From Streptomyces akebiae (GTDB taxonomy: Bacteria; Actinomycetota; Actinomycetes; Streptomycetales; Streptomycetaceae), in NCBI RefSeq assembly GCF_019599145.1, contig NZ_CP080647.1, positions 9,486,001 to 9,550,000 on the forward strand: a stretch of 64,000 nt of DNA. The letters run 5' to 3'. The notes below the pieces were generated by a model. That model worked only from the letters and a program-made list of their open reading frames with translations. It made no database searches and was not told where the DNA came from. Made by a program: the position numbers and the translations under genes. Positions within the stretch are counted from its first letter, which is position 1. The number at the start of each line of letters is the position of its first letter. Positions 1 to 64,000 of the stretch are shown piece after piece.

Positions 1-348
1 CGGGCGCACGCCCCAGCTCTCGCTCACCGCGGCGACCATCGCGAGCCCTCGGCCGCAGGTGGCGAAGGGATCCGCGTCCTGGACGACCGGGAGACGGGGG
101 TCGTGGTCGTGCACCGAGACCGTGAGCCGGCCGAGGAGCAACTCCATCTCCACGGTGCACGTCTTGTCCGGTTCCGCGTGCCGGTGGACGTTGGACAGCA
201 GCTCGGTCACCCCGAGTGCGGCCCGCTCGATCAAGGGATCCAGATGCCAGTAGCGCAATTGCGCAGATACGATTCTGCGGACCTGGCCGATCCGCGACGG
301 CAGGGCTTGGAGCTCCACCGTGCAGTGCCTGCTTTGCTGGCTGATCAC
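1..348 (-). CDS. ATP-binding anti-sigma/SpoIIAB-like protein (3' end cut by window edge)
   Basis: About 116 residues are visible on the minus strand before the window ends. The N-terminal half has the helix pattern of HATPase_c_2 regulators, with an N-box-like segment ELLSNVHRHAE. Further on, HDHDP and GRGLAMV correspond to the G1/G2 ATP-lid region. Family members are RsbW/SpoIIAB-type serine kinases or ATPases that bind sigma factors or anti-anti-sigma proteins. I chose the GTG at 348 because GGGGAG lies 8 bases upstream; the frame stays open further upstream, so an earlier start is possible. The C-terminus lies beyond base 1. The partner is unknown. Confidence 0.8.
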   Translation of the reverse strand, partial: MISQQSRHCTVELQALPSRIGQVRRIVSAQLRYWHLDPLIERAALGVTELLSNVHRHAEPDKTCTVEMELLLGRLTVSVHDHDPRLPVVQDADPFATCGRGLAMVAAVSESWGVRP

Positions 349-619
349 GGCTGCGACTCCCCGAATTGAGTCCGGAAGAAGATCGGAGTACGGATCCAGC
401 GAGGTGGCTGGGCGAAAAACGCCGCCTGCTGTGGTGCGGCCGCCTACGACTGCCGCCTGGGGCGGAGGCCGGAGCCGCCGCCTGCTCCTGGGGTGGCTGT
501 CGACGACCGCCGCCCGCTGACGTGGCCGGCGGGCTGGTTCGCAGCGTTATCGCCGGTAAACCCAGAGTGACGTGAGACCAGAGTGACCCAGGGGGCCCGG
601 TCCCGCAACTCGCGGTTCG
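349..619. other. Intergenic stretch without a recognised gene
   Basis: This stretch lies between two minus-strand genes. Several open frames cross it, but none has a recognisable protein or a convincing ribosome site. It probably holds the promoter of the anti-sigma-like gene; I see no clear -10/-35 pair. Confidence 0.5.
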
Positions 620-943
620 TCAGCTGCTGCGACCGGCCGCCTTGCGCACCGCCTCTATGAACCGGCGCGCGGACGGTGGACCGGGCTTCCCCGGAGCCGG
701 GTCGTGCTCGTTCAGCGTGAGCGTGTAGCGGGTGCCGTTGACATCGGCCAACGCCCGGTCCTCGTTGGCGAACCAGGGCTTCGAGGCCCGGACCGCCTGC
801 ACCGGCGCGCTGTCGATCTCGCTGCCGTAACTGGTGAGCAACTGCAGTCGGCCGTCCTCGATCCGGACCTGCCCCGCCCGGGTGAGCTGCCGCAACCTCT
901 TCCCGATCCGCACGCCCGTGGCCGTGAACTCCGGCTCGGCCAT
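620..943 (-). CDS. Small conserved hypothetical protein (107 aa)
   Basis: A 107-residue soluble protein starting MAEPEFTATGVRIGKRLRQL. It is basic at the N-terminus, ends in basic residues, and has no signal peptide or membrane segment. The central part (YGSEIDSAPV, then TRYTLTL) reads like short alternating beta strands. I recall similar small proteins in Streptomyces but know no function for them. It stands alone on the minus strand, divergent from the PLP enzyme. Coding is supported by codon composition and by a clean ATG start in a GC-rich frame. Confidence 0.7.
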   Translation of the reverse strand: MAEPEFTATGVRIGKRLRQLTRAGQVRIEDGRLQLLTSYGSEIDSAPVQAVRASKPWFANEDRALADVNGTRYTLTLNEHDPAPGKPGPPSARRFIEAVRKAAGRSS

Positions 944-1298
944 GTACTCCGCCCCCTAGTGCGCTTCGGCTGTGCCTGTCGTCTGATCCGTCGCGGACCG
1001 TGATCCAGTGTGCCCGAGATCGCCTCCCCCTGGACGGCCCCGGTGGCGTCGACTCGGCCCGTGCGGTGAAGTCTGCACGTCCCCCGCGTCGAGCACCAGT
1101 GCGCACGGTGGACCGGGAGCGGGGTTCCGGCGCATGCGCGGCATGCGCCCCCCATGCGCCCCGCGCATCCTTGCCACAGGAGTGTCTTTGAGGGGCTCAA
1201 AGGCATGTTTATGCAGGTGAGAAGCGTGCGGAAGGTGTCTATCATCGGGGCGTCCGACGCCGCGACCCGCCGTCGGCGCAATGCGTGAGGAGCACGCC
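944..1298. promoter_or_regulatory. Divergent intergenic region with CATGCGC repeats
   Basis: About 355 bases separate two divergent genes. Around 1131-1165 the heptamer CATGCGC occurs three times within about 35 bases, followed by a GCGCAT. A TATCAT at 1240-1245 could be a -10 box for the PLP gene, but no good -35 lies at the right distance. GAGGAG just before 1299 is the ribosome site of the next gene. No gene is visible here. Confidence 0.35.
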
Positions 1299-2423
1299 GT
1301 GAGCACCGCCCACCCCACCCGTCCTGGCGCCACCCTCGACGTCGACCACAGCGACACCGAGTACCGCCGCTGGCTCAAAGAAGCCGTGCGCAAGGTCCAG
1401 GCCGACGCCAACCGCTCCGCCGACACCCATCTGCTGCGCTTCCCGCTGCCCGAGAGATGGGGGATCGACCTGTATCTCAAGGACGAGTCGACCCATCCCA
1501 CCGGCAGTCTGAAGCACCGTCTGGCCCGCTCCCTCTTCCTCTACGGCCTGTGCAACGGCTGGATCCGGCCGGGCCGCCCGGTCATCGAGGCCTCCAGCGG
1601 ATCCACAGCCGTCTCCGAGGCGTACTTCGCCAAACTGATCGGCGTCCCCTTCATCGCCGTCATGCCCCGCACGACCAGCGCCGAGAAGATCCGTCTGATC
1701 GAGTTCCACGGCGGCCGCTGCCACTTCGTCGACGACTCACGGAAGATGTACGAGGAGTCGGCCCGTCTCGCGGTGGAGACCGGCGGGCACTACATGGACC
1801 AGTTCACCTACGCCGAGCGGGCCACGGACTGGCGCGGCAACAACAACATCGCCGAATCCGTCTTCCGCCAACTCCGGCTGGAGCGCTTCCCCGAGCCCGC
1901 CTGGATCGTCGCCACCGCCGGGACCGGCGGCACCTCCGCGACCATCGCCCGCTACGTCCACTACATGCAGTACGACACCCGCATCTGCGTCGCCGACCCG
2001 GAGAACTCCTGTTTCTTCGAGGGCTGGACCACCGGCGACCCCGACGTCACCTGCGACTGCGGCTCACGCATCGAGGGCATCGGCCGTCCCCGCATGGAGC
2101 CCAGCTTCGTCCCCGGCGCCGTCGACCGCATGATGAAGGTCCCCGACGCCGCCAGCGTCGCCGCCGTCAGAGCCCTGGAGAACGCGATCGGCCGCAAGGC
2201 CGGAGGCTCCACCGGCACGGGTCTGTGGAGCGCTCTCAAGATCATCGCCGAGATGGTCGCCGAGGGCCGCCAGGGCAGCGTGGTCACCCTCCTGTGCGAC
2301 CCGGGCGACCGCTACCTCGACAAGTACTACTCCGACGAGTGGCTGGGGCGACATGGCCTGGACATCGAGCCGTACGCGGCGGCGATCGAGAGGCTGCTGG
2401 TCACGGGGGTCTGGACGGACTGA
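1299..2423 (+). CDS. PLP-dependent cysteine synthase-family enzyme (possible L-cysteine desulfhydrase)
   Basis: A 374-residue fold-type II PLP enzyme. The Schiff-base lysine lies in [13 protein letters not shown], the substrate loop in [12 protein letters not shown], and the phosphate-binding glycine loop in [12 protein letters not shown]. This matches cysteine synthase/cystathionine beta-synthase proteins; the longer actinobacterial subgroup has been linked to cysteine desulfhydration (Cds1-like). It is longer than CysK (about 310 aa), with an extra region containing [18 protein letters not shown] chose GTG 1299 over ATG 1281 because GAGGAG sits 6 bases before the GTG. It stands alone. A role in cysteine or H2S metabolism is inferred from family. 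Confidence 0.85.
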
Positions 2424-2450
2424 GGTGCCCTTTTGCTCCGCCGTGCGCTT

Positions 2451-2472
2451 CCGCGCCCCGCCAGGGGCGCGG
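2451..2472. terminator. Bidirectional hairpin between convergent genes
   Basis: CCGCGCCCC and its complement GGGGCGCGG flank a 4-base loop, giving a 9-bp stem. It lies between the convergent stops of the PLP enzyme and the DeoR gene. The bases after it (GGGGAACCGCGCGACCAGCC) resemble a sequence that often follows genes in Streptomyces. Confidence 0.6.
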
Positions 2473-2535
2473 GGAACCGCGCGACCAGCCACGAACGGCC
2501 CGCGGCCTTGAACGCGCCCTCAGCCGAACCGGCGC

Positions 2536-3369
2536 TCAGACATCCGCGCCGTCCTCCTCGTCCTCCCCCGCCACCACCAGCCGCCGCAGATGCTCGGAGA
2601 TCTCGGCCCGCGCCTGCGCGGCCAACCCCGCATCGGTCACCAACGTGTCGACCTGCTCCAACGCGGCGAAGGAACTCAACCCCACCGTCCCCCACTTGGT
2701 GTGGTCGGCCACCACCACGACCCGCCGCGCCGACTGCACGAGACGACGGTTGGTCTCGGCCTCCGCCAGATTCGGCGTGGACAGACCCGCCTCGACCGAT
2801 ATCCCGTGCACACCGAGGAAGAGCACATCGAAGTGGAGCGCCGCGATCGCCTGATCGGCCACCGGCCCCACCAACGAGTCGGACGGCGTCCGCACGCCAC
2901 CGGTGAGCACGACGGTCGCCGCACCCTGCCGGGGGCCCGTCGTGCGCTGAGCCGCGTGGAAGACGTCGGCGACCCGCACCGAGTTGGTGACCACGGTGAG
3001 ATCGGGCACGTCCACGAGACGGTGTGCCAGCGCGTACGTCGTCGTGCCGCCCGAAAGAGCGATCGCCGAGCCCGGCGCCACCAGCTCCGCGGCCGCCCGT
3101 GCGATGTCCTCCTTGGCGGTCAGCTCCAGCCCGGACTTCGCCTCGAAACCCGGCTCGTGGGTGCTTGCCTCGGCCACCGGCACCGCACCGCCGTGCACCT
3201 TCTCCACCGCGCCCTGACGGGCCAGCGCGTCCAGATCGCGACGCACGGTCATGTCCGACACACCGAGTCTGCGCGTCAGCTCGTTGACCCGGACCCCGCC
3301 CCGCCGTCGCACCTCGTCGAGGATCAGGGCTCGGCGCTGCTCCGCGAGGAGGTTCTGGTTCTCACTCAC
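2536..3369 (-). CDS. DeoR/GlpR-family transcriptional regulator
   Basis: A 277-residue DeoR-family regulator. The N-terminal winged helix-turn-helix covers residues 15-60 (VNELTRRLGVSDMTVRRDL, then VHGGAV). A DeoRC sugar-phosphate sensor domain follows (ALSGGTTTYALAHRL, VVLTGGVRTPSDSLVGP, VVVADHTKWG). The family usually represses sugar catabolism operons and binds phosphorylated sugars. No sugar operon adjoins it, so the target is unknown; autoregulation or control of a distant locus is possible. The C-terminal tail is acidic (GEDEEDGADV). Confidence 0.9.
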   Translation of the reverse strand: MSENQNLLAEQRRALILDEVRRRGGVRVNELTRRLGVSDMTVRRDLDALARQGAVEKVHGGAVPVAEASTHEPGFEAKSGLELTAKEDIARAAAELVAPGSAIALSGGTTTYALAHRLVDVPDLTVVTNSVRVADVFHAAQRTTGPRQGAATVVLTGGVRTPSDSLVGPVADQAIAALHFDVLFLGVHGISVEAGLSTPNLAEAETNRRLVQSARRVVVVADHTKWGTVGLSSFAALEQVDTLVTDAGLAAQARAEISEHLRRLVVAGEDEEDGADV

Positions 3370-3660
3370 GCTCGCTCCGGTCCTCTCGCCCCATCACGCC
3401 CGACACGCCTTCCCTACCCCTTCCGACAAGGACATTCCCCCGTCCCCGGTCCCGAGGACGTCCCATATTCGCACGGCCCACCACCGGTGACGCCACTCCC
3501 CGCACGGTCGCGCGCACGTCATGCTCCGCTCCTCGCGCCCGCCACTATCACATGGATCGGGGAGATTCGGTGATCACAGGTGTATGACGCCCTACGAGGG
3601 GCGATCATCAGTGCCTGCACCTCACACCGACTTGCGGCGCATCACGGGGGAAGCGGAACA
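3370..3660. promoter_or_regulatory. Divergent promoter region, no clear boxes
   Basis: 291 bases lie between the divergent DeoR and membrane-hydrolase genes. It must hold both promoters, but I cannot point to a convincing pair or operator. GGGGGAAG shortly before 3661 is the likely ribosome site of the plus-strand gene. Confidence 0.35.
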
Positions 3661-6237
3661 GTGGATCGTGCGAGGGAACATACGACACCGGCGGAACCCA
3701 GGGAACACGCGGAAGCGCGGGACGACGGTCCGCACGCCGATTCCGGCCGTTCCACGACGGACGCGACCGCCCTCGAACTCCTGGTCCACGGCGTCGGCGG
3801 CACCACCCCCGAACGCATGCTCGACGATCCCCGCACGGTCCGCGTCACCGGCGACGACACGGCCGCGGTCTTCCGGCGCATCGACGACGCCGACGCGGAG
3901 AAACGTCCCGCCGACTACCGCGGCAAGCCCGTCCCCGAGGCCTACGTCTGGTGCAACCTCACCTCCGGGAACAGCTCGCGTGCCCTGTGGCTGTTGCTGC
4001 TGCCGTTCATGGTCGTCAACCTCGCGCACTGGATGCGCCCCAGCTCCCGCGGCCGCCGAAGCACGGTACGTCTCTACGGCCTCCTCGTCCGCCTGGCCGG
4101 CCTGACCCTGACCGTGCTGCTCGTCGCGGCGGCCTGCGAGGTCGCGCTCGACCTGACCGCCTGGCAGTGCGCGGGCGCACGCGCGTGCGCGGAGGCGCAC
4201 ACCTGGCTCGGCTTCCTCTCTCCGGCCGTCTCCGACGGCGGCTGGTGGAGCCAGCCCGGCCGCCGCCTCGCCGTGGCGGCCGTGGTGCCCACCGCGCTGA
4301 CCGGTCTCCTGTGGTACCTCTCCCACCGCACCTGGAGCGAGTACGAGTCCCAGCGCCCGATGGACCGCGACGACGGCCGTCCCGAGGACGAGAAGACGGC
4401 ACCCGACGCAGCCGGTGGCGGCGACGCGACGCACCTCGCAGCCGACATCGAGGACACGACCCGCGTCGCACTCGGCCGGCCCGGCTTCTGGTACGGCCGC
4501 CGTCTCGTCGCCAGGCTCCGCGCCGCCCACGCGGCGGCCGGATTCCTCACCGTCGCGGCGGCGGTCGGCACCTCGGCCGCCCGCCACGACCGCCGAACGG
4601 ACGGACCTGCCCTCCTGGAACTCCTGGGCTGGCTGCTGAACTCGGCCCTCGTGCTGCTGGCGGGGACCGTCGTCTGGGTGGTCTGCCGCAGGGGCCGCAG
4701 CGAGCGGCGCCTCGACACACGCCTCGACGGGACCGTGGTCCGCCGCCTGCCCGCCTGCTCGATCGCCGTGCTCGTCCTGGCCGTGGTGTACGCCGGGTGG
4801 TCGCGCCCCGGCTGGAGGTCGACGGGTCGGCTGCCGGGCGACCTGACCTTCGGCGGGATCACCCTGGTGCAGGGCCTGCTCGTCATGGCGCTCGGCGTGG
4901 TCGCCCACACCCTGTACCGCTCCCGCCCCGACCCCCGCACCGCCATGTACGGTCTGGCCGGCCCCGCCGTCGCGATGCTCGCCTGCGCCCTCGGCGGCGT
5001 GATGTCCGCCGGTGTCGCCCAGCGCGTCGCCGACTGGCTGGGCGGCACCGACGACGCCCTCTCCGGCCCACCCGTCCTCCTCACCTGGCAGGCCTCCGTC
5101 ATCCCGCCCCTCCTCGTGGTCCTCCTCGGCCTCCTCGGCTGGCTGGCCCGCCGCACCTGGGTCCTGCGCAGAGCGGAGACGGCGGCGGTGGAGCGGGAGT
5201 ACGGCCTGGTCGGCGAAGGGCCGCAGGAGCAGGCGAAGGGACTGCCGGGCCAGGAAGGGGTGCCGGACCCAGGAGGACCGTCGAGCCCGGTGGAACCGTC
5301 CGTCCCGCGCGAGCCGACGGCGCCGGGGGGCCCTGGCGGGCCGCGGCCCGAGGAGCACGAGGCGCAGGACGCCGGCCGTACCCGCCGCATCGCGCGCACC
5401 CGCGCCATGGCGGCCCTCACCGACCGGGCGCCACGCATCGTCGCCGTCACCTCCACGGTGACCCTGCTGCTCGGCGCCGCTGCCCTCACCGGCGCCCTGG
5501 TGACGGGCGAGACACCGGCGAGGGCGGCGCAGGGCTCGTACGACGTCGTCGAGGGAGCCGCCCAGACCGCGCAGGCACTGGGATCCTGGCTGATCGGCGT
5601 GGGCTTCCTGCTGTTCGTCACCTGGGGCCGCCGGGCCTACAAGGACGCCTCGGCGCGGCGGACGATCGGCATCCTCTGGGACGTGGGCACCTTCTGGCCC
5701 CGCGCCGCACACCCGTTCGCACCGCCCTGCTACGCCGAGCGGGCCGTACCCGACCTGACCTGGCGCATGGCGACCTGGACCCGCGCCACCGGCGGCCGGC
5801 TCGTCATCTCCGGCCACTCCCAGGGCAGCGTCCTCGCGGCGGCCGCCGCCTGGCAGCTGACCCCGTCGGTCCGCGGACGCGTCGCGCTGCTCACCTACGG
5901 CTCACCGCTGGAGCGGCTCTACGGACGCTGGTTCCCCGCCCACTTCGGCCCGGAGCCGCTCGCGGCCCTGCACCGGGAGGTCGACCGCTGGCGCAACCTG
6001 TACCGCCGCACCGACCCCATCGGCGGCCCCGTGCGACTGACGAGCCGGCACGGGCCGCAGGTCGACGCCGAGCCCTTCCCGGACCCGCTCGCCTACGGCC
6101 GCACCGGCGCCCACCCGCTGCCCGCCCCGATCCTCGGCCACTCCGACTACCAGGCCGACCCGGCCTTCGTGGCCGAACGGAAGCATCTGCTGGACCGACT
6201 CGGCACCGAGCTGCCCGGCCCGCGGACGTCGCCCTAG
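3661..6237 (+). CDS. Large polytopic membrane protein with split alpha/beta-hydrolase motifs
   Basis: An 858-residue protein. Near residue 40 it has LELLVHGVGGTTPERM, an oxyanion-type HG motif. Many hydrophobic segments follow (for example LWLLLLPFMVVNL, LTLTVLLVAAACEVAL, IAVLVLAVVYAG, VTLLLGAAALTGALV). The C-terminus has GRLVISGHSQGSVLAAAAA, with a nucleophile-elbow serine near residue 720, then an acid candidate in RRTDPIGGP and a histidine candidate in ILGHSDYQ. This looks like an esterase/lipase core interrupted by a membrane domain; the substrate is unknown. A proline/glycine-rich cytoplasmic loop lies near residues 540-580. GTG 3661 was preferred over an upstream start on ribosome-site grounds. 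Its stop overlaps the convergent gene's stop. Confidence 0.75.
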   Translation: MDRAREHTTPAEPREHAEARDDGPHADSGRSTTDATALELLVHGVGGTTPERMLDDPRTVRVTGDDTAAVFRRIDDADAEKRPADYRGKPVPEAYVWCNLTSGNSSRALWLLLLPFMVVNLAHWMRPSSRGRRSTVRLYGLLVRLAGLTLTVLLVAAACEVALDLTAWQCAGARACAEAHTWLGFLSPAVSDGGWWSQPGRRLAVAAVVPTALTGLLWYLSHRTWSEYESQRPMDRDDGRPEDEKTAPDAAGGGDATHLAADIEDTTRVALGRPGFWYGRRLVARLRAAHAAAGFLTVAAAVGTSAARHDRRTDGPALLELLGWLLNSALVLLAGTVVWVVCRRGRSERRLDTRLDGTVVRRLPACSIAVLVLAVVYAGWSRPGWRSTGRLPGDLTFGGITLVQGLLVMALGVVAHTLYRSRPDPRTAMYGLAGPAVAMLACALGGVMSAGVAQRVADWLGGTDDALSGPPVLLTWQASVIPPLLVVLLGLLGWLARRTWVLRRAETAAVEREYGLVGEGPQEQAKGLPGQEGVPDPGGPSSPVEPSVPREPTAPGGPGGPRPEEHEAQDAGRTRRIARTRAMAALTDRAPRIVAVTSTVTLLLGAAALTGALVTGETPARAAQGSYDVVEGAAQTAQALGSWLIGVGFLLFVTWGRRAYKDASARRTIGILWDVGTFWPRAAHPFAPPCYAERAVPDLTWRMATWTRATGGRLVISGHSQGSVLAAAAAWQLTPSVRGRVALLTYGSPLERLYGRWFPAHFGPEPLAALHREVDRWRNLYRRTDPIGGPVRLTSRHGPQVDAEPFPDPLAYGRTGAHPLPAPILGHSDYQADPAFVAERKHLLDRLGTELPGPRTSP

Positions 6238-7730
6238 TCCGGGCAGGTGACATCCCGCGCGGGGCGCTCGCCCGTGGTCAGGAACGAGGTCACGGCATGG
6301 TTGCCGCAGGCGTTGCCCGTCCCCAGGTAGACGCCGTGACCGCCCCGCTCGACCGTGACGAGCCGCGCCCGGTCGCCGAAGGCCCGACGCATCCGCAACG
6401 CCCCGACGTACGGGGTGGCCGGGTCCCGTCGGTTCTGGATCATCAGGATGTTGGACGGGCCCCGGTCGGTGAGCCTCGTGGGCTGGTCGGCGGGGGTGTC
6501 CTTCCAGAAGGCGCAGGGGAAGATGTTGCCCGGCAGTCCGGCCGTGAGCGGATACCGCGCCCGGTTCGCGGCCACCGCCCGCTCGTACCCGGCCACCGAC
6601 CGGGGCCAGCGCACATCGTTGCAGATCACGGCCATCGTGACGGCGGCGTCCTCGTCACTGAGCGGTCCGGCGACCGCCGGCGGCAGCACCGGGGTGGCGT
6701 CCGGCGTCATGGCCGCACGCATCAGCCCCGCCAGCCGGGGGAAGACGGCGTCGTCGTAGAGGGAGTCGTACATGACCTGCCTCAGCAGGTTGCCGGTGAG
6801 CGGCACGCCCGGTGTCGTCGACTCCCTCGGCGCGCGGTCCAGCTCCGCCGCCAAGGAGAGGAACAACGGCCGGATCTCCGCGGCCCGCCGGGCGAGCCGC
6901 AGACCCTGCGCGTCCCGGGCCGGATCGGCGGCCCAGGCCGCGAAGTCCGGGAACCGGTCCTCCGCGCCGACCGCCATGTTCGCCACCCAGGCCCTCTCGA
7001 CCCGCCGAGGATCGGGGTCGTCGTTACTGTCCAGCACCCAACGGTCGGTGCGCTCGGGGTACTTCTGCGCGTACACGGCGCCGACATAGGACCCGTACGA
7101 CACGCCGTACGCCGACAGCTTGTCCTCGCCCAGGGCCTGCCGCAGGCGGTCGATGTCGCGTACCTCGTTGGCGGTGCTGAGGCTGCGCAGCACGGCACCG
7201 CCGTTGCGGGCGCACGACTCGGCGGTGCGGCGGGAGCGGGCGACGTTCTCCGCGATGCCGCCGTCCGGCGCGGGCCAGGGTCGTAGGGTCACCAAGTGCC
7301 GGTCGGCTGGGGGGAGTTCACAGGACGCCCGGGTGCTGGCTCCCACGCCGCGCGGGTCGAGGCTCACGATGTCGTACGTGGCGCCGAGTTCACGGCGCAG
7401 TGCCTCGCCCTGCCGGGTGAGTCTGGCGATGCCGGAGCCGCCGGGGCCACCGGGGAGGACGAGCAGGGTGCCGCGTCGGGCTTCGGGGCGCTCACTGGGC
7501 AGTCGGGAGACCGCGATGCGCAACCGGGGGCCGTCGGGGGCCCGGTAGTCGACCGGCACGGTCAACACGGCGCACTCCTGGCCGGCCGGACCGCCCGGCT
7601 GGACACAGGGGCGCCAGGCGAGCGCGGGTGAGGACGACGAGGCGAGAGCCGGGGTCGTGGCCGTCAGCACGGTGCCGACGACCGAGGCGGTCAGGGCGAG
7701 GACCAGGACGTTTCGCGTGCGAAGTGTCAT
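6234..7730 (-). CDS. Secreted alpha/beta-hydrolase, tripeptidyl aminopeptidase-like
   Basis: A 498-residue protein with a signal peptide (MTLRTRNVLVLALTASVVG, then a site near TPALA). It has an oxyanion motif LLVLPGGPGGSG, a nucleophile elbow in YGVSYGSYVG, an acid in RRDPATPYVGA, and the catalytic histidine in ERGGHGVYLG. This is the pattern of the secreted Streptomyces SlpD/SlpE-Tap family (TAP C-terminal domain), which removes N-terminal tripeptides or hydrolyses esters outside the cell. I chose ATG 7730 because the residues upstream of it do not look like a signal peptide. Its stop shares bases with the convergent neighbour's stop (CTAG). Confidence 0.88.
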   Translation of the reverse strand: MTLRTRNVLVLALTASVVGTVLTATTPALASSSSPALAWRPCVQPGGPAGQECAVLTVPVDYRAPDGPRLRIAVSRLPSERPEARRGTLLVLPGGPGGSGIARLTRQGEALRRELGATYDIVSLDPRGVGASTRASCELPPADRHLVTLRPWPAPDGGIAENVARSRRTAESCARNGGAVLRSLSTANEVRDIDRLRQALGEDKLSAYGVSYGSYVGAVYAQKYPERTDRWVLDSNDDPDPRRVERAWVANMAVGAEDRFPDFAAWAADPARDAQGLRLARRAAEIRPLFLSLAAELDRAPRESTTPGVPLTGNLLRQVMYDSLYDDAVFPRLAGLMRAAMTPDATPVLPPAVAGPLSDEDAAVTMAVICNDVRWPRSVAGYERAVAANRARYPLTAGLPGNIFPCAFWKDTPADQPTRLTDRGPSNILMIQNRRDPATPYVGALRMRRAFGDRARLVTVERGGHGVYLGTGNACGNHAVTSFLTTGERPARDVTCPD

Positions 7731-7883
7731 GGCCCCATGCTGTCCAAGGGGCCACTGCCGCCCCATCCGGCAACCCGGTCACTCGGGGGTGGGGTTGGCC
7801 CCCGGCCTACGGACCTGCAGCCCCCCGGCCTCCGGGTGCGCCGTCCCCGTCCGGCGGAGCCGTCGCACCCGCCGGCGGCGGGC

Positions 7884-10322
7884 CTACGGCAGCTCCGGCA
7901 GGTCCTCCGCGTACAGCAACGTCAGTTCGTCCGTGCTCGGTTCGTCGACCTGGGCGACCCGGCTCGCGTGCCGCTCGACCATCGCCTCGAAGGTCTGCCG
8001 CGCGGTACGGCCGTTGCCGAAGGCCGGACCCTTGGGGAGGGCGGTGAAGTACTTCAGCAGGGCGTCGCCCGCGCCCGGCGCCAGCCGGTACTCGTGCTCC
8101 TCGGCCTGCTGCTCCACGATCCGCAACAACTCGTCGGGGACGTAATCGTCGAAGGTGATGGTGCGTGAGAAGCGGGACGCCACACCGGGGTTGACGGTGA
8201 GGAAGCGCTCCATCTCGGCCGTGTAGCCCGCGACGATCACCACGACCGCGTCGCGGTGGTCCTCCATCAGCTTCACCAGCGTGTCGATGGCCTCCTTGCC
8301 GAAGTCCCGCCCGGAGTCCTCCGGCGACAGCGCGTACGCCTCGTCGATGAACAGCACACCGCCACGGGCCCGTCCGAACGCCTCCTGGGTGCGGATGGCC
8401 GTGGAGCCGATGTGCTCGCCGACCAGGTCCACCCGGGACACCTCGACGAGATGTCCCTTCTCCAGGACGCCGAGCGAGGCCAGGATCTCGCCGTAGAGGC
8501 GGGCGACCGTGGTCTTGCCGGTGCCGGGGGAGCCCGTGAACACCAAGTGCCGTTTGACCGATGCCGCCTTGAGGCCGGCCTGCTGGCGGCGACGGCCCAC
8601 CTCGATCATGTCGGTGAGGGCGCGGACCTCGCGCTTGACGCTGTCCAGGCCGACCAGCGCGTCGAGTTCGCCGAGGACCGCCTTCGAGCTCCGCGTCGAC
8701 GGCTCGGGCTCCACGGGGGGTACGGCGACCGGCGGCTGTTCGGTGGTGCGCCGGCCCGGGATCGAGCCCAGCAGACCGGGCGACTGGGCCGCGTTCTGCG
8801 TGGCCGTCTCCCGGGTGGCCGGGGGCCGTACGCCCGCGCTCTCGTCGCTCGCGCAGTCCTCGACCACCGGACCGCCGCCGACGGTGCCGGGGCCGCCGTC
8901 CGCGAACTCGTAACCACCGCGCGCGCAGCGTTCCGTACGGCATCTGCGCAGGGTCGACCGGCAGCCGTCGATGATGTGGAAGCCGTAGCCGCCGCTGCCC
9001 GTGACCCGGCAGTCGAGGAAGCTGCCGCGCCCCTCGGCGGAAACGTAGAAGCCGGCCTCGGCGGGCGAGGTCACCGTGCAGCGCTCGATCGTCGGGTCGG
9101 CGCCCTTGGTGACGATCACGCCGGTCTGGGTGCCGTCCACGGTGCAGCCGTTGAGGGTGCCGCCGCTGCCGTGGTCGCGGAACCAGGCGCCCGTGGCGGC
9201 GTCCCGGATACGGCAGTCGTCGAGCTGCGCGGTGGCCCCGTCGCTCACGGACACCGCCGTGTTGCGCACCTGCGACAGGTCACTGTCGACGACGTCCGCG
9301 CGGGAGCCCCGGTCCAGCACGAACAGCGCGTCCGGCACGTCGTGCACCCGGCAGGACTCCAGCACCGCCGTCGCGCCGTCGCTGATCCAGACCGCCGGGT
9401 AGTCGCCGGTGCTGTCGAAGATCTCGCACTGGTTGGCGTCCACCCGCGTGCCCGGGTCCCACACCGACAGGCCGTTGCGCCCGAACTGGCGGACCGAGGT
9501 GCGGGTCAGGGTGAGGACGGAGCGCGAGCGGAGATCCACCGCGTTCTCCGGGATGTCATGGATGCGGCAGTCCGCGAGGGTGAGCACGGCGTCCGTGTCG
9601 AGGGTGACCCCGTCGGCCGTCGTCCGGTGCACATCGCAGTCGGTGAGATGGGCCGTGGCCCGCCCGGTGATCTGCACGCCGCTGCCGCGGACCTCGTAGA
9701 CCTCGCAACCGACCGCCTCCAGCGCGGAGTTCTCCCCGGTCGCCGTCAGGCCCGAGCCCGAGGTGTGGTGGATACGGCACCGCTCCAGCCGCGGATGGCC
9801 GCCGCCGCGCACCGCGACCCCGGCCTGGCCGGCCGCGACGACCTCGCACTCCTCGAACACACCGCCGCCGCCGTCGACCACGGCGATGCCGATGCCGGCC
9901 GGGTTGTCGACCGTGCAGCGTCGGACCGTGGGGCGGGCGCCGCCGCGTACCTCGATACCGGCCGCGGAGCGGGTGACGATCCGCAGGTCCAGCAACTCGG
10001 GGGTGCCGTCCTCGACGAGCAGCGCGGGCGCCGCGGCGTCCTGCCCCTCCACATGCAGATCCTGCACGACGGCCGAGGCGGAGACGGTCAGTGGTACGCC
10101 GTCCACGGGCGCGATGCGGACCGAGCCGGGCGATCCCTCCGGACCGCGCAGCGTGACCCCGCGCTGCACCACGAGGTTCTCCCGGTAGGTGCCCGGAGCG
10201 ACGATGAGCACGTCGCCGTCGCTCGCTGCCTCCAGGGCCGCGGCGAGCGACGAGTACTCACCCGTGCGGCGCCGCCACCGCGATGTGCCGGTGTGCGTCA
10301 CCTGGACCGTGCCCTGTGCCAT
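7884..10322 (-). CDS. Right-handed beta-helix / AAA ATPase fusion (CbxX/EccA-like)
   Basis: An 812-residue two-part protein. Residues about 20-500 are repeated right-handed parallel beta-helix turns: recurring G(V/I)..C.V units of about 23 residues and an opening pectate-lyase-like strand [16 protein letters not shown]. After a linker rich in proline and threonine comes a CbxX/CfxQ-type AAA module: [11 protein letters not shown], Walker [12 protein letters not shown], Walker [12 protein letters not shown], sensor and arginine-finger region [11 protein letters not shown]. That AAA class includes EccA of type VII secretion and Rubisco activases. ATG 10322 was chosen over a GTG at 10388 because homologues as I recall begin MAQGTVQVT. 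It lies next to a Rv1733c-like membrane protein. Function is inferred only. Confidence 0.85.
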
Positions 10323-10433
10323 GGCGTTGCTGTGCCCCCACCTCGTGGAACGCGGGTCGATGCCGAACAGTTCGGCTGGTCGGTCCACCGTAGCGTGCGC
10401 GGGCGGGGGGAGTTGACCGGAGTGCGAAGGCGG

Positions 10434-11057
10434 TCAGCTGCCCGCGCCCGTCCTGCCCCAGTCCGGCCCGGCCTTGTCCCATGCCTGGTCCCAACGGGTG
10501 TAGCGATGGCGGACCATGCGCCAGACGATCAGCCGTCTGACCCCCTCGACGAGTCCCGCGCTGAGTACGGTGGCGCCGAATCCGGCCAGCACCGCGTGGG
10601 TCGTCGCGGTGACGGTGTCCAGGGGGCGTCCCACCGTCCGGCCCTGGCCGTCCGTCCACAGCGTGAAGTGGTCACCGGGCTGCGGGGTCTTGAGGTTCGC
10701 CATGACCGTGCCGTGTCGTCGGGTGCCGTCCGGGCCGGTCCAGTCGGCGACGACGCGGCTCTGCCGGTCGCGGGTCGTCGCGGTCTCCGGATCCGGGTCC
10801 AGCGGGGAGCCGTCGACCTTCTTGACGACCGTGGCCGTGACCCGGTGGCGGCTCTGCTGCTGGTCGCGCACGGACTGCTGCAGGGCGCTCTGGGCGGTGG
10901 TACCCACGACGGCGCCGATCAGCGGCGCGGCGACGAGGATCAGCACGAGCGCCGCGAACGCAAGCCAGGCCTCGACCAGATCGGTCGTCCGCCGCAGCGG
11001 GTTGTGACGCCAGCGCCACAGTCCGCCGAACGCCCGTAGCCCACCGATTGCCCGCAC
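10434..11057 (-). CDS. Rv1733c-like two-TM membrane protein
   Basis: A 207-residue protein with a conserved start (GLWRWRHNPLRRTTDLVEAW), a first membrane segment (AALVLILVAAPLIGAVVG) and an extracytoplasmic domain with VTATVVKK and WTGPDGTRRHGTV. A second membrane segment follows (LAGFGATVLSAGLVEGV), then a basic, aromatic tail. This is the layout of the mycobacterial Rv1733c family common in Streptomyces; function unknown. I chose GTG 11057 because related proteins begin close to the RAIGGL motif; an ATG at 11108 would extend it by 17 residues. Confidence 0.8.
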   Translation of the reverse strand: MRAIGGLRAFGGLWRWRHNPLRRTTDLVEAWLAFAALVLILVAAPLIGAVVGTTAQSALQQSVRDQQQSRHRVTATVVKKVDGSPLDPDPETATTRDRQSRVVADWTGPDGTRRHGTVMANLKTPQPGDHFTLWTDGQGRTVGRPLDTVTATTHAVLAGFGATVLSAGLVEGVRRLIVWRMVRHRYTRWDQAWDKAGPDWGRTGAGS

Positions 11058-11108
11058 CGCCCCACACCCCCTTACGCGTCCGTGATGGCCCCCGGCGGAG
11101 CCGTCCAC

Positions 11109-11299
11109 GCGCGGTCCCGGTCAGGAGAGGGGGAAATCACCCTCCCACCGGCCTTCTCATGAACTTCTCACAAAGGCCCAACGGACGGACCCGTGGTGTG
11201 TGTTCCCTGCACACGAACCGAATCGTAGGAGATTGAATTTTCAAGATGAAGCCGGGGTTCTCTCTCACGACCGCCCAGAACTCATCGAGATCGAACTCC
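11109..11299 (-). promoter_or_regulatory. AT-richer intergenic region, probable promoter of the Rv1733c-like gene
   Basis: This region is lower in GC than its surroundings. Reading the minus strand, TTCATC, a 17-base spacer and TACGAT (11229-11234) make a plausible promoter. TTGAA-TT-TTCAA (around 11234-11245) and GTGTGT-TCCCT-GCACAC (around 11198-11214) are imperfect inverted repeats that could be operators. All of this is weak pattern evidence. Confidence 0.3.
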
Positions 11300-12124
11300 C
11301 TATTCGAGTACCCGCACCGGATCGCCGACCCGTAGCGTGCCCGCGGATTCCGGAACGAGGTTCTGCCCGAAGACCAGCTTGTCGCCGAAACGGCGGTGAC
11401 GCGCGAGGGTGCGCAGCGGCTCACGGCCGCGCTCGGCGGTGTCCTGGTCGGTGGTGGTCACCACGCACCGGCCGCACATCTTGGCCACCCGGAAACTCAC
11501 TTCGCCGATGGCGACGCGCCGCCAGCCGTCCTCGGCCCAGGCGTCCGTGCCGTCGAGGACCACGTTCGGCCGGAAGCGGCTCATGGGCAGGGGGCCCTCC
11601 TCGGCGTGGTCGCCCTGTGCGACCAGGTCGTTGAGCGCGGCCAGCGAGGCGAGCGTGGTGAGCAGCAGCGGATAGCCGTCGGCGAAGCTGACGGTCTCGC
11701 CGGGGCGGGCGTACTCGGGGTCGATCGGTCGCCGGGTCGCCGGGTCGTCGAGGTGTACGAGCCGTACGGGGACGCCCAGGTAGCCGCTGAACCAGGTGTG
11801 CGCCACGGCGTCGGCGGGGACGCCCTCCACCTTGTCCCGCCAGATCTCCACGGTGGTCGTGTCGGTGGCCGCGGGCACCGGGACGGTCAGCGGCTCGCGG
11901 CCGGGCGCGGACAGCAAGAGACCGCCGCCGGGCAGGAGCCCGGCGGCGGCCAACGCCATACGCGGATGCGGACGTTGAGTGATGACCTTGCCCGAGTCGT
12001 CGACCAGCACCCAACGGCGGTCGCCCGCCAGCCCCCAGGGCTCCACGACGGCCTTGTCGGGGGCGAAGCCCCGGGCCGCCTTCAGCGGGTGGACATGGAT
12101 CGAGTGCAGTGACGGATTCCCCAT
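11300..12124 (-). CDS. MOSC domain protein (molybdenum-cofactor sulfurase C-terminal type)
   Basis: A 274-residue protein with an N-terminal MOSC_N beta-barrel (IHVHPLKAARGFAPDKAVVEP, GDRRWVLVD) and a C-terminal MOSC domain (MSRFRPNVVLDG, VAKMCGRCVVTTTDQDT). The cysteine in MCGRC is the position expected to ligate molybdenum in the mARC/YcbX group. It probably binds sulfur or Moco and reduces N-hydroxylated compounds, or serves as a Moco carrier. It is a single gene, with no Moco biosynthesis genes nearby. Its length is close to that of YcbX-type proteins without the ferredoxin domain. Confidence 0.88.
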   Translation of the reverse strand: MGNPSLHSIHVHPLKAARGFAPDKAVVEPWGLAGDRRWVLVDDSGKVITQRPHPRMALAAAGLLPGGGLLLSAPGREPLTVPVPAATDTTTVEIWRDKVEGVPADAVAHTWFSGYLGVPVRLVHLDDPATRRPIDPEYARPGETVSFADGYPLLLTTLASLAALNDLVAQGDHAEEGPLPMSRFRPNVVLDGTDAWAEDGWRRVAIGEVSFRVAKMCGRCVVTTTDQDTAERGREPLRTLARHRRFGDKLVFGQNLVPESAGTLRVGDPVRVLE

Positions 12125-12178
12125 GGCGTCATCCTGCCAGCAGGCTGTGACAACCCCACGCGAAACGTTCCAGAAGCC

Positions 12179-12616
12179 TCAGTACCCGCGGTACTGCTGG
12201 CCGTTGTACGGGTCCTGCTGGTAGGGGGCCGCCGGGGCCGGGCGGGGTGCCGCCGGGCGCATGGCCTCGTAGCCCGCCATCGGACGTTGTTGCTGCTGCG
12301 GCGGCTGGGTGCCCGGGTAGCCCCGCGGGCCCGCGGCCTGCTGCGGGATGTACGCGTTCGGCGCCTGCTGGAGCGGCGAGGGCTGCTGGGCCTGCGGATA
12401 GCCGTAGGCGGGCTGGGAGGGACCGGCCGGCAGCGCGGGCAGCGCCGACGGGAGGGCGGGCAGGTTGCTGCCCGGGGTGTCGTACTGGGCGGGTACCCGG
12501 ATCGGGGCGATCTGAGGGGTTCCCCGCTCGGCGACGAGAGAGTCGTAGATCGGGGTGTCCGCGAAGGACGAGGCGGAGTAGTAACCGCCGCCGTAGGTGG
12601 AGCGGGGGGAGGTCAT
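12179..12616 (-). CDS. Small Pro/Gln/Tyr-rich Streptomyces protein
   Basis: A 145-residue low-complexity protein. The ordered N-terminus (MTSPRSTYGGGYYSASSFAD, then YDSLVAERGTPQIAPIRVP) is followed by a disordered tail of proline, glutamine, alanine and tyrosine ending PYNGQQYRGY. The N-terminal block is, as I recall, conserved in a Streptomyces-specific unknown family (possibly DUF6643). There is no signal peptide. The start at ATG 12616 is preceded by CTTATGTGCC with no strong ribosome site. It diverges from the TerD gene and may share its control region. Function unknown. Confidence 0.75.
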   Translation of the reverse strand: MTSPRSTYGGGYYSASSFADTPIYDSLVAERGTPQIAPIRVPAQYDTPGSNLPALPSALPALPAGPSQPAYGYPQAQQPSPLQQAPNAYIPQQAAGPRGYPGTQPPQQQQRPMAGYEAMRPAAPRPAPAAPYQQDPYNGQQYRGY

Positions 12617-12786
12617 GGCACATAAGTTAAGCCCACGATGTGCTGGTTGGGGAGACCGATAAGAGGGTTGTTTTCCGTGTCGGCCGTGACGCCGGATCCC
12701 CAATGCGAGCGAACTCGGCGAAAAAGGGCAGCAAAGCGCGTTCTGATCGTGTAAAGGCCGAGTTCCCGGCGGGTTACCGGCGGTTG

Positions 12787-12870
12787 ACCGAAGGATCCTT
12801 CGGTACGGGTTCTGGGGGTTCCGGGGCCCGGGGGAATAGGTTGGGCCGACAACGGATCCGGCCGGATCCG
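12787..12870. promoter_or_regulatory. Two 18-bp perfect palindromes upstream of the TerD gene
   Basis: ACCGAAGGATCCTTCGGT (12787-12804) and CGGATCCGGCCGGATCCG (12853-12870) are both perfect palindromes sharing a GGATCC core, 48 bases apart. They lie in the 316-base divergent region between the small Pro/Gln-rich gene and the TerD gene. A TTGACC overlaps the first one and TAGGTT (12838-12843) lies between them. They could be operators or, in a long leader, RNA hairpins. Confidence 0.5.
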
Positions 12871-12932
12871 ACGGACTGCGTGGGACGCGGCCTGGTGACG
12901 ACCTTCTGGATGACCTTCTGATGGGGGCGGAC

Positions 12933-14228
12933 ATGTCAATGCCGAAAGGATCGAACACCGCGGTGCCGACGGGCGCGCTGCGCGTGGAACTGGGCTGGCG
13001 CTCCGGATCGGGCGTGCCCGACACGGACGCCTCGGCGCTGTTGCTCGTCGGCGGGAAGGTGCGCTCGGACGCCGACTTCGTCTTCTACAACCAGCCCACG
13101 CACTCCTCCGGCGCCGTCCGGCACGAGGGCAAACGGGACGCCGGAGGGCAGGTGACCGACTCGCTCCTCGTCGACCTCGCCCGCGTGGAGCCCGCCATCG
13201 AGACCGTGGTGCTGGTCGCCTCGGCGGACGGCGGCACCTTCGGGCAGGTACCCGGACTGTACATCCGGGTGCTCGACGAGCGGGCGGGTACCGAGGTCGC
13301 CCGCTTCGACAGCGCGGACGCCGGCGTCGAAACCGCTTTCGTCCTCGGGGAGTTCTACCGTCGCCAGGGCGCCTGGAAGTTCCGCGCCGTCGGCCAGGGC
13401 TACAGCACCGGCCTCGAAGGCCTCGCCACCGACTACGGGATCACGGTGGACGAGCCCCAGCAGGCGGCGGCACCGACGCCCGCGCCCGTGGCCGCGCCGG
13501 CCCCCGTCGCCCCGCCCGTCACCGTGCCGCCTCCGGTGACGACCGCCCCGCCGCCGCCCCCCGCCCCGCCCGTGGCGCCCCCGGCACCGGTCCGTCTCAC
13601 CAAGGTGACGCTCACCAAGGAGGCCCCGTCGGTCTCCCTGACCAAACAGGGCGGCACCTCCGGCGCCATGCGCGTGAACCTCAACTGGGAGGTGCGCAAG
13701 CAGTTCAAGGGATGGGGCAGCAAACTGGGCCGAGCGGTCGCCATGCACGCGGACCTCGACCTCGACCTGTGCGCCCTGTTCGAACTCTCCGACGGCAGCA
13801 AGGGCGTCGTCCAGGCACTCGGCAACGCCTTCGGCTCACTGCACCAGCCGCCCTTCATCCACCTCGACGGCGACGACCGCACCGGCGCCGTCAGCAGCGG
13901 CGAGAACCTCACCGTCAACCTCGACCACAAGCAGTACTTCCGGCGCATCCTGATCTTCGTCACCATCTACGAGGGCGCCCGTTCCTTCGCCGATCTGCAC
14001 GCCACGGTCACGCTCCAGCCGCAGCACGGCGCACCCATCGACTTCTCGCTCGACGAGTGCACGGTGCCCTCCACCGTGTGCGCCCTCGCCCTCATCACCA
14101 ACCAGGGCGGGGACCTCATCGTGCAGCGTGAGGCCCGCTACCTCGTCCCCGAGCGCGGAGTGAGCCCGCAGCGCACCGTCGACTACGCCTACGGGTGGGG
14201 CATGAACTGGACCCCCGGAAGGAAATAG
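12933..14228 (+). CDS. Double TerD-domain protein with proline-rich linker
   Basis: A 431-residue protein. The N-terminal TerD domain is residues 1-170 ([51 protein letters not shown]). A Pro/Ala-rich linker covers about residues 175-230. A second TerD-like domain follows ([48 protein letters not shown]). The acidic clusters are the calcium-binding signature of TerD/CABP proteins, tied to tellurite resistance, stress and differentiation. I chose ATG 12933 because GGGGGCGGAC sits before it and the MSMPKG start is typical. No ter neighbours are visible. A terminator follows. Confidence 0.92.
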
Positions 14229-14247
14229 CCGTCCCTGCGAGAGACGA

Positions 14248-14287
14248 GGGGTCCCGCACACCGGGGAGAGCTTCCGGTGCGGGACCC
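14248..14287. terminator. Strong bidirectional terminator hairpin
   Basis: GGGTCCCGCAC-ACCGG pairs with CCGGTGCGGGACCC across a short loop, with a 2-base bulge. It lies between the convergent TerD and glycosyltransferase genes. The right arm overlaps the first base of the glycosyltransferase stop codon complement at 14287. Confidence 0.75.
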
Positions 14288-15462
14288 TAGCTCTCGTCCG
14301 GGGCCGGGGCCGGGCGGGCGTAGGTACGGCCTTTCCAGGCCGCGCCGCGCCCCCGGTGGTGCCGCACCGCCGAGTCCACCGTCATCAGCAGGTACAGCAA
14401 CGCGGTGAACGGCAGCAGGGGAGCGAGGTACGGCTGCTGACCGTAGTAGCGGAGCATCGGCACGTACGTCGCCGTCATCAGCAGCCAGGCGAGCCCGCCG
14501 AGCAGTGCCGTCGCCGGGTCCGCCGTGGCCAGGCCCGCCACGAGCGCGACCGGCGGGACGAGATAGACCAGGGCCAGGCCGAGGACCGTTCCGGCGAGCA
14601 GCAGCGGATTGTGCAGCAGTTGGGCGTAGGCGCTGCGGGCGATCATGTGCCACAGGTCGCCCAGCCGGGGGTAGGGCCGCACGCTGTCCACGCGCTCCGC
14701 CAGTCCCAGCCAGATGTGGCCGCCGCTCCTCTTGACCGCACGGGCCAGCGCCACGTCGTCGATGACGGACTGCCGGATCGCGTCCGGGACCCCTGCCCGC
14801 TCCGCGGCCTCGGCGCTCAGCAGCACACAGCCGCCCGCCGCGGCCGCCGTGCGCGAACCCCGTACGCCGATCCGGCGGAACGGATAGAGCTGGGCGAAGA
14901 AGTACACGAAGGCGGGCACGACGAGCGTCTCCCACCTGCTCTCGGCACGCAGCCGGGCCATCTGGGAGACCAGGTCGAAGCCGCCGGTGCGCGCGGCCGC
15001 CACCAACGCGCGCAGGCTGTCCTGGCGATGCGCGATGTCCGCGTCCGTCAGCAGCAGGAACTCGGGCCCACGCGCGCGTGCCAGCGTGATGCCGTGCCGC
15101 ACGGCCCAGAGCTTGCCCGTCCAGCCCGCGGGCGGCTCCCCGGGCGAGGAGACGGTCAGGGGCAGGCCGCCGAACCGTCGGGACAGCTCACGGGCCAGGT
15201 CACCGGTCCCGTCCGTGCTGCCGTCGTCGACCAGGAACACCTCGGCCCGGCCCGGATAGTCCTGGGCCAGCAGCGACGGCAGGCTCTCGGGCAGCACGGC
15301 GGCCTCGTCACGGGCGGGGACGACGACACAGACGTCCGGCCAGTCGTCGGGGTCCCGGCGGGGTGGCAGGCGCACATCCGTGCGCCAGAAGAAGCCCTGG
15401 CCGAGTAGCAGCCACACCCAGGCGGCGAGTGATCCGGCGGCAATCCACGCGATGGCGCTCAC
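14287..15462 (-). CDS. hpnB: Family 2 glycosyltransferase, HpnB (hopanoid-associated) type
   Basis: A 391-residue protein. An N-terminal membrane anchor (AIAWIAAGSLAAWVWLLLGQ) precedes a GT2 domain with VCVVVPARDEAAVLPESL, VFLVDDGSTDGT (nucleotide-sugar DD), PPAGWTGKLWAVRHG, LLLTDADIAH (DxD) and the late IDDVALARAVK. Two or more C-terminal membrane helices follow. The WTGKLWAVRHG motif and the length are close to HpnB of hopanoid loci. No squalene/hopene genes are next to it, so the acceptor is uncertain; a carotenoid or other lipid is possible. The GTG start at 15462 is divergent from the racemase-like gene, 57 bases away. Confidence 0.75.
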   Translation of the reverse strand: MSAIAWIAAGSLAAWVWLLLGQGFFWRTDVRLPPRRDPDDWPDVCVVVPARDEAAVLPESLPSLLAQDYPGRAEVFLVDDGSTDGTGDLARELSRRFGGLPLTVSSPGEPPAGWTGKLWAVRHGITLARARGPEFLLLTDADIAHRQDSLRALVAAARTGGFDLVSQMARLRAESRWETLVVPAFVYFFAQLYPFRRIGVRGSRTAAAAGGCVLLSAEAAERAGVPDAIRQSVIDDVALARAVKRSGGHIWLGLAERVDSVRPYPRLGDLWHMIARSAYAQLLHNPLLLAGTVLGLALVYLVPPVALVAGLATADPATALLGGLAWLLMTATYVPMLRYYGQQPYLAPLLPFTALLYLLMTVDSAVRHHRGRGAAWKGRTYARPAPAPDES

Positions 15463-15519
15463 GCCCGCAGTCTGCCCCACCGGAGCGGCCCCACCGAGGC
15501 CATCGTCTATCGTGGCCGG

Positions 15520-16326
15520 GTGAAGATCGCGCTCATGGACTCCGGTATCGGTCTGCTCCCCGCCGCCGCCGCGGTACGGCGACTGCGGCCCGACGCGGAT
15601 CTCGTGATCTCCTCGGACCCCGACGGCATGCCCTGGGGCCCGCGCACCCCGAAGGACCTGACGGAGCGCGCTCTCGCCGTCGCCGAGGCGGCGGCCGCCC
15701 ACCTCCCCGACGCGCTGATCGTCGGCTGCAACACCGCCTCCGTGCACGCCCTGCCCGCCCTGCGGGCCCTCCTCGAACCGGGTCTGCCGGTGATCGGCAC
15801 GGTCCCCGCGATCAAGCCGGCCGCGTCCGGTGGCGGCCCCTTCACCATCTGGGCGACACCCGCCACCACCGGCAGCCCCTACCAGCGCGGCCTCATCGAG
15901 GAGTTCGCCGACGGCGTCCCGGTCACCGAGGTGCCCTGCTGGGGACTGGCCGAAGCCGTGGAGCACGCCGACGACGCGGCGATCGACGCCGCCATCGCCG
16001 CTGCGGCCGCGCTCACCCCTGCCGACGTGACGACCGTCGTCCTGGGCTGCACCCACTACGAACTCGTCGCCGAACGCATCCGCGCGGCCGTCCAGCAGCC
16101 CGGCCACCCGCCTCTCGTCCTGCACGGCTCCGCCGGCGCCGTGGCCGCGCAGGCGCTGCGCCGCATCGGTGAACTGCCCGAGCCCGAGGCCGACTGGAGC
16201 GGGTCGAAGCTGACGGTCATCCTCAGCGGCCGCGAGGGCTCGCTGCCCGCCCCGGCGCTGGCCTACGAGGAGGGCAGGCTGCTCGCGACAGCCGGTGCGG
16301 CGCCGGCCGTCCGGGCGGACCGGTAA
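15520..16326 (+). CDS. Glutamate racemase-like (Asp/Glu racemase superfamily) protein
   Basis: A 268-residue protein. It opens MKIALMDSGIGLLPAA, like the MurI DSGxGG start but lacking the second glycine. It keeps both catalytic-cysteine motifs, VGCNTASVHAL and VVLGCTHYELVAERI. MurI makes D-glutamate for peptidoglycan. The altered N-terminus and the unusual DPDGMPWGPRTPKDL segment suggest a divergent paralogue rather than the housekeeping MurI. The start is a GTG. It is followed 50 bases later by a membrane-protein gene on the same strand. Confidence 0.75.
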   Translation: MKIALMDSGIGLLPAAAAVRRLRPDADLVISSDPDGMPWGPRTPKDLTERALAVAEAAAAHLPDALIVGCNTASVHALPALRALLEPGLPVIGTVPAIKPAASGGGPFTIWATPATTGSPYQRGLIEEFADGVPVTEVPCWGLAEAVEHADDAAIDAAIAAAAALTPADVTTVVLGCTHYELVAERIRAAVQQPGHPPLVLHGSAGAVAAQALRRIGELPEPEADWSGSKLTVILSGREGSLPAPALAYEEGRLLATAGAAPAVRADR

Positions 16327-16376
16327 CGGTCCGCGACCAGGTGCCCGCGCAGCGGAACCTGAGTAGTCTCAAAGCC

Positions 16377-16934
16377 ATGAGGGACCACCCCCACGGCGAG
16401 ACGGGCACCCCCGAGGGCCCGCACCCCGAGGTCTGGACCGGCCGCGCGACCAATCGCGGCCAGTGGCTGCTGGCACTCGGCGGCGCCGCCTGCATGGCAC
16501 TGGGCATCGAACTCGCGGTCGACTCCGCGTGGACGTCCGGTGTCGCCCCGCTCGTGATGTCCGTCGTCGGCTGCATCGCGGCCGGGCTGCTCGTCCTCTT
16601 CGGCACGCTCGCGTTCGTGCACGTCTCCGTGAAGGTCGACGAGGAGTGTCTGGAAGTCCGCTGCGGCCACATCGGTGTCCCGCGCCGCCGCATCCCCCTG
16701 TCCCAGGTGGCCGACGTCGTCTTCGCCCCGTGCGTCACGCCCCACCAGTGGGGCGGTTGGGGCTACCGCTGGCGGCCCGAGAAGGGCACCGCCGTCGTCG
16801 TACGACGGGGCGAGGCCGTGGTGCTTCGCCTCTGGGACGGTCACACGTTCACGATCACCGTGGACAACGCGGAGACGGCCGTGAACGTCATCCGCGCCCG
16901 GCTCACCCCGAAGGCGTCCGGCGCCGCGCACTGA
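16377..16934 (+). CDS. Two-TM membrane protein with PH-like C-terminus
   Basis: A 185-residue protein with two membrane helices (WLLALGGAACMALGIEL; VMSVVGCIAAGLLVLFGTLAF). A basic/aromatic beta-rich tail follows (IGVPRRRIPLSQVADVVFA, WGYRWRPEKGTAVVVRRG, TITVDNAETAVNVI), resembling bacterial PH (bPH) domains. Function unknown. ATG 16377 was chosen because residues upstream of it do not look conserved. The gene stops 29 bases before the CTAG where the IS-bounded island begins, so it is the last backbone gene on this side. Confidence 0.75.
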   Translation: MRDHPHGETGTPEGPHPEVWTGRATNRGQWLLALGGAACMALGIELAVDSAWTSGVAPLVMSVVGCIAAGLLVLFGTLAFVHVSVKVDEECLEVRCGHIGVPRRRIPLSQVADVVFAPCVTPHQWGGWGYRWRPEKGTAVVVRRGEAVVLRLWDGHTFTITVDNAETAVNVIRARLTPKASGAAH

Positions 16935-16967
16935 CGCCCCGCACGCCGCCCGGCCCGACGCCCCTAG

Positions 16968-17753
16968 TGGGACTCCGTTAGGTCTGTCTCGATCTTGGCC
17001 TTTGGTGTGACCTGCGGGGCAGGGGTTGGTGGCTGGTGGTGCAGATGCCGGTCCAGCACCTCAGGACGTCCTGGAGGGCGTCGAGGACTTGGTAGGGGGT
17101 GAGGCCGGTCCGGGCACTTCTGGGGCCAGGCGCTGTTCGGTGAGGAAGGCGTGGGTGGCGGTCACGAGGGTGACGTGGTGGTGCCGGCCCGGCCGGGAAC
17201 GCCCTTCGAAGTGGTCCAGGCCCAGGCCGTGCTTGAGTTCGCGGTAGTCGTGCTCGATGCGCCAGCGGACCTTCGCCAGACGGACCAGGCCGGCGATCGG
17301 GGTGTCGTCCGGCAGGTTGGACAGCCAGTAGTCGGTCGGCGCTTCGGCGTCGGCAGGCCATTCGGTCAGCAGCCAGCAGTCTGGCAGGATCCCGTCCCAC
17401 CAGCCCTGTTCGGCCGAGGCCGCGGCTTTGATCGGCCGCTCGACAGCTTTGCCGGCCGGGCGCACGCGCACGGTGGCGTAGCGGGAGCGTAACTCCCCTC
17501 GCGAGCCGTGTCGCCAGGTGAGATGGGCGAATGCCTCCTGTCCGAGGGCGGCGGCCAGGGCTGCCACGGATGGTGCCGTCTGCCGGTAGCGGGGCTGGGG
17601 CCAGCAGCCGACCGGCCCGTTGCGGGCCGGGGCCACGGGCTTCGTCTCGAAAGAGTGCGCGCTCACGTCCGACCGGACGGCCAGGACGTAGGCAAGTCCG
17701 CGCTCGGACAGCGCCGCCCGCGGGTGAGCGCAGGAAGACCTAACGGAGCCCTA
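16968..17753 (-). mobile_element. Internally deleted IS701-family element (786 bp) with 4-bp CTAG duplication
   Basis: Both ends are present: TGGGACTCCGTTAGGTCT at 16968 and the complement of TAGGGCTCCGTTAGGTCT ending at 17753. CTAG lies on each side. Compared with the full copy at 42717-44154, about 650 bases are missing. The junction reads TCTTCCTG joined to CGCTCACC, removing the transposase start and its first catalytic region. The remaining sequence differs from the full copy at only a few positions that I noticed, so the copies are close relatives. It should be non-autonomous. Confidence 0.85.
17061..17730 (-). pseudogene. C-terminal part of IS701-family transposase
   Basis: The frame matches residues from about AHLRAALSERGLAYVLAV to the end (PPTKSSTPSRTS) of the intact 430-residue transposase at 42769-44061. 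The N-terminal half, including the first catalytic aspartate (WVIDDVSVPKDG), is deleted. It retains YWLSNLPDDTPI and RWRIEHDYRELKHGLGLDHF, which holds the catalytic glutamate. It cannot encode an active transposase. Confidence 0.85.
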
Positions 17754-17757
17754 CTAG

Positions 17758-18222
17758 CCGCTCCAATATCGGGTCGTTCAGACGCTCCTGGGTGAGCCGG
17801 GATACAGTGAAGGCGGGCGCGATGGCGTTGACCCGTACTCCGTCGGCCCCGAGGGCGAGGCTCTGCAGATCACCGCATCGAGGTTCACCGAGCGCTGGCG
17901 CTCCCAGGCGTCGTCGTCGAAGGCGTTGACGCCGCTGGGCTCGTACGTGCCGGCGTTGGCGAAGTTGACGTCCAGGTGGCCGAAGCGTCGGACGACTGCC
18001 GCCACCGCGCCGTCGAGCGCGGTGGCGTCCGTGATGTCGGCTTCGATCACCTCCACGCGCTTGGTGTCAAAGCCCGCCACGGTCTCGTGCAGCGGCTCCC
18101 GACGGCGGCCGAGGACCGCCACCGCACGCTCCCTCTTCGGGGAACGCGCGTGCGGTCGCCCGGCCGATGCCGGTGCCGGATCCCATGACCAGGATGACCT
18201 GGCCTTGGTAGGGGTAGGTGGT
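17758..18222 (-). pseudogene. Short-chain dehydrogenase remnant (frameshifted, internally deleted)
   Basis: Read on the minus strand, a Rossmann start (QGQVILVMGSGTGIGRATA) is followed by a frameshift near 18133-18140. The SDR frame then continues through VAVLGRRREPLHETV, NFANAGTYEPSG and RQRSVNLDAV. About 17875 it jumps to LQSLALGADGVRVNAIAPAF and ends RLTQERLNDPILERL against the IS copy. The catalytic YxxxK segment is missing. It lies directly downstream of the isomerase gene and was probably the third gene of that operon. No start codon is obvious. Confidence 0.75.
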
Positions 18223-18230
18223 TCAGGCGA

Positions 18231-19244
18231 TCACGCCTGCAGCGACTCCTGGAGGGCCGCGGCGGCGGCCTTGAGTACTTCGGCTGCCACGGCGACACCC
18301 TCGACGGGGCCGAGTTCGGTGTCCTCGTGCTCGATGTTGACCATCATGTCCGGGTCGACCTCGTGCAGGGCGCGTAGGAATTCGGTCCAGTAGGCGACGT
18401 CATGGCCCTTGCCGAGGGCGACGAAGTCCCACGCGGATGCCTTGGGCCACTCGTTGGCCCACTCGTCGCCGCCGAGGTTGGTGCGAGGCTCCTCGGGCGA
18501 CAGACGGCGGAAGCTGTTGTCGAGCACGCCGTTGAGTGCTGCGTGTTCGGGGTTGATGCGGACGTCCTTGGCGGCGGCGTGGAAGACGAGTTCGCCGAGG
18601 TGGCGGACGACCGCGACGGGGTCCATCTGCTGCCAGAACAGGTGCGAGGCGTCCAGTTCGACGCCCACGTGGGTCGCGCCGGTGAGGTCGATGAGCTTGT
18701 GCACGTCGGCGGAGTTGAACACGACGTTCTGCGGGTGCAGTTCGAGGGCGACCTTGACGTCGTGGTCACGGGCGAGCCGGTCGGTCTCGCGCCAGAAGTC
18801 GGCGACGATCTTCCACTGGTGGTCCAGCACGTCCAGGGCCGCGGAGTTCCATGCGTTGACGATCCAGTTCGGGCGGGTGGCGCCGGGCTCGCCGCCGGGC
18901 AGACCCGACATGGTCACGAGGCGGTGCTGTCCGAGCCGTTCGGCCAGGCGGATGGAGCGGCGGATGTCCTCGGCGTGCTTTTCACCGATGACCGGGTTCG
19001 GGTGGAGTGGGTTGCCGTTGGCGTTCAGGCCGGCGATGGAGACGCCGGTGCCCTCGAAGAGACCGAGGAAGTCGTCCCGGGCGGTGTCACTGACGAGGAT
19101 GTCGTCGAACTTCGGTACATGCACGGCGGGCAGGAAGCCACCGGTGTTGATCTCTATGCCCGTCAGGCCCAGGTCGGCGATGACTTTGATCGCCTCCGGA
19201 AGCGGCCGGTCGTGCAGGATCGCGTTGTACAGTCCCAGCTTCAT
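18231..19244 (-). CDS. Sugar phosphate isomerase/epimerase (TIM barrel, AP-endonuclease-2 fold)
   Basis: A 337-residue TIM-barrel protein of the xylose isomerase-like group. Likely metal ligands are visible in VALELHPQN (Glu), GVELDASHL (Asp/His), VFHAAAKDV (His) and VNIEHEDTE (Glu). Such enzymes isomerise, epimerise or dehydrate keto-sugars and keto-inositols. Its partner upstream is a Gfo/Idh/MocA dehydrogenase, an oxidise-then-isomerise pairing. It is not a recognisable IolE or IolH, but it could supply the inosose dehydratase step otherwise missing here. ATG 19244 follows GAGGAAC. It is probably co-transcribed from the operator-controlled promoter near 20711-20762. Confidence 0.82.
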   Translation of the reverse strand: MKLGLYNAILHDRPLPEAIKVIADLGLTGIEINTGGFLPAVHVPKFDDILVSDTARDDFLGLFEGTGVSIAGLNANGNPLHPNPVIGEKHAEDIRRSIRLAERLGQHRLVTMSGLPGGEPGATRPNWIVNAWNSAALDVLDHQWKIVADFWRETDRLARDHDVKVALELHPQNVVFNSADVHKLIDLTGATHVGVELDASHLFWQQMDPVAVVRHLGELVFHAAAKDVRINPEHAALNGVLDNSFRRLSPEEPRTNLGGDEWANEWPKASAWDFVALGKGHDVAYWTEFLRALHEVDPDMMVNIEHEDTELGPVEGVAVAAEVLKAAAAALQESLQA

Positions 19245-19426
19245 TTCGTAGTTCCTCGGTCCTTCTCGATGATGACGGTGGTGCCGCTGACGAGGGCGGA
19301 GGAGCTCGTGCGAGCTCCCGCGTATGCAGGGCTGTGCCTGGCGTATACGGCACGAGTGGTGGGCAGCCCTGCAGTGGCGGTTCTCCTGCCGGAGAGCTGA
19401 ACGGAAGGAGGCAAGCCGAGCCGACC

Positions 19427-20608
19427 TCACTGGACGGTGACGGCCTGTCCGCCGGCGTCGGCGGAGGCGACGATCGCATCGATGACGCGCAGGTTGTGCA
19501 GCCCGTCGGCAAGGGTGGGGCAGGACGGCAGCCCGTTCAGACCTGCGATCTGCTCCAGGAAGGCCCGGGCCTGCCAGACGAAGAACTCGTGCTGGCCGTG
19601 ACCCACGCTGGGAAAGTCCATGGGCAGACCACCGGCGATGTAGGGGTGGCCGGGGCCGACCACGATGCGCCGGTAGCCGTCCACAGGGGCGGAGGCCGCC
19701 GAGTCCACGATGGTGAACTCTGCGGGACGCGACAGTTCGAAGGTGGCCGCGCCGCCCTTCGTGAACACCTCGAAGCCGAGGGAGTTGGCCAGACCGCGGG
19801 CGATGCGCGAGACGGAGAAGGTGCCGACGGCGCCGGAGGCGAAGGTCGCGGTGAAGGTGGCTATGTCGTCGTTCTCGACGAGCTCGCGTTCCTGGCTCAC
19901 CTGTACGTCGGCCGAGTGGCCCACCGCGGTGCCCAGTGGCAGAGGTCGCTCGTGCACCTGGGTGGATAGCACGGCGCCCTGAACGCTCTGCACCGGACCG
20001 CAGAAGTACTCGCCGAGATCGATGAGGTGGCTGCCGATGTCGGACAGTGCCCCGGAGCCGGGTCCGCCCCGGTAACGCCAGCTCATCGGTGCCTCGGGGT
20101 TGTGGCCGTAGTCGCACCAGTAGTGTCCGTTGAAGTGTTGTACCGGCCCGAGCGTGCCCTCCCGCACCTGCTGCCGGATGGCGTTGATGGCGGGGGAGCG
20201 GCGGAAGGTAAAGCCTGTGGCCGCCACCAGGCCGGTTCCCTCGGCCGCCGCCACCATGGCCTGCGCGTCTGCCACACTCGGCGCGAGCGGCTTCTCGCAC
20301 AACACGTGCTTGCCCGCCGCCAGCAGGGCTTCGACGATCTCGCGGTGCAGGTGGTTGGCGACCACGACGCTGACCGCGTCGATGTCGTCGGCCTCGACGA
20401 TTGCCCGCCAGTCGGTCTCGGCCCGCTCGTAGCCGTAGCGGCGGGCGGCGTCCTGGGCGAAGGGCTCATGGGCGTCGGCGACAGCGACCAGGCGGATCCC
20501 GGGCAGCCCGTCGCCGTACAGCGTCGAGGCCTGTCTGTAGCCGTTGAGGTGGGCCCGGCCTGCCATTCCGGCCCCGATGACCGCCACCCCGATCGGTCGT
20601 GTGCTCAT
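19427..20608 (-). CDS. Gfo/Idh/MocA-family NAD(P)-dependent dehydrogenase
   Basis: A 393-residue protein. The N-terminal Rossmann domain has VAVIGAGMAGRAHLNGY and the family's CEKPLAPS motif near residue 105. The C-terminal substrate domain has WRYRGGPGSGALSDIGSHLIDL, with the Lys/Asp/His active-site set of the family (K in EKP, D and H in DIGSHLID). The family includes inositol 2-dehydrogenase (IolG), scyllo-inositol dehydrogenases and glucose-fructose oxidoreductase; I cannot assign the exact substrate. It is closely similar in layout to the 27467-28663 protein. It heads an operon with the TIM-barrel isomerase and sits about 100 bases downstream of a LacI-type operator. Confidence 0.88.
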   Translation of the reverse strand: MSTRPIGVAVIGAGMAGRAHLNGYRQASTLYGDGLPGIRLVAVADAHEPFAQDAARRYGYERAETDWRAIVEADDIDAVSVVVANHLHREIVEALLAAGKHVLCEKPLAPSVADAQAMVAAAEGTGLVAATGFTFRRSPAINAIRQQVREGTLGPVQHFNGHYWCDYGHNPEAPMSWRYRGGPGSGALSDIGSHLIDLGEYFCGPVQSVQGAVLSTQVHERPLPLGTAVGHSADVQVSQERELVENDDIATFTATFASGAVGTFSVSRIARGLANSLGFEVFTKGGAATFELSRPAEFTIVDSAASAPVDGYRRIVVGPGHPYIAGGLPMDFPSVGHGQHEFFVWQARAFLEQIAGLNGLPSCPTLADGLHNLRVIDAIVASADAGGQAVTVQ

Positions 20609-20710
20609 GATGGTTCCTCTCCGGCGCGCCGTTGTGCCGTGACTAGGGGGATGGGGACCGAGCGTCGTGGGCGCGGGTTTCACCTCGGGATCTACCAGCC
20701 AAGACCTCGT

Positions 20711-20762
20711 TTAAAGCGCTTTAAGCACTGGTACTATCGGCGGCGTTACGGGCGTATGTCAA
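20711..20762 (-). promoter_or_regulatory. Promoter with LacI-type operator (site A)
   Basis: Minus strand: TTGACA (20762-20757), an 18-base spacer, GATAGT (20738-20733), then 7 bases, then the palindrome TTAAAGCGCTTTAA (20724-20711) at or just after the expected transcription start. The same arrangement occurs at 40553-40604. It would drive the Gfo/Idh-isomerase operon. Binding at +1 implies repression. Confidence 0.75.
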
Positions 20763-20789
20763 GCGGTGCCGTAAATCCACGGGAGACCG

Positions 20790-21475
20790 CGTGGGCGACT
20801 TTGGCCCGGCTGCCCCCGCGGGCCTGGACGGCGCGATACCGCGTCCCCCGATCGGAGGACGTCACCGTGTGCGTCCACCGTCCTGCCCCAGCCGCCGGCG
20901 CTGTGGCCGGCCCGTCGTTTCGAGGGCTGCAGGATCACCGGTGCCAACTCGACGTCGTGTGCGGTGCTGGACGGCGACGGTGTCGACCGGGCCGTCGACG
21001 CCCTGGTGGGCCTCGGTAATCGTGCGGTCGTCACGGCAGTTGGGGCGAGGTTGTCATCGCCGTCGACCGTCGCCGCGGATACCGGAGCGCCATGCGCCGC
21101 CGCGGTCTCGTCTCGCTGATCGGGATCCGCCATGGTGCCACTGAGGAATCCGGCAGCGGGGCCGGGGCGGCATCCCGTCGGAGGACGGCGCTCTGTCGGC
21201 CGCCGTCGTGACGCCCCATGACCGGAGTGCCCTGGCCTCGCTGACTGCCTTCCGGCGGGCGGAGGAGAGGTTCCCGGCGCCGGTCCGTCGCGGGCTGCGG
21301 CGGCGCCCTTGTCCCCGCTGTGCTGCTTCATCTGACCGCGGTCGGCCAGAATGCCGAGGAGCAGGCCCCGTCAGGCCGTCATCGCCGTGGTCGTACACCT
21401 TGATCGGGGTGGTATCGCGTCCCGCGAGACATCTTTGCCTCCTCCCTCCTCCTGCGTGGAACCACATCGCAGCCG
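20790..21475 (+). pseudogene. Decayed LacI-family regulator
   Basis: Fragments in shifting frames line up, in order, with the intact LacI at 40643-41674: RSEDVTVCV (cf. RLEDVAARV), DGDGVDRAVDALVGLGNRAV (cf. DDDGVGQIVDHLVGLGHRAI), VIAVDRRRGYRSAMRRRGL (cf. VIATDRRRGYRTAMRRHGL), AAVVTPHDRSALASLTAFRR (cf. TAVVAFNDQCAIGVLAALAR), LHLTAVGQNAEEQA, and RQAVIAVVVHLDRGGIASRE. Several frameshifts and a shortened N-terminal part make it non-functional. Its upstream region still matches that of the intact gene, including the operator. Confidence 0.8.
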
Positions 21476-21607
21476 CGCTGATCGGGCGAACCGCTTGGTG
21501 CGTTCCGGCCACCGCCGGCCGCTGTCCGCGTGGGCGCCACATGTGTGCCCTATGCAGCCTTTTGCGGTCGGTGGTGGCGCAGTGCGCATTCTTCCGCGAA
21601 AAGGCCC

Positions 21608-21662
21608 TTGACACGTTTCGGAAACACAAGCATGCTCTGGCCACCACTTAAAGCGATTTAAA
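21608..21662 (+). promoter_or_regulatory. Promoter with LacI-type operator (site B)
   Basis: TTGACA (21608-21613) is followed 33 bases later by CTTAAAGCGATTTAAA (21647-21662), the same palindrome class as sites A, C and D. The -10 is poor (CATGCT at 21631). It lies 260 bases upstream of the first sugar-binding protein gene and points towards it. GTTTC-G-GAAAC (21615-21625) is an extra short inverted repeat in the spacer. Confidence 0.6.
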
Positions 21663-21921
21663 AGATCACGAATACGAACCCGCACTCACCAATCCGTCCG
21701 GCGTTGCCGTGATCGCCGCAGCACCCTCCTGGCGAGCTCTTCCGTCGCTCGCCCATGCCTGTAAGCCCCATCACGCGAATACCCGGTACTGCGGACGTGC
21801 CCGGTCTTCCCCGCGCAATCGCGCGCCCCGGTTCGTACGCGTCACCGTCGCACCACCACCCCGAGACATGCCTGGCCTCGCTCACACGCGCCTCGGCATC
21901 ACTCAAAGGAGCACCCCGCAC

Positions 21922-23010
21922 ATGGATCACACCCAGTCCCGGCGACTGCTCGGTCGCCGTCCTGCCCGAAGAGCTCTGACCGCGGTGAGCCTGCTCGCCG
22001 TCATGGCGGTCGCGGCGACCGGATGCGCCAGCGGAAAGGCCTCGGGCGGCGATGGCGACCAGTCGTCCGCGCCTGCCGAGGGCGGATCGACGTCCGCCGC
22101 GAAGAACGGCAAGAACGCCATCTACGTCATCGGCGGCAAGCCCGACGACCCGTTCTGGTCCGCGGTCAAGCGGGGCGGCGAAGACGCGGCGAAGCTCGTG
22201 AAGTCCGGCGGCGGTTCTGTGACATTCCTCGGCCCCAAGACGTACGACAACCTCGGCCCGGACGCCGCCAAGCTGACGCTCACCGCGCTGTCGCAGAACC
22301 CGTCGGCGATCGTCGTACCGGACTGGGTGCCCGAGAACCAGGACGACGCGATCAAGCAGGCCGTGAAGCAGGGCGTGCCCGTCTTCATCTACAACGCGGG
22401 CGGTGTCGACGCGGCCGAGAAGACCGGGTCGCTCAAGTACATCGGATCGGACGACTACGAGGCCGGCAAGGCCGGTGGCGCCAAGTTCGCCGAAGAGGGC
22501 GCGAAGAACATCCTGTGCGTCAACACCGTGCCCGGCGCGGCGAATTCGGAGGCCCGCTGCGACGGCATCGCCGACGGTGCCAAGACCGAGGGGGCCAAGT
22601 CCAAGCAACTGCCCCTGCCCTCCTCCAACTTCGGCAACCCCTCCGCGGTGACCCAGGCCATCAAGGGCGCCCTGCTGAAGGACGACACCATTGACGCCCT
22701 CGTGACGATCGGCGTCCAGGACGCGGACAGCGCGGCCGCCGCGATCGACCAGGCGAGCGCGGCCGACAAGGTGAAGCTGGGCACCTTCGACCTCTCGGAC
22801 AGCCAGCTCAACCGGATCAAGGCCGGCAAGCAGCTGTTCGCCATCGACCAGCAGCCTTACCTACAGGGCTTCTACGCGGTGTCGATAGCCAACCAGTACC
22901 TGTCCTACGGCGTGATCCCGCCGCAGAACCCGCTGCTGACCGGCCCGCTCCTGGTCACCAAGGACAACGTCGCCGAGGCGATCGCGGGCACGAAGGCCGG
23001 CGTCCGCTAG
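21922..23010 (+). CDS. Sugar ABC transporter substrate-binding lipoprotein (CUT2, RbsB-like)
   Basis: A 362-residue protein with a basic N-terminus, a hydrophobic core and a lipobox ending VAATGC, so it is a lipoprotein. The periplasmic-binding-protein type 1 fold is shown by YVIGGKPDDPFWSAVKRGGE, VPVFIYNAGG, GSDDYEAGKAGG, VTIGVQDADSA and FAIDQQPYLQGFYAV. These are the hinge and sugar-contact positions of ribose/inositol binders. It is followed by a cognate permease and ATPase. AAAGGAG precedes the ATG. It captures a sugar or cyclitol outside the membrane; inositol or a related polyol is inferred from context only. Confidence 0.9.
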   Translation: MDHTQSRRLLGRRPARRALTAVSLLAVMAVAATGCASGKASGGDGDQSSAPAEGGSTSAAKNGKNAIYVIGGKPDDPFWSAVKRGGEDAAKLVKSGGGSVTFLGPKTYDNLGPDAAKLTLTALSQNPSAIVVPDWVPENQDDAIKQAVKQGVPVFIYNAGGVDAAEKTGSLKYIGSDDYEAGKAGGAKFAEEGAKNILCVNTVPGAANSEARCDGIADGAKTEGAKSKQLPLPSSNFGNPSAVTQAIKGALLKDDTIDALVTIGVQDADSAAAAIDQASAADKVKLGTFDLSDSQLNRIKAGKQLFAIDQQPYLQGFYAVSIANQYLSYGVIPPQNPLLTGPLLVTKDNVAEAIAGTKAGVR

Positions 23011-23088
23011 TCGGCGGAGGACCGCTCCCGGCCCGAGTCGCTCATCCCTCGTTCACCGTCCCGCGTTTCCCGCTCCGCGTTCCGCGTG

Positions 23089-23122
23089 GAGGTGCCGGGC
23101 CCCGGCCCGGGCGCGGCACCTC
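23089..23122 (+). promoter_or_regulatory. Intercistronic hairpin between binding protein and permease
   Basis: GAGGTGCCG (23089-23097) pairs with CGGCACCTC (23114-23122) around a GC-rich loop, in the 167-base gap between the binding-protein and permease genes. Such hairpins commonly keep binding-protein mRNA more abundant than that of the membrane components, by partial termination or protection of the 3' end. Confidence 0.6.
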
Positions 23123-23177
23123 TCGCAGGCGTACGACGCGTCGCACATCCGAGATCCACAAAGGTGGTACCAGACCG

Positions 23178-24242
23178 ATGACAACCTCCCTCCCGAAGAC
23201 GACGGCCGGCCCGGAGACCGCCGTCATACCGGCGAAGCAATCCGAGAGCCGGCTGGGGCAGCTGCGCCATCGCCCCGAGGCTGGAGCGCTCATCGGAACA
23301 CTGAGTGTCTTCGTCTTCTTCGCGATCTTCGGCGGTGAGAAGTTCCTCGCCCAGGCGGGGGCGGCGAGCTGGCTGAACATCGCCGCGGAACTCGGCATCA
23401 TCGCCATCCCCGTCGGGCTGCTGATGATCGCCGGTGAACTCGACGTGTCCGTGGGCTCGGTGCTCGCGGGCAGCTCGATGACGCTGGCCATCGTGTCCGG
23501 GCACTGGGGCGCGCCGATGATCGTCGGCATCGTGCTCGCACTCGCGCTGGGTCTGCTCACCGGCCTGCTCAACGGGATTCTCGTCACCAGGAGCAACGTC
23601 CCCTCTCTGGTCGTCACCCTGGCCACCCTGTTCGCGCTCTCCGGGCTCACCCTCGGCCTGTCCCGGTTCACGACCGGTACCACCAGCGTCGCCATCGCCC
23701 CCGACCCCACCTCCAAGGCGATCTTCGGACAACTGATCGGCGGCCAGTTCGAGGTCGCGATCTTCTGGTGGATCGTCGTGGCCGTCGCCGTCACCGTGCT
23801 GCTGCAGGCCATGCCGTACGGCAACTGGATCTTCGCCATCGGCGGTGACAAGGAGAGCGCCCGCGCCAACGGCATCCCCGTCGCCCGCGTGAAGATCTCC
23901 CTGTACATGGCCAGCGGGTTCTGCGCCGCCCTCGTCGGCGTGATCCAGACCATCCTCTACAACGGCGCCCAGGTCGCCAACGGCCAGTCCTTCGTCTTCA
24001 ACTCCATCATCGCCGTGGTCATCGGCGGCGTACTGCTCCAGGGCGGCTACGGCTCGGTCGTCGGCGTCGTACTGGGAACCCTGACCTTCGCCATCGTCAA
24101 CCAGGGCATCTACTTCACCGGCTGGAACTCCGACTGGGCCGCCCTGATCCTCGGCGTCCTCATCCTTGCGGCGGTGCTGATGAACAACACGTTCCGTCGG
24201 CTCGCCCTGTCCCACAAGCCCCGCTCCGCGAAGAAGGCCTGA
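23178..24242 (+). CDS. Sugar ABC transporter permease (CUT2)
   Basis: A 354-residue protein with about nine to ten membrane segments (for example LIGTLSVFVFFAIFG, IVGIVLALALGLLTGLL, WWIVVAVAVTVLLQ). The BPD_transp_2 signature is present: GELDVSVGSVLA, and YGNWIFAIGGDKESARANGI followed by VIGGVLLQGGYGSVVG. It forms the membrane channel with the preceding binding protein and the following ATPase, whose ATG begins 2 bases after its stop. It is very similar in organisation to the permease at 38262-39338. Confidence 0.92.
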   Translation: MTTSLPKTTAGPETAVIPAKQSESRLGQLRHRPEAGALIGTLSVFVFFAIFGGEKFLAQAGAASWLNIAAELGIIAIPVGLLMIAGELDVSVGSVLAGSSMTLAIVSGHWGAPMIVGIVLALALGLLTGLLNGILVTRSNVPSLVVTLATLFALSGLTLGLSRFTTGTTSVAIAPDPTSKAIFGQLIGGQFEVAIFWWIVVAVAVTVLLQAMPYGNWIFAIGGDKESARANGIPVARVKISLYMASGFCAALVGVIQTILYNGAQVANGQSFVFNSIIAVVIGGVLLQGGYGSVVGVVLGTLTFAIVNQGIYFTGWNSDWAALILGVLILAAVLMNNTFRRLALSHKPRSAKKA

Positions 24243-24244
24243 CC

Positions 24245-25036
24245 ATGACCACACCCCTTCTGCGCCTGGAAGGCGTCAGCAAGTCCTTCCTCGGCACCCA
24301 CGCGCTGCAGGACATCTCCCTGGAGGTGGACGCCGGAAAGGTGCTGTGCCTGCTGGGCGACAACGGTGCCGGCAAGTCGACCCTCATCAAGATCCTCTCC
24401 GGGTTCCACAAGCCGACCACCGGCACGATCGAGGTCAACGGCGTCCCTGCCGTCTTCGACAGTCCGCGTGACGCCAGTGCCCAGGGCATCGCCACCGTGC
24501 ACCAGTTCGGCGGTACGTTCCCGTTGATGGGCGTCGGCCGCTGCTTCTTCGTCGGGGCCGAACCCACCAAGGGCTGGGGCCCGTTCAAGTTGTTCGACAA
24601 GAAGCTGGCGGGCGAGATCGCCGTCCGCGAGATGCAGTCCCTCGGCATCACCCGCGTCACCGACGGCGCCCGCCTGGTCGGCAGCCTCTCCGGCGGCGAG
24701 CGCCAGGCCCTGGCCATCGCCCGCGCCGTCTACTTCGGCGCCAACGTCCTCATCCTCGACGAGCCCACCGCCGCCCTCGGTGTCAAGGAGGCCGCCCACG
24801 TCCTGCGCATCATCATGCAGGCCCGCGCCAAGGGCGTCGCCGTCATCCTCGTCACCCACAACGTGCGCCACGCCATGATGGTCGGCGACCACTTCGCCGT
24901 CCTCATCCGCGGCCAGAAGGCCGACGACTTCCGCAAGGGCGAACGGACCCGCGAGGAGATCACCGACCTCATGGCCGGCGGCGAGGCCATGGCCGACCTC
25001 GAGGCCGAACTCGCGGAGCTTCAGGCCGGCGCCTGA
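24245..25036 (+). CDS. Sugar ABC transporter ATP-binding protein, single-domain
   Basis: A 263-residue ATPase with one nucleotide-binding domain: Walker [12 protein letters not shown], signature LSGGERQALAIA, Walker [13 protein letters not shown], switch histidine in VTHNVRHAM. Typical CUT2 ATPases (RbsA, MglA) are about 500 residues with two domains. This is the FrcA-like single-domain form, so a homodimer would be needed. It completes the binding protein-permease-ATPase operon and is followed by a strong hairpin. Confidence 0.92.
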   Translation: MTTPLLRLEGVSKSFLGTHALQDISLEVDAGKVLCLLGDNGAGKSTLIKILSGFHKPTTGTIEVNGVPAVFDSPRDASAQGIATVHQFGGTFPLMGVGRCFFVGAEPTKGWGPFKLFDKKLAGEIAVREMQSLGITRVTDGARLVGSLSGGERQALAIARAVYFGANVLILDEPTAALGVKEAAHVLRIIMQARAKGVAVILVTHNVRHAMMVGDHFAVLIRGQKADDFRKGERTREEITDLMAGGEAMADLEAELAELQAGA

Positions 25037-25149
25037 GCCCAGCGCTCCGGGCCCGACCACCCGCTTCGGCCACCGACTTCGCGTCCCTCCCCCGCGAGCC
25101 GGAGGCCGAGATACGCGGCGCGACCGGAAACGGTACGCGCTGCCCCCAG

Positions 25150-25187
25150 CCCGTACCGGGTGGAGCTCACTCTCCGCCCGGTACGGG
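25150..25187 (+). terminator. Terminator hairpin after the first ABC operon
   Basis: CCCGTACCGGGTGGAG (25150-25165) and CTCCGCCCGGTACGGG (25172-25187) form a 16-bp stem with one G-T pair and a 6-base loop. It lies 114 bases after the ATPase stop. Confidence 0.8.
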
Positions 25188-25307
25188 CGCGACTGCGGTC
25201 GACCCGGCGGGTCTGGGCACGGCAGGTGACGTCGTGCATGGGCAGACGGCCCGTGAGTAGGGATGCAGGGCGCCTGGCGAGTGCCGGGCGACCTGGCATG
25301 AGCCATC

Positions 25308-26201
25308 TTGGATGCGGGAGAAGAATGGGCGTATCGCACTCTGAGTGGGGGAGCGGCTGGGGTCGTCGCGACTCTGGTGGAGGTGAGACGGTGGGGAGAG
25401 GGCGAAATCACCCACGACGCCGAACTGTCGAACCGCGTCGACACGTCCGGCGACTCACGGACGGCGCGTGCCGTTGTAGACGAACACGGTGTGATCGCCG
25501 ACTGGAAGGAGGGCGCTCGTCGCCTACTCGGCTGTGCGTCTGCGAAGGGACGAAGAGATCTCCGCGGAGGCACTGCGTCGACTTCCGAGCCTGCCGAGGT
25601 GGAGCGGGAGGGTCCGGCTGCGGCACCACGACGGATACCAGGAAGTCCGGTACAGGTCGCCGGAGAGATCCGCAAGCAGGCTCCTTTGGCGAGGGCGACC
25701 TGTTGCCGGCCGAGGAGATCACCGCCCGGGCCGCGGTCTGCATCGACAGTCCTGCGGGTGTCGTCGATCTCATGGATACCGGCCGGTCCCCCGTTGGGAC
25801 TGGGCGGGTTGCCGTTCGAGACCACCGAGATCACCCTTCCTGAGGGAAGCCTGCTCGCTCTCTGTACCGATGGGGCTGGTCGACTCCCGGGAACAGGACC
25901 TCGACGAGGGAACCGCGCGCCTGTGCAGCGCCCTCGCCCGTCCCGCGTTGTACGGTCCGCGTCCTCTGGACGATCTTTGTCACGACGTGCTCGCCACCGT
26001 GCCACCCGAGCACCCAGCCGACGACATCGCCTGCTCATCGCCCGCGCCCAGGCCCTCGATCCTCAGCACGTCGCCGCCTGGAATCTGCCGACCGACCCCT
26101 CCATGGCGGCCAGGGCACGCGAGCTTGTCACCGCGCAGCTCGATGCGTGGAATGTGTCGGAGGCGTCCTTCGCCATTGAGCGTTTTCAGTACGGCCACTG
26201 A
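25308..26201 (+). pseudogene. PAS/SpoIIE-type PP2C phosphatase remnant
   Basis: Pieces of one protein appear in alternating frames. A PAS segment (ARAVVDEHGVIADWKEGARR) is followed by PAS continuation in another frame (EEISAEALRRLPSLPRWSG), then the SpoIIE/PP2C segment PLGLGGLPFETTEITLPEGS with LLALCTDG. Next, in another frame, comes LVDSREQDLDEGTARLCSAL, and finally an ATPase linker (ARELVTAQLDAWNVSEASF) that stops early. At least three frameshifts and loss of the HATPase domain make it dead. Intact relatives are stress-signalling phosphatases that counter anti-sigma kinases. Confidence 0.75.
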
Positions 26202-26292
26202 TCGTGTGACGTCGATGGGTGCGCAGTGCACGAGGCTCCCGTGCCGTCGGGGGAGGTGTTCGAAGTCTCAACCCACAGGTATAGAAGCCGCG

Positions 26293-26442
26293 TTGGTTCC
26301 GTATTCTGCCGCACTCGACCTGCCTCACGCCCTGGTCGAGTCGGTGACGATGCTCATCGTCACCCACGAGGGTGACCGCCGTTGCAAGCTCCCGCCGCAC
26401 CAGCGTGCGCTGGTCAGGTTGGTGTACCTGCGCGCCGGCGGA
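26293..26442 (+). pseudogene. N-terminal fragment of an IS5-family transposase
   Basis: SAALDLPHALVESVTMLIV and GDRRCKLPPHQRALVRLVYL match, as I recall, the conserved start of Streptomyces IS5/DDE_4 transposases. The DDE domain is absent. It sits between the phosphatase remnant and the IS110 remnant. Confidence 0.6.
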
Positions 26443-26543
26443 GCGTGTCCCGATAGGGGTCTTGGCCTCGAAGACACCGTCACAGTTCTGACCGTTCCAC
26501 CGACCGGCGCTGACTATCGGTACGTCGTCGAACAGGAAGCACC

Positions 26544-27330
26544 GTGATCACCCTCTGCATGCCTGCGGCCTTTCCTGCTGCCCACGCTGTCGAGGCCGCG
26601 GCCGAGCCGCGCGTGGTGGTGCTCGGCGTCGACCTCACAAGGACGCGCACGTCGCCGTCCTTGACCACCTTGGCGGACTGCTGAGCAGCGGGGAGTTCCC
26701 GGCCACCGCGGCCGGCTACGGCCAGCTTCTTGACTGGACACGTCGGTGCGGGACGGTGCTGCGGGCTGGGTTGGAGTGCACCGGCTCCTACGGTGCGGGA
26801 CTGGCCCGCTACCTCGCGACCCAGCAGGTTTGCGGTGGTGGAGGTTGATCAGCCTGATCGATCCACCCGGCGCCGGCGCGGCAAGACCGACGCCGTCGAC
26901 GCCGAGGCTGCCGCCCGGGCCGCGCTGTCCGGCATCGCACGGGCGCTACCGAAGAGCGGCGACGGGCAAGTGGAAGCGCTGCGGATGCTCCGGTTGGCGA
27001 AGAACTCCGCGGTCGAAGCAGGGAAGTCGAGAGCGGCTCCAGCTCCTCGCGCAGGGCGGGGGGAGCGTTGACCCCGACACCCCGGAACAGCTGGCCGGCG
27101 AGGCATCCCTCGCCGCCCTGTGCGGCGTCAGTCCTGTTGAGAAGTCCTCAGGGAAGAGCCGGCGCCGTCGGCTCAACCGCGGCGGAGACAGGCAGGCCAA
27201 CGCCGCGCTGCACCGCATCGTGGTCACCCGCCTACCATCTACCGGACGGAGTGGAGGCACACGCCCGGACGGCCCGCCCGGCCGCCACACGCGGCCGAGA
27301 ACGGATTTCGGCCGGCATGCGGCGCGTGGG
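26544..27330 (+). pseudogene. IS110-family transposase remnant
   Basis: VVVLGVD, then after a 1-base shift HKDAHVAVLDHLGG, EFPATAAGYGQLLDW, GLECTGSYGAGLARYL, then in another frame QPDRSTRRRRGKTDAVDAEA and VEALRMLRLAKNSAV. These give the DEDD-type N-terminal domain. A deletion follows, then the C-terminal serine-type motif region (EQLAGEASLAALCGVSPVEK, NRGGDRQANAALHRIVVTRL). Frameshifts and an internal deletion inactivate it. IS110 elements have no classical inverted repeats, and I could not define its ends. Confidence 0.75.
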
Positions 27331-27466
27331 GGCGACGCCCTCGACGAACACACGTTGTGGGCCCCGCGCGCACCTGTCGGCGGGCGGGGCCTCGCAAGGG
27401 GTTCTGTGAGGCGGCTGGCGACGCCGCGTGCAGATTCGGGCTCTACGAGCTCCGGCTCTTCGGTGG

Positions 27467-28663
27467 TCAGGCGGTGGGCGGGACCGTGACGGCGGCGCCA
27501 CCGGCCTGGGAGGACTCGACGACGGCCTTGATGATCTCCATCGTCCGCAGCGCGTCGGCGAACGTGGCGCAGGCCGGCAGCGGCTCGGCCACCCCCGCGA
27601 CCTGGTCGAGGAAGGCGCGGGCCTGGTAGGTGAAGTTGTCGCCGTTGCTGGCGCCCACACCCGGTGCCTCCATCGGGACACCGCCCGCGAAGTACGGCAT
27701 CTGCGGGCCGGCGATGATCTGCCGGGCGCCGCGCGTACGGGCGTCGGGCTGGGCGTCGTCGAAGAGGTACTCGGCGGGCCGGTGCTGGTCGAACGCGGCC
27801 CGGCCGCCGAGGCCCAGGACGTCGAAGAACAGCCCGTTGGGCAGGCCGAAGCCGGTGCGCGTCACCGAGAAGGTGCCCACGAGCCCGGACTCGAAGCGGG
27901 CCGTGAACGACGCGGTGTCCTCGTTCTCGACCTCGCCGAACTCGTCGGAGACGGGAGCCGCGTTGTGGCCGACGACCGCGCCCAGCGGCAGCGGACGCTT
28001 GGGGATCTGCGTCGACAGCGCGGCCCCGGAGACGGAGGCGATGGGCCCGGCCACGTACTCGGCGGCGTCGATGACGTGCGAGCCGACGTCACCCAGCGCG
28101 CCGGAACCCGGGCCGCCCTTGAAGCGCCAGCTCAGCGGGCCGTTCGGGTCGGTCGCGTAGTCGCACCAGTACCGGCCGCTGAACAGGGTCAGGTCACCCA
28201 GCTCACCGCGCCGCACATGGTCGCGGATCGCGGCGATACCGGGGGAGCGGCGGAAGGTGTAGCCCACGGCCGTCACGACCTCGGCGGAACGCTCCAACCC
28301 GGCCATCGCACGGGCGTCTTCCAGCGACCCGGCGAGCGGCTTCTCGCACAGCACGTGCTTGCCCGCCGCGACCAGGGCCTCCGCGATCGGCCGGTGCAGG
28401 GCGTTGCCCACGACGATGCTGACGGCGTCGATCGTCGGGTCCTCGACGACGGCCTCCCAGCTGGGGAGCGCCTTCTCGAACCCGTAACGGCGGGCGGCGT
28501 CCTCGGCGAGTGCGACATTGGCGTCGGCTATCGCGGCCAGCCGCACCGGCGGCAGACCGGCGCCGAAGACCGTGTTGACATTGCGGTAACCGGCGGCGTG
28601 GCTGCGGCCGGCCATACCGGCACCGATCACGGCGACTGACAGAGGCTTGGCGGACGTGGTCAT
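27467..28663 (-). CDS. Gfo/Idh/MocA-family dehydrogenase in the iol operon (IolG-like candidate)
   Basis: A 398-residue protein with Rossmann motif VAVIGAGMAGRSHAAGY, CEKPLAGS, and the substrate-site block WRFKGGPGSGALGDVGSHVIDA. It is the last gene of the minus-strand operon starting at iolC, after the MFS porter. The position suggests it oxidises myo-inositol or an isomer to the inosose with NAD+. I cannot tell inositol 2-dehydrogenase from scyllo/chiro-inositol dehydrogenases by eye. It is about as long as, and obviously related to, the 19427-20608 enzyme, differing mainly in the C-terminal half. ATG 28663 has AAAGGCAC upstream. Confidence 0.87.
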   Translation of the reverse strand: MTTSAKPLSVAVIGAGMAGRSHAAGYRNVNTVFGAGLPPVRLAAIADANVALAEDAARRYGFEKALPSWEAVVEDPTIDAVSIVVGNALHRPIAEALVAAGKHVLCEKPLAGSLEDARAMAGLERSAEVVTAVGYTFRRSPGIAAIRDHVRRGELGDLTLFSGRYWCDYATDPNGPLSWRFKGGPGSGALGDVGSHVIDAAEYVAGPIASVSGAALSTQIPKRPLPLGAVVGHNAAPVSDEFGEVENEDTASFTARFESGLVGTFSVTRTGFGLPNGLFFDVLGLGGRAAFDQHRPAEYLFDDAQPDARTRGARQIIAGPQMPYFAGGVPMEAPGVGASNGDNFTYQARAFLDQVAGVAEPLPACATFADALRTMEIIKAVVESSQAGGAAVTVPPTA

Positions 28664-28707
28664 GGGGGTGCCTTTCGAAGAGCTCTGAGAACAGCGGGAG
28701 GGCCTGG

Positions 28708-30150
28708 TCAGGTGGCGTACTGTCCGCGGAAGTGGGACTCGATGGCTTCCATCGAGCGCCCCCGGGTCTCGGGAACGGTGCGCAGGTAATGGAGGAAGGT
28801 GGCGGCGTTGATCGCGGCGAAGATCAGGAAGGTGAACCCGCCGATCGCGTCGATCAGCGGCGGGAACACCAGGGTCACCAGGAAGTTCGCCATCCAGGTG
28901 CCGAAGACGGCCGTACCCATCGCGAAGCCGCGCAGCCGGAGCGGGAAGATCTCCGAGAGCATCAGCCAGAACACGGTCGCGATGCACCCCTGCATGAACA
29001 GCAGGAACGTCAGCATCGACGCGAGCACGAGGTAGCTGCGCACGGTCGACTCGGGCAGGACCAGGAAGCAGAACGCGATCAGCACGAGCGAGACGGTGAC
29101 GCCGATCTGACCGGTCAGCAGCATGGGGCGTCGGCCGTACCTGCCGAGCAGATACATGCCCGTCGAGACCGCGAGCACGGCCACGACCCCGTTCGCGATG
29201 GTCGCGGTCAGGGCGGCCTGTGTACCCAGACCGGTGTCCAGCAGGATCGTCGGCGCGAAGTACATGATCGAGTTGACGCCGGTCAGTTGGGTCAGGGCGG
29301 CCAGCCCGAACCCGAACGTCACGATGCGCCGGATCCACGGGGTGCGCAGGTCACCCCAGCCGGCCCGGGGCTCGCGGGCGTCGGCGACGACACGCTCCTT
29401 GATCGCCGCGAACTCCACGGCGACGACATCCGCGTCACGGACGAGGCCCAGCGTGCGTTCGGCCTCCTCGTACCGGCCGCGCGAGGCCAGCCAGCGCGGC
29501 GACTCGGGCACGAACAGCATGCCGGCCCAGAGCAGCACGGCGGGCACCGAGGCGATCGCGAGCATCCAGCGCCACACGCCCCCCTCGCCCACGGTCTCGG
29601 CGATGACCGCGTTCGAGGTGTACGCCAGCAGCTGACCCGTCACGATCATCAGCTCGTTCTGGGTCACCAGACGCCCTCGGCGCTCGGCCGGAGCCAGCTC
29701 CGCGAGGAACACCGGCACCGTCGCCGACGCCCCGCCGACGGCCAGCCCGAGCAGCACCCGGAAGAGGACCATCACCCAGAGGTCCGGGGCGAGCGCGGTG
29801 CCGAGCGCGCCGACGAAGAACAGCACGGCGAGCCCGAGGATCGTCCGCCTGCGCCCATGGTGGTCGCAGAGCCGGCCGCCGAACAGTGCGCCGAACGCCG
29901 CGCCGAGCACGAGGGACGAGGCGACGACGCCTTCGGTCAGCGGGGTGAGGCCGAGCCCGCCCTCCCCGGGCGAGAGGGCCATGAAGGGCAGTGCTCCGGA
30001 GATGACTCCGGTGTCGTAGCCGAAGAGGAGCCCACCGAAGGTCGCGATGACCGTGATGGTCCGCAGCCTCCGGTAGACCTTCGGCGAGGTGTCGCCCATG
30101 GCGGCCGTGCTCGGTGCGGGGGCCTGAGTCGCGTCGTCCCTGACGCCCAT
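28708..30150 (-). CDS. MFS sugar porter (IolT-like inositol/proton symporter candidate)
   Basis: A 480-residue protein with 12 predicted membrane segments and the sugar-porter signatures: FGYDTGVISGAL in helix 1, GGRLCDHHGRRRTI (loop 2-3), VPVFLAELAPAERRGRLV, PESPRWLASRGR after helix 6, QLTGVNSIMYFAP in helix 7, GRYGRRPMLL, and PETRGRSMEAIE at the C-terminus. These match the IolT/GalP/XylE class. Placed inside the iol operon, it probably imports inositol with protons, a second route beside the ABC systems. ATG 30150 was chosen over GTG 30156 because AGGAGG lies 5 bases upstream of the ATG and overlaps the GTG. Confidence 0.9.
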   Translation of the reverse strand: MGVRDDATQAPAPSTAAMGDTSPKVYRRLRTITVIATFGGLLFGYDTGVISGALPFMALSPGEGGLGLTPLTEGVVASSLVLGAAFGALFGGRLCDHHGRRRTILGLAVLFFVGALGTALAPDLWVMVLFRVLLGLAVGGASATVPVFLAELAPAERRGRLVTQNELMIVTGQLLAYTSNAVIAETVGEGGVWRWMLAIASVPAVLLWAGMLFVPESPRWLASRGRYEEAERTLGLVRDADVVAVEFAAIKERVVADAREPRAGWGDLRTPWIRRIVTFGFGLAALTQLTGVNSIMYFAPTILLDTGLGTQAALTATIANGVVAVLAVSTGMYLLGRYGRRPMLLTGQIGVTVSLVLIAFCFLVLPESTVRSYLVLASMLTFLLFMQGCIATVFWLMLSEIFPLRLRGFAMGTAVFGTWMANFLVTLVFPPLIDAIGGFTFLIFAAINAATFLHYLRTVPETRGRSMEAIESHFRGQYAT

Positions 30151-30190
30151 GGCCACCTCCTAGCGGTCGATGTGGGGGGACGGGATCAAC

Positions 30191-31687
30191 TCAGGTGCTG
30201 GTGGGGAAGTTGAAGCCGGCGTTCACTTGCTGGGCGGGCTGGGGCCAGCGGGTGGTGACGACCTTGGGGCGGGTGTAGAAGCGGATGCCTTCGGGGCCGT
30301 GGATGGGGGAGTCGCCGATGAGGGAGTCCTTCCAGCCGCCGAAGGAGTAGTACGACATCGGCACGGGCACGGGGACGTTGATGCCGATCATGCCGACCTT
30401 GACGGTGCGCTGGAAGCGGCGGGCGGCCTCGCCGGAGGCGGTGAAGAGGGCGGTGCCGTTGCCGTAGGGGTTGGCGTTGATGAGGTCGATGGCGTGGTCG
30501 AGGGAGTCGGTGCGGATGACGGCGAGGACCGGGCCGAACAGCTCTTCCTTGTAGGCGTCCATGTCGGTGGTGACGTGGTCGAGGAGGGAGGGGCCGGTGA
30601 AGAAGCCGTCCTCGTGGCCGTCGATCTTGAGGCCGCGTCCGTCGACGACGACGGTGGCCCCTTGGGTGGCGGCGCCGCCGACCGCGTTCTCGACGCGTTC
30701 CTGGGCGGTCTTGGTGACGAGTGGGCCCATGTCGGTGCCGGGCTGGTCGCCGGGGCCGACCTTCACCTCGCGGGCCTTGCGCTGGAGGATCTCGACGAGC
30801 TTGTCGGCGGCGTCGCCGACGGCGATGGCGACGGAGACGGCCATACAGCGTTCGCCGGCGGAGCCGTAGGCGCCGGCGGTGATGTGGTTGGCGGCGAATT
30901 CGAGGTCGGCGTCGGGGAGGACGACGGCGTGGTTCTTGGCGCCGCCGAGGGCCTGGACGCGTTTGCCGTGGGCGGTCGCGGTCTCGTGGACGTACTTGGC
31001 GATGGGGGTGGAGCCGACGAAGGAGACGGCTTCGATGCCGGGGTGGGTGAGGATCGCGTCGACGGCCGGCTTGCCGCCGTGGACGACGTTGAAGACGCTG
31101 TCGGGGAGGCCGGCTTTCTGGTAGAGCTCGGCGACGAAGTTCGCCGCCGACGGGTCGCGCTCACTGGGCTTGAGGATGAAGGTGTTGCCGGTGGCGATGG
31201 CGATGGGGTGCATCCACAGGGGCACCATGGCGGGGAAGTTGAAGGGGGTGATGCCGGCGACGACGCCGAGGGGCTGGCGGAAGTTGTGCACGTCCACGCC
31301 GCGTGAGACCTGGTCGGAGAAGGAGCCCTTCAGCACGTCGCCGAGGCCGCAGGCGAACTCCACGACCTCGCGGCCGCGTGTGATCTCGCCGCGTGCGTCG
31401 TCGACGGTCTTGCCGTGCTCGGCGGAGATGATCCGGCCCAGCTCCTCCTCGTGCTCGACGAGCAACTGGCGGAAGGCGAACATCACCTGGGTGCGCTGGC
31501 TGAGCGAGGACTCCGACCAGGTCTCGAACGCGGCGGAAGCAGCTGCGACGGCGGTGTCCACGTCGGCGGTGCCGCCCAGGACCACCTGTGCCTGCTCGGC
31601 ACCGGTGGCCGGGTTGAACACCGGCTGGGTGTTGGCGGCGGAGCCCTGGGTGGGGCTGCCGTTGATCCAGTGCTGGATGGTAGTCAC
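30191..31687 (-). CDS. iolA: CoA-acylating methylmalonate-semialdehyde dehydrogenase
   Basis: A 498-residue aldehyde dehydrogenase. It has the MmsA/IolA features HWINGSPTQG, ITPFNFPAMVPLWM, LKPSERDPSAA, the nucleophile cysteine in SAGERCMAVS, and the C-terminal GGWKDSLIGDSPIHGPEG. The enzyme converts malonate semialdehyde to acetyl-CoA and CO2 with NAD+ and CoA, the last step of inositol catabolism; it also acts on methylmalonate semialdehyde. The GTG start at 31687 lies 29 bases after the iolD stop. Third-position GC is high, as in its neighbours. Confidence 0.95.
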   Translation of the reverse strand: MTTIQHWINGSPTQGSAANTQPVFNPATGAEQAQVVLGGTADVDTAVAAASAAFETWSESSLSQRTQVMFAFRQLLVEHEEELGRIISAEHGKTVDDARGEITRGREVVEFACGLGDVLKGSFSDQVSRGVDVHNFRQPLGVVAGITPFNFPAMVPLWMHPIAIATGNTFILKPSERDPSAANFVAELYQKAGLPDSVFNVVHGGKPAVDAILTHPGIEAVSFVGSTPIAKYVHETATAHGKRVQALGGAKNHAVVLPDADLEFAANHITAGAYGSAGERCMAVSVAIAVGDAADKLVEILQRKAREVKVGPGDQPGTDMGPLVTKTAQERVENAVGGAATQGATVVVDGRGLKIDGHEDGFFTGPSLLDHVTTDMDAYKEELFGPVLAVIRTDSLDHAIDLINANPYGNGTALFTASGEAARRFQRTVKVGMIGINVPVPVPMSYYSFGGWKDSLIGDSPIHGPEGIRFYTRPKVVTTRWPQPAQQVNAGFNFPTST

Positions 31688-31716
31688 GGTGCGGGTTTCC
31701 TTTGCGGGGACGGGAC

Positions 31717-33600
31717 TTACAGGTAGTGCCGCTGGGTGCGCTTGTGGGCGGCGTATGTCTCGTACGCGGTGCGGGTGGTGTCGAGGGCGGAGGTCTGGCT
31801 GACGGGGACGTCCCACCAGCCGTGGCCGGGTGGGTTGGGCCCGTAGAGGTCGGTCTCGACGTGCACGACCGTGGTGTGGGTGGCGGCTTTCGCCTTCTCC
31901 ATCGCGGTGCGGAATTCGTCGACGGTGGTGGCGTGCAGGACGTCCGCGCCGAGGGAGGCGGCGTTGGCGGCGAGGTCGACGGGGAGGATGCCACCGTCGA
32001 GGCGGCCCGAGTCCTCGTCGCGGAAGCGGTACTCGGTGCCGAAGCGCTGCGAGCCGAGGGACTCGGACAGGGCGCCGATGGAGGCGAAGCCATGGTTCTG
32101 GACGAGGACGATGATGACCTTCAGTCCTTCGGAGACCATGGTGACGATCTCCTGGGCCATCATCAGATAGGAGCCGTCACCGACCAGGACGACGACCTCG
32201 CGCGAGGGGTCGGCCATCTTGGCGCCGACGCTGGCGGCGACTTCGTAGCCCATGCAGGAGTAGGCGTACTCGACGTGGTAGGCCTTCGGATCCCGTGCCC
32301 GCCACAGTTGTTGCAGGTCGCCGGGCATGGATCCGGCCGCGTTGATGACCACGTCGCGGTCGCCGAGGACGTCGTTGAGGGCGCCGAGGATCTGGGTCTG
32401 AGCGGGGAGTTCGCCGGTGTTGCGGTCCGGGGCGAAGCATTCCTCCTCGATCTCCCTTGTACGGGCTATCAGTTGGCGTGTCCGGTCGCGGTACTCCTGG
32501 TCCACCTCCCAGTCCGTCAGCGCGCCCGCGAGGGCCTGGATGCCGAGCCGGGCGTCCGCGACCAGGGGTTCGGCGGAGTGCTTCACGGCGTCCAGGCGGG
32601 TGACGTTGAGGTTGACGAAGGTGGCGTCGGGGTTGGCGAAGACGGTGTGGCTGGCGGTGGTGAAGTCGGAGTAGCGGGTGCCGATCCCGAGGATCACATC
32701 GGCCTCGCGTGCCAGCTCGTTCGCGGCATACGAACCGGTCGAGCCGATCCCGCCGACCGCGTACGGGTGGTCCCAGGCGACGGCGCCCTTGCCGGCGTGG
32801 GTGTCGGCGACGGGGATGCCGGTGGCTTCGGCGAAGGCCCGCAGCTGAGTCTCGGCACCGGAGTAGACGGTGCCGCCACCTGCGACGATCAGCGGCTTGC
32901 GGGCGCCTCGCAGCAGGGCGGCGGCGCGCTCGACGGCGGCCGGCTCCGGAACCGGGCGGCCCACATGCCACACCCGGCGCCGGAAGAACGAGACGGGCCA
33001 GTCGTACGCTTCGGCCTGCACGTCCTGCGGGAGGGCGAGGGTGACGGCGCCGGTCTCGACGGGGTCGGTCAGTACCCGCATCGCGGCGAGTGCGGCCGGG
33101 ATCAGCTGCTCGGGACGCGAGATGCGGTCGAAGTACTTGGATACGGCGCGGAAGGTGTCGTTGACGGTGACGTCGCCGCCCCGGGTGTCCTCCAGCTGCT
33201 GGAGGACGGGGTCGGCGGCGCGGGTGGCGAACATGTCGGAGGGCAGCAGCAGCACCGGGATGCGGTTGGTGGTGGCGAGCGCCGCGCCGGTGATCATGTT
33301 GGTGGAGCCGGGGCCGGTGGAGGCGGTGCAGGCGAAGGTGGCGAGCCGGTCACGCATCTTGGCGTAGGCGACGGAGGCGTGGACCATGCCCTGTTCGTTG
33401 CGGGCGAGGTAGTAGGGCAGGTCGGCTTCGCCGGTCGTGGCTGCCTGCAACAGTGCCTGGCCGATGCCGGCGACGTTGCCGTGCCCGAAGATGCCCCACA
33501 CACCGGGGATGAGGCGGTGTTCCTGGCCGTCGCGTTCGCTGTACTGGTGGGCCAGGAAGCGTACGAGCGCCTGGGCGGTGGTGAGTCGGATGGTGTTCAT
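31717..33600 (-). CDS. iolD: 3D-(3,5/4)-trihydroxycyclohexane-1,2-dione hydrolase
   Basis: A 627-residue ThDP-dependent enzyme of the acetolactate synthase superfamily. The N-terminal PYR domain has GVWGIFGHGNVAGIGQAL and ACTASTGPGSTNMITGAALA. The PP domain holds the ThDP/Mg site VVLVGDGSYLMMAQEI followed by NHGFASIGALSESLG. It opens the C6 ring of the diketone formed from inosose to give 5-deoxy-glucuronate. Its length fits IolD. ATG 33600 overlaps the iolB stop by 4 bases (ATGA), so translation is probably coupled. Confidence 0.95.
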   Translation of the reverse strand: MNTIRLTTAQALVRFLAHQYSERDGQEHRLIPGVWGIFGHGNVAGIGQALLQAATTGEADLPYYLARNEQGMVHASVAYAKMRDRLATFACTASTGPGSTNMITGAALATTNRIPVLLLPSDMFATRAADPVLQQLEDTRGGDVTVNDTFRAVSKYFDRISRPEQLIPAALAAMRVLTDPVETGAVTLALPQDVQAEAYDWPVSFFRRRVWHVGRPVPEPAAVERAAALLRGARKPLIVAGGGTVYSGAETQLRAFAEATGIPVADTHAGKGAVAWDHPYAVGGIGSTGSYAANELAREADVILGIGTRYSDFTTASHTVFANPDATFVNLNVTRLDAVKHSAEPLVADARLGIQALAGALTDWEVDQEYRDRTRQLIARTREIEEECFAPDRNTGELPAQTQILGALNDVLGDRDVVINAAGSMPGDLQQLWRARDPKAYHVEYAYSCMGYEVAASVGAKMADPSREVVVLVGDGSYLMMAQEIVTMVSEGLKVIIVLVQNHGFASIGALSESLGSQRFGTEYRFRDEDSGRLDGGILPVDLAANAASLGADVLHATTVDEFRTAMEKAKAATHTTVVHVETDLYGPNPPGHGWWDVPVSQTSALDTTRTAYETYAAHKRTQRHYL

Positions 33601-34493
33601 TGCTCGGTGGGCCCTTCGAAGGGAAGCCGGTCGTCGACGTCCTGGGACTCCCAGGTGGAACGCACCCAGCCGTGGGCGGGGTCGTCGCAGATCAGCCAGG
33701 CGCGGTCCTGCCCCGGACCGGCCATGACGTTGAGGTAGTACAGGTCGTATCCGGGGGCCGCGATCGACGGGCCGTGCCAGCCGTGCGGAATGAGGACGGC
33801 GTCGCCGGAGCGCACCTCGGCGAGCACCTCGATGGGCCGGTCGGTGGTGCCGTAGACCCGCTGGTAGCCGAAGCCGTTCCCGTCGCCGGAGACCTCGAAG
33901 TAGTAGATCTCCTCCAGCTCCGACTCGACCGGGTTGCCGGCCTCGTCGGTGCGTACCTCGTCGTGCTTGTGCGGCGGGTACGAGGACCAGTTCCCGCCGG
34001 GGGTGAGCACCTCGCACACCAGCAGCTGCTCGGCGTCGAACGTGCCGGGCAGGCAGTAGTTGTTGACCTGCCGCGAGCACGCCCCGGCACCCCGCAGCTC
34101 GACAGGGACGTCCTCCTTGCGCCCGTACCGAGCCGGTTGACCTCCCCGCTCGGTACGGGCGGAGGGCAGCGCGAACCGTCCCCCGGCCGCGCTGCTGATG
34201 AGAGCCTCCGACTCGCGCGGGAGATACGCGAAGTCGGTGGCCGAGGCGAACACGCCTGTCCGGCCGGCGAGTTCGAAGGCCTTGCCGTCCGTGGTGACGG
34301 TGCAGGAGCCCGTCAGCGGCAGGACCAGGAACTCGGAATCCCCGGTGGACAGGGCGTGCGCCTCGCCCGGGCCCAGGGTCAGGATCCTGAGTCCGGAGTA
34401 TCCCCAGCCCGCCGACTCCGGCGTGATCAGGAGGTCGTAGGGGCCGTCGGCCGATGTGCCCCTGGACAGGTGGTACTTGCTGGTGTCGCTCAC
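33597..34493 (-). CDS. iolB: 5-deoxy-glucuronate isomerase
   Basis: A 298-residue bicupin protein. Family motifs are SGLRILTLGPGEAHALSTG in the first cupin, and YPPHKHDEVRTDE, LEEIYYFEVS and LIPHGWHGPSIAAPGYDLYY in the second. The histidines and glutamate of PHKHD, EEIYY and HGWHG are the likely metal ligands. It isomerises 5-deoxy-glucuronate to 2-deoxy-5-keto-gluconate. GTG 34493 overlaps the preceding aldolase stop (GTGA). The operon order iolC-aldolase-iolB-iolD-iolA resembles actinobacterial iol clusters. Confidence 0.95.
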   Translation of the reverse strand: MSDTSKYHLSRGTSADGPYDLLITPESAGWGYSGLRILTLGPGEAHALSTGDSEFLVLPLTGSCTVTTDGKAFELAGRTGVFASATDFAYLPRESEALISSAAGGRFALPSARTERGGQPARYGRKEDVPVELRGAGACSRQVNNYCLPGTFDAEQLLVCEVLTPGGNWSSYPPHKHDEVRTDEAGNPVESELEEIYYFEVSGDGNGFGYQRVYGTTDRPIEVLAEVRSGDAVLIPHGWHGPSIAAPGYDLYYLNVMAGPGQDRAWLICDDPAHGWVRSTWESQDVDDRLPFEGPTEQ

Positions 34494-35362
34494 AGCAGGC
34501 TCACCGCCCGGTCCACCGCCCCGGCGACATCGCCGTCCGAGGGGTAGAGCAGGGAGCGGCCCACGACCAGACCCTGAGCGGTGGGCTGCTTCAGTGCCTT
34601 GCCCCAGGAGGCGAAGGCCGCGTCGGCGTCCTTGACCTCGCCGCCCAGCAGCAGCGCGGGCAGCGTGGAGGAGGCGAGGACGCGCTCCATGTCGTCGACG
34701 ACCGGCAGCTTCAGCCAGGTGTAGGCGGTGCGGCGGCCCAGCCCGGAGGCAATGGTGACCGCCTTGACGGCGGCGTCGGTGGAGAGGTCGTTGCGGATCT
34801 TCCCGTCCTGCCAGAGGGAGAGGAACGGCTCGACCATGGCTATGAGCTGCCGGTCGTTCAGCTCGTCGACCGCGCGGGCGGTGTTCTCCAGGACCGACGG
34901 GGTGGCCGGGTCGTCGAGGGCGATGCGGGTGAGCATCTTGCCGCCGTCGAAGCCCATCGCCGCGATCGTCTCGGCGTCGTACCCGGTGAACCGGTCGTCG
35001 ATCTCGAACACCGAACCCGCCAGCCCACCGCGGTTCATGGAACCGAAGACGCTCTTGCCGTCGAGGACGCCGAGCAGCAGCAGGTCCTCCAGGATGTCGG
35101 CGGTGGCCAGGACGCCGGTCACTCCGGGCCGTTCCAGCGCCACGCACAGGCGGTCGAGCAGCTTGAAGCGGTCGGCCATGGCGGTCGGGTCGCCGCCTAC
35201 GCCGTTGGCACCTCGCGCCGGATGGTCGGCGGCGATGATCATGGCTTTACCGTGCTCGCCGAGCAGCGAGGTCGCCCTCACACGGCGGGCGGCGGCCGCC
35301 GCGATGGCACCGGGGTCGTTGACGCGGGCCCCCACGATCCGGCTCACATTGTCGGGCAGCAT
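34490..35362 (-). CDS. Cgl0158-family (beta/alpha)8 aldolase, probable DKGP aldolase
   Basis: A 290-residue TIM barrel of the class I aldolase (DeoC/LacD-like) type: MIIAADHPARGANGV, FGSMNRGGLAGSVFEIDDRF, a probable Schiff-base lysine in YTWLKLPVV, and ALLLGGEVKDAD. This family sits beside iolC in actinobacteria (Corynebacterium Cgl0158) where Bacillus has iolJ. It probably cleaves 2-deoxy-5-keto-gluconate 6-phosphate into DHAP and malonate semialdehyde; this assignment is by context. ATG 35362 starts 4 bases after the iolC stop and is preceded by GAGAGGTG. An ATG 21 bases upstream would overlap iolC. Confidence 0.82.
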   Translation of the reverse strand: MLPDNVSRIVGARVNDPGAIAAAAARRVRATSLLGEHGKAMIIAADHPARGANGVGGDPTAMADRFKLLDRLCVALERPGVTGVLATADILEDLLLLGVLDGKSVFGSMNRGGLAGSVFEIDDRFTGYDAETIAAMGFDGGKMLTRIALDDPATPSVLENTARAVDELNDRQLIAMVEPFLSLWQDGKIRNDLSTDAAVKAVTIASGLGRRTAYTWLKLPVVDDMERVLASSTLPALLLGGEVKDADAAFASWGKALKQPTAQGLVVGRSLLYPSDGDVAGAVDRAVSLL

Positions 35363-35366
35363 GGCG

Positions 35367-36335
35367 TCACACCTCTCGTTCATCGGATGCGAGGGCTGCC
35401 TCGCGGAGCTTGGCCGCGACCTCGGCCTCGGTGGGCATGGCGTCGGAGCAGGACAGTCGGCCCGCCACGATCGCGCCGGCGGCATTGGCGAAGGACACCG
35501 TGCGGCGCGTGTCCCAGCCGGACAGCAGCCCGTGGCACAGCGCGCCGCCGAAGGCGTCCCCCGCGCCGAGACCGTTGACGACGTCGACGGGCACCGGCGG
35601 GATCTCGGCGGTCGAGCCGTCCCGGGTCATGGCCAGCACGCCCTTGGGGCCCTGCTTGACCACGGCGAGCTCGACCCCGGCGGCGAGCAGTGCCTTCGCG
35701 GCGGCGTACGGCTCGCGCTCCCCGGTCGCCACCTCGCACTCGTCGAGGTTGCCGACGGCGACGGTGGTGTGGCGCAGGGCCTCGGCGTAGTACGTACGGG
35801 CCTGGTCCGGGTCGTTCCAGAACATCGGCCGCCAGTCCAGGTCGAAGACCGTCGTGCCCGCCTTCGCCCGATGCGCCAGCGCCGCGAGGGTGGCCGAGCG
35901 GCTCGGCTCCTCGCTCAGCCCCGTCCCGGTCATCCAGAAGACGCTGGCGTCGCGCACGGCGTCCAGGTCGAGCTCGTCGGGACGGATGTCCAGGTCAGGG
36001 GCCTTGGGCAGGCGGTAGAAGTACAGCGGGAAGTCGTCCGGCGGGAAGATCTCGCAGAACGTCACCGGCGTCGGCGCGATGTCCGACGTCCCCACGAAGC
36101 CGGCGTCGACGCCGTATCCCTCCAGCGCCTGCCGGACGAAGTCCCCGAACGGGTCGCGGCCCGTCTTGGTGACGACGCTCGCGGTGTGCCCGTAACGGGC
36201 GGCGGCCACCGCGACGTTGGTGGGGCTGCCGCCGAGGTACTTGCCGAACGACGTGACCTCGGCCAGCCCCACACCCGTCTGAAGCGGATACACATCCACC
36301 CCCACACGGCCCATGGTCAGCACTTCGAACGGCAT
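35367..36335 (-). CDS. iolC: 5-dehydro-2-deoxygluconokinase
   Basis: A 322-residue PfkB-family kinase. The opening VLTMGRVGVDVYPLQTGVGL is followed by SFGKYLGGSPTNVAVAAARYG, the N-terminal PfkB signature. The C-terminal signature with the catalytic aspartate is VVNGLGAGDAFGGALCHGL. The enzyme phosphorylates 2-deoxy-5-keto-gluconate. It is the first gene of a seven-gene, closely spaced minus-strand operon reaching to 27467. The operator palindrome at 36356-36371 lies only 20 bases upstream of its ATG. Confidence 0.95.
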   Translation of the reverse strand: MPFEVLTMGRVGVDVYPLQTGVGLAEVTSFGKYLGGSPTNVAVAAARYGHTASVVTKTGRDPFGDFVRQALEGYGVDAGFVGTSDIAPTPVTFCEIFPPDDFPLYFYRLPKAPDLDIRPDELDLDAVRDASVFWMTGTGLSEEPSRSATLAALAHRAKAGTTVFDLDWRPMFWNDPDQARTYYAEALRHTTVAVGNLDECEVATGEREPYAAAKALLAAGVELAVVKQGPKGVLAMTRDGSTAEIPPVPVDVVNGLGAGDAFGGALCHGLLSGWDTRRTVSFANAAGAIVAGRLSCSDAMPTEAEVAAKLREAALASDEREV

Positions 36336-36355
36336 AACGGCAGCTCCCCTTCTTC

Positions 36356-36414
36356 CTTAAAGCGCTTTAAGCGACTGCGGCGAGAACGATGCCTTCTGAC
36401 ATATGTCATGTCAA
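36356..36414 (-). promoter_or_regulatory. iolC operon promoter with LacI-type operator (site C) and second palindrome
   Basis: Minus strand: TTGACA (36414-36409), then the perfect palindrome TGACATATGTCA (36408-36397), then CTTAAAGCGCTTTAAG (36371-36356), a perfect 16-bp palindrome just upstream of iolC. The best -10 guess is CATCGT, 17 bases after TTGACA. The layout repeats that of sites A, B and D but adds a second possible operator between the promoter boxes. Confidence 0.7.
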
Positions 36415-36436
36415 TCGGTTGTTAGGTCAATCGATC

Positions 36437-37294
36437 TCAGGACCAAGTGGTCAGGTACTCGTCGATCTTCTTCCGCATGAAGACGGACGACTCCTTCGCG
36501 CGGTCCTCCCAGGCGAAGACGCAGGACGTGAGAGTGCCGTCGAAGCCGTTCGCGCGCAGTTCGCGGAAGAGCTCGTCGAAGTCGACCTCGCCCTGACCCA
36601 TGTCGAGGTGCTGGTGGACGCGTGCTGTCGTGCCGGGCGGGTTGAGGATGTAGCGGTTGCCGGAGGACGCCGTGTGGTCGAAGACGTCGGCCAGATGGAC
36701 ATGGGTGAGCAGATCGCCCGCGTGCTTGATGATGCCGGGGGCGTCATTGCCGATGTGGAAGGTGTGCGGGGCGCAGTAGAGGAAACTGACGCTGGGGTGG
36801 TTGATCCCGCGGATCAGGTTCACCGCGTCGTGGCCGTCCTCGATGAAGTCGTCCGGGTGCGGCTCCAGGGCGAGCTTGACGCCCTCCCGCTCGAAGAGCG
36901 GAAGGAGTTCGTCCATCGACTTCCAGAATTGGGCCTCGCTGCGGTCCGGGTCCTCGGGGCGCCCGTTGAACTCGGAGATCATGCTGTCCACACCGAGGTC
37001 CGAGCAGATCTGGATGGACCGCTTCCAGTAGCGGACGGCGGCCTGCCGCGCGTCCTCGTCGGGGCCGGACCAGCGGAAGAGGGGCAGGAGGGAGGAGATC
37101 CCGACGCCCGCCGCGTCCAGCGCCTTGCGGAACTTCCGTACGGTGGCGTCGTCCACGCGCGGATGGCGGAAGAAGGGGATGAAGTCCTCTCGGGGGGAGA
37201 GCTCGATCCATTCGTAGCCCAACTCGGCGACTACGGCGGGCAGTTCGAGGAGCGGGACATTGCGGATCATGTATGGGTCGAGGGCGATCTTCAC
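36437..37294 (-). CDS. iolH: IolH-like sugar phosphate isomerase/epimerase
   Basis: A 285-residue TIM-barrel protein with the IolH opening MKIALDPYMIRNVPLLELP and IELSPREDFIPFFRHPR. Metal-site residues are visible in ISEFNGRPE, LALEPHPDDF, VHLADVFDH and MGQGEVDFDELF. IolH proteins are found in iol clusters and thought to act on inosose isomers or late intermediates; the exact step is unsettled. It is the fourth gene of the operon starting with the second binding protein, 53 bases after the ATPase. Symbol given by family resemblance only. Confidence 0.8.
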   Translation of the reverse strand: MKIALDPYMIRNVPLLELPAVVAELGYEWIELSPREDFIPFFRHPRVDDATVRKFRKALDAAGVGISSLLPLFRWSGPDEDARQAAVRYWKRSIQICSDLGVDSMISEFNGRPEDPDRSEAQFWKSMDELLPLFEREGVKLALEPHPDDFIEDGHDAVNLIRGINHPSVSFLYCAPHTFHIGNDAPGIIKHAGDLLTHVHLADVFDHTASSGNRYILNPPGTTARVHQHLDMGQGEVDFDELFRELRANGFDGTLTSCVFAWEDRAKESSVFMRKKIDEYLTTWS

Positions 37295-37347
37295 GACGGG
37301 GTACCTTCCGGGGTGTCAGGGGAGGACGGTGGAGCGTCGGGGCCGGT

Positions 37348-38253
37348 TCACGCAGCCCCGTCCTTCGAGGTGGCCACGGGTGCGGTGAGGTCGTCCTCCT
37401 CGGGGAGTTCCTCGACGTCGACGCCGCGTACTTGGGCCAGTTCGTGTTTGAGGGCGGCGAGTTCGGTGCCGCCGGCCATGTGGTTGGTGAGTTCTTCGAG
37501 GCTGACCTGGTCGCGGGCGGCACTGAGTTCGAGGGTGCCCAGGCGCAGGACGCTGAAGTGGTCGCCGACCATGTAGGCGTGGTGGGGGTTGTGGGTGATG
37601 AAGATGACGCCCAGACCGCGGTCGCGGGCGGCGGCGATGTACTTCAGCACCACACCCGACTGCTTGACGCCGAGGGCGGCGGTGGGCTCGTCGAGGATGA
37701 GGACGCGGGCGCCGAAGTAGACGGCGCGGGCGATGGCCACGCACTGGCGCTGGCCGCCGGAGAGGGTACCGATGGGCTGGTCGAGGTCGTCCAGGACGAT
37801 GCCCATGTTGCGCAGTTCCTCGTCGGCGGTCTTCTTCATCCTGTCGATGTCGAGGCGGCGGACGGGCCAGGGGCCGCGGGTGAATTCGGAGCCGAGGAAG
37901 AAGTTGCGCCACACCGGCATCAGGGGCACGGTCGCCAGGTCCTGGTAGACGGTGGCGATACCGGCGTCCAGCGCCTCACGGGGGGTGGAGAAGCGCACCG
38001 GCTCGCCGTCGACGAGGACATCGCCCTCGGTGTGCTGGTGCAGGCCGGAGATGATTTTGATGAGGGTGGACTTGCCGGCGCCGTTGTCGCCCAGGACACA
38101 GGTGACGCGGCCGGGGTGGACGCTGAGGTTCACGCTGTGCAGGGCGCGGACATTGCCGTAGGCCTTGCCGGTGCCGCGCAGTTCTACGACGGGGGTGTCG
38201 TTCTGAGATTCGGTGTCCGTGACGATAGCCGTGTTGGTGTTGGTGTTGGCCAT
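37348..38253 (-). CDS. Sugar ABC transporter ATP-binding protein, single-domain
   Basis: A 301-residue ATPase with Walker [15 protein letters not shown], signature [12 protein letters not shown], Walker [13 protein letters not shown] and switch ITHNPHHAY. Like the 24245-25036 ATPase it has one nucleotide-binding domain instead of the two usual in CUT2 systems. An unusual Asn/Thr-rich N-terminal tail ([13 protein letters not shown]) and an acidic C-terminal tail ([10 protein letters not shown]) extend it. ATG 38253 lies 8 bases after the permease stop; an earlier start at 38292 would overlap the permease. Confidence 0.92.
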
Positions 38254-38261
38254 GGGGTGGT

Positions 38262-39338
38262 TCACCTCCGGGTCGCCTGGCTGCGGACCCACAGATTGAC
38301 GAGGGCGGCGATCAGGAGCATCACGCCGAGGAAGGCCTTGAACCAGTCGGGGTTCCAGTTGGCGTAGACGATGCCCTGGTTGACCATGCCGAAGATGAAG
38401 GCGCCGATGACCGGGCCGATCGCCGAGCCGTAGCCGCCGGTCAGCAGACAGCCGCCGATCACCGCGGCGATGATGTACAGGAACTCGTTGCCCACGCCCT
38501 CACCGGACTGCACCGTGTTGAACGAGAACAGCAGGTGCATGCCGACGAACCAGGCCCCGGCGCCGACACCCATGAACAGCGCGACCTTCGTGAAGTTGAC
38601 GGGGACACCCACCGCGCGGGCGGAGTCCTTGTTGCCGCCGACGGCGAAGATCCAGTTGCCGAACTTGGTGCGCAGCAGCAGCCAGGTGGCGATCGCGGCG
38701 AAGACGAGCCAGTAGAAGATCGTGATTTTGAAGTCGACGCCGCCGATCGACACCTCGGACGCGAAGATGCTCTTGGCCTGGTCGAAGCCGTCCATGTCGG
38801 CGATCGAGTCACTGGCGACATTGCCGGTGAAGATCTTCGTGACAGCCAGGTTGGAGCCCTGGAGGATCAGGAACGAGCCCAGCGTGACGAGGAAGCTCGG
38901 CAGGCCGGTCTTGATGAGCAGCCAGCCGTTGAACGCGCCGACGGCGAGGGACACGAGGAGCGCGACGATCACGCCGGTCCACACGTTCACCGTCAGCTGG
39001 AAGGTGAGGATTGCCGCTGTCAGGGCGGAGGTGGTGACCGCGACGCCGGCGGACAGGTCGAACTCGCCGCCGATCATCAGCAGGGCCACCGGCAGGGCCA
39101 TGATGCCCATCACCGAGGCCTGGTAGAGCACCGTCGCCAGCGAACTGGCCTCGCGGAACGAGGGGGCCACGGAGAAGAAGAACGCGTAGACGCCGATCGC
39201 GGCTATGAGCGCGCCGACCTCGGGGCGGGCCAGCAGCCTGCGCCCCAGCGAACGCTGTACGGTGCGGCCGTCCTTGTGGGCGGCCGGCGGAGCCGGCGAC
39301 GAGGGTGAGCTCGCCGCCGGTGCCGTTGCTTGGGTCAT
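38262..39338 (-). CDS. Sugar ABC transporter permease (CUT2)
   Basis: A 358-residue protein with about ten membrane helices and the CUT2 signature [12 protein letters not shown], then [22 protein letters not shown] and [20 protein letters not shown] Pro/Ala/Ser-rich cytoplasmic N-terminus (about 25 residues) precedes the first helix. It starts 7 bases after the binding-protein stop, so the operon is tight. In the iol cluster the likely substrate is inositol or a stereoisomer; this is contextual. Confidence 0.92.
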
Positions 39339-39345
39339 GATCAGA

Positions 39346-40365
39346 TCACCGGGTGCCCTTCGAGGCGAACTTGGCGATCGTGTCGACGTTGTCCTTGTCG
39401 ACGAAGGCCGGGCCTGTCAGCACCGGCTCCTCGCCACCGCCGCTGTAGTTTCCGTTGTTCTTGTAGAGCCAGAGCGAGTCCACGGCCAGGTAGCCCTGCA
39501 GGTAGGGCTGCTGATCGACGGCGAACTCGATGTCGCCCGCCTTGATGGCGTCCGTGAGCTCCTTGTTCAGGTCGAACGTGGCGACCTTCGCCTTGCTGCC
39601 CGCGTCCGAGATCGACTCCACCGCCGTCAGCGCGAACGGGGCGCCGAGGGTGACGACCTGGTCGATCGAGGAGTCCTGCTTGAGCTTGGCCGAGATGGTC
39701 GACTTGGTCGCGGGCATGTCGTTGCCGTTGACGTAGAGGTTCTCGGTCTTGCCCTTGAAGGTCTTCTTCACGCCGGCGCAGCGCTGCTCCAGGCCGATGT
39801 GCCCCTGGACCTGGACGACGCAGAGCGCGTGCTTGGCGCCGGTCTCGTTGAGCTTGTTGCCGAAGGCCTGGCCGGAGACGGCCTCGTCCTGGCCGAAGAA
39901 GGAGAGCAGCCCCTGCTCCTTCCAGACGTCCATGCCGGAGTTGAAGCCGACGACGGGGATGCCGGCCTTCTGTGCCTTGGCGATGGCGTCCTTGAGGGCG
40001 TCGGGTTTGGCGAGGGTGACGGCGATGCCGTCGACCTTCTGGTCGATCGCGTTCTGGATCAGCGTCGCCTGGCCGCTGGCGCTCTCGTCGTTGGAGTAGA
40101 TCAGCTCGACGTTGTCCTTGGCGGCGGCGGCCTGGGCGCCCTTGCGGATGATGTCCCAGAACGTGTCGCCGGACGGCGCGTGAGTGACCATCGCGACCTT
40201 CATACGGGGCGTGTCGGCCTTGCCGGCCGCGGCGTCCGCCCCGCCCTCCTCGGCCTCCTTGCCGCCGGAGCTGCTGGAACAGCCCGCGAGGACCAGGGTG
40301 GCCGCGGCGGCCACGGCCACGACGGAGGCTGTTCTGCGAGAGCGGGGAAGGGAGGTTCGGTTCAT
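39346..40365 (-). CDS. Sugar ABC transporter substrate-binding lipoprotein (CUT2, inositol candidate)
   Basis: A 339-residue lipoprotein: signal peptide with AVAAAATLVLAGC lipobox. The type 1 binding fold is shown by MVTHAPSGDTFWDIIRKGAQ, VDGIAVTLAKPDAL, VVGFNSGMDVW, VVTLGAPFALTAVES and FAVDQQPYLQGYLAVD. The residues after THAPSGDTFW and around FNSGMD contact sugar in RbsB/IbpA-type proteins. First gene of the operon with permease, ATPase and iolH, under the site D promoter, and divergent from the intact LacI gene. Confidence 0.92.
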   Translation of the reverse strand: MNRTSLPRSRRTASVVAVAAAATLVLAGCSSSSGGKEAEEGGADAAAGKADTPRMKVAMVTHAPSGDTFWDIIRKGAQAAAAKDNVELIYSNDESASGQATLIQNAIDQKVDGIAVTLAKPDALKDAIAKAQKAGIPVVGFNSGMDVWKEQGLLSFFGQDEAVSGQAFGNKLNETGAKHALCVVQVQGHIGLEQRCAGVKKTFKGKTENLYVNGNDMPATKSTISAKLKQDSSIDQVVTLGAPFALTAVESISDAGSKAKVATFDLNKELTDAIKAGDIEFAVDQQPYLQGYLAVDSLWLYKNNGNYSGGGEEPVLTGPAFVDKDNVDTIAKFASKGTR

Positions 40366-40552
40366 GATTCGTGCACCTCACTGTGCAACTGGGAGGGTCG
40401 GTGGAACGGCGGCCGTGGGGATGGATGGCGGGTGTGGCGGCCTTGATGTCCTGAGCGAGCGCCTTGTGGGCGTCGTCGCCGACGCCCGAGCCGGAGAACA
40501 CGATCCGCGCGGACCGCGCTTTCGAGCTGGCTTAGTCGGAACATCAGCACAA

Positions 40553-40604
40553 TTTAAAACGCTTTAAGTTCTGGTACTATCGGATTGTTTCGCGAGCGTG
40601 TCAA
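40553..40604 (-). promoter_or_regulatory. Promoter with LacI-type operator (site D)
   Basis: Minus strand: TTGACA (40604-40599), a 17-base spacer, GATAGT (40581-40576), 7 bases, then CTTAAAGCGTTTTAAA (40568-40553). The arrangement and the 13-base block CTGGTACTATCGG (plus strand) are shared with site A. It drives the binding protein-permease-ATPase-iolH operon. TACTAT on the plus strand could also serve the divergent lacI gene, giving autoregulation. Confidence 0.75.
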
Positions 40605-40642
40605 GGGTGTTGTGCCAGCAGATTTCCGCAGGGGAGGCGCAA

Positions 40643-41674
40643 GTGGGCGACGGTGATCCCGTACGTCACCGGAATGGCGCGAACAAGCGTCCCCGGCTGG
40701 AGGACGTGGCCGCGCGGGTGGGCCTGTCCACCGCGTCGGTGTCCCTCGTGCTGCGTGGGGTGGCCGGTCCCAGTGAGCGGACGCGGCAGCGTGTCCTCAG
40801 GGCCGCCGCGGACCTCGGCTATCAGGTGGACCGTACGGCCAGCGTGCTCGCGAGCCGCCGCAGCCGTCTGCTGGGCGTCATGATCGACATCTACAGCCCG
40901 TTCCACGCCGAGTTGGTCGACCATCTGCATGTGGCGGCCGAGGAGGTCGGCTATGACCTGGTGCTCAGCACCCTGACGCGCACCCGCGACGAGCACACGG
41001 CCGTCGAGACGCTGCTCGCCTACCGCAGCGAGGCCCTGATCCTGCTCGGCCCGACCGCCCCCGCCGCCACCCTCGCCGCGCTGGACCGCAAGTCTCCGGT
41101 CATCGCCGTCGGCCGCCGGATCTCCGACGCGGCCCTGGACGTCGTGCGCACCGCTGACGACGACGGGGTCGGGCAGATCGTCGACCATCTCGTGGGGCTC
41201 GGCCATCGTGCGATCACCTACGTCGACGGCGGCAAGGGCGTGATCGCCACCGATCGGCGCCGGGGTTACCGCACCGCCATGCGCCGCCACGGCCTGGACG
41301 AACACATCAGCGTCCTGCGCGGCGACCACACCGAAGCGGCCGGCGAGCGCGCCGCGGGCCAGCTACTCGGAGCCGGCGATCTTCCCACCGCCGTCGTCGC
41401 CTTCAACGACCAGTGCGCCATCGGCGTCCTGGCCGCCCTGGCCCGCGCCGGGGTCGAGATCCCTGGCCGGGTGTCCGTGGTCGGCTACGACGACGACACC
41501 CACTCCCGGCTGAGCTGCTTCAATCTGACCACGGTCAGCCAGGGGGCCGAGGCGCAGGCGCGGCATGCGGTGACCGCGGCCGTCGAGCGCCTCGACCAGG
41601 ACCGGACCGAACCCCGCGAGGTCGTCCTCACCCCGCGTCTCGTCCTCCGGGGGACGACGGCGAAGCCCGTCTGA
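40643..41674 (+). CDS. LacI-family regulator, probable repressor of the iol regulon
   Basis: A 343-residue LacI/GalR regulator. The helix-turn-helix with hinge is near residues 10-65 (RLEDVAARVGLSTASVSLVL, then SVLASRRSRLLGVMI). The sensor domain has ALILLGPTAPAATL, VVAFNDQCAIGVLAAL and VSVVGYDDDTHSRL. GTG 40643 was chosen because GGGGAGG lies 5 bases before it. The palindromes with a central CG at four island promoters (sites A-D) are of the type LacI proteins bind. As the only intact LacI here it is the natural candidate for all four. The effector is probably inositol or a catabolite (inference). Confidence 0.9.
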   Translation: MGDGDPVRHRNGANKRPRLEDVAARVGLSTASVSLVLRGVAGPSERTRQRVLRAAADLGYQVDRTASVLASRRSRLLGVMIDIYSPFHAELVDHLHVAAEEVGYDLVLSTLTRTRDEHTAVETLLAYRSEALILLGPTAPAATLAALDRKSPVIAVGRRISDAALDVVRTADDDGVGQIVDHLVGLGHRAITYVDGGKGVIATDRRRGYRTAMRRHGLDEHISVLRGDHTEAAGERAAGQLLGAGDLPTAVVAFNDQCAIGVLAALARAGVEIPGRVSVVGYDDDTHSRLSCFNLTTVSQGAEAQARHAVTAAVERLDQDRTEPREVVLTPRLVLRGTTAKPV

Positions 41675-41925
41675 CGTATACGTCGTGCCAGGGCGTGCCC
41701 GAGCGGTTTGATGCAGATCAGCGGTTGGATCTTGTCGGCCGCTGTGGACACGGTTCGTGCCTGCGCCGCTGTAGGGCTGACCCGCCTCCCGGTTGATCCC
41801 GTCGCCAACAGCGGGGAAGCCAGCCAGGACTGGTGAGTTTTGCGGAGGCTTGTCAGCTTGTCTCTTACCCTCTGAGGCTGTCGCGCTCGATAATGCTTTC
41901 GGGTCGCCTGGTCGTTTTCCCAACG
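41675..41925. other. Intergenic stretch between lacI and transposase relics
   Basis: About 250 bases with no recognisable gene. Several frames are open but encode nothing I know. It probably contains the distal end of the damaged insertion sequence described next; no terminal repeat was identified. Confidence 0.4.
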
Positions 41926-42716
41926 TCATAGTGGGTCGCGGGGCGGCGATTCTTGCAGCCAAGTGGTCTTCCTGGTCCGGGTGTTGAGGGGTTCGGTGCA
42001 TCGGCCGGGCAGTGTGCGGGTGCGGGCGGAGGTTCCGAATGCCCGGCGGACGCGGGCCGGGGTGAGTCGTGCGGGCTCGGTCGGCCTCTCCCAGGGGCGG
42101 CGGAGATCCGCCGCGGCTTCGCGGGTGAGCCGGAGCTGGGTGTGGGCGGCGATCACGAGCCGTTCAGAGGTCTCCGGCCTCGGGGGTGCGGATCTTCGGG
42201 CGGGTCCAGCCCCGGGTCTGCTTCATCAGCCGGAAGGTGTGTTCCAGGTCGAGGCGCCGCAGGAACGCCTGCCAGCGCACGTCGACGTCCTCGCCGCTCA
42301 GGCCGGTGGCCGACGACCGCAGCCAGAGCGGCAGCGGGTCTGCGCCGCCGGGAAGGCGGTTGACCTGGAGGCGGATCAGCGTGCCTTCGATGACGGGGAG
42401 TTCGCATGTGTGGTCGATCCACGCGGAGCGGGTGGTCAGGCGGGGGTGGATGCGGTCCCAGGCCATCGCGCGGGCGGTTCCGTACCGGTCGGTGACCTGC
42501 ACCGTGGCCGCGTCCGGATCACCCCTGGTCTCCGGCTTGGCGAAGCGGAACTCCTTGCCGTGCTTCGGCGGCCGCCCGCCCTGCGGCGGGGAGACCCAGG
42601 GCACCGGGACGGGCTTGCGCATCACCCGGTCCGTACGCATCCGGCCCAGGACCTCCACCGGCAGCCCGGCCAGGAGGTGGGCCATGCGCGGGGCGTCGTA
42701 GCCGGCGTCGAGCCAG
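41926..42716 (-). pseudogene. Transposase pseudogene truncated by the IS701-family element
   Basis: Read on the minus strand, YWLDAGYDAPRMAHLLAGLP, VLGRMRTDRVMRKPVPVPW, RWQAFLRRLDLEHTFRLMKQ and GWTRPKIRTPEA match a common Streptomyces DDE transposase family (I recall the NF041680 type). Near 42160 the frame shifts, and the C-terminus continues as VIAAHTQLRLTREAAADLRR and ARLTPARVRRAF. The N-terminal half is missing where the IS701-family element begins at 42717; it is not found on the far side of that element either. It is dead by truncation and frameshift. Confidence 0.75.
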
Positions 42717-44154
42717 TAGGGCTCCGTTTGGTCTTCCTGTCCGGCCCGTTCGAGAGCACGTTGGTTGTGTGGATGCACATGGAGTGAACCGTGTTCGGGC
42801 GAAGTTGGCGTTGTTCGTGGCGGATGTGTTCGCGTCGGTGCCGCGGAAGGACCAGCGGGCGAAGGGCGACTGCCATCTGCGGGGACTGATGCTGGAGAGC
42901 CGCCGCAAGTCGATCCAGGCTATGGTCTCGCGGCTGCCGGACGGCGACGAGCAGAACCTGCAGCAGTTCGTGAACCAGTCGACGTGGGATCCGGTGCCGG
43001 TGCCGGTGCCGGTGCAGCGGCGGATCTGCGAACGCATGCTGCCGTTGATCGATCCAGTGGCGTGGGTGATCGACGATGTGTCGGTGCCCAAGGACGGCCG
43101 GATGTCGGCCGGGGTGGCTCCGCAGTACTGCGGAGCCCTGGGAAAGCGGGCCAACTGCCAGGTCGCGGTCAGCGTCCACGCTGCGACCGATACCGTTTCC
43201 TGCCCGCTGCAATGGCGGCTGTTCCTGCCCGGGGAGTGGGCGTCGGACGCCGTTCGCCGGGCCCTCACGCGCATACCGGCAGACGTCACACACCGCGAGA
43301 AGCGGCGCCTTGCCCTGGACATGCTCGACACGCTCGCCGGCTGGGGCATGAGGCCGCCGGTCGTAGCGGCCGACGCCGCCTACGGCACCAGCGCTCACCT
43401 GCGGGCGGCGCTGTCCGAGCGCGGACTTGCCTACGTCCTGGCCGTCCGGTCGGACGTGAGCGCGCACTCTTTCGAGACGAAGCCCGTGGCCCCGGCCCGC
43501 AACGGGCCGGTCGGCTGCTGGCCCCAGCCCCGCTACCGGCAGACGGCACCATCCGTGGCAGCCCTGGCCGCCGCCCTCGGACAGGAGGCATTCGCCCATC
43601 TCACCTGGCGACACGGCTCGCGAGGGGAGTTACGCTCCCGCTACGCCACCGTGCGCGTGCGCCCGGCCGGCAAAGCTGTCGAGCGGCCGATCAAAGCCGC
43701 GGCCTCGGCCGAACAGGGCTGGTGGGACGGGATCCTGCCAGACTGCTGGCTGCTGACCGAATGGCCTGCCGACGCCGAAGCGCCGACCGACTACTGGCTG
43801 TCCAACCTGCCGGACGACACCCCGATCGCCGGCCTGGTCCGTCTGGCGAAGGTCCGCTGGCGCATCGAGCACGACTACCGCGAACTCAAGCACGGCCTGG
43901 GCCTGGACCACTTCGAAGGGCGTTCCCGGCCGGGCCGGCACCACCACGTCACCCTCGTGACCGCCACCCACGCCTTCCTCACCGAACAGCGCCTGGCCCC
44001 AGAAGTGCCCGGACCGGTCTCACCCCCGACCAAGTCCTCGACGCCCTCCAGGACGTCCTGAGGTGCTGGACCGGCATCTGCACCACCAGCCACCAACCCC
44101 TGCCCCGCGGGTCACACCAAAGGCCAAGATCGAGACAGACCTAACGGAGTCCCA
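42717..44154 (+). mobile_element. Full-length IS701-family insertion sequence (1438 bp)
   Basis: The left end TAGGGCTCCGTTTGGTCT (42717) and the complement of TGGGACTCCGTTAGGTCT (ending 44154) are imperfect inverted repeats matching at 15 of 18 positions. The right flank is CTAG; the left flank is CCAG, so there is no simple 4-bp duplication around this copy. It carries one intact transposase gene. It is the inverted counterpart of the 16968-17753 element, with which it shares about 740 nearly identical bases. Confidence 0.85.
42769..44061 (+). CDS. IS701-family DDE transposase (intact)
   Basis: A 430-residue transposase: N-terminal region with LPDGDEQNLQQFVNQSTWD, first catalytic Asp in WVIDDVSVPKDG, second in VVAADAAYGTS, and the YREL-type glutamate motif in RWRIEHDYRELKHGLGLDHF. 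Length and motifs fit IS701. The start is a GTG at 42769; an in-frame GTG (GVNRVRAK) a few codons later is an alternative. A short VPVPVPV run comes from a GGTGCC repeat. The frame is open to the stop, so it could mobilise itself and, through matching outer ends, the island. Confidence 0.9.
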   Translation: MDAHGVNRVRAKLALFVADVFASVPRKDQRAKGDCHLRGLMLESRRKSIQAMVSRLPDGDEQNLQQFVNQSTWDPVPVPVPVQRRICERMLPLIDPVAWVIDDVSVPKDGRMSAGVAPQYCGALGKRANCQVAVSVHAATDTVSCPLQWRLFLPGEWASDAVRRALTRIPADVTHREKRRLALDMLDTLAGWGMRPPVVAADAAYGTSAHLRAALSERGLAYVLAVRSDVSAHSFETKPVAPARNGPVGCWPQPRYRQTAPSVAALAAALGQEAFAHLTWRHGSRGELRSRYATVRVRPAGKAVERPIKAAASAEQGWWDGILPDCWLLTEWPADAEAPTDYWLSNLPDDTPIAGLVRLAKVRWRIEHDYRELKHGLGLDHFEGRSRPGRHHHVTLVTATHAFLTEQRLAPEVPGPVSPPTKSSTPSRTS

Positions 44155-45219
44155 CTAGGGCCGCGCGTCGAGGTCCGGCGCCACATCCGTCCCCCCTTCC
44201 GTCAGGGGCCGTGCCGTCGCCATCCCGGCGAGCAGGCCCGCGCCCGCCGTCACCGTCGTGAAGCTCAGCGCGTTGCCCACGGCGGCGATCGCGGCCACCG
44301 CGGTCAGGGCCGCGCCCGCGGTGAGGACCACCGGCGTGGAGCGCGGGGCCCGCCACAGGACGTACAGGACCCAGCCGAACACCGCGGCGAGCAGGCCCAC
44401 ACCGATGAGCCCCTGCTCGGCCGCCAGCTGCAGGGGTGCCGAGTGGGGCCGGTCGTCGGCCGACAGCGACCGGGCGACCGTCGGGGCGAGCTCCCCGAAG
44501 CGGCCCGGTCCCGCGCCGAACAGCGGATCGTCGTGGACGAGGCCGAGCGCGTCGTGCCACAGCAGGATCCGGTGCGGGGTGAGCTGCCCCTCCAGCGAGT
44601 CGGTCAGCCCGGCCGGGAGGGCCTCCTCGGCCACGGCCCAGACCGTCGCCGTCACCAGGCCCGTGGCGAGGGCGAGTCCCGCGAGACCCGGGCCCCGGCG
44701 CATCAGGGCCGCCGCGAGCGAGCACAGCAGTACGCCGGCGCACGCGGCGACGCCGGTGGTCGAGCCGAGCACCGCCGCGGTCACCGCGATCGCGCCGGTC
44801 AGCAGCCGCAGGGCCAGCCGCACGCCGGGCGAACGGGCCGCCCACGCGGCACAGCAGGCGGCACCGGCGGCCAGGACCAGCAGCGCGGCGGTCGCACCGG
44901 TGTGCCCCAGCGGTGAGACCAGCGGCGAGCCCGTCATGGTGTGCGGGTCGGTGACCGCCAGACCGAGACCGGCCAGCGCTCCGGCGGACGGTGCCACCAC
45001 CGGCAGCAGGGCCCCGCAGATCCGGCCCGCCGCGTAACCGGCCGCCACCGCGAGCACCGCCAGCAGCACACCCTCCGGCCGGCCGCCCCGCGCCGCCGCC
45101 GTGATCAACGACCAGGCCGCGAACGCCCCGAGCATGAGCACGCCCGTGACATCGGAGACGTTCCGTCTCTCGTGCGAGGCCGACGCTCCGGCCGCGGACT
45201 CCGTCCCCGTGGACTCCAA
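44155..45219 (-). CDS. O-antigen ligase-like polytopic membrane protein
   Basis: A 354-residue protein with about nine or ten membrane helices (for example VLLAVLAVAAGYAAGRI, AALLVLAAGAACCAAW, LTGAIAVTAAVLGSTTG, AGAALTAVAAIAAVGN). Between late helices is the Wzy_C-like block HRILLWHDALGLVHDDPLFG with GAGPGRFGELAP and HSAPLQLAAEQGLIG, the pattern of O-antigen ligases/polymerases. The substrate is unknown and there are no polysaccharide genes nearby. Its stop TAG (44157-44155) is formed by the CTAG at the island's right edge, so it is the first backbone gene on this side. Confidence 0.8.
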   Translation of the reverse strand: MESTGTESAAGASASHERRNVSDVTGVLMLGAFAAWSLITAAARGGRPEGVLLAVLAVAAGYAAGRICGALLPVVAPSAGALAGLGLAVTDPHTMTGSPLVSPLGHTGATAALLVLAAGAACCAAWAARSPGVRLALRLLTGAIAVTAAVLGSTTGVAACAGVLLCSLAAALMRRGPGLAGLALATGLVTATVWAVAEEALPAGLTDSLEGQLTPHRILLWHDALGLVHDDPLFGAGPGRFGELAPTVARSLSADDRPHSAPLQLAAEQGLIGVGLLAAVFGWVLYVLWRAPRSTPVVLTAGAALTAVAAIAAVGNALSFTTVTAGAGLLAGMATARPLTEGGTDVAPDLDARP

Positions 45220-45424
45220 CGTGTCGCCCCCCGACTGTGCCGGGCCTCGACCGCCAGGACCGCGTTCGGCCGCACGTCAGAGGCTCGCGCACACCGTAAC
45301 GGGTGATGCGCCGGTTTGTGGACGAGTTATGCAGGAACGATGCGGCAGGTGTGCGACAAAAGCCTCACCCGGGACGCACGGGCCGCGCTGTCGGCGCCGG
45401 GGTGACGCGCCGTACACTCCCCGA

Positions 45425-47041
45425 GTGACCGTCACCGCCACTCCCGTAGACGAGCCGGAACAGCTCGAACCCCAGGCCGCGCCCGTCTCCCGGGCGTCCC
45501 GATGGGTCGGCCGGCTCCTTCCGGCCGTCGCCGCGGCCCTCTCCGGGGTGCTGCTGTACGTCAGCTTCCCGCCCCGCACCCTGTGGTGGCTGGCCGTGCC
45601 GGCCTTCGCGGTCTTCGGCTGGGTGCTGCGCGGACGCGGCTGGAAGGCGGGCCTCGGTCTCGGCTATCTGTTCGGTCTCGGCTTCCTGCTGCCGCTGCTG
45701 GTGTGGACCGGCGTGGAGGTCGGTCCCGGTCCATGGCTCGCGCTCGTCGTGATCGAGGCGGTGTTCGTGGCGCTCGTCGGCGCGGGCGTCGCCGTCGTCT
45801 CGAAGCTGCCCGGCTGGCCGGTGTGGGCCGCCGCCGTGTGGATCGCCGGCGAGGCGGCACGCGCGCGTGCCCCGTTCAACGGATTCCCCTGGGGCAAGAT
45901 CGCCTTCGGCCAGGCGGACGGTGTCTTCCTGCCGCTGGCCGCTCTCGGCGGCACGCCCGTGCTCGGTTTCGCGGTCGTGCTGTGCGGCTTCGGACTGTAC
46001 GAGGTGGTCCGGCTGCTCGTGGCGAACCGGCGCACCGGCGAGGCCGTACGCCGGGGCACGGCGGCCGTGGCCGCACTCTCCGTGGCCGTACCCCTGGTGG
46101 GCGCACTCGCGTCCCGCGCGCTGGTGAGCGACGAGGCCGAGGACGGCACCGCCACCGTCGCGGTCATCCAGGGCAACGTTCCACGCCTGGGGCTCGACTT
46201 CAACGCCCAGCGGCGGGCCGTGCTCGACTACCACGCCAGGGAGACCGAGCGGCTGGCAGCCGAGGTCGAGGCCGGCAAGGCCGCCCGGCCCGACTTCGTG
46301 CTCTGGCCGGAGAACTCCTCCGACATCGACCCCTTCGCCAACGCCGACGCCCGCGCGGTGATCGAGAAGGCGGCCACCGCCATCGGTGCCCCCATCTCCG
46401 TCGGCGGAGTGGTGGAGCGGGACGGCAAGCTCTACAACGAGCAGATCCTGTGGGATCCCGAGAAGGGCCCCGTCGACACCTACGACAAGCGGCAGATCCA
46501 GCCGTTCGGCGAGTACCTGCCGCTGCGGTCGCTGATCGGCGCCATCAACAGCGAGTGGACGTCCATGGTCCGCCAGGACTTCAGCCGGGGCACCGAGCCC
46601 GGCGTGTTCACCATGGACGGGGCGAAGGTCGGACTCGTCACCTGCTACGAGGCGGCCTTCGACTGGGCGGTGCGCTCCGAGGTCACCGACGGCGCGCAGC
46701 TGATCTCCGTGCCCAGCAACAACGCCACCTTCGACCGCAGCGAGATGACCTACCAGCAGCTCGCCATGTCCCGGGTCCGCGCCGTCGAGCACAGCCGCAC
46801 CGTCACCGTCCCGGTGACCAGCGGCGTCAGCGCGATCATCATGCCGGACGGGAGGATCACGCAGAAGACGGGCATGTTCGTCCCGGACTCGCTGGTCCAG
46901 AAGGTCCCGCTGCGGTCCTCTCAGACGCCCGCCACCCGGTTCGGCATCGCGCCCGAGATGCTTCTGGTGCTGGTCGCGGCGGGTGGGCTCGGCTGGGCGA
47001 TCGGGGCCGGTGTGCGCGGGAGGCGCGCCGGTGGCGTGTAG
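45425..47041 (+). CDS. lnt: Apolipoprotein N-acyltransferase
   Basis: A 538-residue protein. The N-terminal membrane domain has about six helices and FNGFPWGKIAFGQADGVFLP. A periplasmic nitrilase domain follows with Glu296 in VLWPENSSD, Lys355 in TYDKRQIQPFGEYLPL and Cys407 in LVTCYEAAFDW, the Glu-Lys-Cys triad of Lnt. A final helix follows. It adds a third acyl chain to the N-terminal cysteine of lipoproteins. GTG 45425 was chosen from the position of the first plausible ribosome site and residue pattern. It is divergent from the O-antigen-ligase-like gene. Confidence 0.93.
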   Translation: MTVTATPVDEPEQLEPQAAPVSRASRWVGRLLPAVAAALSGVLLYVSFPPRTLWWLAVPAFAVFGWVLRGRGWKAGLGLGYLFGLGFLLPLLVWTGVEVGPGPWLALVVIEAVFVALVGAGVAVVSKLPGWPVWAAAVWIAGEAARARAPFNGFPWGKIAFGQADGVFLPLAALGGTPVLGFAVVLCGFGLYEVVRLLVANRRTGEAVRRGTAAVAALSVAVPLVGALASRALVSDEAEDGTATVAVIQGNVPRLGLDFNAQRRAVLDYHARETERLAAEVEAGKAARPDFVLWPENSSDIDPFANADARAVIEKAATAIGAPISVGGVVERDGKLYNEQILWDPEKGPVDTYDKRQIQPFGEYLPLRSLIGAINSEWTSMVRQDFSRGTEPGVFTMDGAKVGLVTCYEAAFDWAVRSEVTDGAQLISVPSNNATFDRSEMTYQQLAMSRVRAVEHSRTVTVPVTSGVSAIIMPDGRITQKTGMFVPDSLVQKVPLRSSQTPATRFGIAPEMLLVLVAAGGLGWAIGAGVRGRRAGGV

Positions 47042-47109
47042 CCGTACGCCTCTCGTGCGCGTCCTGGATGCGGCGGGGTGACCGGAAACGGCCCGTTAGG
47101 GTCGGCTCC

Positions 47110-47583
47110 ATGGCTACCCCTGATTTCATCCGCACACTCCGTGCTTCCGCCGGCAACCAGCTCCTCTGGCTCCCTGGAGTCACCGCCCTCGTCTTCGACG
47201 ACGAGGGCAGAGTGCTGCTCAATCGTCGGTCCGACAACGGCAAGTGGTCGCTGATCGGCGGCATCCCGGACCCGGGGGAGCAGCCGGCGGCCTGTGCCGT
47301 GCGAGAGGTCCACGAGGAGACGGCGGTCCGGTGCGTGGCCGAACGGATCGTCCTCGTGCAGGCGTTGGAACCGGTGCGGTACGACAACGGGGACGTCTGC
47401 CAGTACATGGACACCACGTTCTACTGCCGTGCGGTGGGCGGCGAGGCGCGGGTCAACGACGACGAGTCGCTGGACGTCGGCTGGTTCTCGCTGGACGCCC
47501 TGCCGGACCTGAGCGAGTTCGCGCTGTTCCGCATCAAGCAGGCCATGTCCGACACGGTCACGTGGTTCGACCCCACGGTGTGA
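47110..47583 (+). CDS. NUDIX hydrolase
   Basis: A 157-residue protein with a complete Nudix box, from GGIPDPGEQPAACAV to REVHEETA (Gx5Ex7REUxEExGU pattern, with Thr-Ala in place of Gly-U at the end). Before it is WLPGVTALVFDDEGRVLLNR. A conserved second half (DVCQYMDTTFYCRAVGGEA) suggests the ADP-ribose/NDP-sugar group. It hydrolyses a nucleoside diphosphate-linked compound; the substrate is unknown. ATG 47110. Confidence 0.92.
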   Translation: MATPDFIRTLRASAGNQLLWLPGVTALVFDDEGRVLLNRRSDNGKWSLIGGIPDPGEQPAACAVREVHEETAVRCVAERIVLVQALEPVRYDNGDVCQYMDTTFYCRAVGGEARVNDDESLDVGWFSLDALPDLSEFALFRIKQAMSDTVTWFDPTV

Positions 47584-47771
47584 GACCGCGGGAGGGGCGG
47601 CGGAGGCCGTGTCCGTGGCCGTGACGGTGTGCGCGGAGCTCGCGCTCGCCGCGCGCGGGCGTCCGCGCGGACCGGCCCCCGGCGGCCCCCGCCCACCGCT
47701 CGCGTTGACGTGATCGAGAAGCGCGCCCTACGGTTGCCGGAACGTTCCGGCATGGAGTGGTGGAGTCCTCG

Positions 47772-50700
47772 ATGAGCCATCCCCCGCGCTTTCCCTCGGT
47801 CGCCGAGGCGGAGTTGACCGCCTTCCTCGCCACACGGTTCGGGGTACGCGGCACCCTCAAGGACCTGGGGAGTCAGCAGGACCGCAACTACCGGGTCCGC
47901 ACGGACGCGGGCGACCGGGTGCTCAAGATCGCCAATCCCGCGACGGACACGGCGGTTCTCGGCGCCCAGGACGCGGCGGTCGACCATCTGGCCGGGGTGC
48001 TCCCCGACGTGCGGCTGCCCCGGGCCCGGCCCGGCGCGGACGGGGCGGCGGTGCAGTGGCTCGCCGCGGACGGCGTGGAACTCGCCTGCCGGTTGCTGGA
48101 CTTCGTCCCCGGCGAACCGATCATGGACAGCCGCTACCTGGCCCCCCGTGTCGTCGCCCGGCTCGGCGAACTCGCCGGACGGGTCGCGGCCGGGCTCGCC
48201 GGTTTCGAACGGGCCGGCCTGCAGGCGGCAGCACCGGACCCGACCCGGATGTGGGACCTGCGCAACGCGCCCGCCGTCATCGAGGCGCTGGCCCCGCATC
48301 TGTCCGACCAGGCGCTCGCCCGGCGGATCCTGCGGGCGGCCCGCGACGCGTACGCCCTGGTGGAGCCCTACGCCGACGCGCTGCCGACGCAGATCGTGCA
48401 CGGTGACGTGACCGACAACAACGTGGTCTGCGAGACGGCTCCCGACGGACGCCCCGTCCCGGTCGGCGTCATCGACTTCGGTGATCTGGGCCCCGGCTGG
48501 ACGGTGGCGGAACTCGCGGTCACCTGCACCTCCGTACTGCACCACCACGGCGCGGGCCCCGCGTCGGTGCTGCCGGCCGTGCGGGCGTTCGACGGAGTGC
48601 GACCGCTCGGGGACGAGGAGGTGGCCGTGCTGTGGCCGCTCGTCGTGCTGCGGTCGGCCGTCATGGTGGTCAGCGGGCAGTACGACACCCTGCTGGACCC
48701 GGACAACCGGTACGCCACGGCCGCGCTGGACCGCGAACGGGCGATGTTCGAGGCCGCCGTGTCGGTACCGGCGCAGGTGATGACGGCCCTGTTCCGGCAG
48801 GGACTCGCCCGCTCGGCGGCCCGGCCCGGGGACGCCGGCCGGCCGCTCGCCACACCCGCGTCCGAGAACGGGCGGCCCGCGGGGTTCCCGACGGCGAGCC
48901 GGCTGCTGCCCGCGCTGCCTGCCGAGGTGCACGTCCTCGACCTGTCCGCGGGGAGCGACGACCTGCACACCGGGCGCTGGCTGGATCCCGGCATCGAACG
49001 CAGCCTCGCCGTGCAGGCGTTGGCGGCGGGGCGGACGGCCGTACGGACCCGGCACGGTGAGTTCCGGCTGACGCGGGCGTCCGTCGCGGGCGCGGGCGTC
49101 GCCGAGACCTGTGCCCTCGGGGTCGAGCTGTACCTCACCGAGCCACTGGAGGTCCACGCGCCCTGGGCCGGCACGGTCACCAGGACTCCCGACGGGACGC
49201 TGACCCTGAGCACCGGCGACGGGGTCGACCTGATCCTGGACGGTGTCGGTGTCGGTGTCGGTGTCGGGGCCGGAATCGGGGTCGCGGTCGATGCCGAGGA
49301 GCCGCCCGTTCCCGTCGAGGCGGGGCAGTCGCTCGGCAGGGTGGCGGAGGACGACGGGGTGTACGTGCTGGGCGTACAGCTCCGCGCACTGCCCGGGGCG
49401 CGTCCGCCGAGGTTCGCCACCCCCGAACTCGCCGACGGGTGGCTGTCGTTGTGCCCCGACCCGGGCGCGCTGCTCGGCGAGGTCTCGCGCGAACCTCTGG
49501 AGGAGGGCCGGGGCGGGACCTGGTCGGCCGCCGCCGAGGCGGAGTTGCTGGAGCGCCGGGCGCACTTTTTCGCCACCGTCCAGGAGCACTACTTCGAGGA
49601 GCCGCCGCGCATCGAACGCGGCTGGCGACACCATCTGGTCGACACGCGCGGCCGCGTCTATCTCGACATGCTCAACAACGTGACCGTCCTCGGCCACGGC
49701 CACCCCGCGCTGAGCGACGCCGTGCACCGGCAGTGGCGGCGGCTCAACACCAACTCCCGCTTCCACTACGCGTCGGTGGTCGAACTGTCGGAACGACTCG
49801 CGCGTTCCCTCCCCGACGGCCTGGACACGGTCTTCCTGGTGAACAGCGGCTCCGAGGCAGTCGACCTGGCGCTGCGGCTCGCCTGGGCGACGACCGGGCG
49901 GCGGGACGTGGTCGCCGTCGAGGAGGCGTACCACGGCTGGACGTACGCGAGCGACGCCGTCTCCACCTCGATCGCCGACAACCCGGGCGCCCTCGCCTCC
50001 CGCCCGCCCTGGGTGCACACGGTCGCCGCGCCCAACTCCTACCGGGGTCGGCACCGGGGGGCCGAGGCACGTCGGTACGGTCCCGAGGCCGCCGAGCGGA
50101 TCGCCGAACTCGCGGCGCGCGGCACCCCGCCGGCCGCGTTCCTGTGCGAGCCGTTCTACGGCAACGCCGGCGGCATGCCCCTGCCGGACGGCTATCTGGA
50201 GCAGGTCTACGCTGCCACCCGCGCCGTCGGCGGACTCTGTCTCGCGGACGAGGTGCAGGTCGGCTACGGGCGCCTCGGCACCCACTTCTGGGGGTTCGAG
50301 CAGCAGGGCGTCGTACCCGATGTGGTCACCGTCGCCAAGGCGATGGGCAACGGTCATCCGCTGGGCGCGGTCATCACCCGGCGCGAGATCGCCGAGGCCT
50401 ACCGCAGCCAGGGCTACTTCTTCTCGTCCGCCGGCGGCAGCCCCGTCAGCTCGGTGGTCGGGCTCGCCGTCCTCGACGCACTGCGCGACGAGGAACTCCA
50501 GGCCAACGCCCGGGACGTGGGCGGCCACCTGAAGAACCGGCTTCACGAACTCGCCCACCGTCACGGACTGATCGGCGCGGTGCACGGCTCCGGTCTCTAT
50601 CTGGGCGTGGAGTTCGTGCGCGACCGTACGACGCTGGAGCCGGCCACCGAGGAGACCGCCGCGATCTGCGAGCGGCTGCGCGAACTCGGCGTGATCATGC

Positions 50701-50816
50701 AGCCGACCTCCGACCGCCAGTGCGTGCTGAAGATCAAGCCGCCGCTGTGTCTGACCCGCGACGGCGCGGACGGCTTCGTCGCCGCCCTGGACGACGTCCT
50801 GACGCACGGCTGGTGA
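47772..50816 (+). CDS. Aminoglycoside-phosphotransferase-fold kinase / class III aminotransferase fusion
   Basis: A 1014-residue fusion. Residues about 25-330 are an APH-type kinase: VHGDVTDNNV (His210, Asp212) and VIDFGD (Asp235). Residues about 390-560 resemble the lysostaphin/M23-like linker (LEVHAPWAGTVTRT). Residues about 590-1014 are a class III PLP aminotransferase: LNNVTVLGHGHPAL, LVNSGSEAVDLAL, ADEVQVGYGRLG, PLP lysine 856 in VAKAMGNGHPLG. The combination resembles hydroxylysine kinase plus O-phospho-lyase (AGPHD1/AGXT2L) proteins, suggesting phosphorylation then PLP-dependent elimination or transamination of an amino alcohol. ATG 47772 follows GGAG. Confidence 0.9.
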   Translation: MSHPPRFPSVAEAELTAFLATRFGVRGTLKDLGSQQDRNYRVRTDAGDRVLKIANPATDTAVLGAQDAAVDHLAGVLPDVRLPRARPGADGAAVQWLAADGVELACRLLDFVPGEPIMDSRYLAPRVVARLGELAGRVAAGLAGFERAGLQAAAPDPTRMWDLRNAPAVIEALAPHLSDQALARRILRAARDAYALVEPYADALPTQIVHGDVTDNNVVCETAPDGRPVPVGVIDFGDLGPGWTVAELAVTCTSVLHHHGAGPASVLPAVRAFDGVRPLGDEEVAVLWPLVVLRSAVMVVSGQYDTLLDPDNRYATAALDRERAMFEAAVSVPAQVMTALFRQGLARSAARPGDAGRPLATPASENGRPAGFPTASRLLPALPAEVHVLDLSAGSDDLHTGRWLDPGIERSLAVQALAAGRTAVRTRHGEFRLTRASVAGAGVAETCALGVELYLTEPLEVHAPWAGTVTRTPDGTLTLSTGDGVDLILDGVGVGVGVGAGIGVAVDAEEPPVPVEAGQSLGRVAEDDGVYVLGVQLRALPGARPPRFATPELADGWLSLCPDPGALLGEVSREPLEEGRGGTWSAAAEAELLERRAHFFATVQEHYFEEPPRIERGWRHHLVDTRGRVYLDMLNNVTVLGHGHPALSDAVHRQWRRLNTNSRFHYASVVELSERLARSLPDGLDTVFLVNSGSEAVDLALRLAWATTGRRDVVAVEEAYHGWTYASDAVSTSIADNPGALASRPPWVHTVAAPNSYRGRHRGAEARRYGPEAAERIAELAARGTPPAAFLCEPFYGNAGGMPLPDGYLEQVYAATRAVGGLCLADEVQVGYGRLGTHFWGFEQQGVVPDVVTVAKAMGNGHPLGAVITRREIAEAYRSQGYFFSSAGGSPVSSVVGLAVLDALRDEELQANARDVGGHLKNRLHELAHRHGLIGAVHGSGLYLGVEFVRDRTTLEPATEETAAICERLRELGVIMQPTSDRQCVLKIKPPLCLTRDGADGFVAALDDVLTHGW
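49242..49265 (+). repeat. Hexanucleotide repeat (GGTGTC)x4
   Basis: Four perfect GGTGTC units inside the fusion gene encode a GVGVGVGVG run in the linker domain. Copy-number change would keep the frame and only alter linker length. Confidence 0.85.
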
Positions 50817-51149
50817 CCGGCGTTCCGTCGGTGGGCGGCAGCCGACCGGTGGCGACTGGTGTCGGCCGGTCGCGGCCGGTGACGGCCGGTGTCGGCAGCC
50901 GGTGGCGACCGGTGTCGGCAGCCGGTGGCGACCGGTGTCGGCAGCCGGTGGCGACCGGTGTCGGCAGCCGGTGGCGACCGGTGTCGTCCGGTCCGACCAC
51001 GACACCGGTCCGCCCGCCACCCTTCAGCGCGCCCACGTCCGCTGGTGCGGCGAGCACGGACTGCCGCGTCGGCCCCCGTCACCGCCATCGATCCACGGCA
51101 GCGGGGCCCTGGGTGGCGAGCGCGTCCGCCCGCCCTGTGCGATCCCTGG
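50817..51149. repeat. Intergenic region with four perfect 23-bp tandem repeats
   Basis: Between two convergent genes, a 23-bp unit (starting GGTGTCGGCAG and ending GTGGCGACC) is repeated four times without error at 50888-50979, followed by a 7-base partial copy and preceded by diverged copies from about 50850. Each unit contains CCGGT-GGCG-ACCGG, a 5-bp hairpin. The rest of the 333-base gap holds no gene that I recognise. Confidence 0.85.
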
Positions 51150-52304
51150 CTACTGGGCCTCCGTGCGGGCCGGGACCGTGCGGAGCGTCAGCGCCGTCGC
51201 CACTCCCGCCAGGGGGCCCCAGAGCAGGGCGGCCGTCACGCCGTTGCCCAGGCCGGCGGCCACGTACAGGTCCCAGCGCAGTTGCGTCCCGTCCAGCACC
51301 ATCCGCAGGAACTGGCTCGCGAGCAGACCCAGGACGGTCGCGCAGAGCGCGCCGACCGCCAGGGCCGGGACGGTCGCCCGGGTGAGCAGGCCGGGCAGCA
51401 GACGCAGGGCCCACCAGACGACCGCGAGCAGCAGGACGTCGACGGCGCGGTGGAGCAGCCAGTCACCGAGCGGTGTGCCCGCGGGCCCCGCCCAGGCGCC
51501 CAGCAGCAGCCACTGACGCAGCAGGTCGCCCGGTTCGGAGAGCAGTCCGCCGCCCGAGAACGCCGTCTGGAGGGTGGCGGCGACCGACTGGTGGGAGAGG
51601 ACCACCAGGGACAGCGCGATCACCGCCGTCCCGGCTGTCGCGGCCAGGCGCGCGGCGTGTGCGGGGACGACCTCCCGCGGCAGCGGTTCCGCGCCCTTGG
51701 CGGTGATCCGCGCGGTGAGCACCGTCGCCAAGGCCGCCATCAACGCCGTCGCCACCAGGACCTGCCGCCCCGAGGAGCTGACGGCCGCGAGTTGGGGCAG
51801 GAAGCGGTAACTGCCGTGCCCCTGCGAGGCGATCAGCCAGGGCGCGGAGACGGTGACCGCCAGCGTGCCCGCCACCAGGCCCCAGGCCCACACCGCGAGC
51901 AGCGCCGCCGTCAGCCGGCCCCGCACCGGTGGCAGCCCGCGTACCAGGAGCAGCGCGCCGGGCACGAAGAAGACGAGGACCGCGGCGAACCGGATCTGCA
52001 GCGCGGTCGAGTGGAGCGCGAGGTACCGCCCGCTGTCGCTCTGTGCCGCCTCGCCGGTCCCGCCCGACACCGCCGCGCCGAACGATGCGGAGGCGGGCGG
52101 GTCGTACGACCAGGGGGCGAGCCAGCGTTCGAGGTCGGCGGCGGCCTGGGCCCCCAGCACGTCCGTGGCACCCCGCAGCCGCAGCGCGCTCTCGCTCGCG
52201 CCCGCCCACCACAACAGCGCCGTCAGCAGCAGCCCGCCCACCAGCGCCGGTATCACCGCGCGTCGATATGTCATGTGCCGTTTCCCCGTTCCCCGTTCGG
52301 CCAT
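51150..52304 (-). CDS. Polytopic membrane protein of unknown function
   Basis: A 384-residue protein (or 374 from ATG 52274). The first helix (VIPALVGGLLLTALLWWAG) is followed by an extracytoplasmic region with WLAPWSYDPPASASFGAAV, then seven or more helices (IRFAAVLVFFVPGALLLV, AALLAVWAWGLVAGTLAV, VLLLAVVWWALRLLPGL, ATVPALAVGALCATVLGLL). No catalytic motif was recognised. It is divergent from nothing close and may be monocistronic; the next minus-strand gene is PaaX, 119 bases upstream. Confidence 0.75.
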   Translation of the reverse strand: MAERGTGKRHMTYRRAVIPALVGGLLLTALLWWAGASESALRLRGATDVLGAQAAADLERWLAPWSYDPPASASFGAAVSGGTGEAAQSDSGRYLALHSTALQIRFAAVLVFFVPGALLLVRGLPPVRGRLTAALLAVWAWGLVAGTLAVTVSAPWLIASQGHGSYRFLPQLAAVSSSGRQVLVATALMAALATVLTARITAKGAEPLPREVVPAHAARLAATAGTAVIALSLVVLSHQSVAATLQTAFSGGGLLSEPGDLLRQWLLLGAWAGPAGTPLGDWLLHRAVDVLLLAVVWWALRLLPGLLTRATVPALAVGALCATVLGLLASQFLRMVLDGTQLRWDLYVAAGLGNGVTAALLWGPLAGVATALTLRTVPARTEAQ

Positions 52305-52423
52305 GTGCCCGGGGAAATCGCTTCCCCGGCCGTGGGGAGACTACGGCGCGTCGATCATCTGGGGGACACAGGGGTGCGTACGCTCGCGCGCCCGGCAGGC
52401 TCGAGTCCGAGGGGGAGTGATGC

Positions 52424-53176
52424 TCAGTCCGTGCGCCCCAGCACCGTCTCGACCAGCTCCCGTCGGTACGCCGTGTAGGCGGCCCGCAGCTCGGCTCCCG
52501 GCCAGTCCGCCGGGAGCAGTTCGGGTGGCAGGACGGGGTCGGCGAGCAGATGGCGTACGGCCGCCGCGAGGGCGGTGAAGCGGTCCGCGGGCGCGCGGGT
52601 CCGCTCGATGTGGCCGAGCAGCGCCTCGGCGGTGCCCGCCCAGGCGTCCAGCGGCCACAGGCTGGCGGCCAGGTCCTCCGCGGGTTGGTCGGGGCGGCTT
52701 CCGAAGTGGCGGACCGCGGGGCCCAGGTCCGGCGGCTGGGCGCGCCGCAGGTTGGCCGGGCGGAGCCAGACGCCCTCCCGGAGTTCGGCGAGCCGCAGTG
52801 CTGTCAGGCGTGCGCGCAGATCGGCGCGTTCGGCGGGGCGGCGGCCGGTGGCGGTGACGACGATCATCTCCCAGTCGCCGTGCCACGGCCGGGTCTCGGG
52901 GTGCACCGACTCGTCCTGGCGCCGCTGACGGTCGAGGAGGCGGTCGCTGAGCCGGTAGACGGCGTCCGCGCGCCGCAGGTCCCCGGCCGACACCATCCTG
53001 CTGAGCGCGGCCCGCAGCGTGGACCCGGCGACACCGAACGCCTCCACATGGCGCACCAGATCCCGCACCGGCAACTCCGGCGGATGCATGCCCAGCAGCA
53101 GGCTCAGGACGACCGACCGCGCGGACAGCGGCCGCAGTCTGAGCTCGGAGGGCCGCCCCGACACGTTGGTCTCCAT
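52424..53176 (-). CDS. PaaX-family transcriptional regulator
   Basis: A 250-residue protein. The N-terminal winged helix has LLGMHPPELPVRDLVRHVEA and VAGSTLRAALSRMVSAGDLR. The mid-domain has PWHGDWEMIVVTATGRRPAE, and the C-terminal PaaX_C region has EGVWLRPANLRR and PELLPADWPGAELRAAYTAY. PaaX regulators respond to acyl-CoAs such as phenylacetyl-CoA. It is divergent from an acyl-CoA dehydrogenase gene, the likely target. ATG 53176 was chosen; an ATG at 53206 would overlap the divergent promoter. Confidence 0.88.
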   Translation of the reverse strand: METNVSGRPSELRLRPLSARSVVLSLLLGMHPPELPVRDLVRHVEAFGVAGSTLRAALSRMVSAGDLRRADAVYRLSDRLLDRQRRQDESVHPETRPWHGDWEMIVVTATGRRPAERADLRARLTALRLAELREGVWLRPANLRRAQPPDLGPAVRHFGSRPDQPAEDLAASLWPLDAWAGTAEALLGHIERTRAPADRFTALAAAVRHLLADPVLPPELLPADWPGAELRAAYTAYRRELVETVLGRTD

Positions 53177-53205
53177 GACTGCGTACTGTACGGGGCATCC
53201 GATCA

Positions 53206-53234
53206 TTGTTACGGCATAGCTGCGACCGTAGGAA
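53206..53234 (+). promoter_or_regulatory. Promoter of the acyl-CoA dehydrogenase gene
   Basis: TTGTTA (53206-53211), a 17-base spacer and TAGGAA (53229-53234) make a good vegetative-type promoter. Transcription should begin about 12 bases before the ATG at 53253, and no ribosome site is visible, so the mRNA is probably nearly leaderless. It lies in the 76-base gap shared with paaX. Confidence 0.55.
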
Positions 53235-53252
53235 TAGTGTAATACTCGCGGC

Positions 53253-54917
53253 ATGGTCCCGACGCTCGCGCACACGCAGCAGCAGTACGCCACCGCCACC
53301 CACGACGTCACCAACCAGCCCCCGCCCCTCGCCCCGTACGACGCCTCCGACGACGTGGCCCTGTCGGAGGGGCTGCGCAGGGAGGGCGCGGAGTGGGCCG
53401 AGAAGGACGTCCGGCGGCTCGGGCTGGTCGCCGGTGGTGCCGAGGCGCAGGAGTGGGCCGGACAGGCCAACCGCTACGAGCCGGAACTGCGCACCCACGA
53501 CCGCTACGGCAACCGGATCGACGAGGTCGACTTCCATCCCGCCTGGCACCACCTGATGCGGACCGCCGTGCGCGAGGGCCTGGCGGGCGCGGCCTGGGCG
53601 GACGACCGGCCCGGCGCCCATGTCGCGCGCATCGCGGGCGCCCTCGTATGGGGTCACACGGAGGCCGGACACACCTGCCCGACCTCGATGACGTACGCCG
53701 TCGTGCCCGCGCTGCGCCGACAGCCCGAGCTGGCCGCCGTGTACGAGCCCCTGCTGACCGGCCGGGAGTACGACCCGGACCTGCGGGCGCCCACCGAGAA
53801 GCCCGGACTGCTCGCCGGGATGGGCATGACCGAGAAGCAGGGCGGCAGCGACGTACGGGCCAACACCACGACGGCCACGCCGAGTTCCGAGCCCGGTGTG
53901 TACACCCTGCGGGGGCACAAGTGGTTCACGTCGGCGCCGATGTGCGACCTGTTCCTGGTGCTGGCCCAGGCGCCGGGCGGGCTGAGCTGTTTCCTGGTGC
54001 CGCGTGTCCTGCCCGACGGCAGCCGCAACACCTTCCGGATCCAGCGGCTCAAGGACAAGCTGGGCAACCGCTCCAACGCCTCCTCGGAGCCGGAGTTCGA
54101 CGGCACCGTCGCCTGGCGGGTCGGGCCCGAGGGGCAGGGGGTGAAGACCATCATCGAGATGGTCAACTGCACGCGACTCGACTGCGTGATGGGTTCGGCC
54201 GCCCTGATGCGCAGGACGCTCGTCGAGGCGGGCCACCACGCACGGCACCGCAGCGCCTTCGGGGCGCGGCTGCTCGACCAGCCGTTGATGCGCAACGTCC
54301 TGGCCGACCTCGCGCTGGAGTCCGAGGCGGCCACGACGCTCACCCTGCGGCTGGCCGGCGCCGCCGACCGCGCGGTGCGCGGGGACGAGGGCGAGCGGCG
54401 GTTCCGTCGGATCGCCACGGCCGTCGGCAAGTACTGGGTGACCAAGCGCGGCCCGGCCTTCGCCGCCGAGGCGCTGGAGTGCCTGGGCGGCAACGGCTAC
54501 GTCGAGGACTCGGGCATGCCCCGTCACTACCGCGAGGCGCCGCTGCTGTCCATCTGGGAGGGCTCGGGCAATGTCAACGCCCTCGACGTGCTGCGGGCGT
54601 TGACCCGCGACCCCGAGACCGCGGAGGCGCTCTTCGCCGAACTCGCCCTGGCCCGGGGCGCGGACGCCCGACTCGACGCGGCCGCCGCCCGGCTGAAGGA
54701 CGCGGTGCGCGAGGCCGACCAGACCGGTGCCCGGCGACTGGTGGAGCTCATGGCCCTCGTGCTCCAGGCTTCCCTGCTGGTCCGGCACGCGCCGGCCGCG
54801 GTCGCCGACGCCTTCTGCGCGACCCGGCTCGGCGGCGACTGGGGGCACGCCTACGGCACCCTCCCGGGCTCCGCCGACCTCGACGGCATCCTGCGCCGGG
54901 CCCTGCCGGCCGGCTGA
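53253..54917 (+). CDS. AidB-like acyl-CoA dehydrogenase
   Basis: A 554-residue acyl-CoA dehydrogenase of the long AidB type. It has an N-terminal extension (HDVTNQPPPLAPYDASDDVA), then GHTCPTSMTYAVVPAL, GMGMTEKQGGSDVRANTT (flavin/substrate loop), YTLRGHKWFTSAP, HRSAFGARLLDQPLMRNVLA, ALECLGGNGYVEDSGMPRHY and the late Arg/Glu region APLLSIWEGSGNVNALDVL. E. coli AidB protects DNA from alkylation and binds isovaleryl-CoA. Divergence from PaaX suggests regulation by an acyl-CoA. Start ATG 53253. Confidence 0.92.
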   Translation: MVPTLAHTQQQYATATHDVTNQPPPLAPYDASDDVALSEGLRREGAEWAEKDVRRLGLVAGGAEAQEWAGQANRYEPELRTHDRYGNRIDEVDFHPAWHHLMRTAVREGLAGAAWADDRPGAHVARIAGALVWGHTEAGHTCPTSMTYAVVPALRRQPELAAVYEPLLTGREYDPDLRAPTEKPGLLAGMGMTEKQGGSDVRANTTTATPSSEPGVYTLRGHKWFTSAPMCDLFLVLAQAPGGLSCFLVPRVLPDGSRNTFRIQRLKDKLGNRSNASSEPEFDGTVAWRVGPEGQGVKTIIEMVNCTRLDCVMGSAALMRRTLVEAGHHARHRSAFGARLLDQPLMRNVLADLALESEAATTLTLRLAGAADRAVRGDEGERRFRRIATAVGKYWVTKRGPAFAAEALECLGGNGYVEDSGMPRHYREAPLLSIWEGSGNVNALDVLRALTRDPETAEALFAELALARGADARLDAAAARLKDAVREADQTGARRLVELMALVLQASLLVRHAPAAVADAFCATRLGGDWGHAYGTLPGSADLDGILRRALPAG

Positions 54918-54931
54918 CCGCAGGCCCGATG

Positions 54932-54994
54932 CCTCCGACGCCTCCGACGCCTCTGACGCCACTGACGCTTCAGGCGCTTCAGGCGACTCGGGCG
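54932..54994. repeat. Seven 9-bp imperfect tandem repeats across the tautomerase stop
   Basis: CCTCCGACG, CCTCCGACG, CCTCTGACG, CCACTGACG, CTTCAGGCG, CTTCAGGCG and ACTCGGGCG run head to tail from just after the acyl-CoA dehydrogenase stop into the last codons of the convergent tautomerase gene. The tautomerase TGA (54981-54979) lies in unit six. Confidence 0.8.
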
Positions 54995-55464
54995 CCGAGG
55001 GCCGTGCGGATCGCCTCGGACTTCTCCTCCGTGAACACACCGCTGTCGAGCAGGGAGAGGACCGACAGCACTCCACCGCTGGAGCCCCAGCTGCCCTCGT
55101 CGACGACGCGGAAGGTGACCCACCACGTCGGCGAGGGCTGCGCGACCCCACACGCCTCGGCCATCGCGGCGAGGATCCGCTCGATGACCTCGGCCCGGAC
55201 CTCCGGGCGCCAGTCGCCGTCCATCACGGTCACGTCGATCACCATGACGTCGGCCGTCGGCTCGGCGTCCGCCAGCAGGCGCCCGCCTATCGCCATCATG
55301 TCGGCGGCCCGCTCCACGAAGTGGACCTGGAACCCGGCCCGTGCGGCCGGGGCGAACCGGCCGACCTCGGGCACGAGGACCGCGTCCGTCAGTGCCTCGG
55401 CCAGCGCCCTGCGCTGCTCGAGGTCCAGACGGCCCTGCGTGGTGTTCACGGTGATGATGGTCAT
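54979..55464 (-). CDS. Tautomerase-family protein
   Basis: A 161-residue protein starting MTIITVNTTQGRLDLEQRR. It resembles 4-oxalocrotonate tautomerase-like proteins but lacks the catalytic Pro-1 start (MP...), having Thr instead, so classical tautomerase activity is doubtful. A second beta-alpha-beta unit begins near VMVIDVTVMDGDWRPEVRAE, making it a fused two-unit tautomerase. A palindromic operator lies just upstream, which points to control by a TetR/MarR-type regulator not present in this window. Confidence 0.82.
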   Translation of the reverse strand: MTIITVNTTQGRLDLEQRRALAEALTDAVLVPEVGRFAPAARAGFQVHFVERAADMMAIGGRLLADAEPTADVMVIDVTVMDGDWRPEVRAEVIERILAAMAEACGVAQPSPTWWVTFRVVDEGSWGSSGGVLSVLSLLDSGVFTEEKSEAIRTALGARVA

Positions 55465-55473
55465 GGCTGCCTC

Positions 55474-55530
55474 CTATAGCGATCGTTATAGAAGGACGGT
55501 ATCAGGTTCTATGACGACTGTTCTAATCTC
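55474..55530 (-). promoter_or_regulatory. Operator-like palindromes upstream of the tautomerase gene
   Basis: CTATAGCGATCGTTATAG (55474-55491) is palindromic at 16 of 18 positions and sits 10 bases before the ATG. A weaker related site, CTATGACGACTGTTCTA, lies near 55511-55527. AT-rich arms around a GATCG core are typical of TetR-family operators. Confidence 0.6.
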
Positions 55531-55607
55531 TGGATCGCGACGGAAGGGCACGTTCCTGCTGGTCACGCGGCGCGGTGAGTCGCCGGTGCAGGCTTCGGGG
55601 CGGGCCG

Positions 55608-57920
55608 TCATTCGTTGTGCAGCACCTGGGCGATCGTCAGCCCGGCCGCGCGGCGTGCCGGGACGTAGGCGCCCAGGACGGCGATCGCGATGCCCGCGAG
55701 AGCCAGCAGGGCAAGGGCCGGGGCGTTCCAGACGTCCGTCATGTACGACGGCAGCGTCAGGTCCACCGCGTCCGCCATACGCGGAACGACCAACTGGTGG
55801 CCCGCCATGCCGAGCGGGATGCCCAGGAGCGAGCCGAGGGCGCCGAGCAGTGTCATCGAGGTCACCGTCATCACCGTGACCTGGCGTGGTGTCATGCCGA
55901 TGGACTTGAGCATGCCGAGGTCGCGACGGCGGTCGTGGGTGTTGAGGACGACGGTGTTGAAGACACCGAGGGACGCCACGGCGGCGAGCAGGAGGGTGAG
56001 TGCGGTGGCGGAGCCGATGATGGTCCGGGTGACGGAGTTGGCGCCGCTCGGAGACGGGCTGAGTCCCTCGTCGGCCGCTTCGGCGGCGCGGGCGTAGGCT
56101 CCCGCGTCGGCCCCGTCGCGGAGCTTGACGTGGTAGGCGATGGGCTTCTCCTCCGGTGCCACTGCCCGCATGGTCGCCCAGTCCGCGACGACGGCACGGG
56201 CGTTCGTCTCCATGTACTCCCCGACGACGACCACGTCCGCGCCGCGATTCCCCTTCTCGATCCGGAAGCGGTCGCCGACGTCGAGGCCGTGCCTGCGCAG
56301 GAAGGCCGATCCCGCCACCGCCTCACCGGTGCCCCGCAGCCACCGCCCCTCGGTGAGCACGCTGCCCATCAGGGGGCGGTCGCCGCGGCGGGCTTCGAGC
56401 CACAGCTTCTCCGTGGAACCCGCAAGCCGGACCTCGGTGTCGGCCCTGGCGGTGACCCCGCGGGCGTCCGGCAGCGAGCGCAGGAGGGCGTGCAGGGCGA
56501 GGTCGTCGTGGACCGGCCTGGTCTCCTTGCCGTCGCGGTACTTCCCCACGTAGACCGTGACCTGGTAGGCGTCGCGACCCGCGTTGCCCAACCGGTCCAT
56601 CGTCGTGGCGAGGCCGGTCGCGAACGTCACGGTGGTCACGCCGATGGCCACGGCGGCGAGCGTGAGGGCGCTGCGCCCCGGCCGGGCGAACGGCAGGCCC
56701 AGCCCGAGACTCACCGAGCGCGGCAGCCGGCTGCCCGCCAGTCGGCGCTGGACACCGAGCGCCCGGCCGGCGCGCGGTGCGCTGCCCGCACTGATCGCCC
56801 GCGCGGGGGACAGCCGGTGGGCGCGCACCGAGGGCGCGAGCGCGGCGAGGAGGCACACGGCCGGCATGCCGGCCAGGGCGAGGACGTTGACCCAGGGGGC
56901 GAGCGAGACACTGTCGTGGAACACCCCCGCGTCCGGGCCCGTGAACGCGAACCGCAGCAGGGGCCGTGCCGCCAGATTGCCGGCCACCGTCCCGAGGACA
57001 CAGCCCAGCACCGCCGGGACGGAGATCATCACGAGATAGACGGCCACCACCTGCCCCGGGGTGAATCCCAGCGCCTTGAGGATGCCGATGTGCCGGAAAC
57101 CGGAGATCACCGCGCCGCTGACCACATGGGCGACGATGAGCACCGCCACGACGATGCCGAGGACACCGAAGACCAGCAGATAGGGCGCGTACGCCCGCGC
57201 CGAACTGCCTATCTGCTCCTTGAGGGTGAGGTACGACCGTGAGCCGGCCAGCGCGCCCGTCGGCAACTGCTCTGTCACCGCGGCAAGTTGCATGCGGAGT
57301 TCACTCTCCGACGTGGCGTCCGTGAAGCGGAACAGCAGCTGTGTGGCCGTGGGGTGCAGCGCCTCGATCTGACCGGGTGCGACCCAGGCGTCGGCGGTGC
57401 GGCTCAGATCGAAGGCGAAGCCGACGACGGTGAGCGTCGGGCCGGAAGGCAGCCGCAGTTTCTTGCCCAGGTCGTCCGTCGTCCAGTCCGACTGCCGGTT
57501 CAGGACGACCTCGCCGGGACCGGTGGCCCACCGGCCCGCCCACAGGTCCAGCCGGTCCACCGGACCCCCGGGGTCGGACCGGCCCACCACGGTGAGTTCG
57601 CTGCCGAGGCCGTAGTTCATGACCTCCCTCGGCAGCTCGACGGTGGCCTGCGGGAAGGGGCCCGCGATCGCCGCGACTCCGGACTGCCGGGCCGCCCGCG
57701 TCAGTTGACCGTCCGAGACCTTCTGAGGATCGAACGCGGCGACCACATGCGGCCCGCGCTGCTCGCCGAAGGCCTTGTCGAAGGGGGACGAGGCGGCGTC
57801 GACCAGACCGAGCGCCACCACGATCGCCGCCGTCGAGGTCAGCGTGATCAGCGCGATCACCGACGTCTGGAGCCTGCGCCGCCGTACCGCCGCGCGCGCG
57901 GCGCGCCACACGGCCCTCAT
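55608..57920 (-). CDS. FtsX-like ABC transporter permease (MacB/LolC type)
   Basis: A 770-residue protein with two FtsX modules. The first helix is LQTSVIALITLTSTAAIVVA. A large extracytoplasmic domain follows, then SGFRHIGILKALGFTPGQVV in the first FtsX domain and a second set with RRDLGMLKSIGMTPRQVTV in the C-terminal FtsX domain. Eight membrane helices are expected. With the adjacent ATPase it forms a mechanotransmission-type exporter or lipid/peptide transporter. ATG 57920 overlaps the ATPase stop by 4 bases (ATGA). Confidence 0.92.
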   Translation of the reverse strand: MRAVWRAARAAVRRRRLQTSVIALITLTSTAAIVVALGLVDAASSPFDKAFGEQRGPHVVAAFDPQKVSDGQLTRAARQSGVAAIAGPFPQATVELPREVMNYGLGSELTVVGRSDPGGPVDRLDLWAGRWATGPGEVVLNRQSDWTTDDLGKKLRLPSGPTLTVVGFAFDLSRTADAWVAPGQIEALHPTATQLLFRFTDATSESELRMQLAAVTEQLPTGALAGSRSYLTLKEQIGSSARAYAPYLLVFGVLGIVVAVLIVAHVVSGAVISGFRHIGILKALGFTPGQVVAVYLVMISVPAVLGCVLGTVAGNLAARPLLRFAFTGPDAGVFHDSVSLAPWVNVLALAGMPAVCLLAALAPSVRAHRLSPARAISAGSAPRAGRALGVQRRLAGSRLPRSVSLGLGLPFARPGRSALTLAAVAIGVTTVTFATGLATTMDRLGNAGRDAYQVTVYVGKYRDGKETRPVHDDLALHALLRSLPDARGVTARADTEVRLAGSTEKLWLEARRGDRPLMGSVLTEGRWLRGTGEAVAGSAFLRRHGLDVGDRFRIEKGNRGADVVVVGEYMETNARAVVADWATMRAVAPEEKPIAYHVKLRDGADAGAYARAAEAADEGLSPSPSGANSVTRTIIGSATALTLLLAAVASLGVFNTVVLNTHDRRRDLGMLKSIGMTPRQVTVMTVTSMTLLGALGSLLGIPLGMAGHQLVVPRMADAVDLTLPSYMTDVWNAPALALLALAGIAIAVLGAYVPARRAAGLTIAQVLHNE

Positions 57921-58633
57921 GCGGACGGCTCCAGGGTGTGTTCGCCGCACACGCGGCCGTCGGCGAACTCGACGAGACGGCTGGCGCAGCGCCGGGCGAG
58001 CCGCTCGTCGTGCGTCACCATGATCAGGGTCTGGCCGATCTGGTTGAGGTCGAGCAGCAGGTCCATCACCTGTTCTCCCGCGCGGCTGTCCAGCGCGCCG
58101 GTCGGCTCGTCCGCCAGCAGCAGGGCCGGACGGTTCATCAACGCCCGTGCCACGGCGACCCGTTGCCTTTCCCCGCCGCTGAGCACCGCCGGGTACGCGT
58201 TGCGCCGGTCGGCGATGCCGAGCTCGTCGAACAGCTCCAGCGCGCGACGACGGGCCTGCCGTGCCGAGGTACCGGTCAACTGGGCGGCCAGCGCCACGTT
58301 GTCGAGCGCCGACAGGTCGTCGATGAGGTTGAAGAACTGGAAGATCATGCCGATGCGGCGCCGCCGGTACAGGGCGAGCCCCTTCTCGGTCAGTTCCCCC
58401 ACGCTCTCGCCGTGCACCACCACCGTGCCGCCCGTCGGACGGTCCAGGCCCGCGATCATGTTCAGCAGCGTCGACTTGCCGCACCCCGAGGGGCCCATCA
58501 CCGCGACCGCCTCACCGGCCCGGATCTCCAGCGACACCCCGTCCAGAGCCGTCGTCTCCCCGTACTCCTTGCGCACACCGTCGAGTCGTACGACGGCCTC
58601 CGCGCTGTTGTTCTCGTTCTCCTCGTTGACCAT
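57917..58633 (-). CDS. MacB-type ABC transporter ATP-binding protein
   Basis: A 238-residue ATPase: Walker A MGPSGCGKSTLLNMIAG, Q-loop MIFQFFNLIDDLSALDN, signature LSGGERQRVAVARAL, Walker B LLLADEPTGALDS, switch His in VTHDERLA. The LolD/MacB subfamily is shown by the QFFNLIDDLSALDNVALA block. ATG 58633 was chosen; the 12 residues upstream are basic and unlikely to be translated. It is co-transcribed with the FtsX permease and divergent from the histidine kinase, a common pairing with BceRS/NarL-type systems controlling exporters. Confidence 0.94.
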   Translation of the reverse strand: MVNEENENNSAEAVVRLDGVRKEYGETTALDGVSLEIRAGEAVAVMGPSGCGKSTLLNMIAGLDRPTGGTVVVHGESVGELTEKGLALYRRRRIGMIFQFFNLIDDLSALDNVALAAQLTGTSARQARRRALELFDELGIADRRNAYPAVLSGGERQRVAVARALMNRPALLLADEPTGALDSRAGEQVMDLLLDLNQIGQTLIMVTHDERLARRCASRLVEFADGRVCGEHTLEPSA

Positions 58634-58772
58634 GCACGGGACGCTAGGCGAGCGGCGCCGCCGGGACATCCCTCCCGGGACGGCACCATGAACCGCGCCT
58701 CATCCCGGAGATGCAGGGGAGCGCATCCCGGGGCGGATGCGCGGCGGCGGGCCGGTCTGCGAAGGTGAAGCC

Positions 58773-59870
58773 ATGTGGGAGTGGGGGGCGGACGGTCCGG
58801 TGGCCGCGCTGGGGGTGGTGGCGGCGGTCGCTGTGGGTCTCGCGGTGGCCCTGGTGCGCACCCGGCGCCGGTGGCAGAAGGCGGTGGGGGAGCGCGGCTG
58901 GTTGCTCGAACGGGAGCGGGAGAGCGCCACGCGGGCGGCGATCGCGGCCGAACGCGACCGTATCGCCCGGGAGTTGCACGACATCGTCAGCCACAACGTC
59001 AGCCTCATGGTGGTCCAGGCGGGAGCGGCCCGCGAGGTGCTGGGCACCATGCCGGACGAGGCGGCGGCGGCTCTGCTGGCGGTCGAGGACGCGGGCCGCG
59101 GCGCGATGACCGACCTGCGTCATCTGCTGGGCCTGCTGGCGCCGTCGCAGAACGGGGAGGAGCCGGAGGGGGCCCGGGACGCGCGGGAGGACGCGGCCCG
59201 GGACGCGGACGTGGCCGGGACCGACGACGGGGCGAGGGGCGAAGGAGGGGTGGTCGGCTCAGGTGCGGGCCGGCGCGGCGGCGGTCCGGCGGAGCCACTG
59301 GGGCGGACGGAGGATACGGCGTGGGCTGGGCGGACGGGGCCGATGGGGCGGACGGGGCCGACGGATGGAACGGAGCGGGTGGAGCGAGTGGGGTGCGTGG
59401 AGCGGGTGGGGTGGGCGGAGTCGGCGGAGTTGACGCCCCAGCCCGGACTCGACCGGCTGGGGCCGCTGGTCGACCGGATCTCGTTCGCCGGTCTGCCCGT
59501 CGAGGTACGGATCTCCGGCGAGCCCCGTCCGCTGCCGCAGGGCATCGACGTGACGGCGTACCGGATCGTCCAGGAGGCGCTGACCAACGCGCTCAGACAC
59601 AGTGACGGCGGCAAGGCCGAAGTCACCGTGCGGTACACCGACCGGGCGCTGCGCGTGGAGGTGCTGAACACCGGCCCCAGCGTGCTGACCGGAGGCACCC
59701 CCTCGCCACCGCACCCCGCGCGGCCTGCCCCGCGCCACCCGTACGGCACCGGGCGCGGACTGATGGGCCTGCGCGAGCGCGTCGCGGTGTACGGCGGCGA
59801 CCTGGACGCCCGGCGCCGCCTCGGCGGTGGCTACCGGGTCCGCGCCCGCATCCCCCTGGACCGACCGTGA
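58773..59870 (+). CDS. NarL-type sensor histidine kinase
   Basis: A 365-residue kinase with one N-terminal membrane helix (VAALGVVAAVAVGLAVALV). The HisKA_3 domain has His69 in ARELHDIVSHNVSLMVVQ, and the HATPase_c domain has EALTNALRHSDGGKA and GTGRGLMGLRERVAVYGG. Between them is an unusual Gly/Arg/Asp/Glu-rich insert of about 90 residues (residues about 130-220) with short repeats such as GRTGP and ERVG. ATG 58773 has GAAGGTGAAG upstream. It is paired by a 4-base GTGA overlap with the response regulator and probably controls the divergent ABC exporter. Confidence 0.92.
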   Translation: MWEWGADGPVAALGVVAAVAVGLAVALVRTRRRWQKAVGERGWLLERERESATRAAIAAERDRIARELHDIVSHNVSLMVVQAGAAREVLGTMPDEAAAALLAVEDAGRGAMTDLRHLLGLLAPSQNGEEPEGARDAREDAARDADVAGTDDGARGEGGVVGSGAGRRGGGPAEPLGRTEDTAWAGRTGPMGRTGPTDGTERVERVGCVERVGWAESAELTPQPGLDRLGPLVDRISFAGLPVEVRISGEPRPLPQGIDVTAYRIVQEALTNALRHSDGGKAEVTVRYTDRALRVEVLNTGPSVLTGGTPSPPHPARPAPRHPYGTGRGLMGLRERVAVYGGDLDARRRLGGGYRVRARIPLDRP

Positions 59871-60547
59871 CGCCGGCCGGGGCCGAAGCGGCGCCTCGCG
59901 TGCTCGTGGTCGACGACCAGACCCTGATCCGGACCGGGTTCCGGCTGATCCTCACCGCCCGGGGCATCGAGGTGGTGGGCGAGGCCGCCGACGGCGCGGA
60001 AGCGGTGGCGATGGCCCGCGAACTGGAACCGGACGTCGTACTGATGGACATCCGGATGCCGAACATGGACGGCCTGGAGGCCACCCGACGCGTCCTGGCA
60101 GCGAACCCGGAGTGCCGGGTGCTCATGCTCACCACCTTCGACCTCGACCGCTATGTCTACGCCGCCCTGTCGATCGGCGCCAGCGGCTTCCTGCTGAAGG
60201 ACGTCACCCCCCAGCATCTCGCGGCGGCCGTACGCCTGGTCGACACCGGCGACGCGCTGCTGGCCCCCTCGATCACCCGACGACTGGTGGAACGCTTCGC
60301 CACGGAAGCCGCCGGACCGCCCGCCCCCTCCGCCGACCTCCAGGTCCTGACCCCGCGCGAACTGGAGGTCCTGACCCTCCTCGGCCGTGGCCTGTCCAAC
60401 ACCGAACTCGCGGCCGAACTCACCCTGAGCGAGGCCACCGTGAAGTCGCACGTGGCCCGCATCTTCGCCAAGCTCCATCTGCGCGACCGCGCCCAGGCAG
60501 TCGTGATCGCCTATGAGAAGGGGCTGGTCAGAGTCAGGGAGTCCTGA
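59867..60547 (+). CDS. LuxR/NarL-family response regulator
   Basis: A 226-residue regulator. The receiver domain has VLVVDDQTLIRTGFRLIL, Asp61 in VVLMDIRMPNMDG, Thr in MLTTFDLD and Lys in FLLKDVTPQHL. The LuxR-type DNA-binding domain is LTPRELEVLTLLGRGLSNTE followed by LSEATVKSHVARIFAKL. GTG 59867 overlaps the kinase stop. The pair is divergent from the ABC exporter genes, the likely target operon. Confidence 0.94.
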   Translation: MTPAGAEAAPRVLVVDDQTLIRTGFRLILTARGIEVVGEAADGAEAVAMARELEPDVVLMDIRMPNMDGLEATRRVLAANPECRVLMLTTFDLDRYVYAALSIGASGFLLKDVTPQHLAAAVRLVDTGDALLAPSITRRLVERFATEAAGPPAPSADLQVLTPRELEVLTLLGRGLSNTELAAELTLSEATVKSHVARIFAKLHLRDRAQAVVIAYEKGLVRVRES

Positions 60548-60564
60548 GGCGGCTGGCGGCGCCT

Positions 60565-60577
60565 GGTCCGCCGGACC
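60565..60577. terminator. Small hairpin between convergent genes
   Basis: GGTCC-GCC-GGACC is a 5-bp stem with a 3-base loop in the 63-base gap between the response regulator and the SWIM gene. It is short, so termination is only a possibility. Confidence 0.4.
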
Positions 60578-60610
60578 GACGGGCTCCCGGGCAGACCGTG
60601 GGCCCCGACC

Positions 60611-62728
60611 TCAGTGGGGCCGCCAGGTGGACTGGATCAGGGCGCGTTCGGTGCCGGTCAGGTAGATCGCGGTGGCGAGCCAGGCGCGGGCATAGTGGTC
60701 CGGGTCGGGGTCGGTGATGCGTCCGAAGACGTCGCGGGAGCGGCGGTCCGCCTCCGCGGTGAGCGCGGTCGCCAGGTCGGCACCCGCCCGGAACCCACTG
60801 CGCCGCAGGGCCGCTCCCCCTCCGTCGCGGTCGCCGTCGCGAGCCGGCTCGGCGACCGCGCGGCGCCCCCCGGAGACGGCGACCTCGACCAGTCGGCGCA
60901 GCCGCCACAACGGAGCCTCGGCGAGCGGGTCGGCCGGAACCCCGGCGGGGACGTCGACCGCGGGCAGGTCGTCCGACGGCGGGAAGTGCGCGCCCTGGAG
61001 ACGGTCGTAGCCCAGGTCGGCGTGTCCCTGCCACTCGTCGGGCAGCCGCAGGGTCGCCTCGGTGCCCGGCACCGGGCCGATCGCGAGCGGGCGCAGTGTG
61101 GCGGCACGGTCGGGGTCGAGGCGTCCGAGCACCCGTATCCGCAGACCGGTACGGGTGGCCAGCTGACGGAAGTTGGCGGTGTGGGCCAGGTCGGGGTGGC
61201 CGCCTGCCGGGGTCAGCCGGACGAGGAGACCGCCGTCGGCCGACTCCCTGGAGCCGGACACCTCGCGGGCGAACAACTGGTCGCCCGCCGCGCCGACGAC
61301 GACCAGGTCGCAGCCGATCAGTCTGCGTGCCTCCTGCTGCGCCTGCTCGGGGTCGGCGCCCGGACCGCCGGTGAGCCGCTCGGCGACCGCCTCCGCCAGG
61401 GGGCGTGCGAACAGGGCGGCGAGCGGGCCCGACGTCCAGGAGAGACCGGCGAGCGGCGTGGCCCGCACGCCCTTGCCGGAGCCGAGGCGGCCGTCCGGCG
61501 AGACCGTCGCACCGGAGATCAGCAGTCCGCCACGGGAGAGCCGGGCGTGGTCGAGGGTCCCGGAGCCGAGGGCGACCGTGGCCCGGGCGGCACCCCGGGC
61601 GCGGGCCGGACCGCCCGGCTTCACGTCGGCGATCGAGAACCAGTTCCCGTCGTCGGAGACGAGATGGGTCACGACACCGCCGTATCCCGTGGCAGAGATC
61701 ACCGGTTCCCGGCACACGCCGTGCACCCGCAGACCGCCGCCCGGCCGGTAGGCGCGCCGCGCCGTGCCGACGAGGGCGGGGTCGGGGTTCGCCGCCGCCA
61801 ACAGGCCGGTGGTGAGCAGTAGTTCGCGGACGTTGGCGACCAGGTCGGCCAGCCGGTGGCCGTCGTGCCGGGCCCGGGCCCCGCGCAGTCCGCGTACGAC
61901 CCGCAGGGCCGCCGCCTCGGCGCGGTGCAGTCCGGCCAGCCGGGCGGTGTGCGCGGCCCGCAGCAACTCCGCCTGCGGCACCGCCCCCGCCGCCGGGACC
62001 CCGGCGGCGAGCACCGCCGCGGTGGCCGCCCAGAGACCGGCCGCGGCGGCGACCTGTGCGGGGGTGGGGGGTTTGCCGCCGTCGCCCAGGTCTCCGGCCC
62101 TGCCGGCGGGGGCAGAGCCGTCAACGCTGCCGGTGGTGCCGGTGGTGCCGGTGGTGCCGGTGGTTCCGGTCTCGGTGGGTTCCGTCGCGTCGGCAGCGGT
62201 GGTGGCAGCGGCCCACGTCGTGCCGTCGGCGGGCGGGGCGGCCGGGGAGGACCCGTCGGGCTCGCGGGACGCGTCGGCTCCGACGGGAACGGGGCCGCCG
62301 CCCGCCGACGAGCCGGTCGCGCCCGTTGCTCGCGGGCCCCCGGCGGACGGGGCCTCGCCGGCGCTTCCGTGGAGGCCTGCCGTCGTGCCGGACGGCTCGT
62401 GCTCCGGCTCCGCCGTGGCCGCTGAGACGGCCTCGGCGTCGGCCACCGGGCAGGCGCTCAGGACCGCGGCGCGGTGCAGACAGCGGGGGGCGAGCAGGCA
62501 ACTGCACACCGCCCCCTCGGTGTCGGTCACCGCGCCCGAGGGGCCGGGCGTCAGCGTGACCTCGGCGTCCTCGCCGCACCGGACGCGCAGGGTGTCGCCG
62601 TCGACCGTGACGGGCAGGGCCGCGTACGTCTCGACCGCGGCGTCCAGTTTCTTGCGCAGCCGGGAGGTCAGGCTCTCGACGGCGGCGGCCACCACGTCGG
62701 GTGCCGCCGGGGGCAGTTCGGTGTTCAT
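60611..62728 (-). CDS. SWIM zinc-finger protein
   Basis: A 705-residue protein. Near residues 72-84 it has CSCLLAPRCLHRAAVL, a SWIM-type CxC...CxH zinc ligand set. A low-complexity region rich in Gly, Thr and Ala follows (about residues 115-220, including TGTTGTTGTTG). The rest, from about residue 225 on, contains LWAATAAVLAAGVPAAG, LHRAEAAALRVVRGLRGAR and ARLRVLGRLDPDRAATLRPL-like segments. In bacteria this protein family is encoded with MoxR ATPase and VWA proteins. Its start overlaps the VWA gene's stop (ATGA). The molecular role is unknown; DNA or protein binding is suspected. Confidence 0.85.
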   Translation of the reverse strand: MNTELPPAAPDVVAAAVESLTSRLRKKLDAAVETYAALPVTVDGDTLRVRCGEDAEVTLTPGPSGAVTDTEGAVCSCLLAPRCLHRAAVLSACPVADAEAVSAATAEPEHEPSGTTAGLHGSAGEAPSAGGPRATGATGSSAGGGPVPVGADASREPDGSSPAAPPADGTTWAAATTAADATEPTETGTTGTTGTTGTTGSVDGSAPAGRAGDLGDGGKPPTPAQVAAAAGLWAATAAVLAAGVPAAGAVPQAELLRAAHTARLAGLHRAEAAALRVVRGLRGARARHDGHRLADLVANVRELLLTTGLLAAANPDPALVGTARRAYRPGGGLRVHGVCREPVISATGYGGVVTHLVSDDGNWFSIADVKPGGPARARGAARATVALGSGTLDHARLSRGGLLISGATVSPDGRLGSGKGVRATPLAGLSWTSGPLAALFARPLAEAVAERLTGGPGADPEQAQQEARRLIGCDLVVVGAAGDQLFAREVSGSRESADGGLLVRLTPAGGHPDLAHTANFRQLATRTGLRIRVLGRLDPDRAATLRPLAIGPVPGTEATLRLPDEWQGHADLGYDRLQGAHFPPSDDLPAVDVPAGVPADPLAEAPLWRLRRLVEVAVSGGRRAVAEPARDGDRDGGGAALRRSGFRAGADLATALTAEADRRSRDVFGRITDPDPDHYARAWLATAIYLTGTERALIQSTWRPH
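62129..62164 (+). repeat. Nonanucleotide repeat (GCCGGTGGT)x4 in the SWIM gene
   Basis: Four perfect 9-base units encode, on the minus strand, a Thr-Thr-Gly run in the low-complexity region. Length variation would stay in frame. Confidence 0.85.
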
Positions 62729-63978
62729 CGGCTCTCTCCGCGGAGGCGGTCCCCCACCCAGCGGGCGAGGGCGAGGGGACTGAGGGCGGCGACCGGCATT
62801 CCGGCCGCGACGAGTTGCTGGGCGACGGGCACCGAGTAGCGGGGGGTGCCCGTGTCGTCCAGGGCGGCACAGCCCATCAGGTGCACCCCGGAACCCGCGA
62901 GGGCCCGGACCTCGCCCAGGAGCCCGCCCAGCGAGTGGCCCTCCTCGAAGTCGCTCACGACGACCACGAGGGTCCGGCTGGGCACGGTCACCAGGGAACG
63001 GGCGTGCGCGAGCCCCGCCGCGATGTGCGTGCCGCCGCCGACCCGGACCTCGAGCAGCAGCGACAACGGGTCGTCCACCCGGTCGGTCAGATCGATCACC
63101 TCGGTCGAGAACGCCAGGAAGTGCGTCGACAGCGTGGGCACGCCGCCCAGGACGGCCGCGGTCAGCGCCGACCAGATGACGGAGGCCTCCATCGACCCCG
63201 ACACGTCGACGACCAGGATCAGCCGCCAGTCCGCCTCCTTGCGGGACCGGGTACTGAACACCGGCCGCTCCGGCACGACGACGGTTCGGCCGTCCGCCGT
63301 ACGGTGGGTGCTCGCCAGGTTGGCCCGCAAGGTGCGCGGCAGGTCGAGCCGGCCACCGGGGCGACGGGTCGGTCGCGGGGTGGCCAGGCCGGTGAGCGCG
63401 GGGCGCATCCGGGTGGCGAGTTCCTTGGCCAGCTCGTCCACCAGCCGTCGTACCAGCGGGCGCAGCCTGGCCAGTTGCTGTTCGGGCATTCCTCCGGCGA
63501 GGTTCAGCACGGAGCTCAGCAGTTCGACAGACGGGCGGACGGCCTTGGGGTCCAACTCGGCCAGTACGTCCGTACGGCCTCGGTCGGCGGCCCGTGCCAG
63601 CACTTCCTCACGGACCTCGGCGCCGAACAGCGCGTCCAGCTCCTCGCCCCACTCCCGGGCCGTGGGGAAGGACGCCTCCTGGCCACCGCCCTGACCCGGG
63701 CCGCCCCGGCCGAGGTCCGAGGAGCCCTCGCCCCGGCCGGTGCCGTACAACTCGTCCAGCGCGTGCGCGTAACGCCGGGCGTTCTGCGGCAGCTTCTCGC
63801 TCTCCCGGCCGAGGAGCAGCCGCCAGCGGTCGGTGGGGGAGAGACGGAGGAGTGAGACGGACGCCTGACCGTCGATGGGGGCTCGGAGCGTCCCGTCGGT
63901 CGCGGGGGAGCCGGCCGCCGCAGGGGCGGTCGCCGTCCCGGCGGCCGAGACGCCGGTCAAGGCCTTCGGCCCGTCCAT
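62725..63978 (-). CDS. VWA-domain (MIDAS) protein
   Basis: A 417-residue protein or longer. The frame stays open upstream of ATG 63978 to the window edge, so the true start may lie outside. The N-terminal half is alpha-helical (LSPTDRWRLLLGRESEKLPQ). The C-terminal VWA domain has the MIDAS residues in LILVVDVSGSMEASV, GGGTHIAAGLAHA and VVVVSDFEEGHSLGG. Such proteins act with MoxR-type AAA ATPases as metal-dependent adaptors. The SWIM gene follows with a 4-base overlap; a MoxR gene would be expected just beyond base 64000. Confidence 0.88.
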   Translation of the reverse strand: MDGPKALTGVSAAGTATAPAAAGSPATDGTLRAPIDGQASVSLLRLSPTDRWRLLLGRESEKLPQNARRYAHALDELYGTGRGEGSSDLGRGGPGQGGGQEASFPTAREWGEELDALFGAEVREEVLARAADRGRTDVLAELDPKAVRPSVELLSSVLNLAGGMPEQQLARLRPLVRRLVDELAKELATRMRPALTGLATPRPTRRPGGRLDLPRTLRANLASTHRTADGRTVVVPERPVFSTRSRKEADWRLILVVDVSGSMEASVIWSALTAAVLGGVPTLSTHFLAFSTEVIDLTDRVDDPLSLLLEVRVGGGTHIAAGLAHARSLVTVPSRTLVVVVSDFEEGHSLGGLLGEVRALAGSGVHLMGCAALDDTGTPRYSVPVAQQLVAAGMPVAALSPLALARWVGDRLRGESR

Positions 63979-64000
63979 GGCATCGGGGCTCGGCGTGACG

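Follow-up and report, generated by a model that had tools for sequence, protein, structure and literature searches.

A 27,187-bp block of the Streptomyces akebiae chromosome (positions 16968–44154 of the window, i.e., of the 64,000-nucleotide stretch that was analyzed) is bounded at both ends by copies of one IS701-family element, in inverted orientation, and carries predicted inositol-type catabolism and uptake genes. The block is absent from the same site in the relatives compared, and we estimate a probability of about 85% that it was inserted by transposition, as a single composite, into a CTAG separating two chromosomal genes. Judged by its sequence, the block is likely to be a genuine composite transposon of the IS701 type with catabolic cargo. 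A composite transposon had been proposed in an earlier, sequence-only reading; as outlined below, the adjacency of the flanking genes and the presence of the cluster elsewhere in relatives support this proposal, while the CTAG repeat is weak evidence when taken alone.

The boundaries of the block are defined by the following features:

16341..16934, plus strand: left flanking chromosomal gene (197 aa, without a family match), which adjoins the right flanking gene in relatives
16964..16967: outer left CTAG
44155..44158: outer right CTAG, which provides the stop codon of the right flanking gene
44155..45219, minus strand: right flanking chromosomal gene (O-antigen-ligase-like, with a score slightly under the Pfam cut-off)

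The earlier reading was correct in placing CTAG on both outer flanks, in assigning the TAG stop of the right gene to one of these and in predicting that excision of the block would join two neighboring genes. Orthologues of these genes are indeed adjacent in relatives, where the joined flanks align unbroken in at least 86 of the 294 other genomes searched (counted by hand) and as two close pieces in four further genomes (G139, G109, G032 and G128); among the matches listed, G000 alone has the two flank halves 27 kb apart. In G108, the immediate flanks are 91–92% identical and separated by a gap of 14 bp; in G248 the flanks are ~55 bp apart. The intergenic spacer is variable among seven relatives that were aligned, with a CTAG near the stop of the right gene in G248 only, and we infer the exact pre-insertion site from a comparison set without a same-species genome. 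The edges of the insert coincide with the outer IS ends, and the site is uninterrupted in relatives. Inverted IS pairs can also originate from intramolecular transposition, i.e., native DNA could have been inverted or rearranged by the IS, with a resident segment ending up between inverted copies, but the segment is not resident, as seen from the adjacent flanking genes in relatives, and the empty site refutes this scenario, to which we assign a negligible probability.

The two IS copies and their inner flanks are:

16968..17753, minus strand: left IS701-family copy, 786 bp, internally deleted with both ends retained, encoding transposase residues 207–430 only
17754..17757: inner flank of the left copy, CTAG
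42713..42716: inner flank of the right copy, CCAG
42717..44154, plus strand: right IS701-family copy, full length, with a 430-aa transposase at 42769–44061

The cargo is located between two copies of one IS with matching outer ends, consistent with the original description of inverted copies of one element; the copies are identical at 764 of 768 positions across their shared part. The identity of the outermost 18 bases, noted earlier, is real, but the stretch is longer, 45 bp. The transposase of the right copy scores 384.7 bits against the curated IS701 family (cut-off 150) and retains D102, D202 and E367, each of which is present in 79 of 80 aligned relatives. It also harbors R363 and K374, with an A at the Y position of YREK (placed by eye), in agreement with the R-E-K motif, usually without this Y, that is described for the family together with a target duplication of exactly four bases (PMC2266710). 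In the left copy, both of these aspartates are absent through the internal deletion. Transposition would rely on the intact right-hand transposase working on the outermost ends of the pair, to which the left copy contributes DNA ends only, and the whole unit would be cut out and pasted into a CTAG, leaving a 4-bp repeat behind. The unequal flanks of the right copy, CCAG/CTAG, could be accounted for by one mutation. A third near-identical IS copy was not found in the 10.5-Mb genome (40 of 325 candidates scored), where the next match is 72% over 375 bp. Nor was a near-identical full-length IS found in 294 other genomes, the nearest being 89% identical (at most two candidates scored per genome); with the same scoring of 295 genomes, fragments shorter than full length reach 93%.

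Both ends could be read in 50 of 104 related IS loci, some of which are duplicates of one genome and not independent. The 4-bp flanks are equal in 37 and different in 13 of these 50 loci, in line with the four-base duplication of the family, and CTAG is found on both sides in 28. By this survey CTAG is the preferred target of the element, and it is this tetranucleotide that surrounds the whole unit. Because of this preference, the equal outer CTAGs are weak evidence when considered alone: they are expected also from two independent insertions, and the survey rules them out as proof of a single event. A scenario that would exploit this ambiguity is that the cargo entered by homologous recombination or with another integrating element, and that its edges were later hit by two separate IS insertions. 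This sequence of events would be consistent also with the CTAG on both sides of the left copy, as in a simple insertion. We nevertheless consider it improbable, because both insert edges fall on IS tips (cf. the 14-bp gap in G108), a further near-identical copy was not found among the scored candidates of the genome, the flanks of the right copy are unequal (the single mutation mentioned above notwithstanding), and genes are cut on the inner sides of both copies:

17758..18220 (approximate), minus strand: SDR oxidoreductase pseudogene, truncated by the left IS; intact beside the iolE-like gene in G079
41855..42716, minus strand: gene for a transposase of a different family (NF041680), interrupted at the inner end of the right IS

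The NF041680 match ends 5–7 bp short of the right IS end in all 11 relatives examined, and in nine of these recognizable sequence of the family continues past the cut point. The absent parts of the two cut genes are not found on the outer sides, which are composed of native genes. These inner-side cuts are stronger evidence than the outer CTAG repeats. The missing SDR tail was also sought elsewhere in the genome as a possible donor scar; this was rejected, the only matches besides the block itself being short and 71–82% identical, as expected of other SDR genes.

The left part of the cargo, next to the SDR pseudogene, is composed of:

18231..19310 (end approximate), minus strand: xylose-isomerase-like TIM barrel, IolE-like, below cut-off
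19427..20626 (start approximate), minus strand: Gfo/Idh dehydrogenase, IolG-like, below cut-off
20700..21670 (approximate), plus strand: LacI-family regulator, broken in several frames
21850..23010 (start approximate), plus strand: sugar ABC substrate-binding protein, rhizopine-binding-like, below cut-off
23178..24242, plus strand: sugar ABC permease
24245..25036, plus strand: sugar ABC ATPase
26560..27231 (approximate), plus strand: decayed IS110 transposase

The right part is composed of:

27232..27437: remnant of a gene (~40 codons left; FAD monooxygenase as judged by eye) and of the spacer found next to the cluster at its home locus
27467..28648 (start approximate), minus strand: second Gfo/Idh dehydrogenase
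28708..30156, minus strand: sugar porter MFS transporter, missing from the cluster in G108, G062 and G063
30191..31700 (start approximate), minus strand: IolA, CoA-acylating methylmalonate-semialdehyde dehydrogenase, above cut-off
31717..33585, minus strand: IolD, above cut-off
33597..34427 (start approximate), minus strand: IolB, above cut-off
34490..35366 (start approximate), minus strand: Cgl0159-like family protein, possibly the pathway aldolase
35367..36335, minus strand: IolC, above cut-off
36437..37294, minus strand: second xylose-isomerase-like protein
37348..40365, minus strand: second sugar ABC transporter (ATPase, permease, binding protein)
40598..41674, plus strand: intact LacI-family regulator

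The cargo is a mosaic of a transport/dehydrogenase module, IS110 debris and an iolADBC-plus-ABC-transporter module. IolA, IolB, IolC and IolD exceed the NCBIfam cut-offs, while the two Gfo/Idh and two TIM-barrel proteins are all well under those for IolG and IolE. Besides the iolD of the block, there are two other iolD paralogues. The term "complete regulon," used in the sequence-only reading, is an overstatement because the IolG- and IolE-like proteins fail the cut-offs and one of the two LacI genes is broken, as are the SDR gene and the IS110 transposase.

A cluster search of 295 genomes, 162 of which were unscored such that all counts are lower bounds, addressed the suggestion that the island be sought at other sites; the iol cluster is indeed located elsewhere in relatives. 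Among the best 11 cluster-bearing genomes, besides that of S. akebiae, there are seven (G108, G062, G001, G122, G084, G125 and G110) in which the empty site is unbroken and the cluster occupies a different position; in G108, for example, the cluster is found at 1.51 Mb and the empty site at 10.08 Mb. Flank and cluster are 2.9 Mb apart in G007 and on separate contigs in G063 and G033, while a flank match is absent from G079. Counting against the composite model, the same composite was not found in a second genome (295 genomes, at most two IS candidates scored in each), and IolA, B, C, D and the binding protein were not found beside transposase relatives (best 80 of 583 loci, 3–21 kb per locus with flanks of at most 10 kb). 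For plasmids, a megablast search returned no record in which one place covers 80% of the cluster query, the best being 21% at 76.8% identity.

The iol module still carries part of a gene that, in close relatives, lies at the border of this cluster at a different place in the chromosome; in S. akebiae this home locus is without the cluster. The cargo is 90–93% identical to its counterpart in G108, a divergence resembling that of the immediate flanks. These observations would also fit an intrachromosomal variant of the composite model, where the strain's own cluster, initially at the home locus on the left arm, was turned into cargo and transposed to the right arm. We regard this relocation as unlikely, though clearly less so than independent IS insertions: the left module is closest to G239, G033, G122 and G079, and is without a match at E ≤ 1e-100 in G108, G228, G248 and G254 (16 of 295 genomes have one, with at most two candidates scored per genome), relatives of this module in G108 being only 66–67% identical. 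In addition, a near-identical IS copy was not found elsewhere in the genome (40 of 325 candidates scored), and the home locus is variable, i.e., other close relatives likewise have no cluster there or only part of it. For a composite transposon that entered as a unit, a plausible history would begin with capture of the iolADBC-plus-ABC-transporter cluster from the home locus of close relatives. The captured cluster would then have been joined to the second inositol-type module across the IS110 debris, after which IS701 insertions in the SDR gene and in the other transposase gene may have bracketed the cargo, and the bracketed unit would have transposed, with another Streptomyces as its most likely source.

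In Tn5 and Tn10, one functional and one defective IS copy are found in inverted orientation. The block is similar to these transposons in having its cargo between an IS pair with a DDE transposase, of which one inverted copy is predicted to be functional and the other is defective. In contrast to the ~10-bp duplications and resistance genes of Tn5 and Tn10, the block has IS701-family ends, a 4-bp CTAG-type target and a 27-kb catabolic cargo, and its defective copy is the result of an internal deletion. Tn5 and Tn10 are described as composites built from IS50R and IS10R, respectively, of the related IS4 family (PMC2266710).

The initial notion that a complete catabolic regulon on a composite transposon would be unusual holds to the extent that catabolic cargo is uncommon, but precedents are found. 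In TnC5ppSal of Pseudomonas C5pp catabolic genes are reported between inverted IS21 copies (PMC5141477), and catabolic or metabolic genes are reported on composites of Acinetobacter lwoffii (PMC8472584). These elements resemble the block in their cargo between IS copies and differ in IS family and host; furthermore, the A. lwoffii search, as described, addressed same-orientation pairs ≤15 kb apart, whereas the block has an inverted pair at 27 kb. The enterocin cluster of a sponge-associated Streptomyces albus is reported to resemble a giant composite transposon (PMC4018334), with the same host genus, a large gene cluster between transposase genes and identical genes around the acquisition site, but its cargo is biosynthetic rather than catabolic. 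Inositol genes are known as accessory DNA also from the Salmonella genomic island GEI4417/4436 (PMC6288124, PMC10783015), an iol operon at an att hot spot in Enterococcus faecalis (PMC4374294) and iol islands of Propionibacterium freudenreichii (PMC4437456); in the accounts of these islands that were consulted an IS-bounded composite transposon is not described, nor is an iol composite transposon described in the titles and abstract openings covered by a literature search.

Movement of whole accessory catabolic clusters between or within Streptomyces chromosomes is rarely visible. Here, the sequence reveals the boundaries, the empty site, a remnant of the source locus and a candidate vehicle. 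It offers a concrete case, open to testing, in which a 27-kb catabolic block would have been moved by an IS pair, and defines footprints to seek in other genomes, i.e., inner-side gene truncations, unequal IS flanks and home-locus remnants. A more far-reaching and doubtful view is that the IS701 composite was the vehicle that took the inositol cluster from the home locus on one arm of a linear Streptomyces chromosome, fused it to a module of a second lineage and re-inserted it on the opposite arm, such that arm-to-arm and species-to-species traffic of catabolic clusters in Streptomyces would run on ordinary IS pairs. The block is an example of how soil bacteria may exchange entire feeding pathways.

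The block at 16968-44154, on contig 1 of a 10.5-Mb genome assembled in two contigs, is bounded by two inverted copies of one IS701-family element:

16968-17753, left IS copy, 786 bp, the element of the right copy in inverse orientation
42717-44154, right IS copy, 1438 bp, encoding a 430-residue transposase

The right-copy transposase scores 384.7 bits, far above the NCBIfam IS701 cut-off of 150, and each residue of its triad (D102, D202 and E367, assigned by eye) is present in 79 of 80 aligned relatives. The left copy has lost about 650 bp from its middle but keeps both ends; only transposase residues 207-430 remain. The two copies are identical at 764 of 768 bases, including the outermost 45 bp, and a search of the same genome (40 of 325 candidates scored) gave a next-best match of 72% over 375 bp. 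An element with only two near-identical copies in its genome, which bracket a single block, most likely shares the history of that block.

The sequence-only reading described 16964-44158 as an inositol-catabolism (iol) block carried on an IS701 composite transposon. This predicts flanking genes adjacent in relatives, and the composite-transposon interpretation survives the main tests. A query of 1019 bases of the joined flanks, i.e., the chromosomal genes outside the block, matched 294 of the 295 genomes compared, the source genome included. A hand count found a single unbroken alignment across the junction in at least 86 of the 294 other genomes. Four more (G139, G109, G032 and G128) gave two close pieces, and among the matches listed the halves were far apart only in the source genome; genomes with one half listed, or absent from the listing, are uninformative on adjacency. 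In genome G108 the sequences immediately flanking the junction are 91-92% identical and separated by 14 bp. In G248 they are ~55 bp apart, and G228 has no insert, the right flanking gene itself being absent. The spacer is variable; a CTAG near the stop codon of the right gene was seen in G248 only, among seven relatives aligned.

CTAG flanks the left copy at either end; at the right copy it is present on the outer side, with CCAG on the inner side. In a survey of 104 related IS loci (some of them duplicates), both ends were readable in 50, where the 4-bp flanks were equal in 37 (CTAG on both sides in 28) and unequal in 13. The IS701 family is described in PMC2266710 as duplicating exactly four target bases. 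A 4-bp CTAG repeat around the block is thus in keeping with the family, but equal outer CTAGs are also expected from two separate insertions.

The genes adjoining the IS copies bear on the composite transposon more directly. On the inner side of the left copy, an SDR gene lacks its last part, removed at the IS, and carries an internal deletion; in G079 this gene is intact and adjoins an iolE-like gene. On the inner side of the right copy sits a transposase gene of family NF041680, where the match ends 5-7 bp short of the IS end in all 11 relatives examined, and recognisable family sequence continues beyond the break point in nine of these (not in loci L229 and L235). The outer sides of both copies are native genes. 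Such marks are expected if the IS copies sat in donor genes and the unit then moved, and we consider a composite transposon highly probable (about 0.85). Further NF041680-type matches are found near the left end of contig 1 (43071-43663 and 47245-47852; 85% and 81% identical to the partial gene that adjoins the right IS).

The cargo is composed of two modules, separated by a decayed IS110 transposase. The right module encodes IolA, IolD, IolB and IolC, all exceeding curated cut-offs, together with a Cgl0159-like protein, TIM-barrel and Gfo/Idh proteins, an ABC transporter, an MFS sugar porter and an intact LacI regulator. The left module encodes a TIM-barrel protein, a Gfo/Idh protein and an ABC transporter, and its LacI gene is broken in several frames. 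The proteins resembling IolG and IolE score under the respective thresholds, and the predicted substrate is therefore given only as inositol-type. The sugar porter gene (28708-30156) is present in the G001, G079 and G122 clusters and absent from those of G108, G062 and G063. In the ~1.5 kb between the modules (25040-26560), the one ORF searched (25160-25843) had no Pfam match.

Related clusters generally sit elsewhere. The search across 295 genomes left 162 unscored; among the 11 best cluster-bearing other genomes of those scored, seven (G108, G062, G001, G122, G084, G125 and G110) combine an unbroken empty site with a cluster at another position. In G007, 2.9 Mb separate flank and cluster, in G063 and G033 they are on separate contigs, and for G079 no match to the flanks was obtained. 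Identity of the right module is 90-93% to the G108 cluster, which lies at 1.51-1.52 Mb of that 11.3-Mb genome, far from the empty site (10.08 Mb), and 85-89% to the G063 cluster. The clusters of G062 and G001 share 84-91% identity with it, compared to 75% for the joined flanks, and this difference suggests that the cluster has spread horizontally. The left module has matches in at least 16 of the 295 genomes, the source included (E <= 1e-100, at most two candidates scored per genome), and adjoins the iol core (iolA, D, B and C) in G033, G079 and G122.

A segment of the cargo, 27232-27437, matches the gene end and adjoining spacer bordering the G108 cluster (80% and 74%), i.e., its home locus. 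The corresponding locus in G254, G228, G248 and the source genome likewise has the gene end, with or without spacer (73-76%); the stretches examined of G062, G063, G001, G033, G079 and G122 gave nothing or matches of 16-31 bases only. By eye, the border gene looks like an FAD monooxygenase. Because the cargo holds this remnant, a chromosome of the G108-type home-locus arrangement is the likely source of the right module. That chromosome could be the organism's own, whose home locus (~662.4-666.0 kb) holds no cluster. The locus is variable in relatives. G228 (contig 1, 714400-714990, L139) has a scar in which short LacI and Gfo/Idh remnants (90-98%) are joined, and G254 (contig 1, 10025001-10030035, L131) retains the genes for LacI, binding protein, isomerase and Gfo/Idh without the ABC permease/ATPase and iol core. 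Import from a sister species is favoured over such a former cluster, as searches of close relatives revealed neither the left module nor the IS elsewhere. The cluster-free locus (662400-665800; L130, L134) carries genes that by eye resemble siderophore-type ABC transport genes.

The block is most likely a composite transposon of an already described sort. Excerpts of the respective papers describe the Streptomyces albus enterocin cluster as giant and composite-transposon-like (PMC4018334; also mentioned in PMC7093587), and catabolic and metabolic composite transposons in Pseudomonas (PMC5141477) and Acinetobacter (PMC8472584), respectively. No iol composite transposon was found described in the open-licence literature searched; iol genes as accessory islands are reported for Salmonella (PMC6288124, PMC10783015), Enterococcus (PMC4374294) and Propionibacterium (PMC4437456). 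Among the matches listed for nine genomes examined, seven genomes have two such IolD relatives each, and G139 and G062 have one each. The source genome harbors two further IolD relatives (57-60% identity), and the block is thus a third, accessory iol locus.
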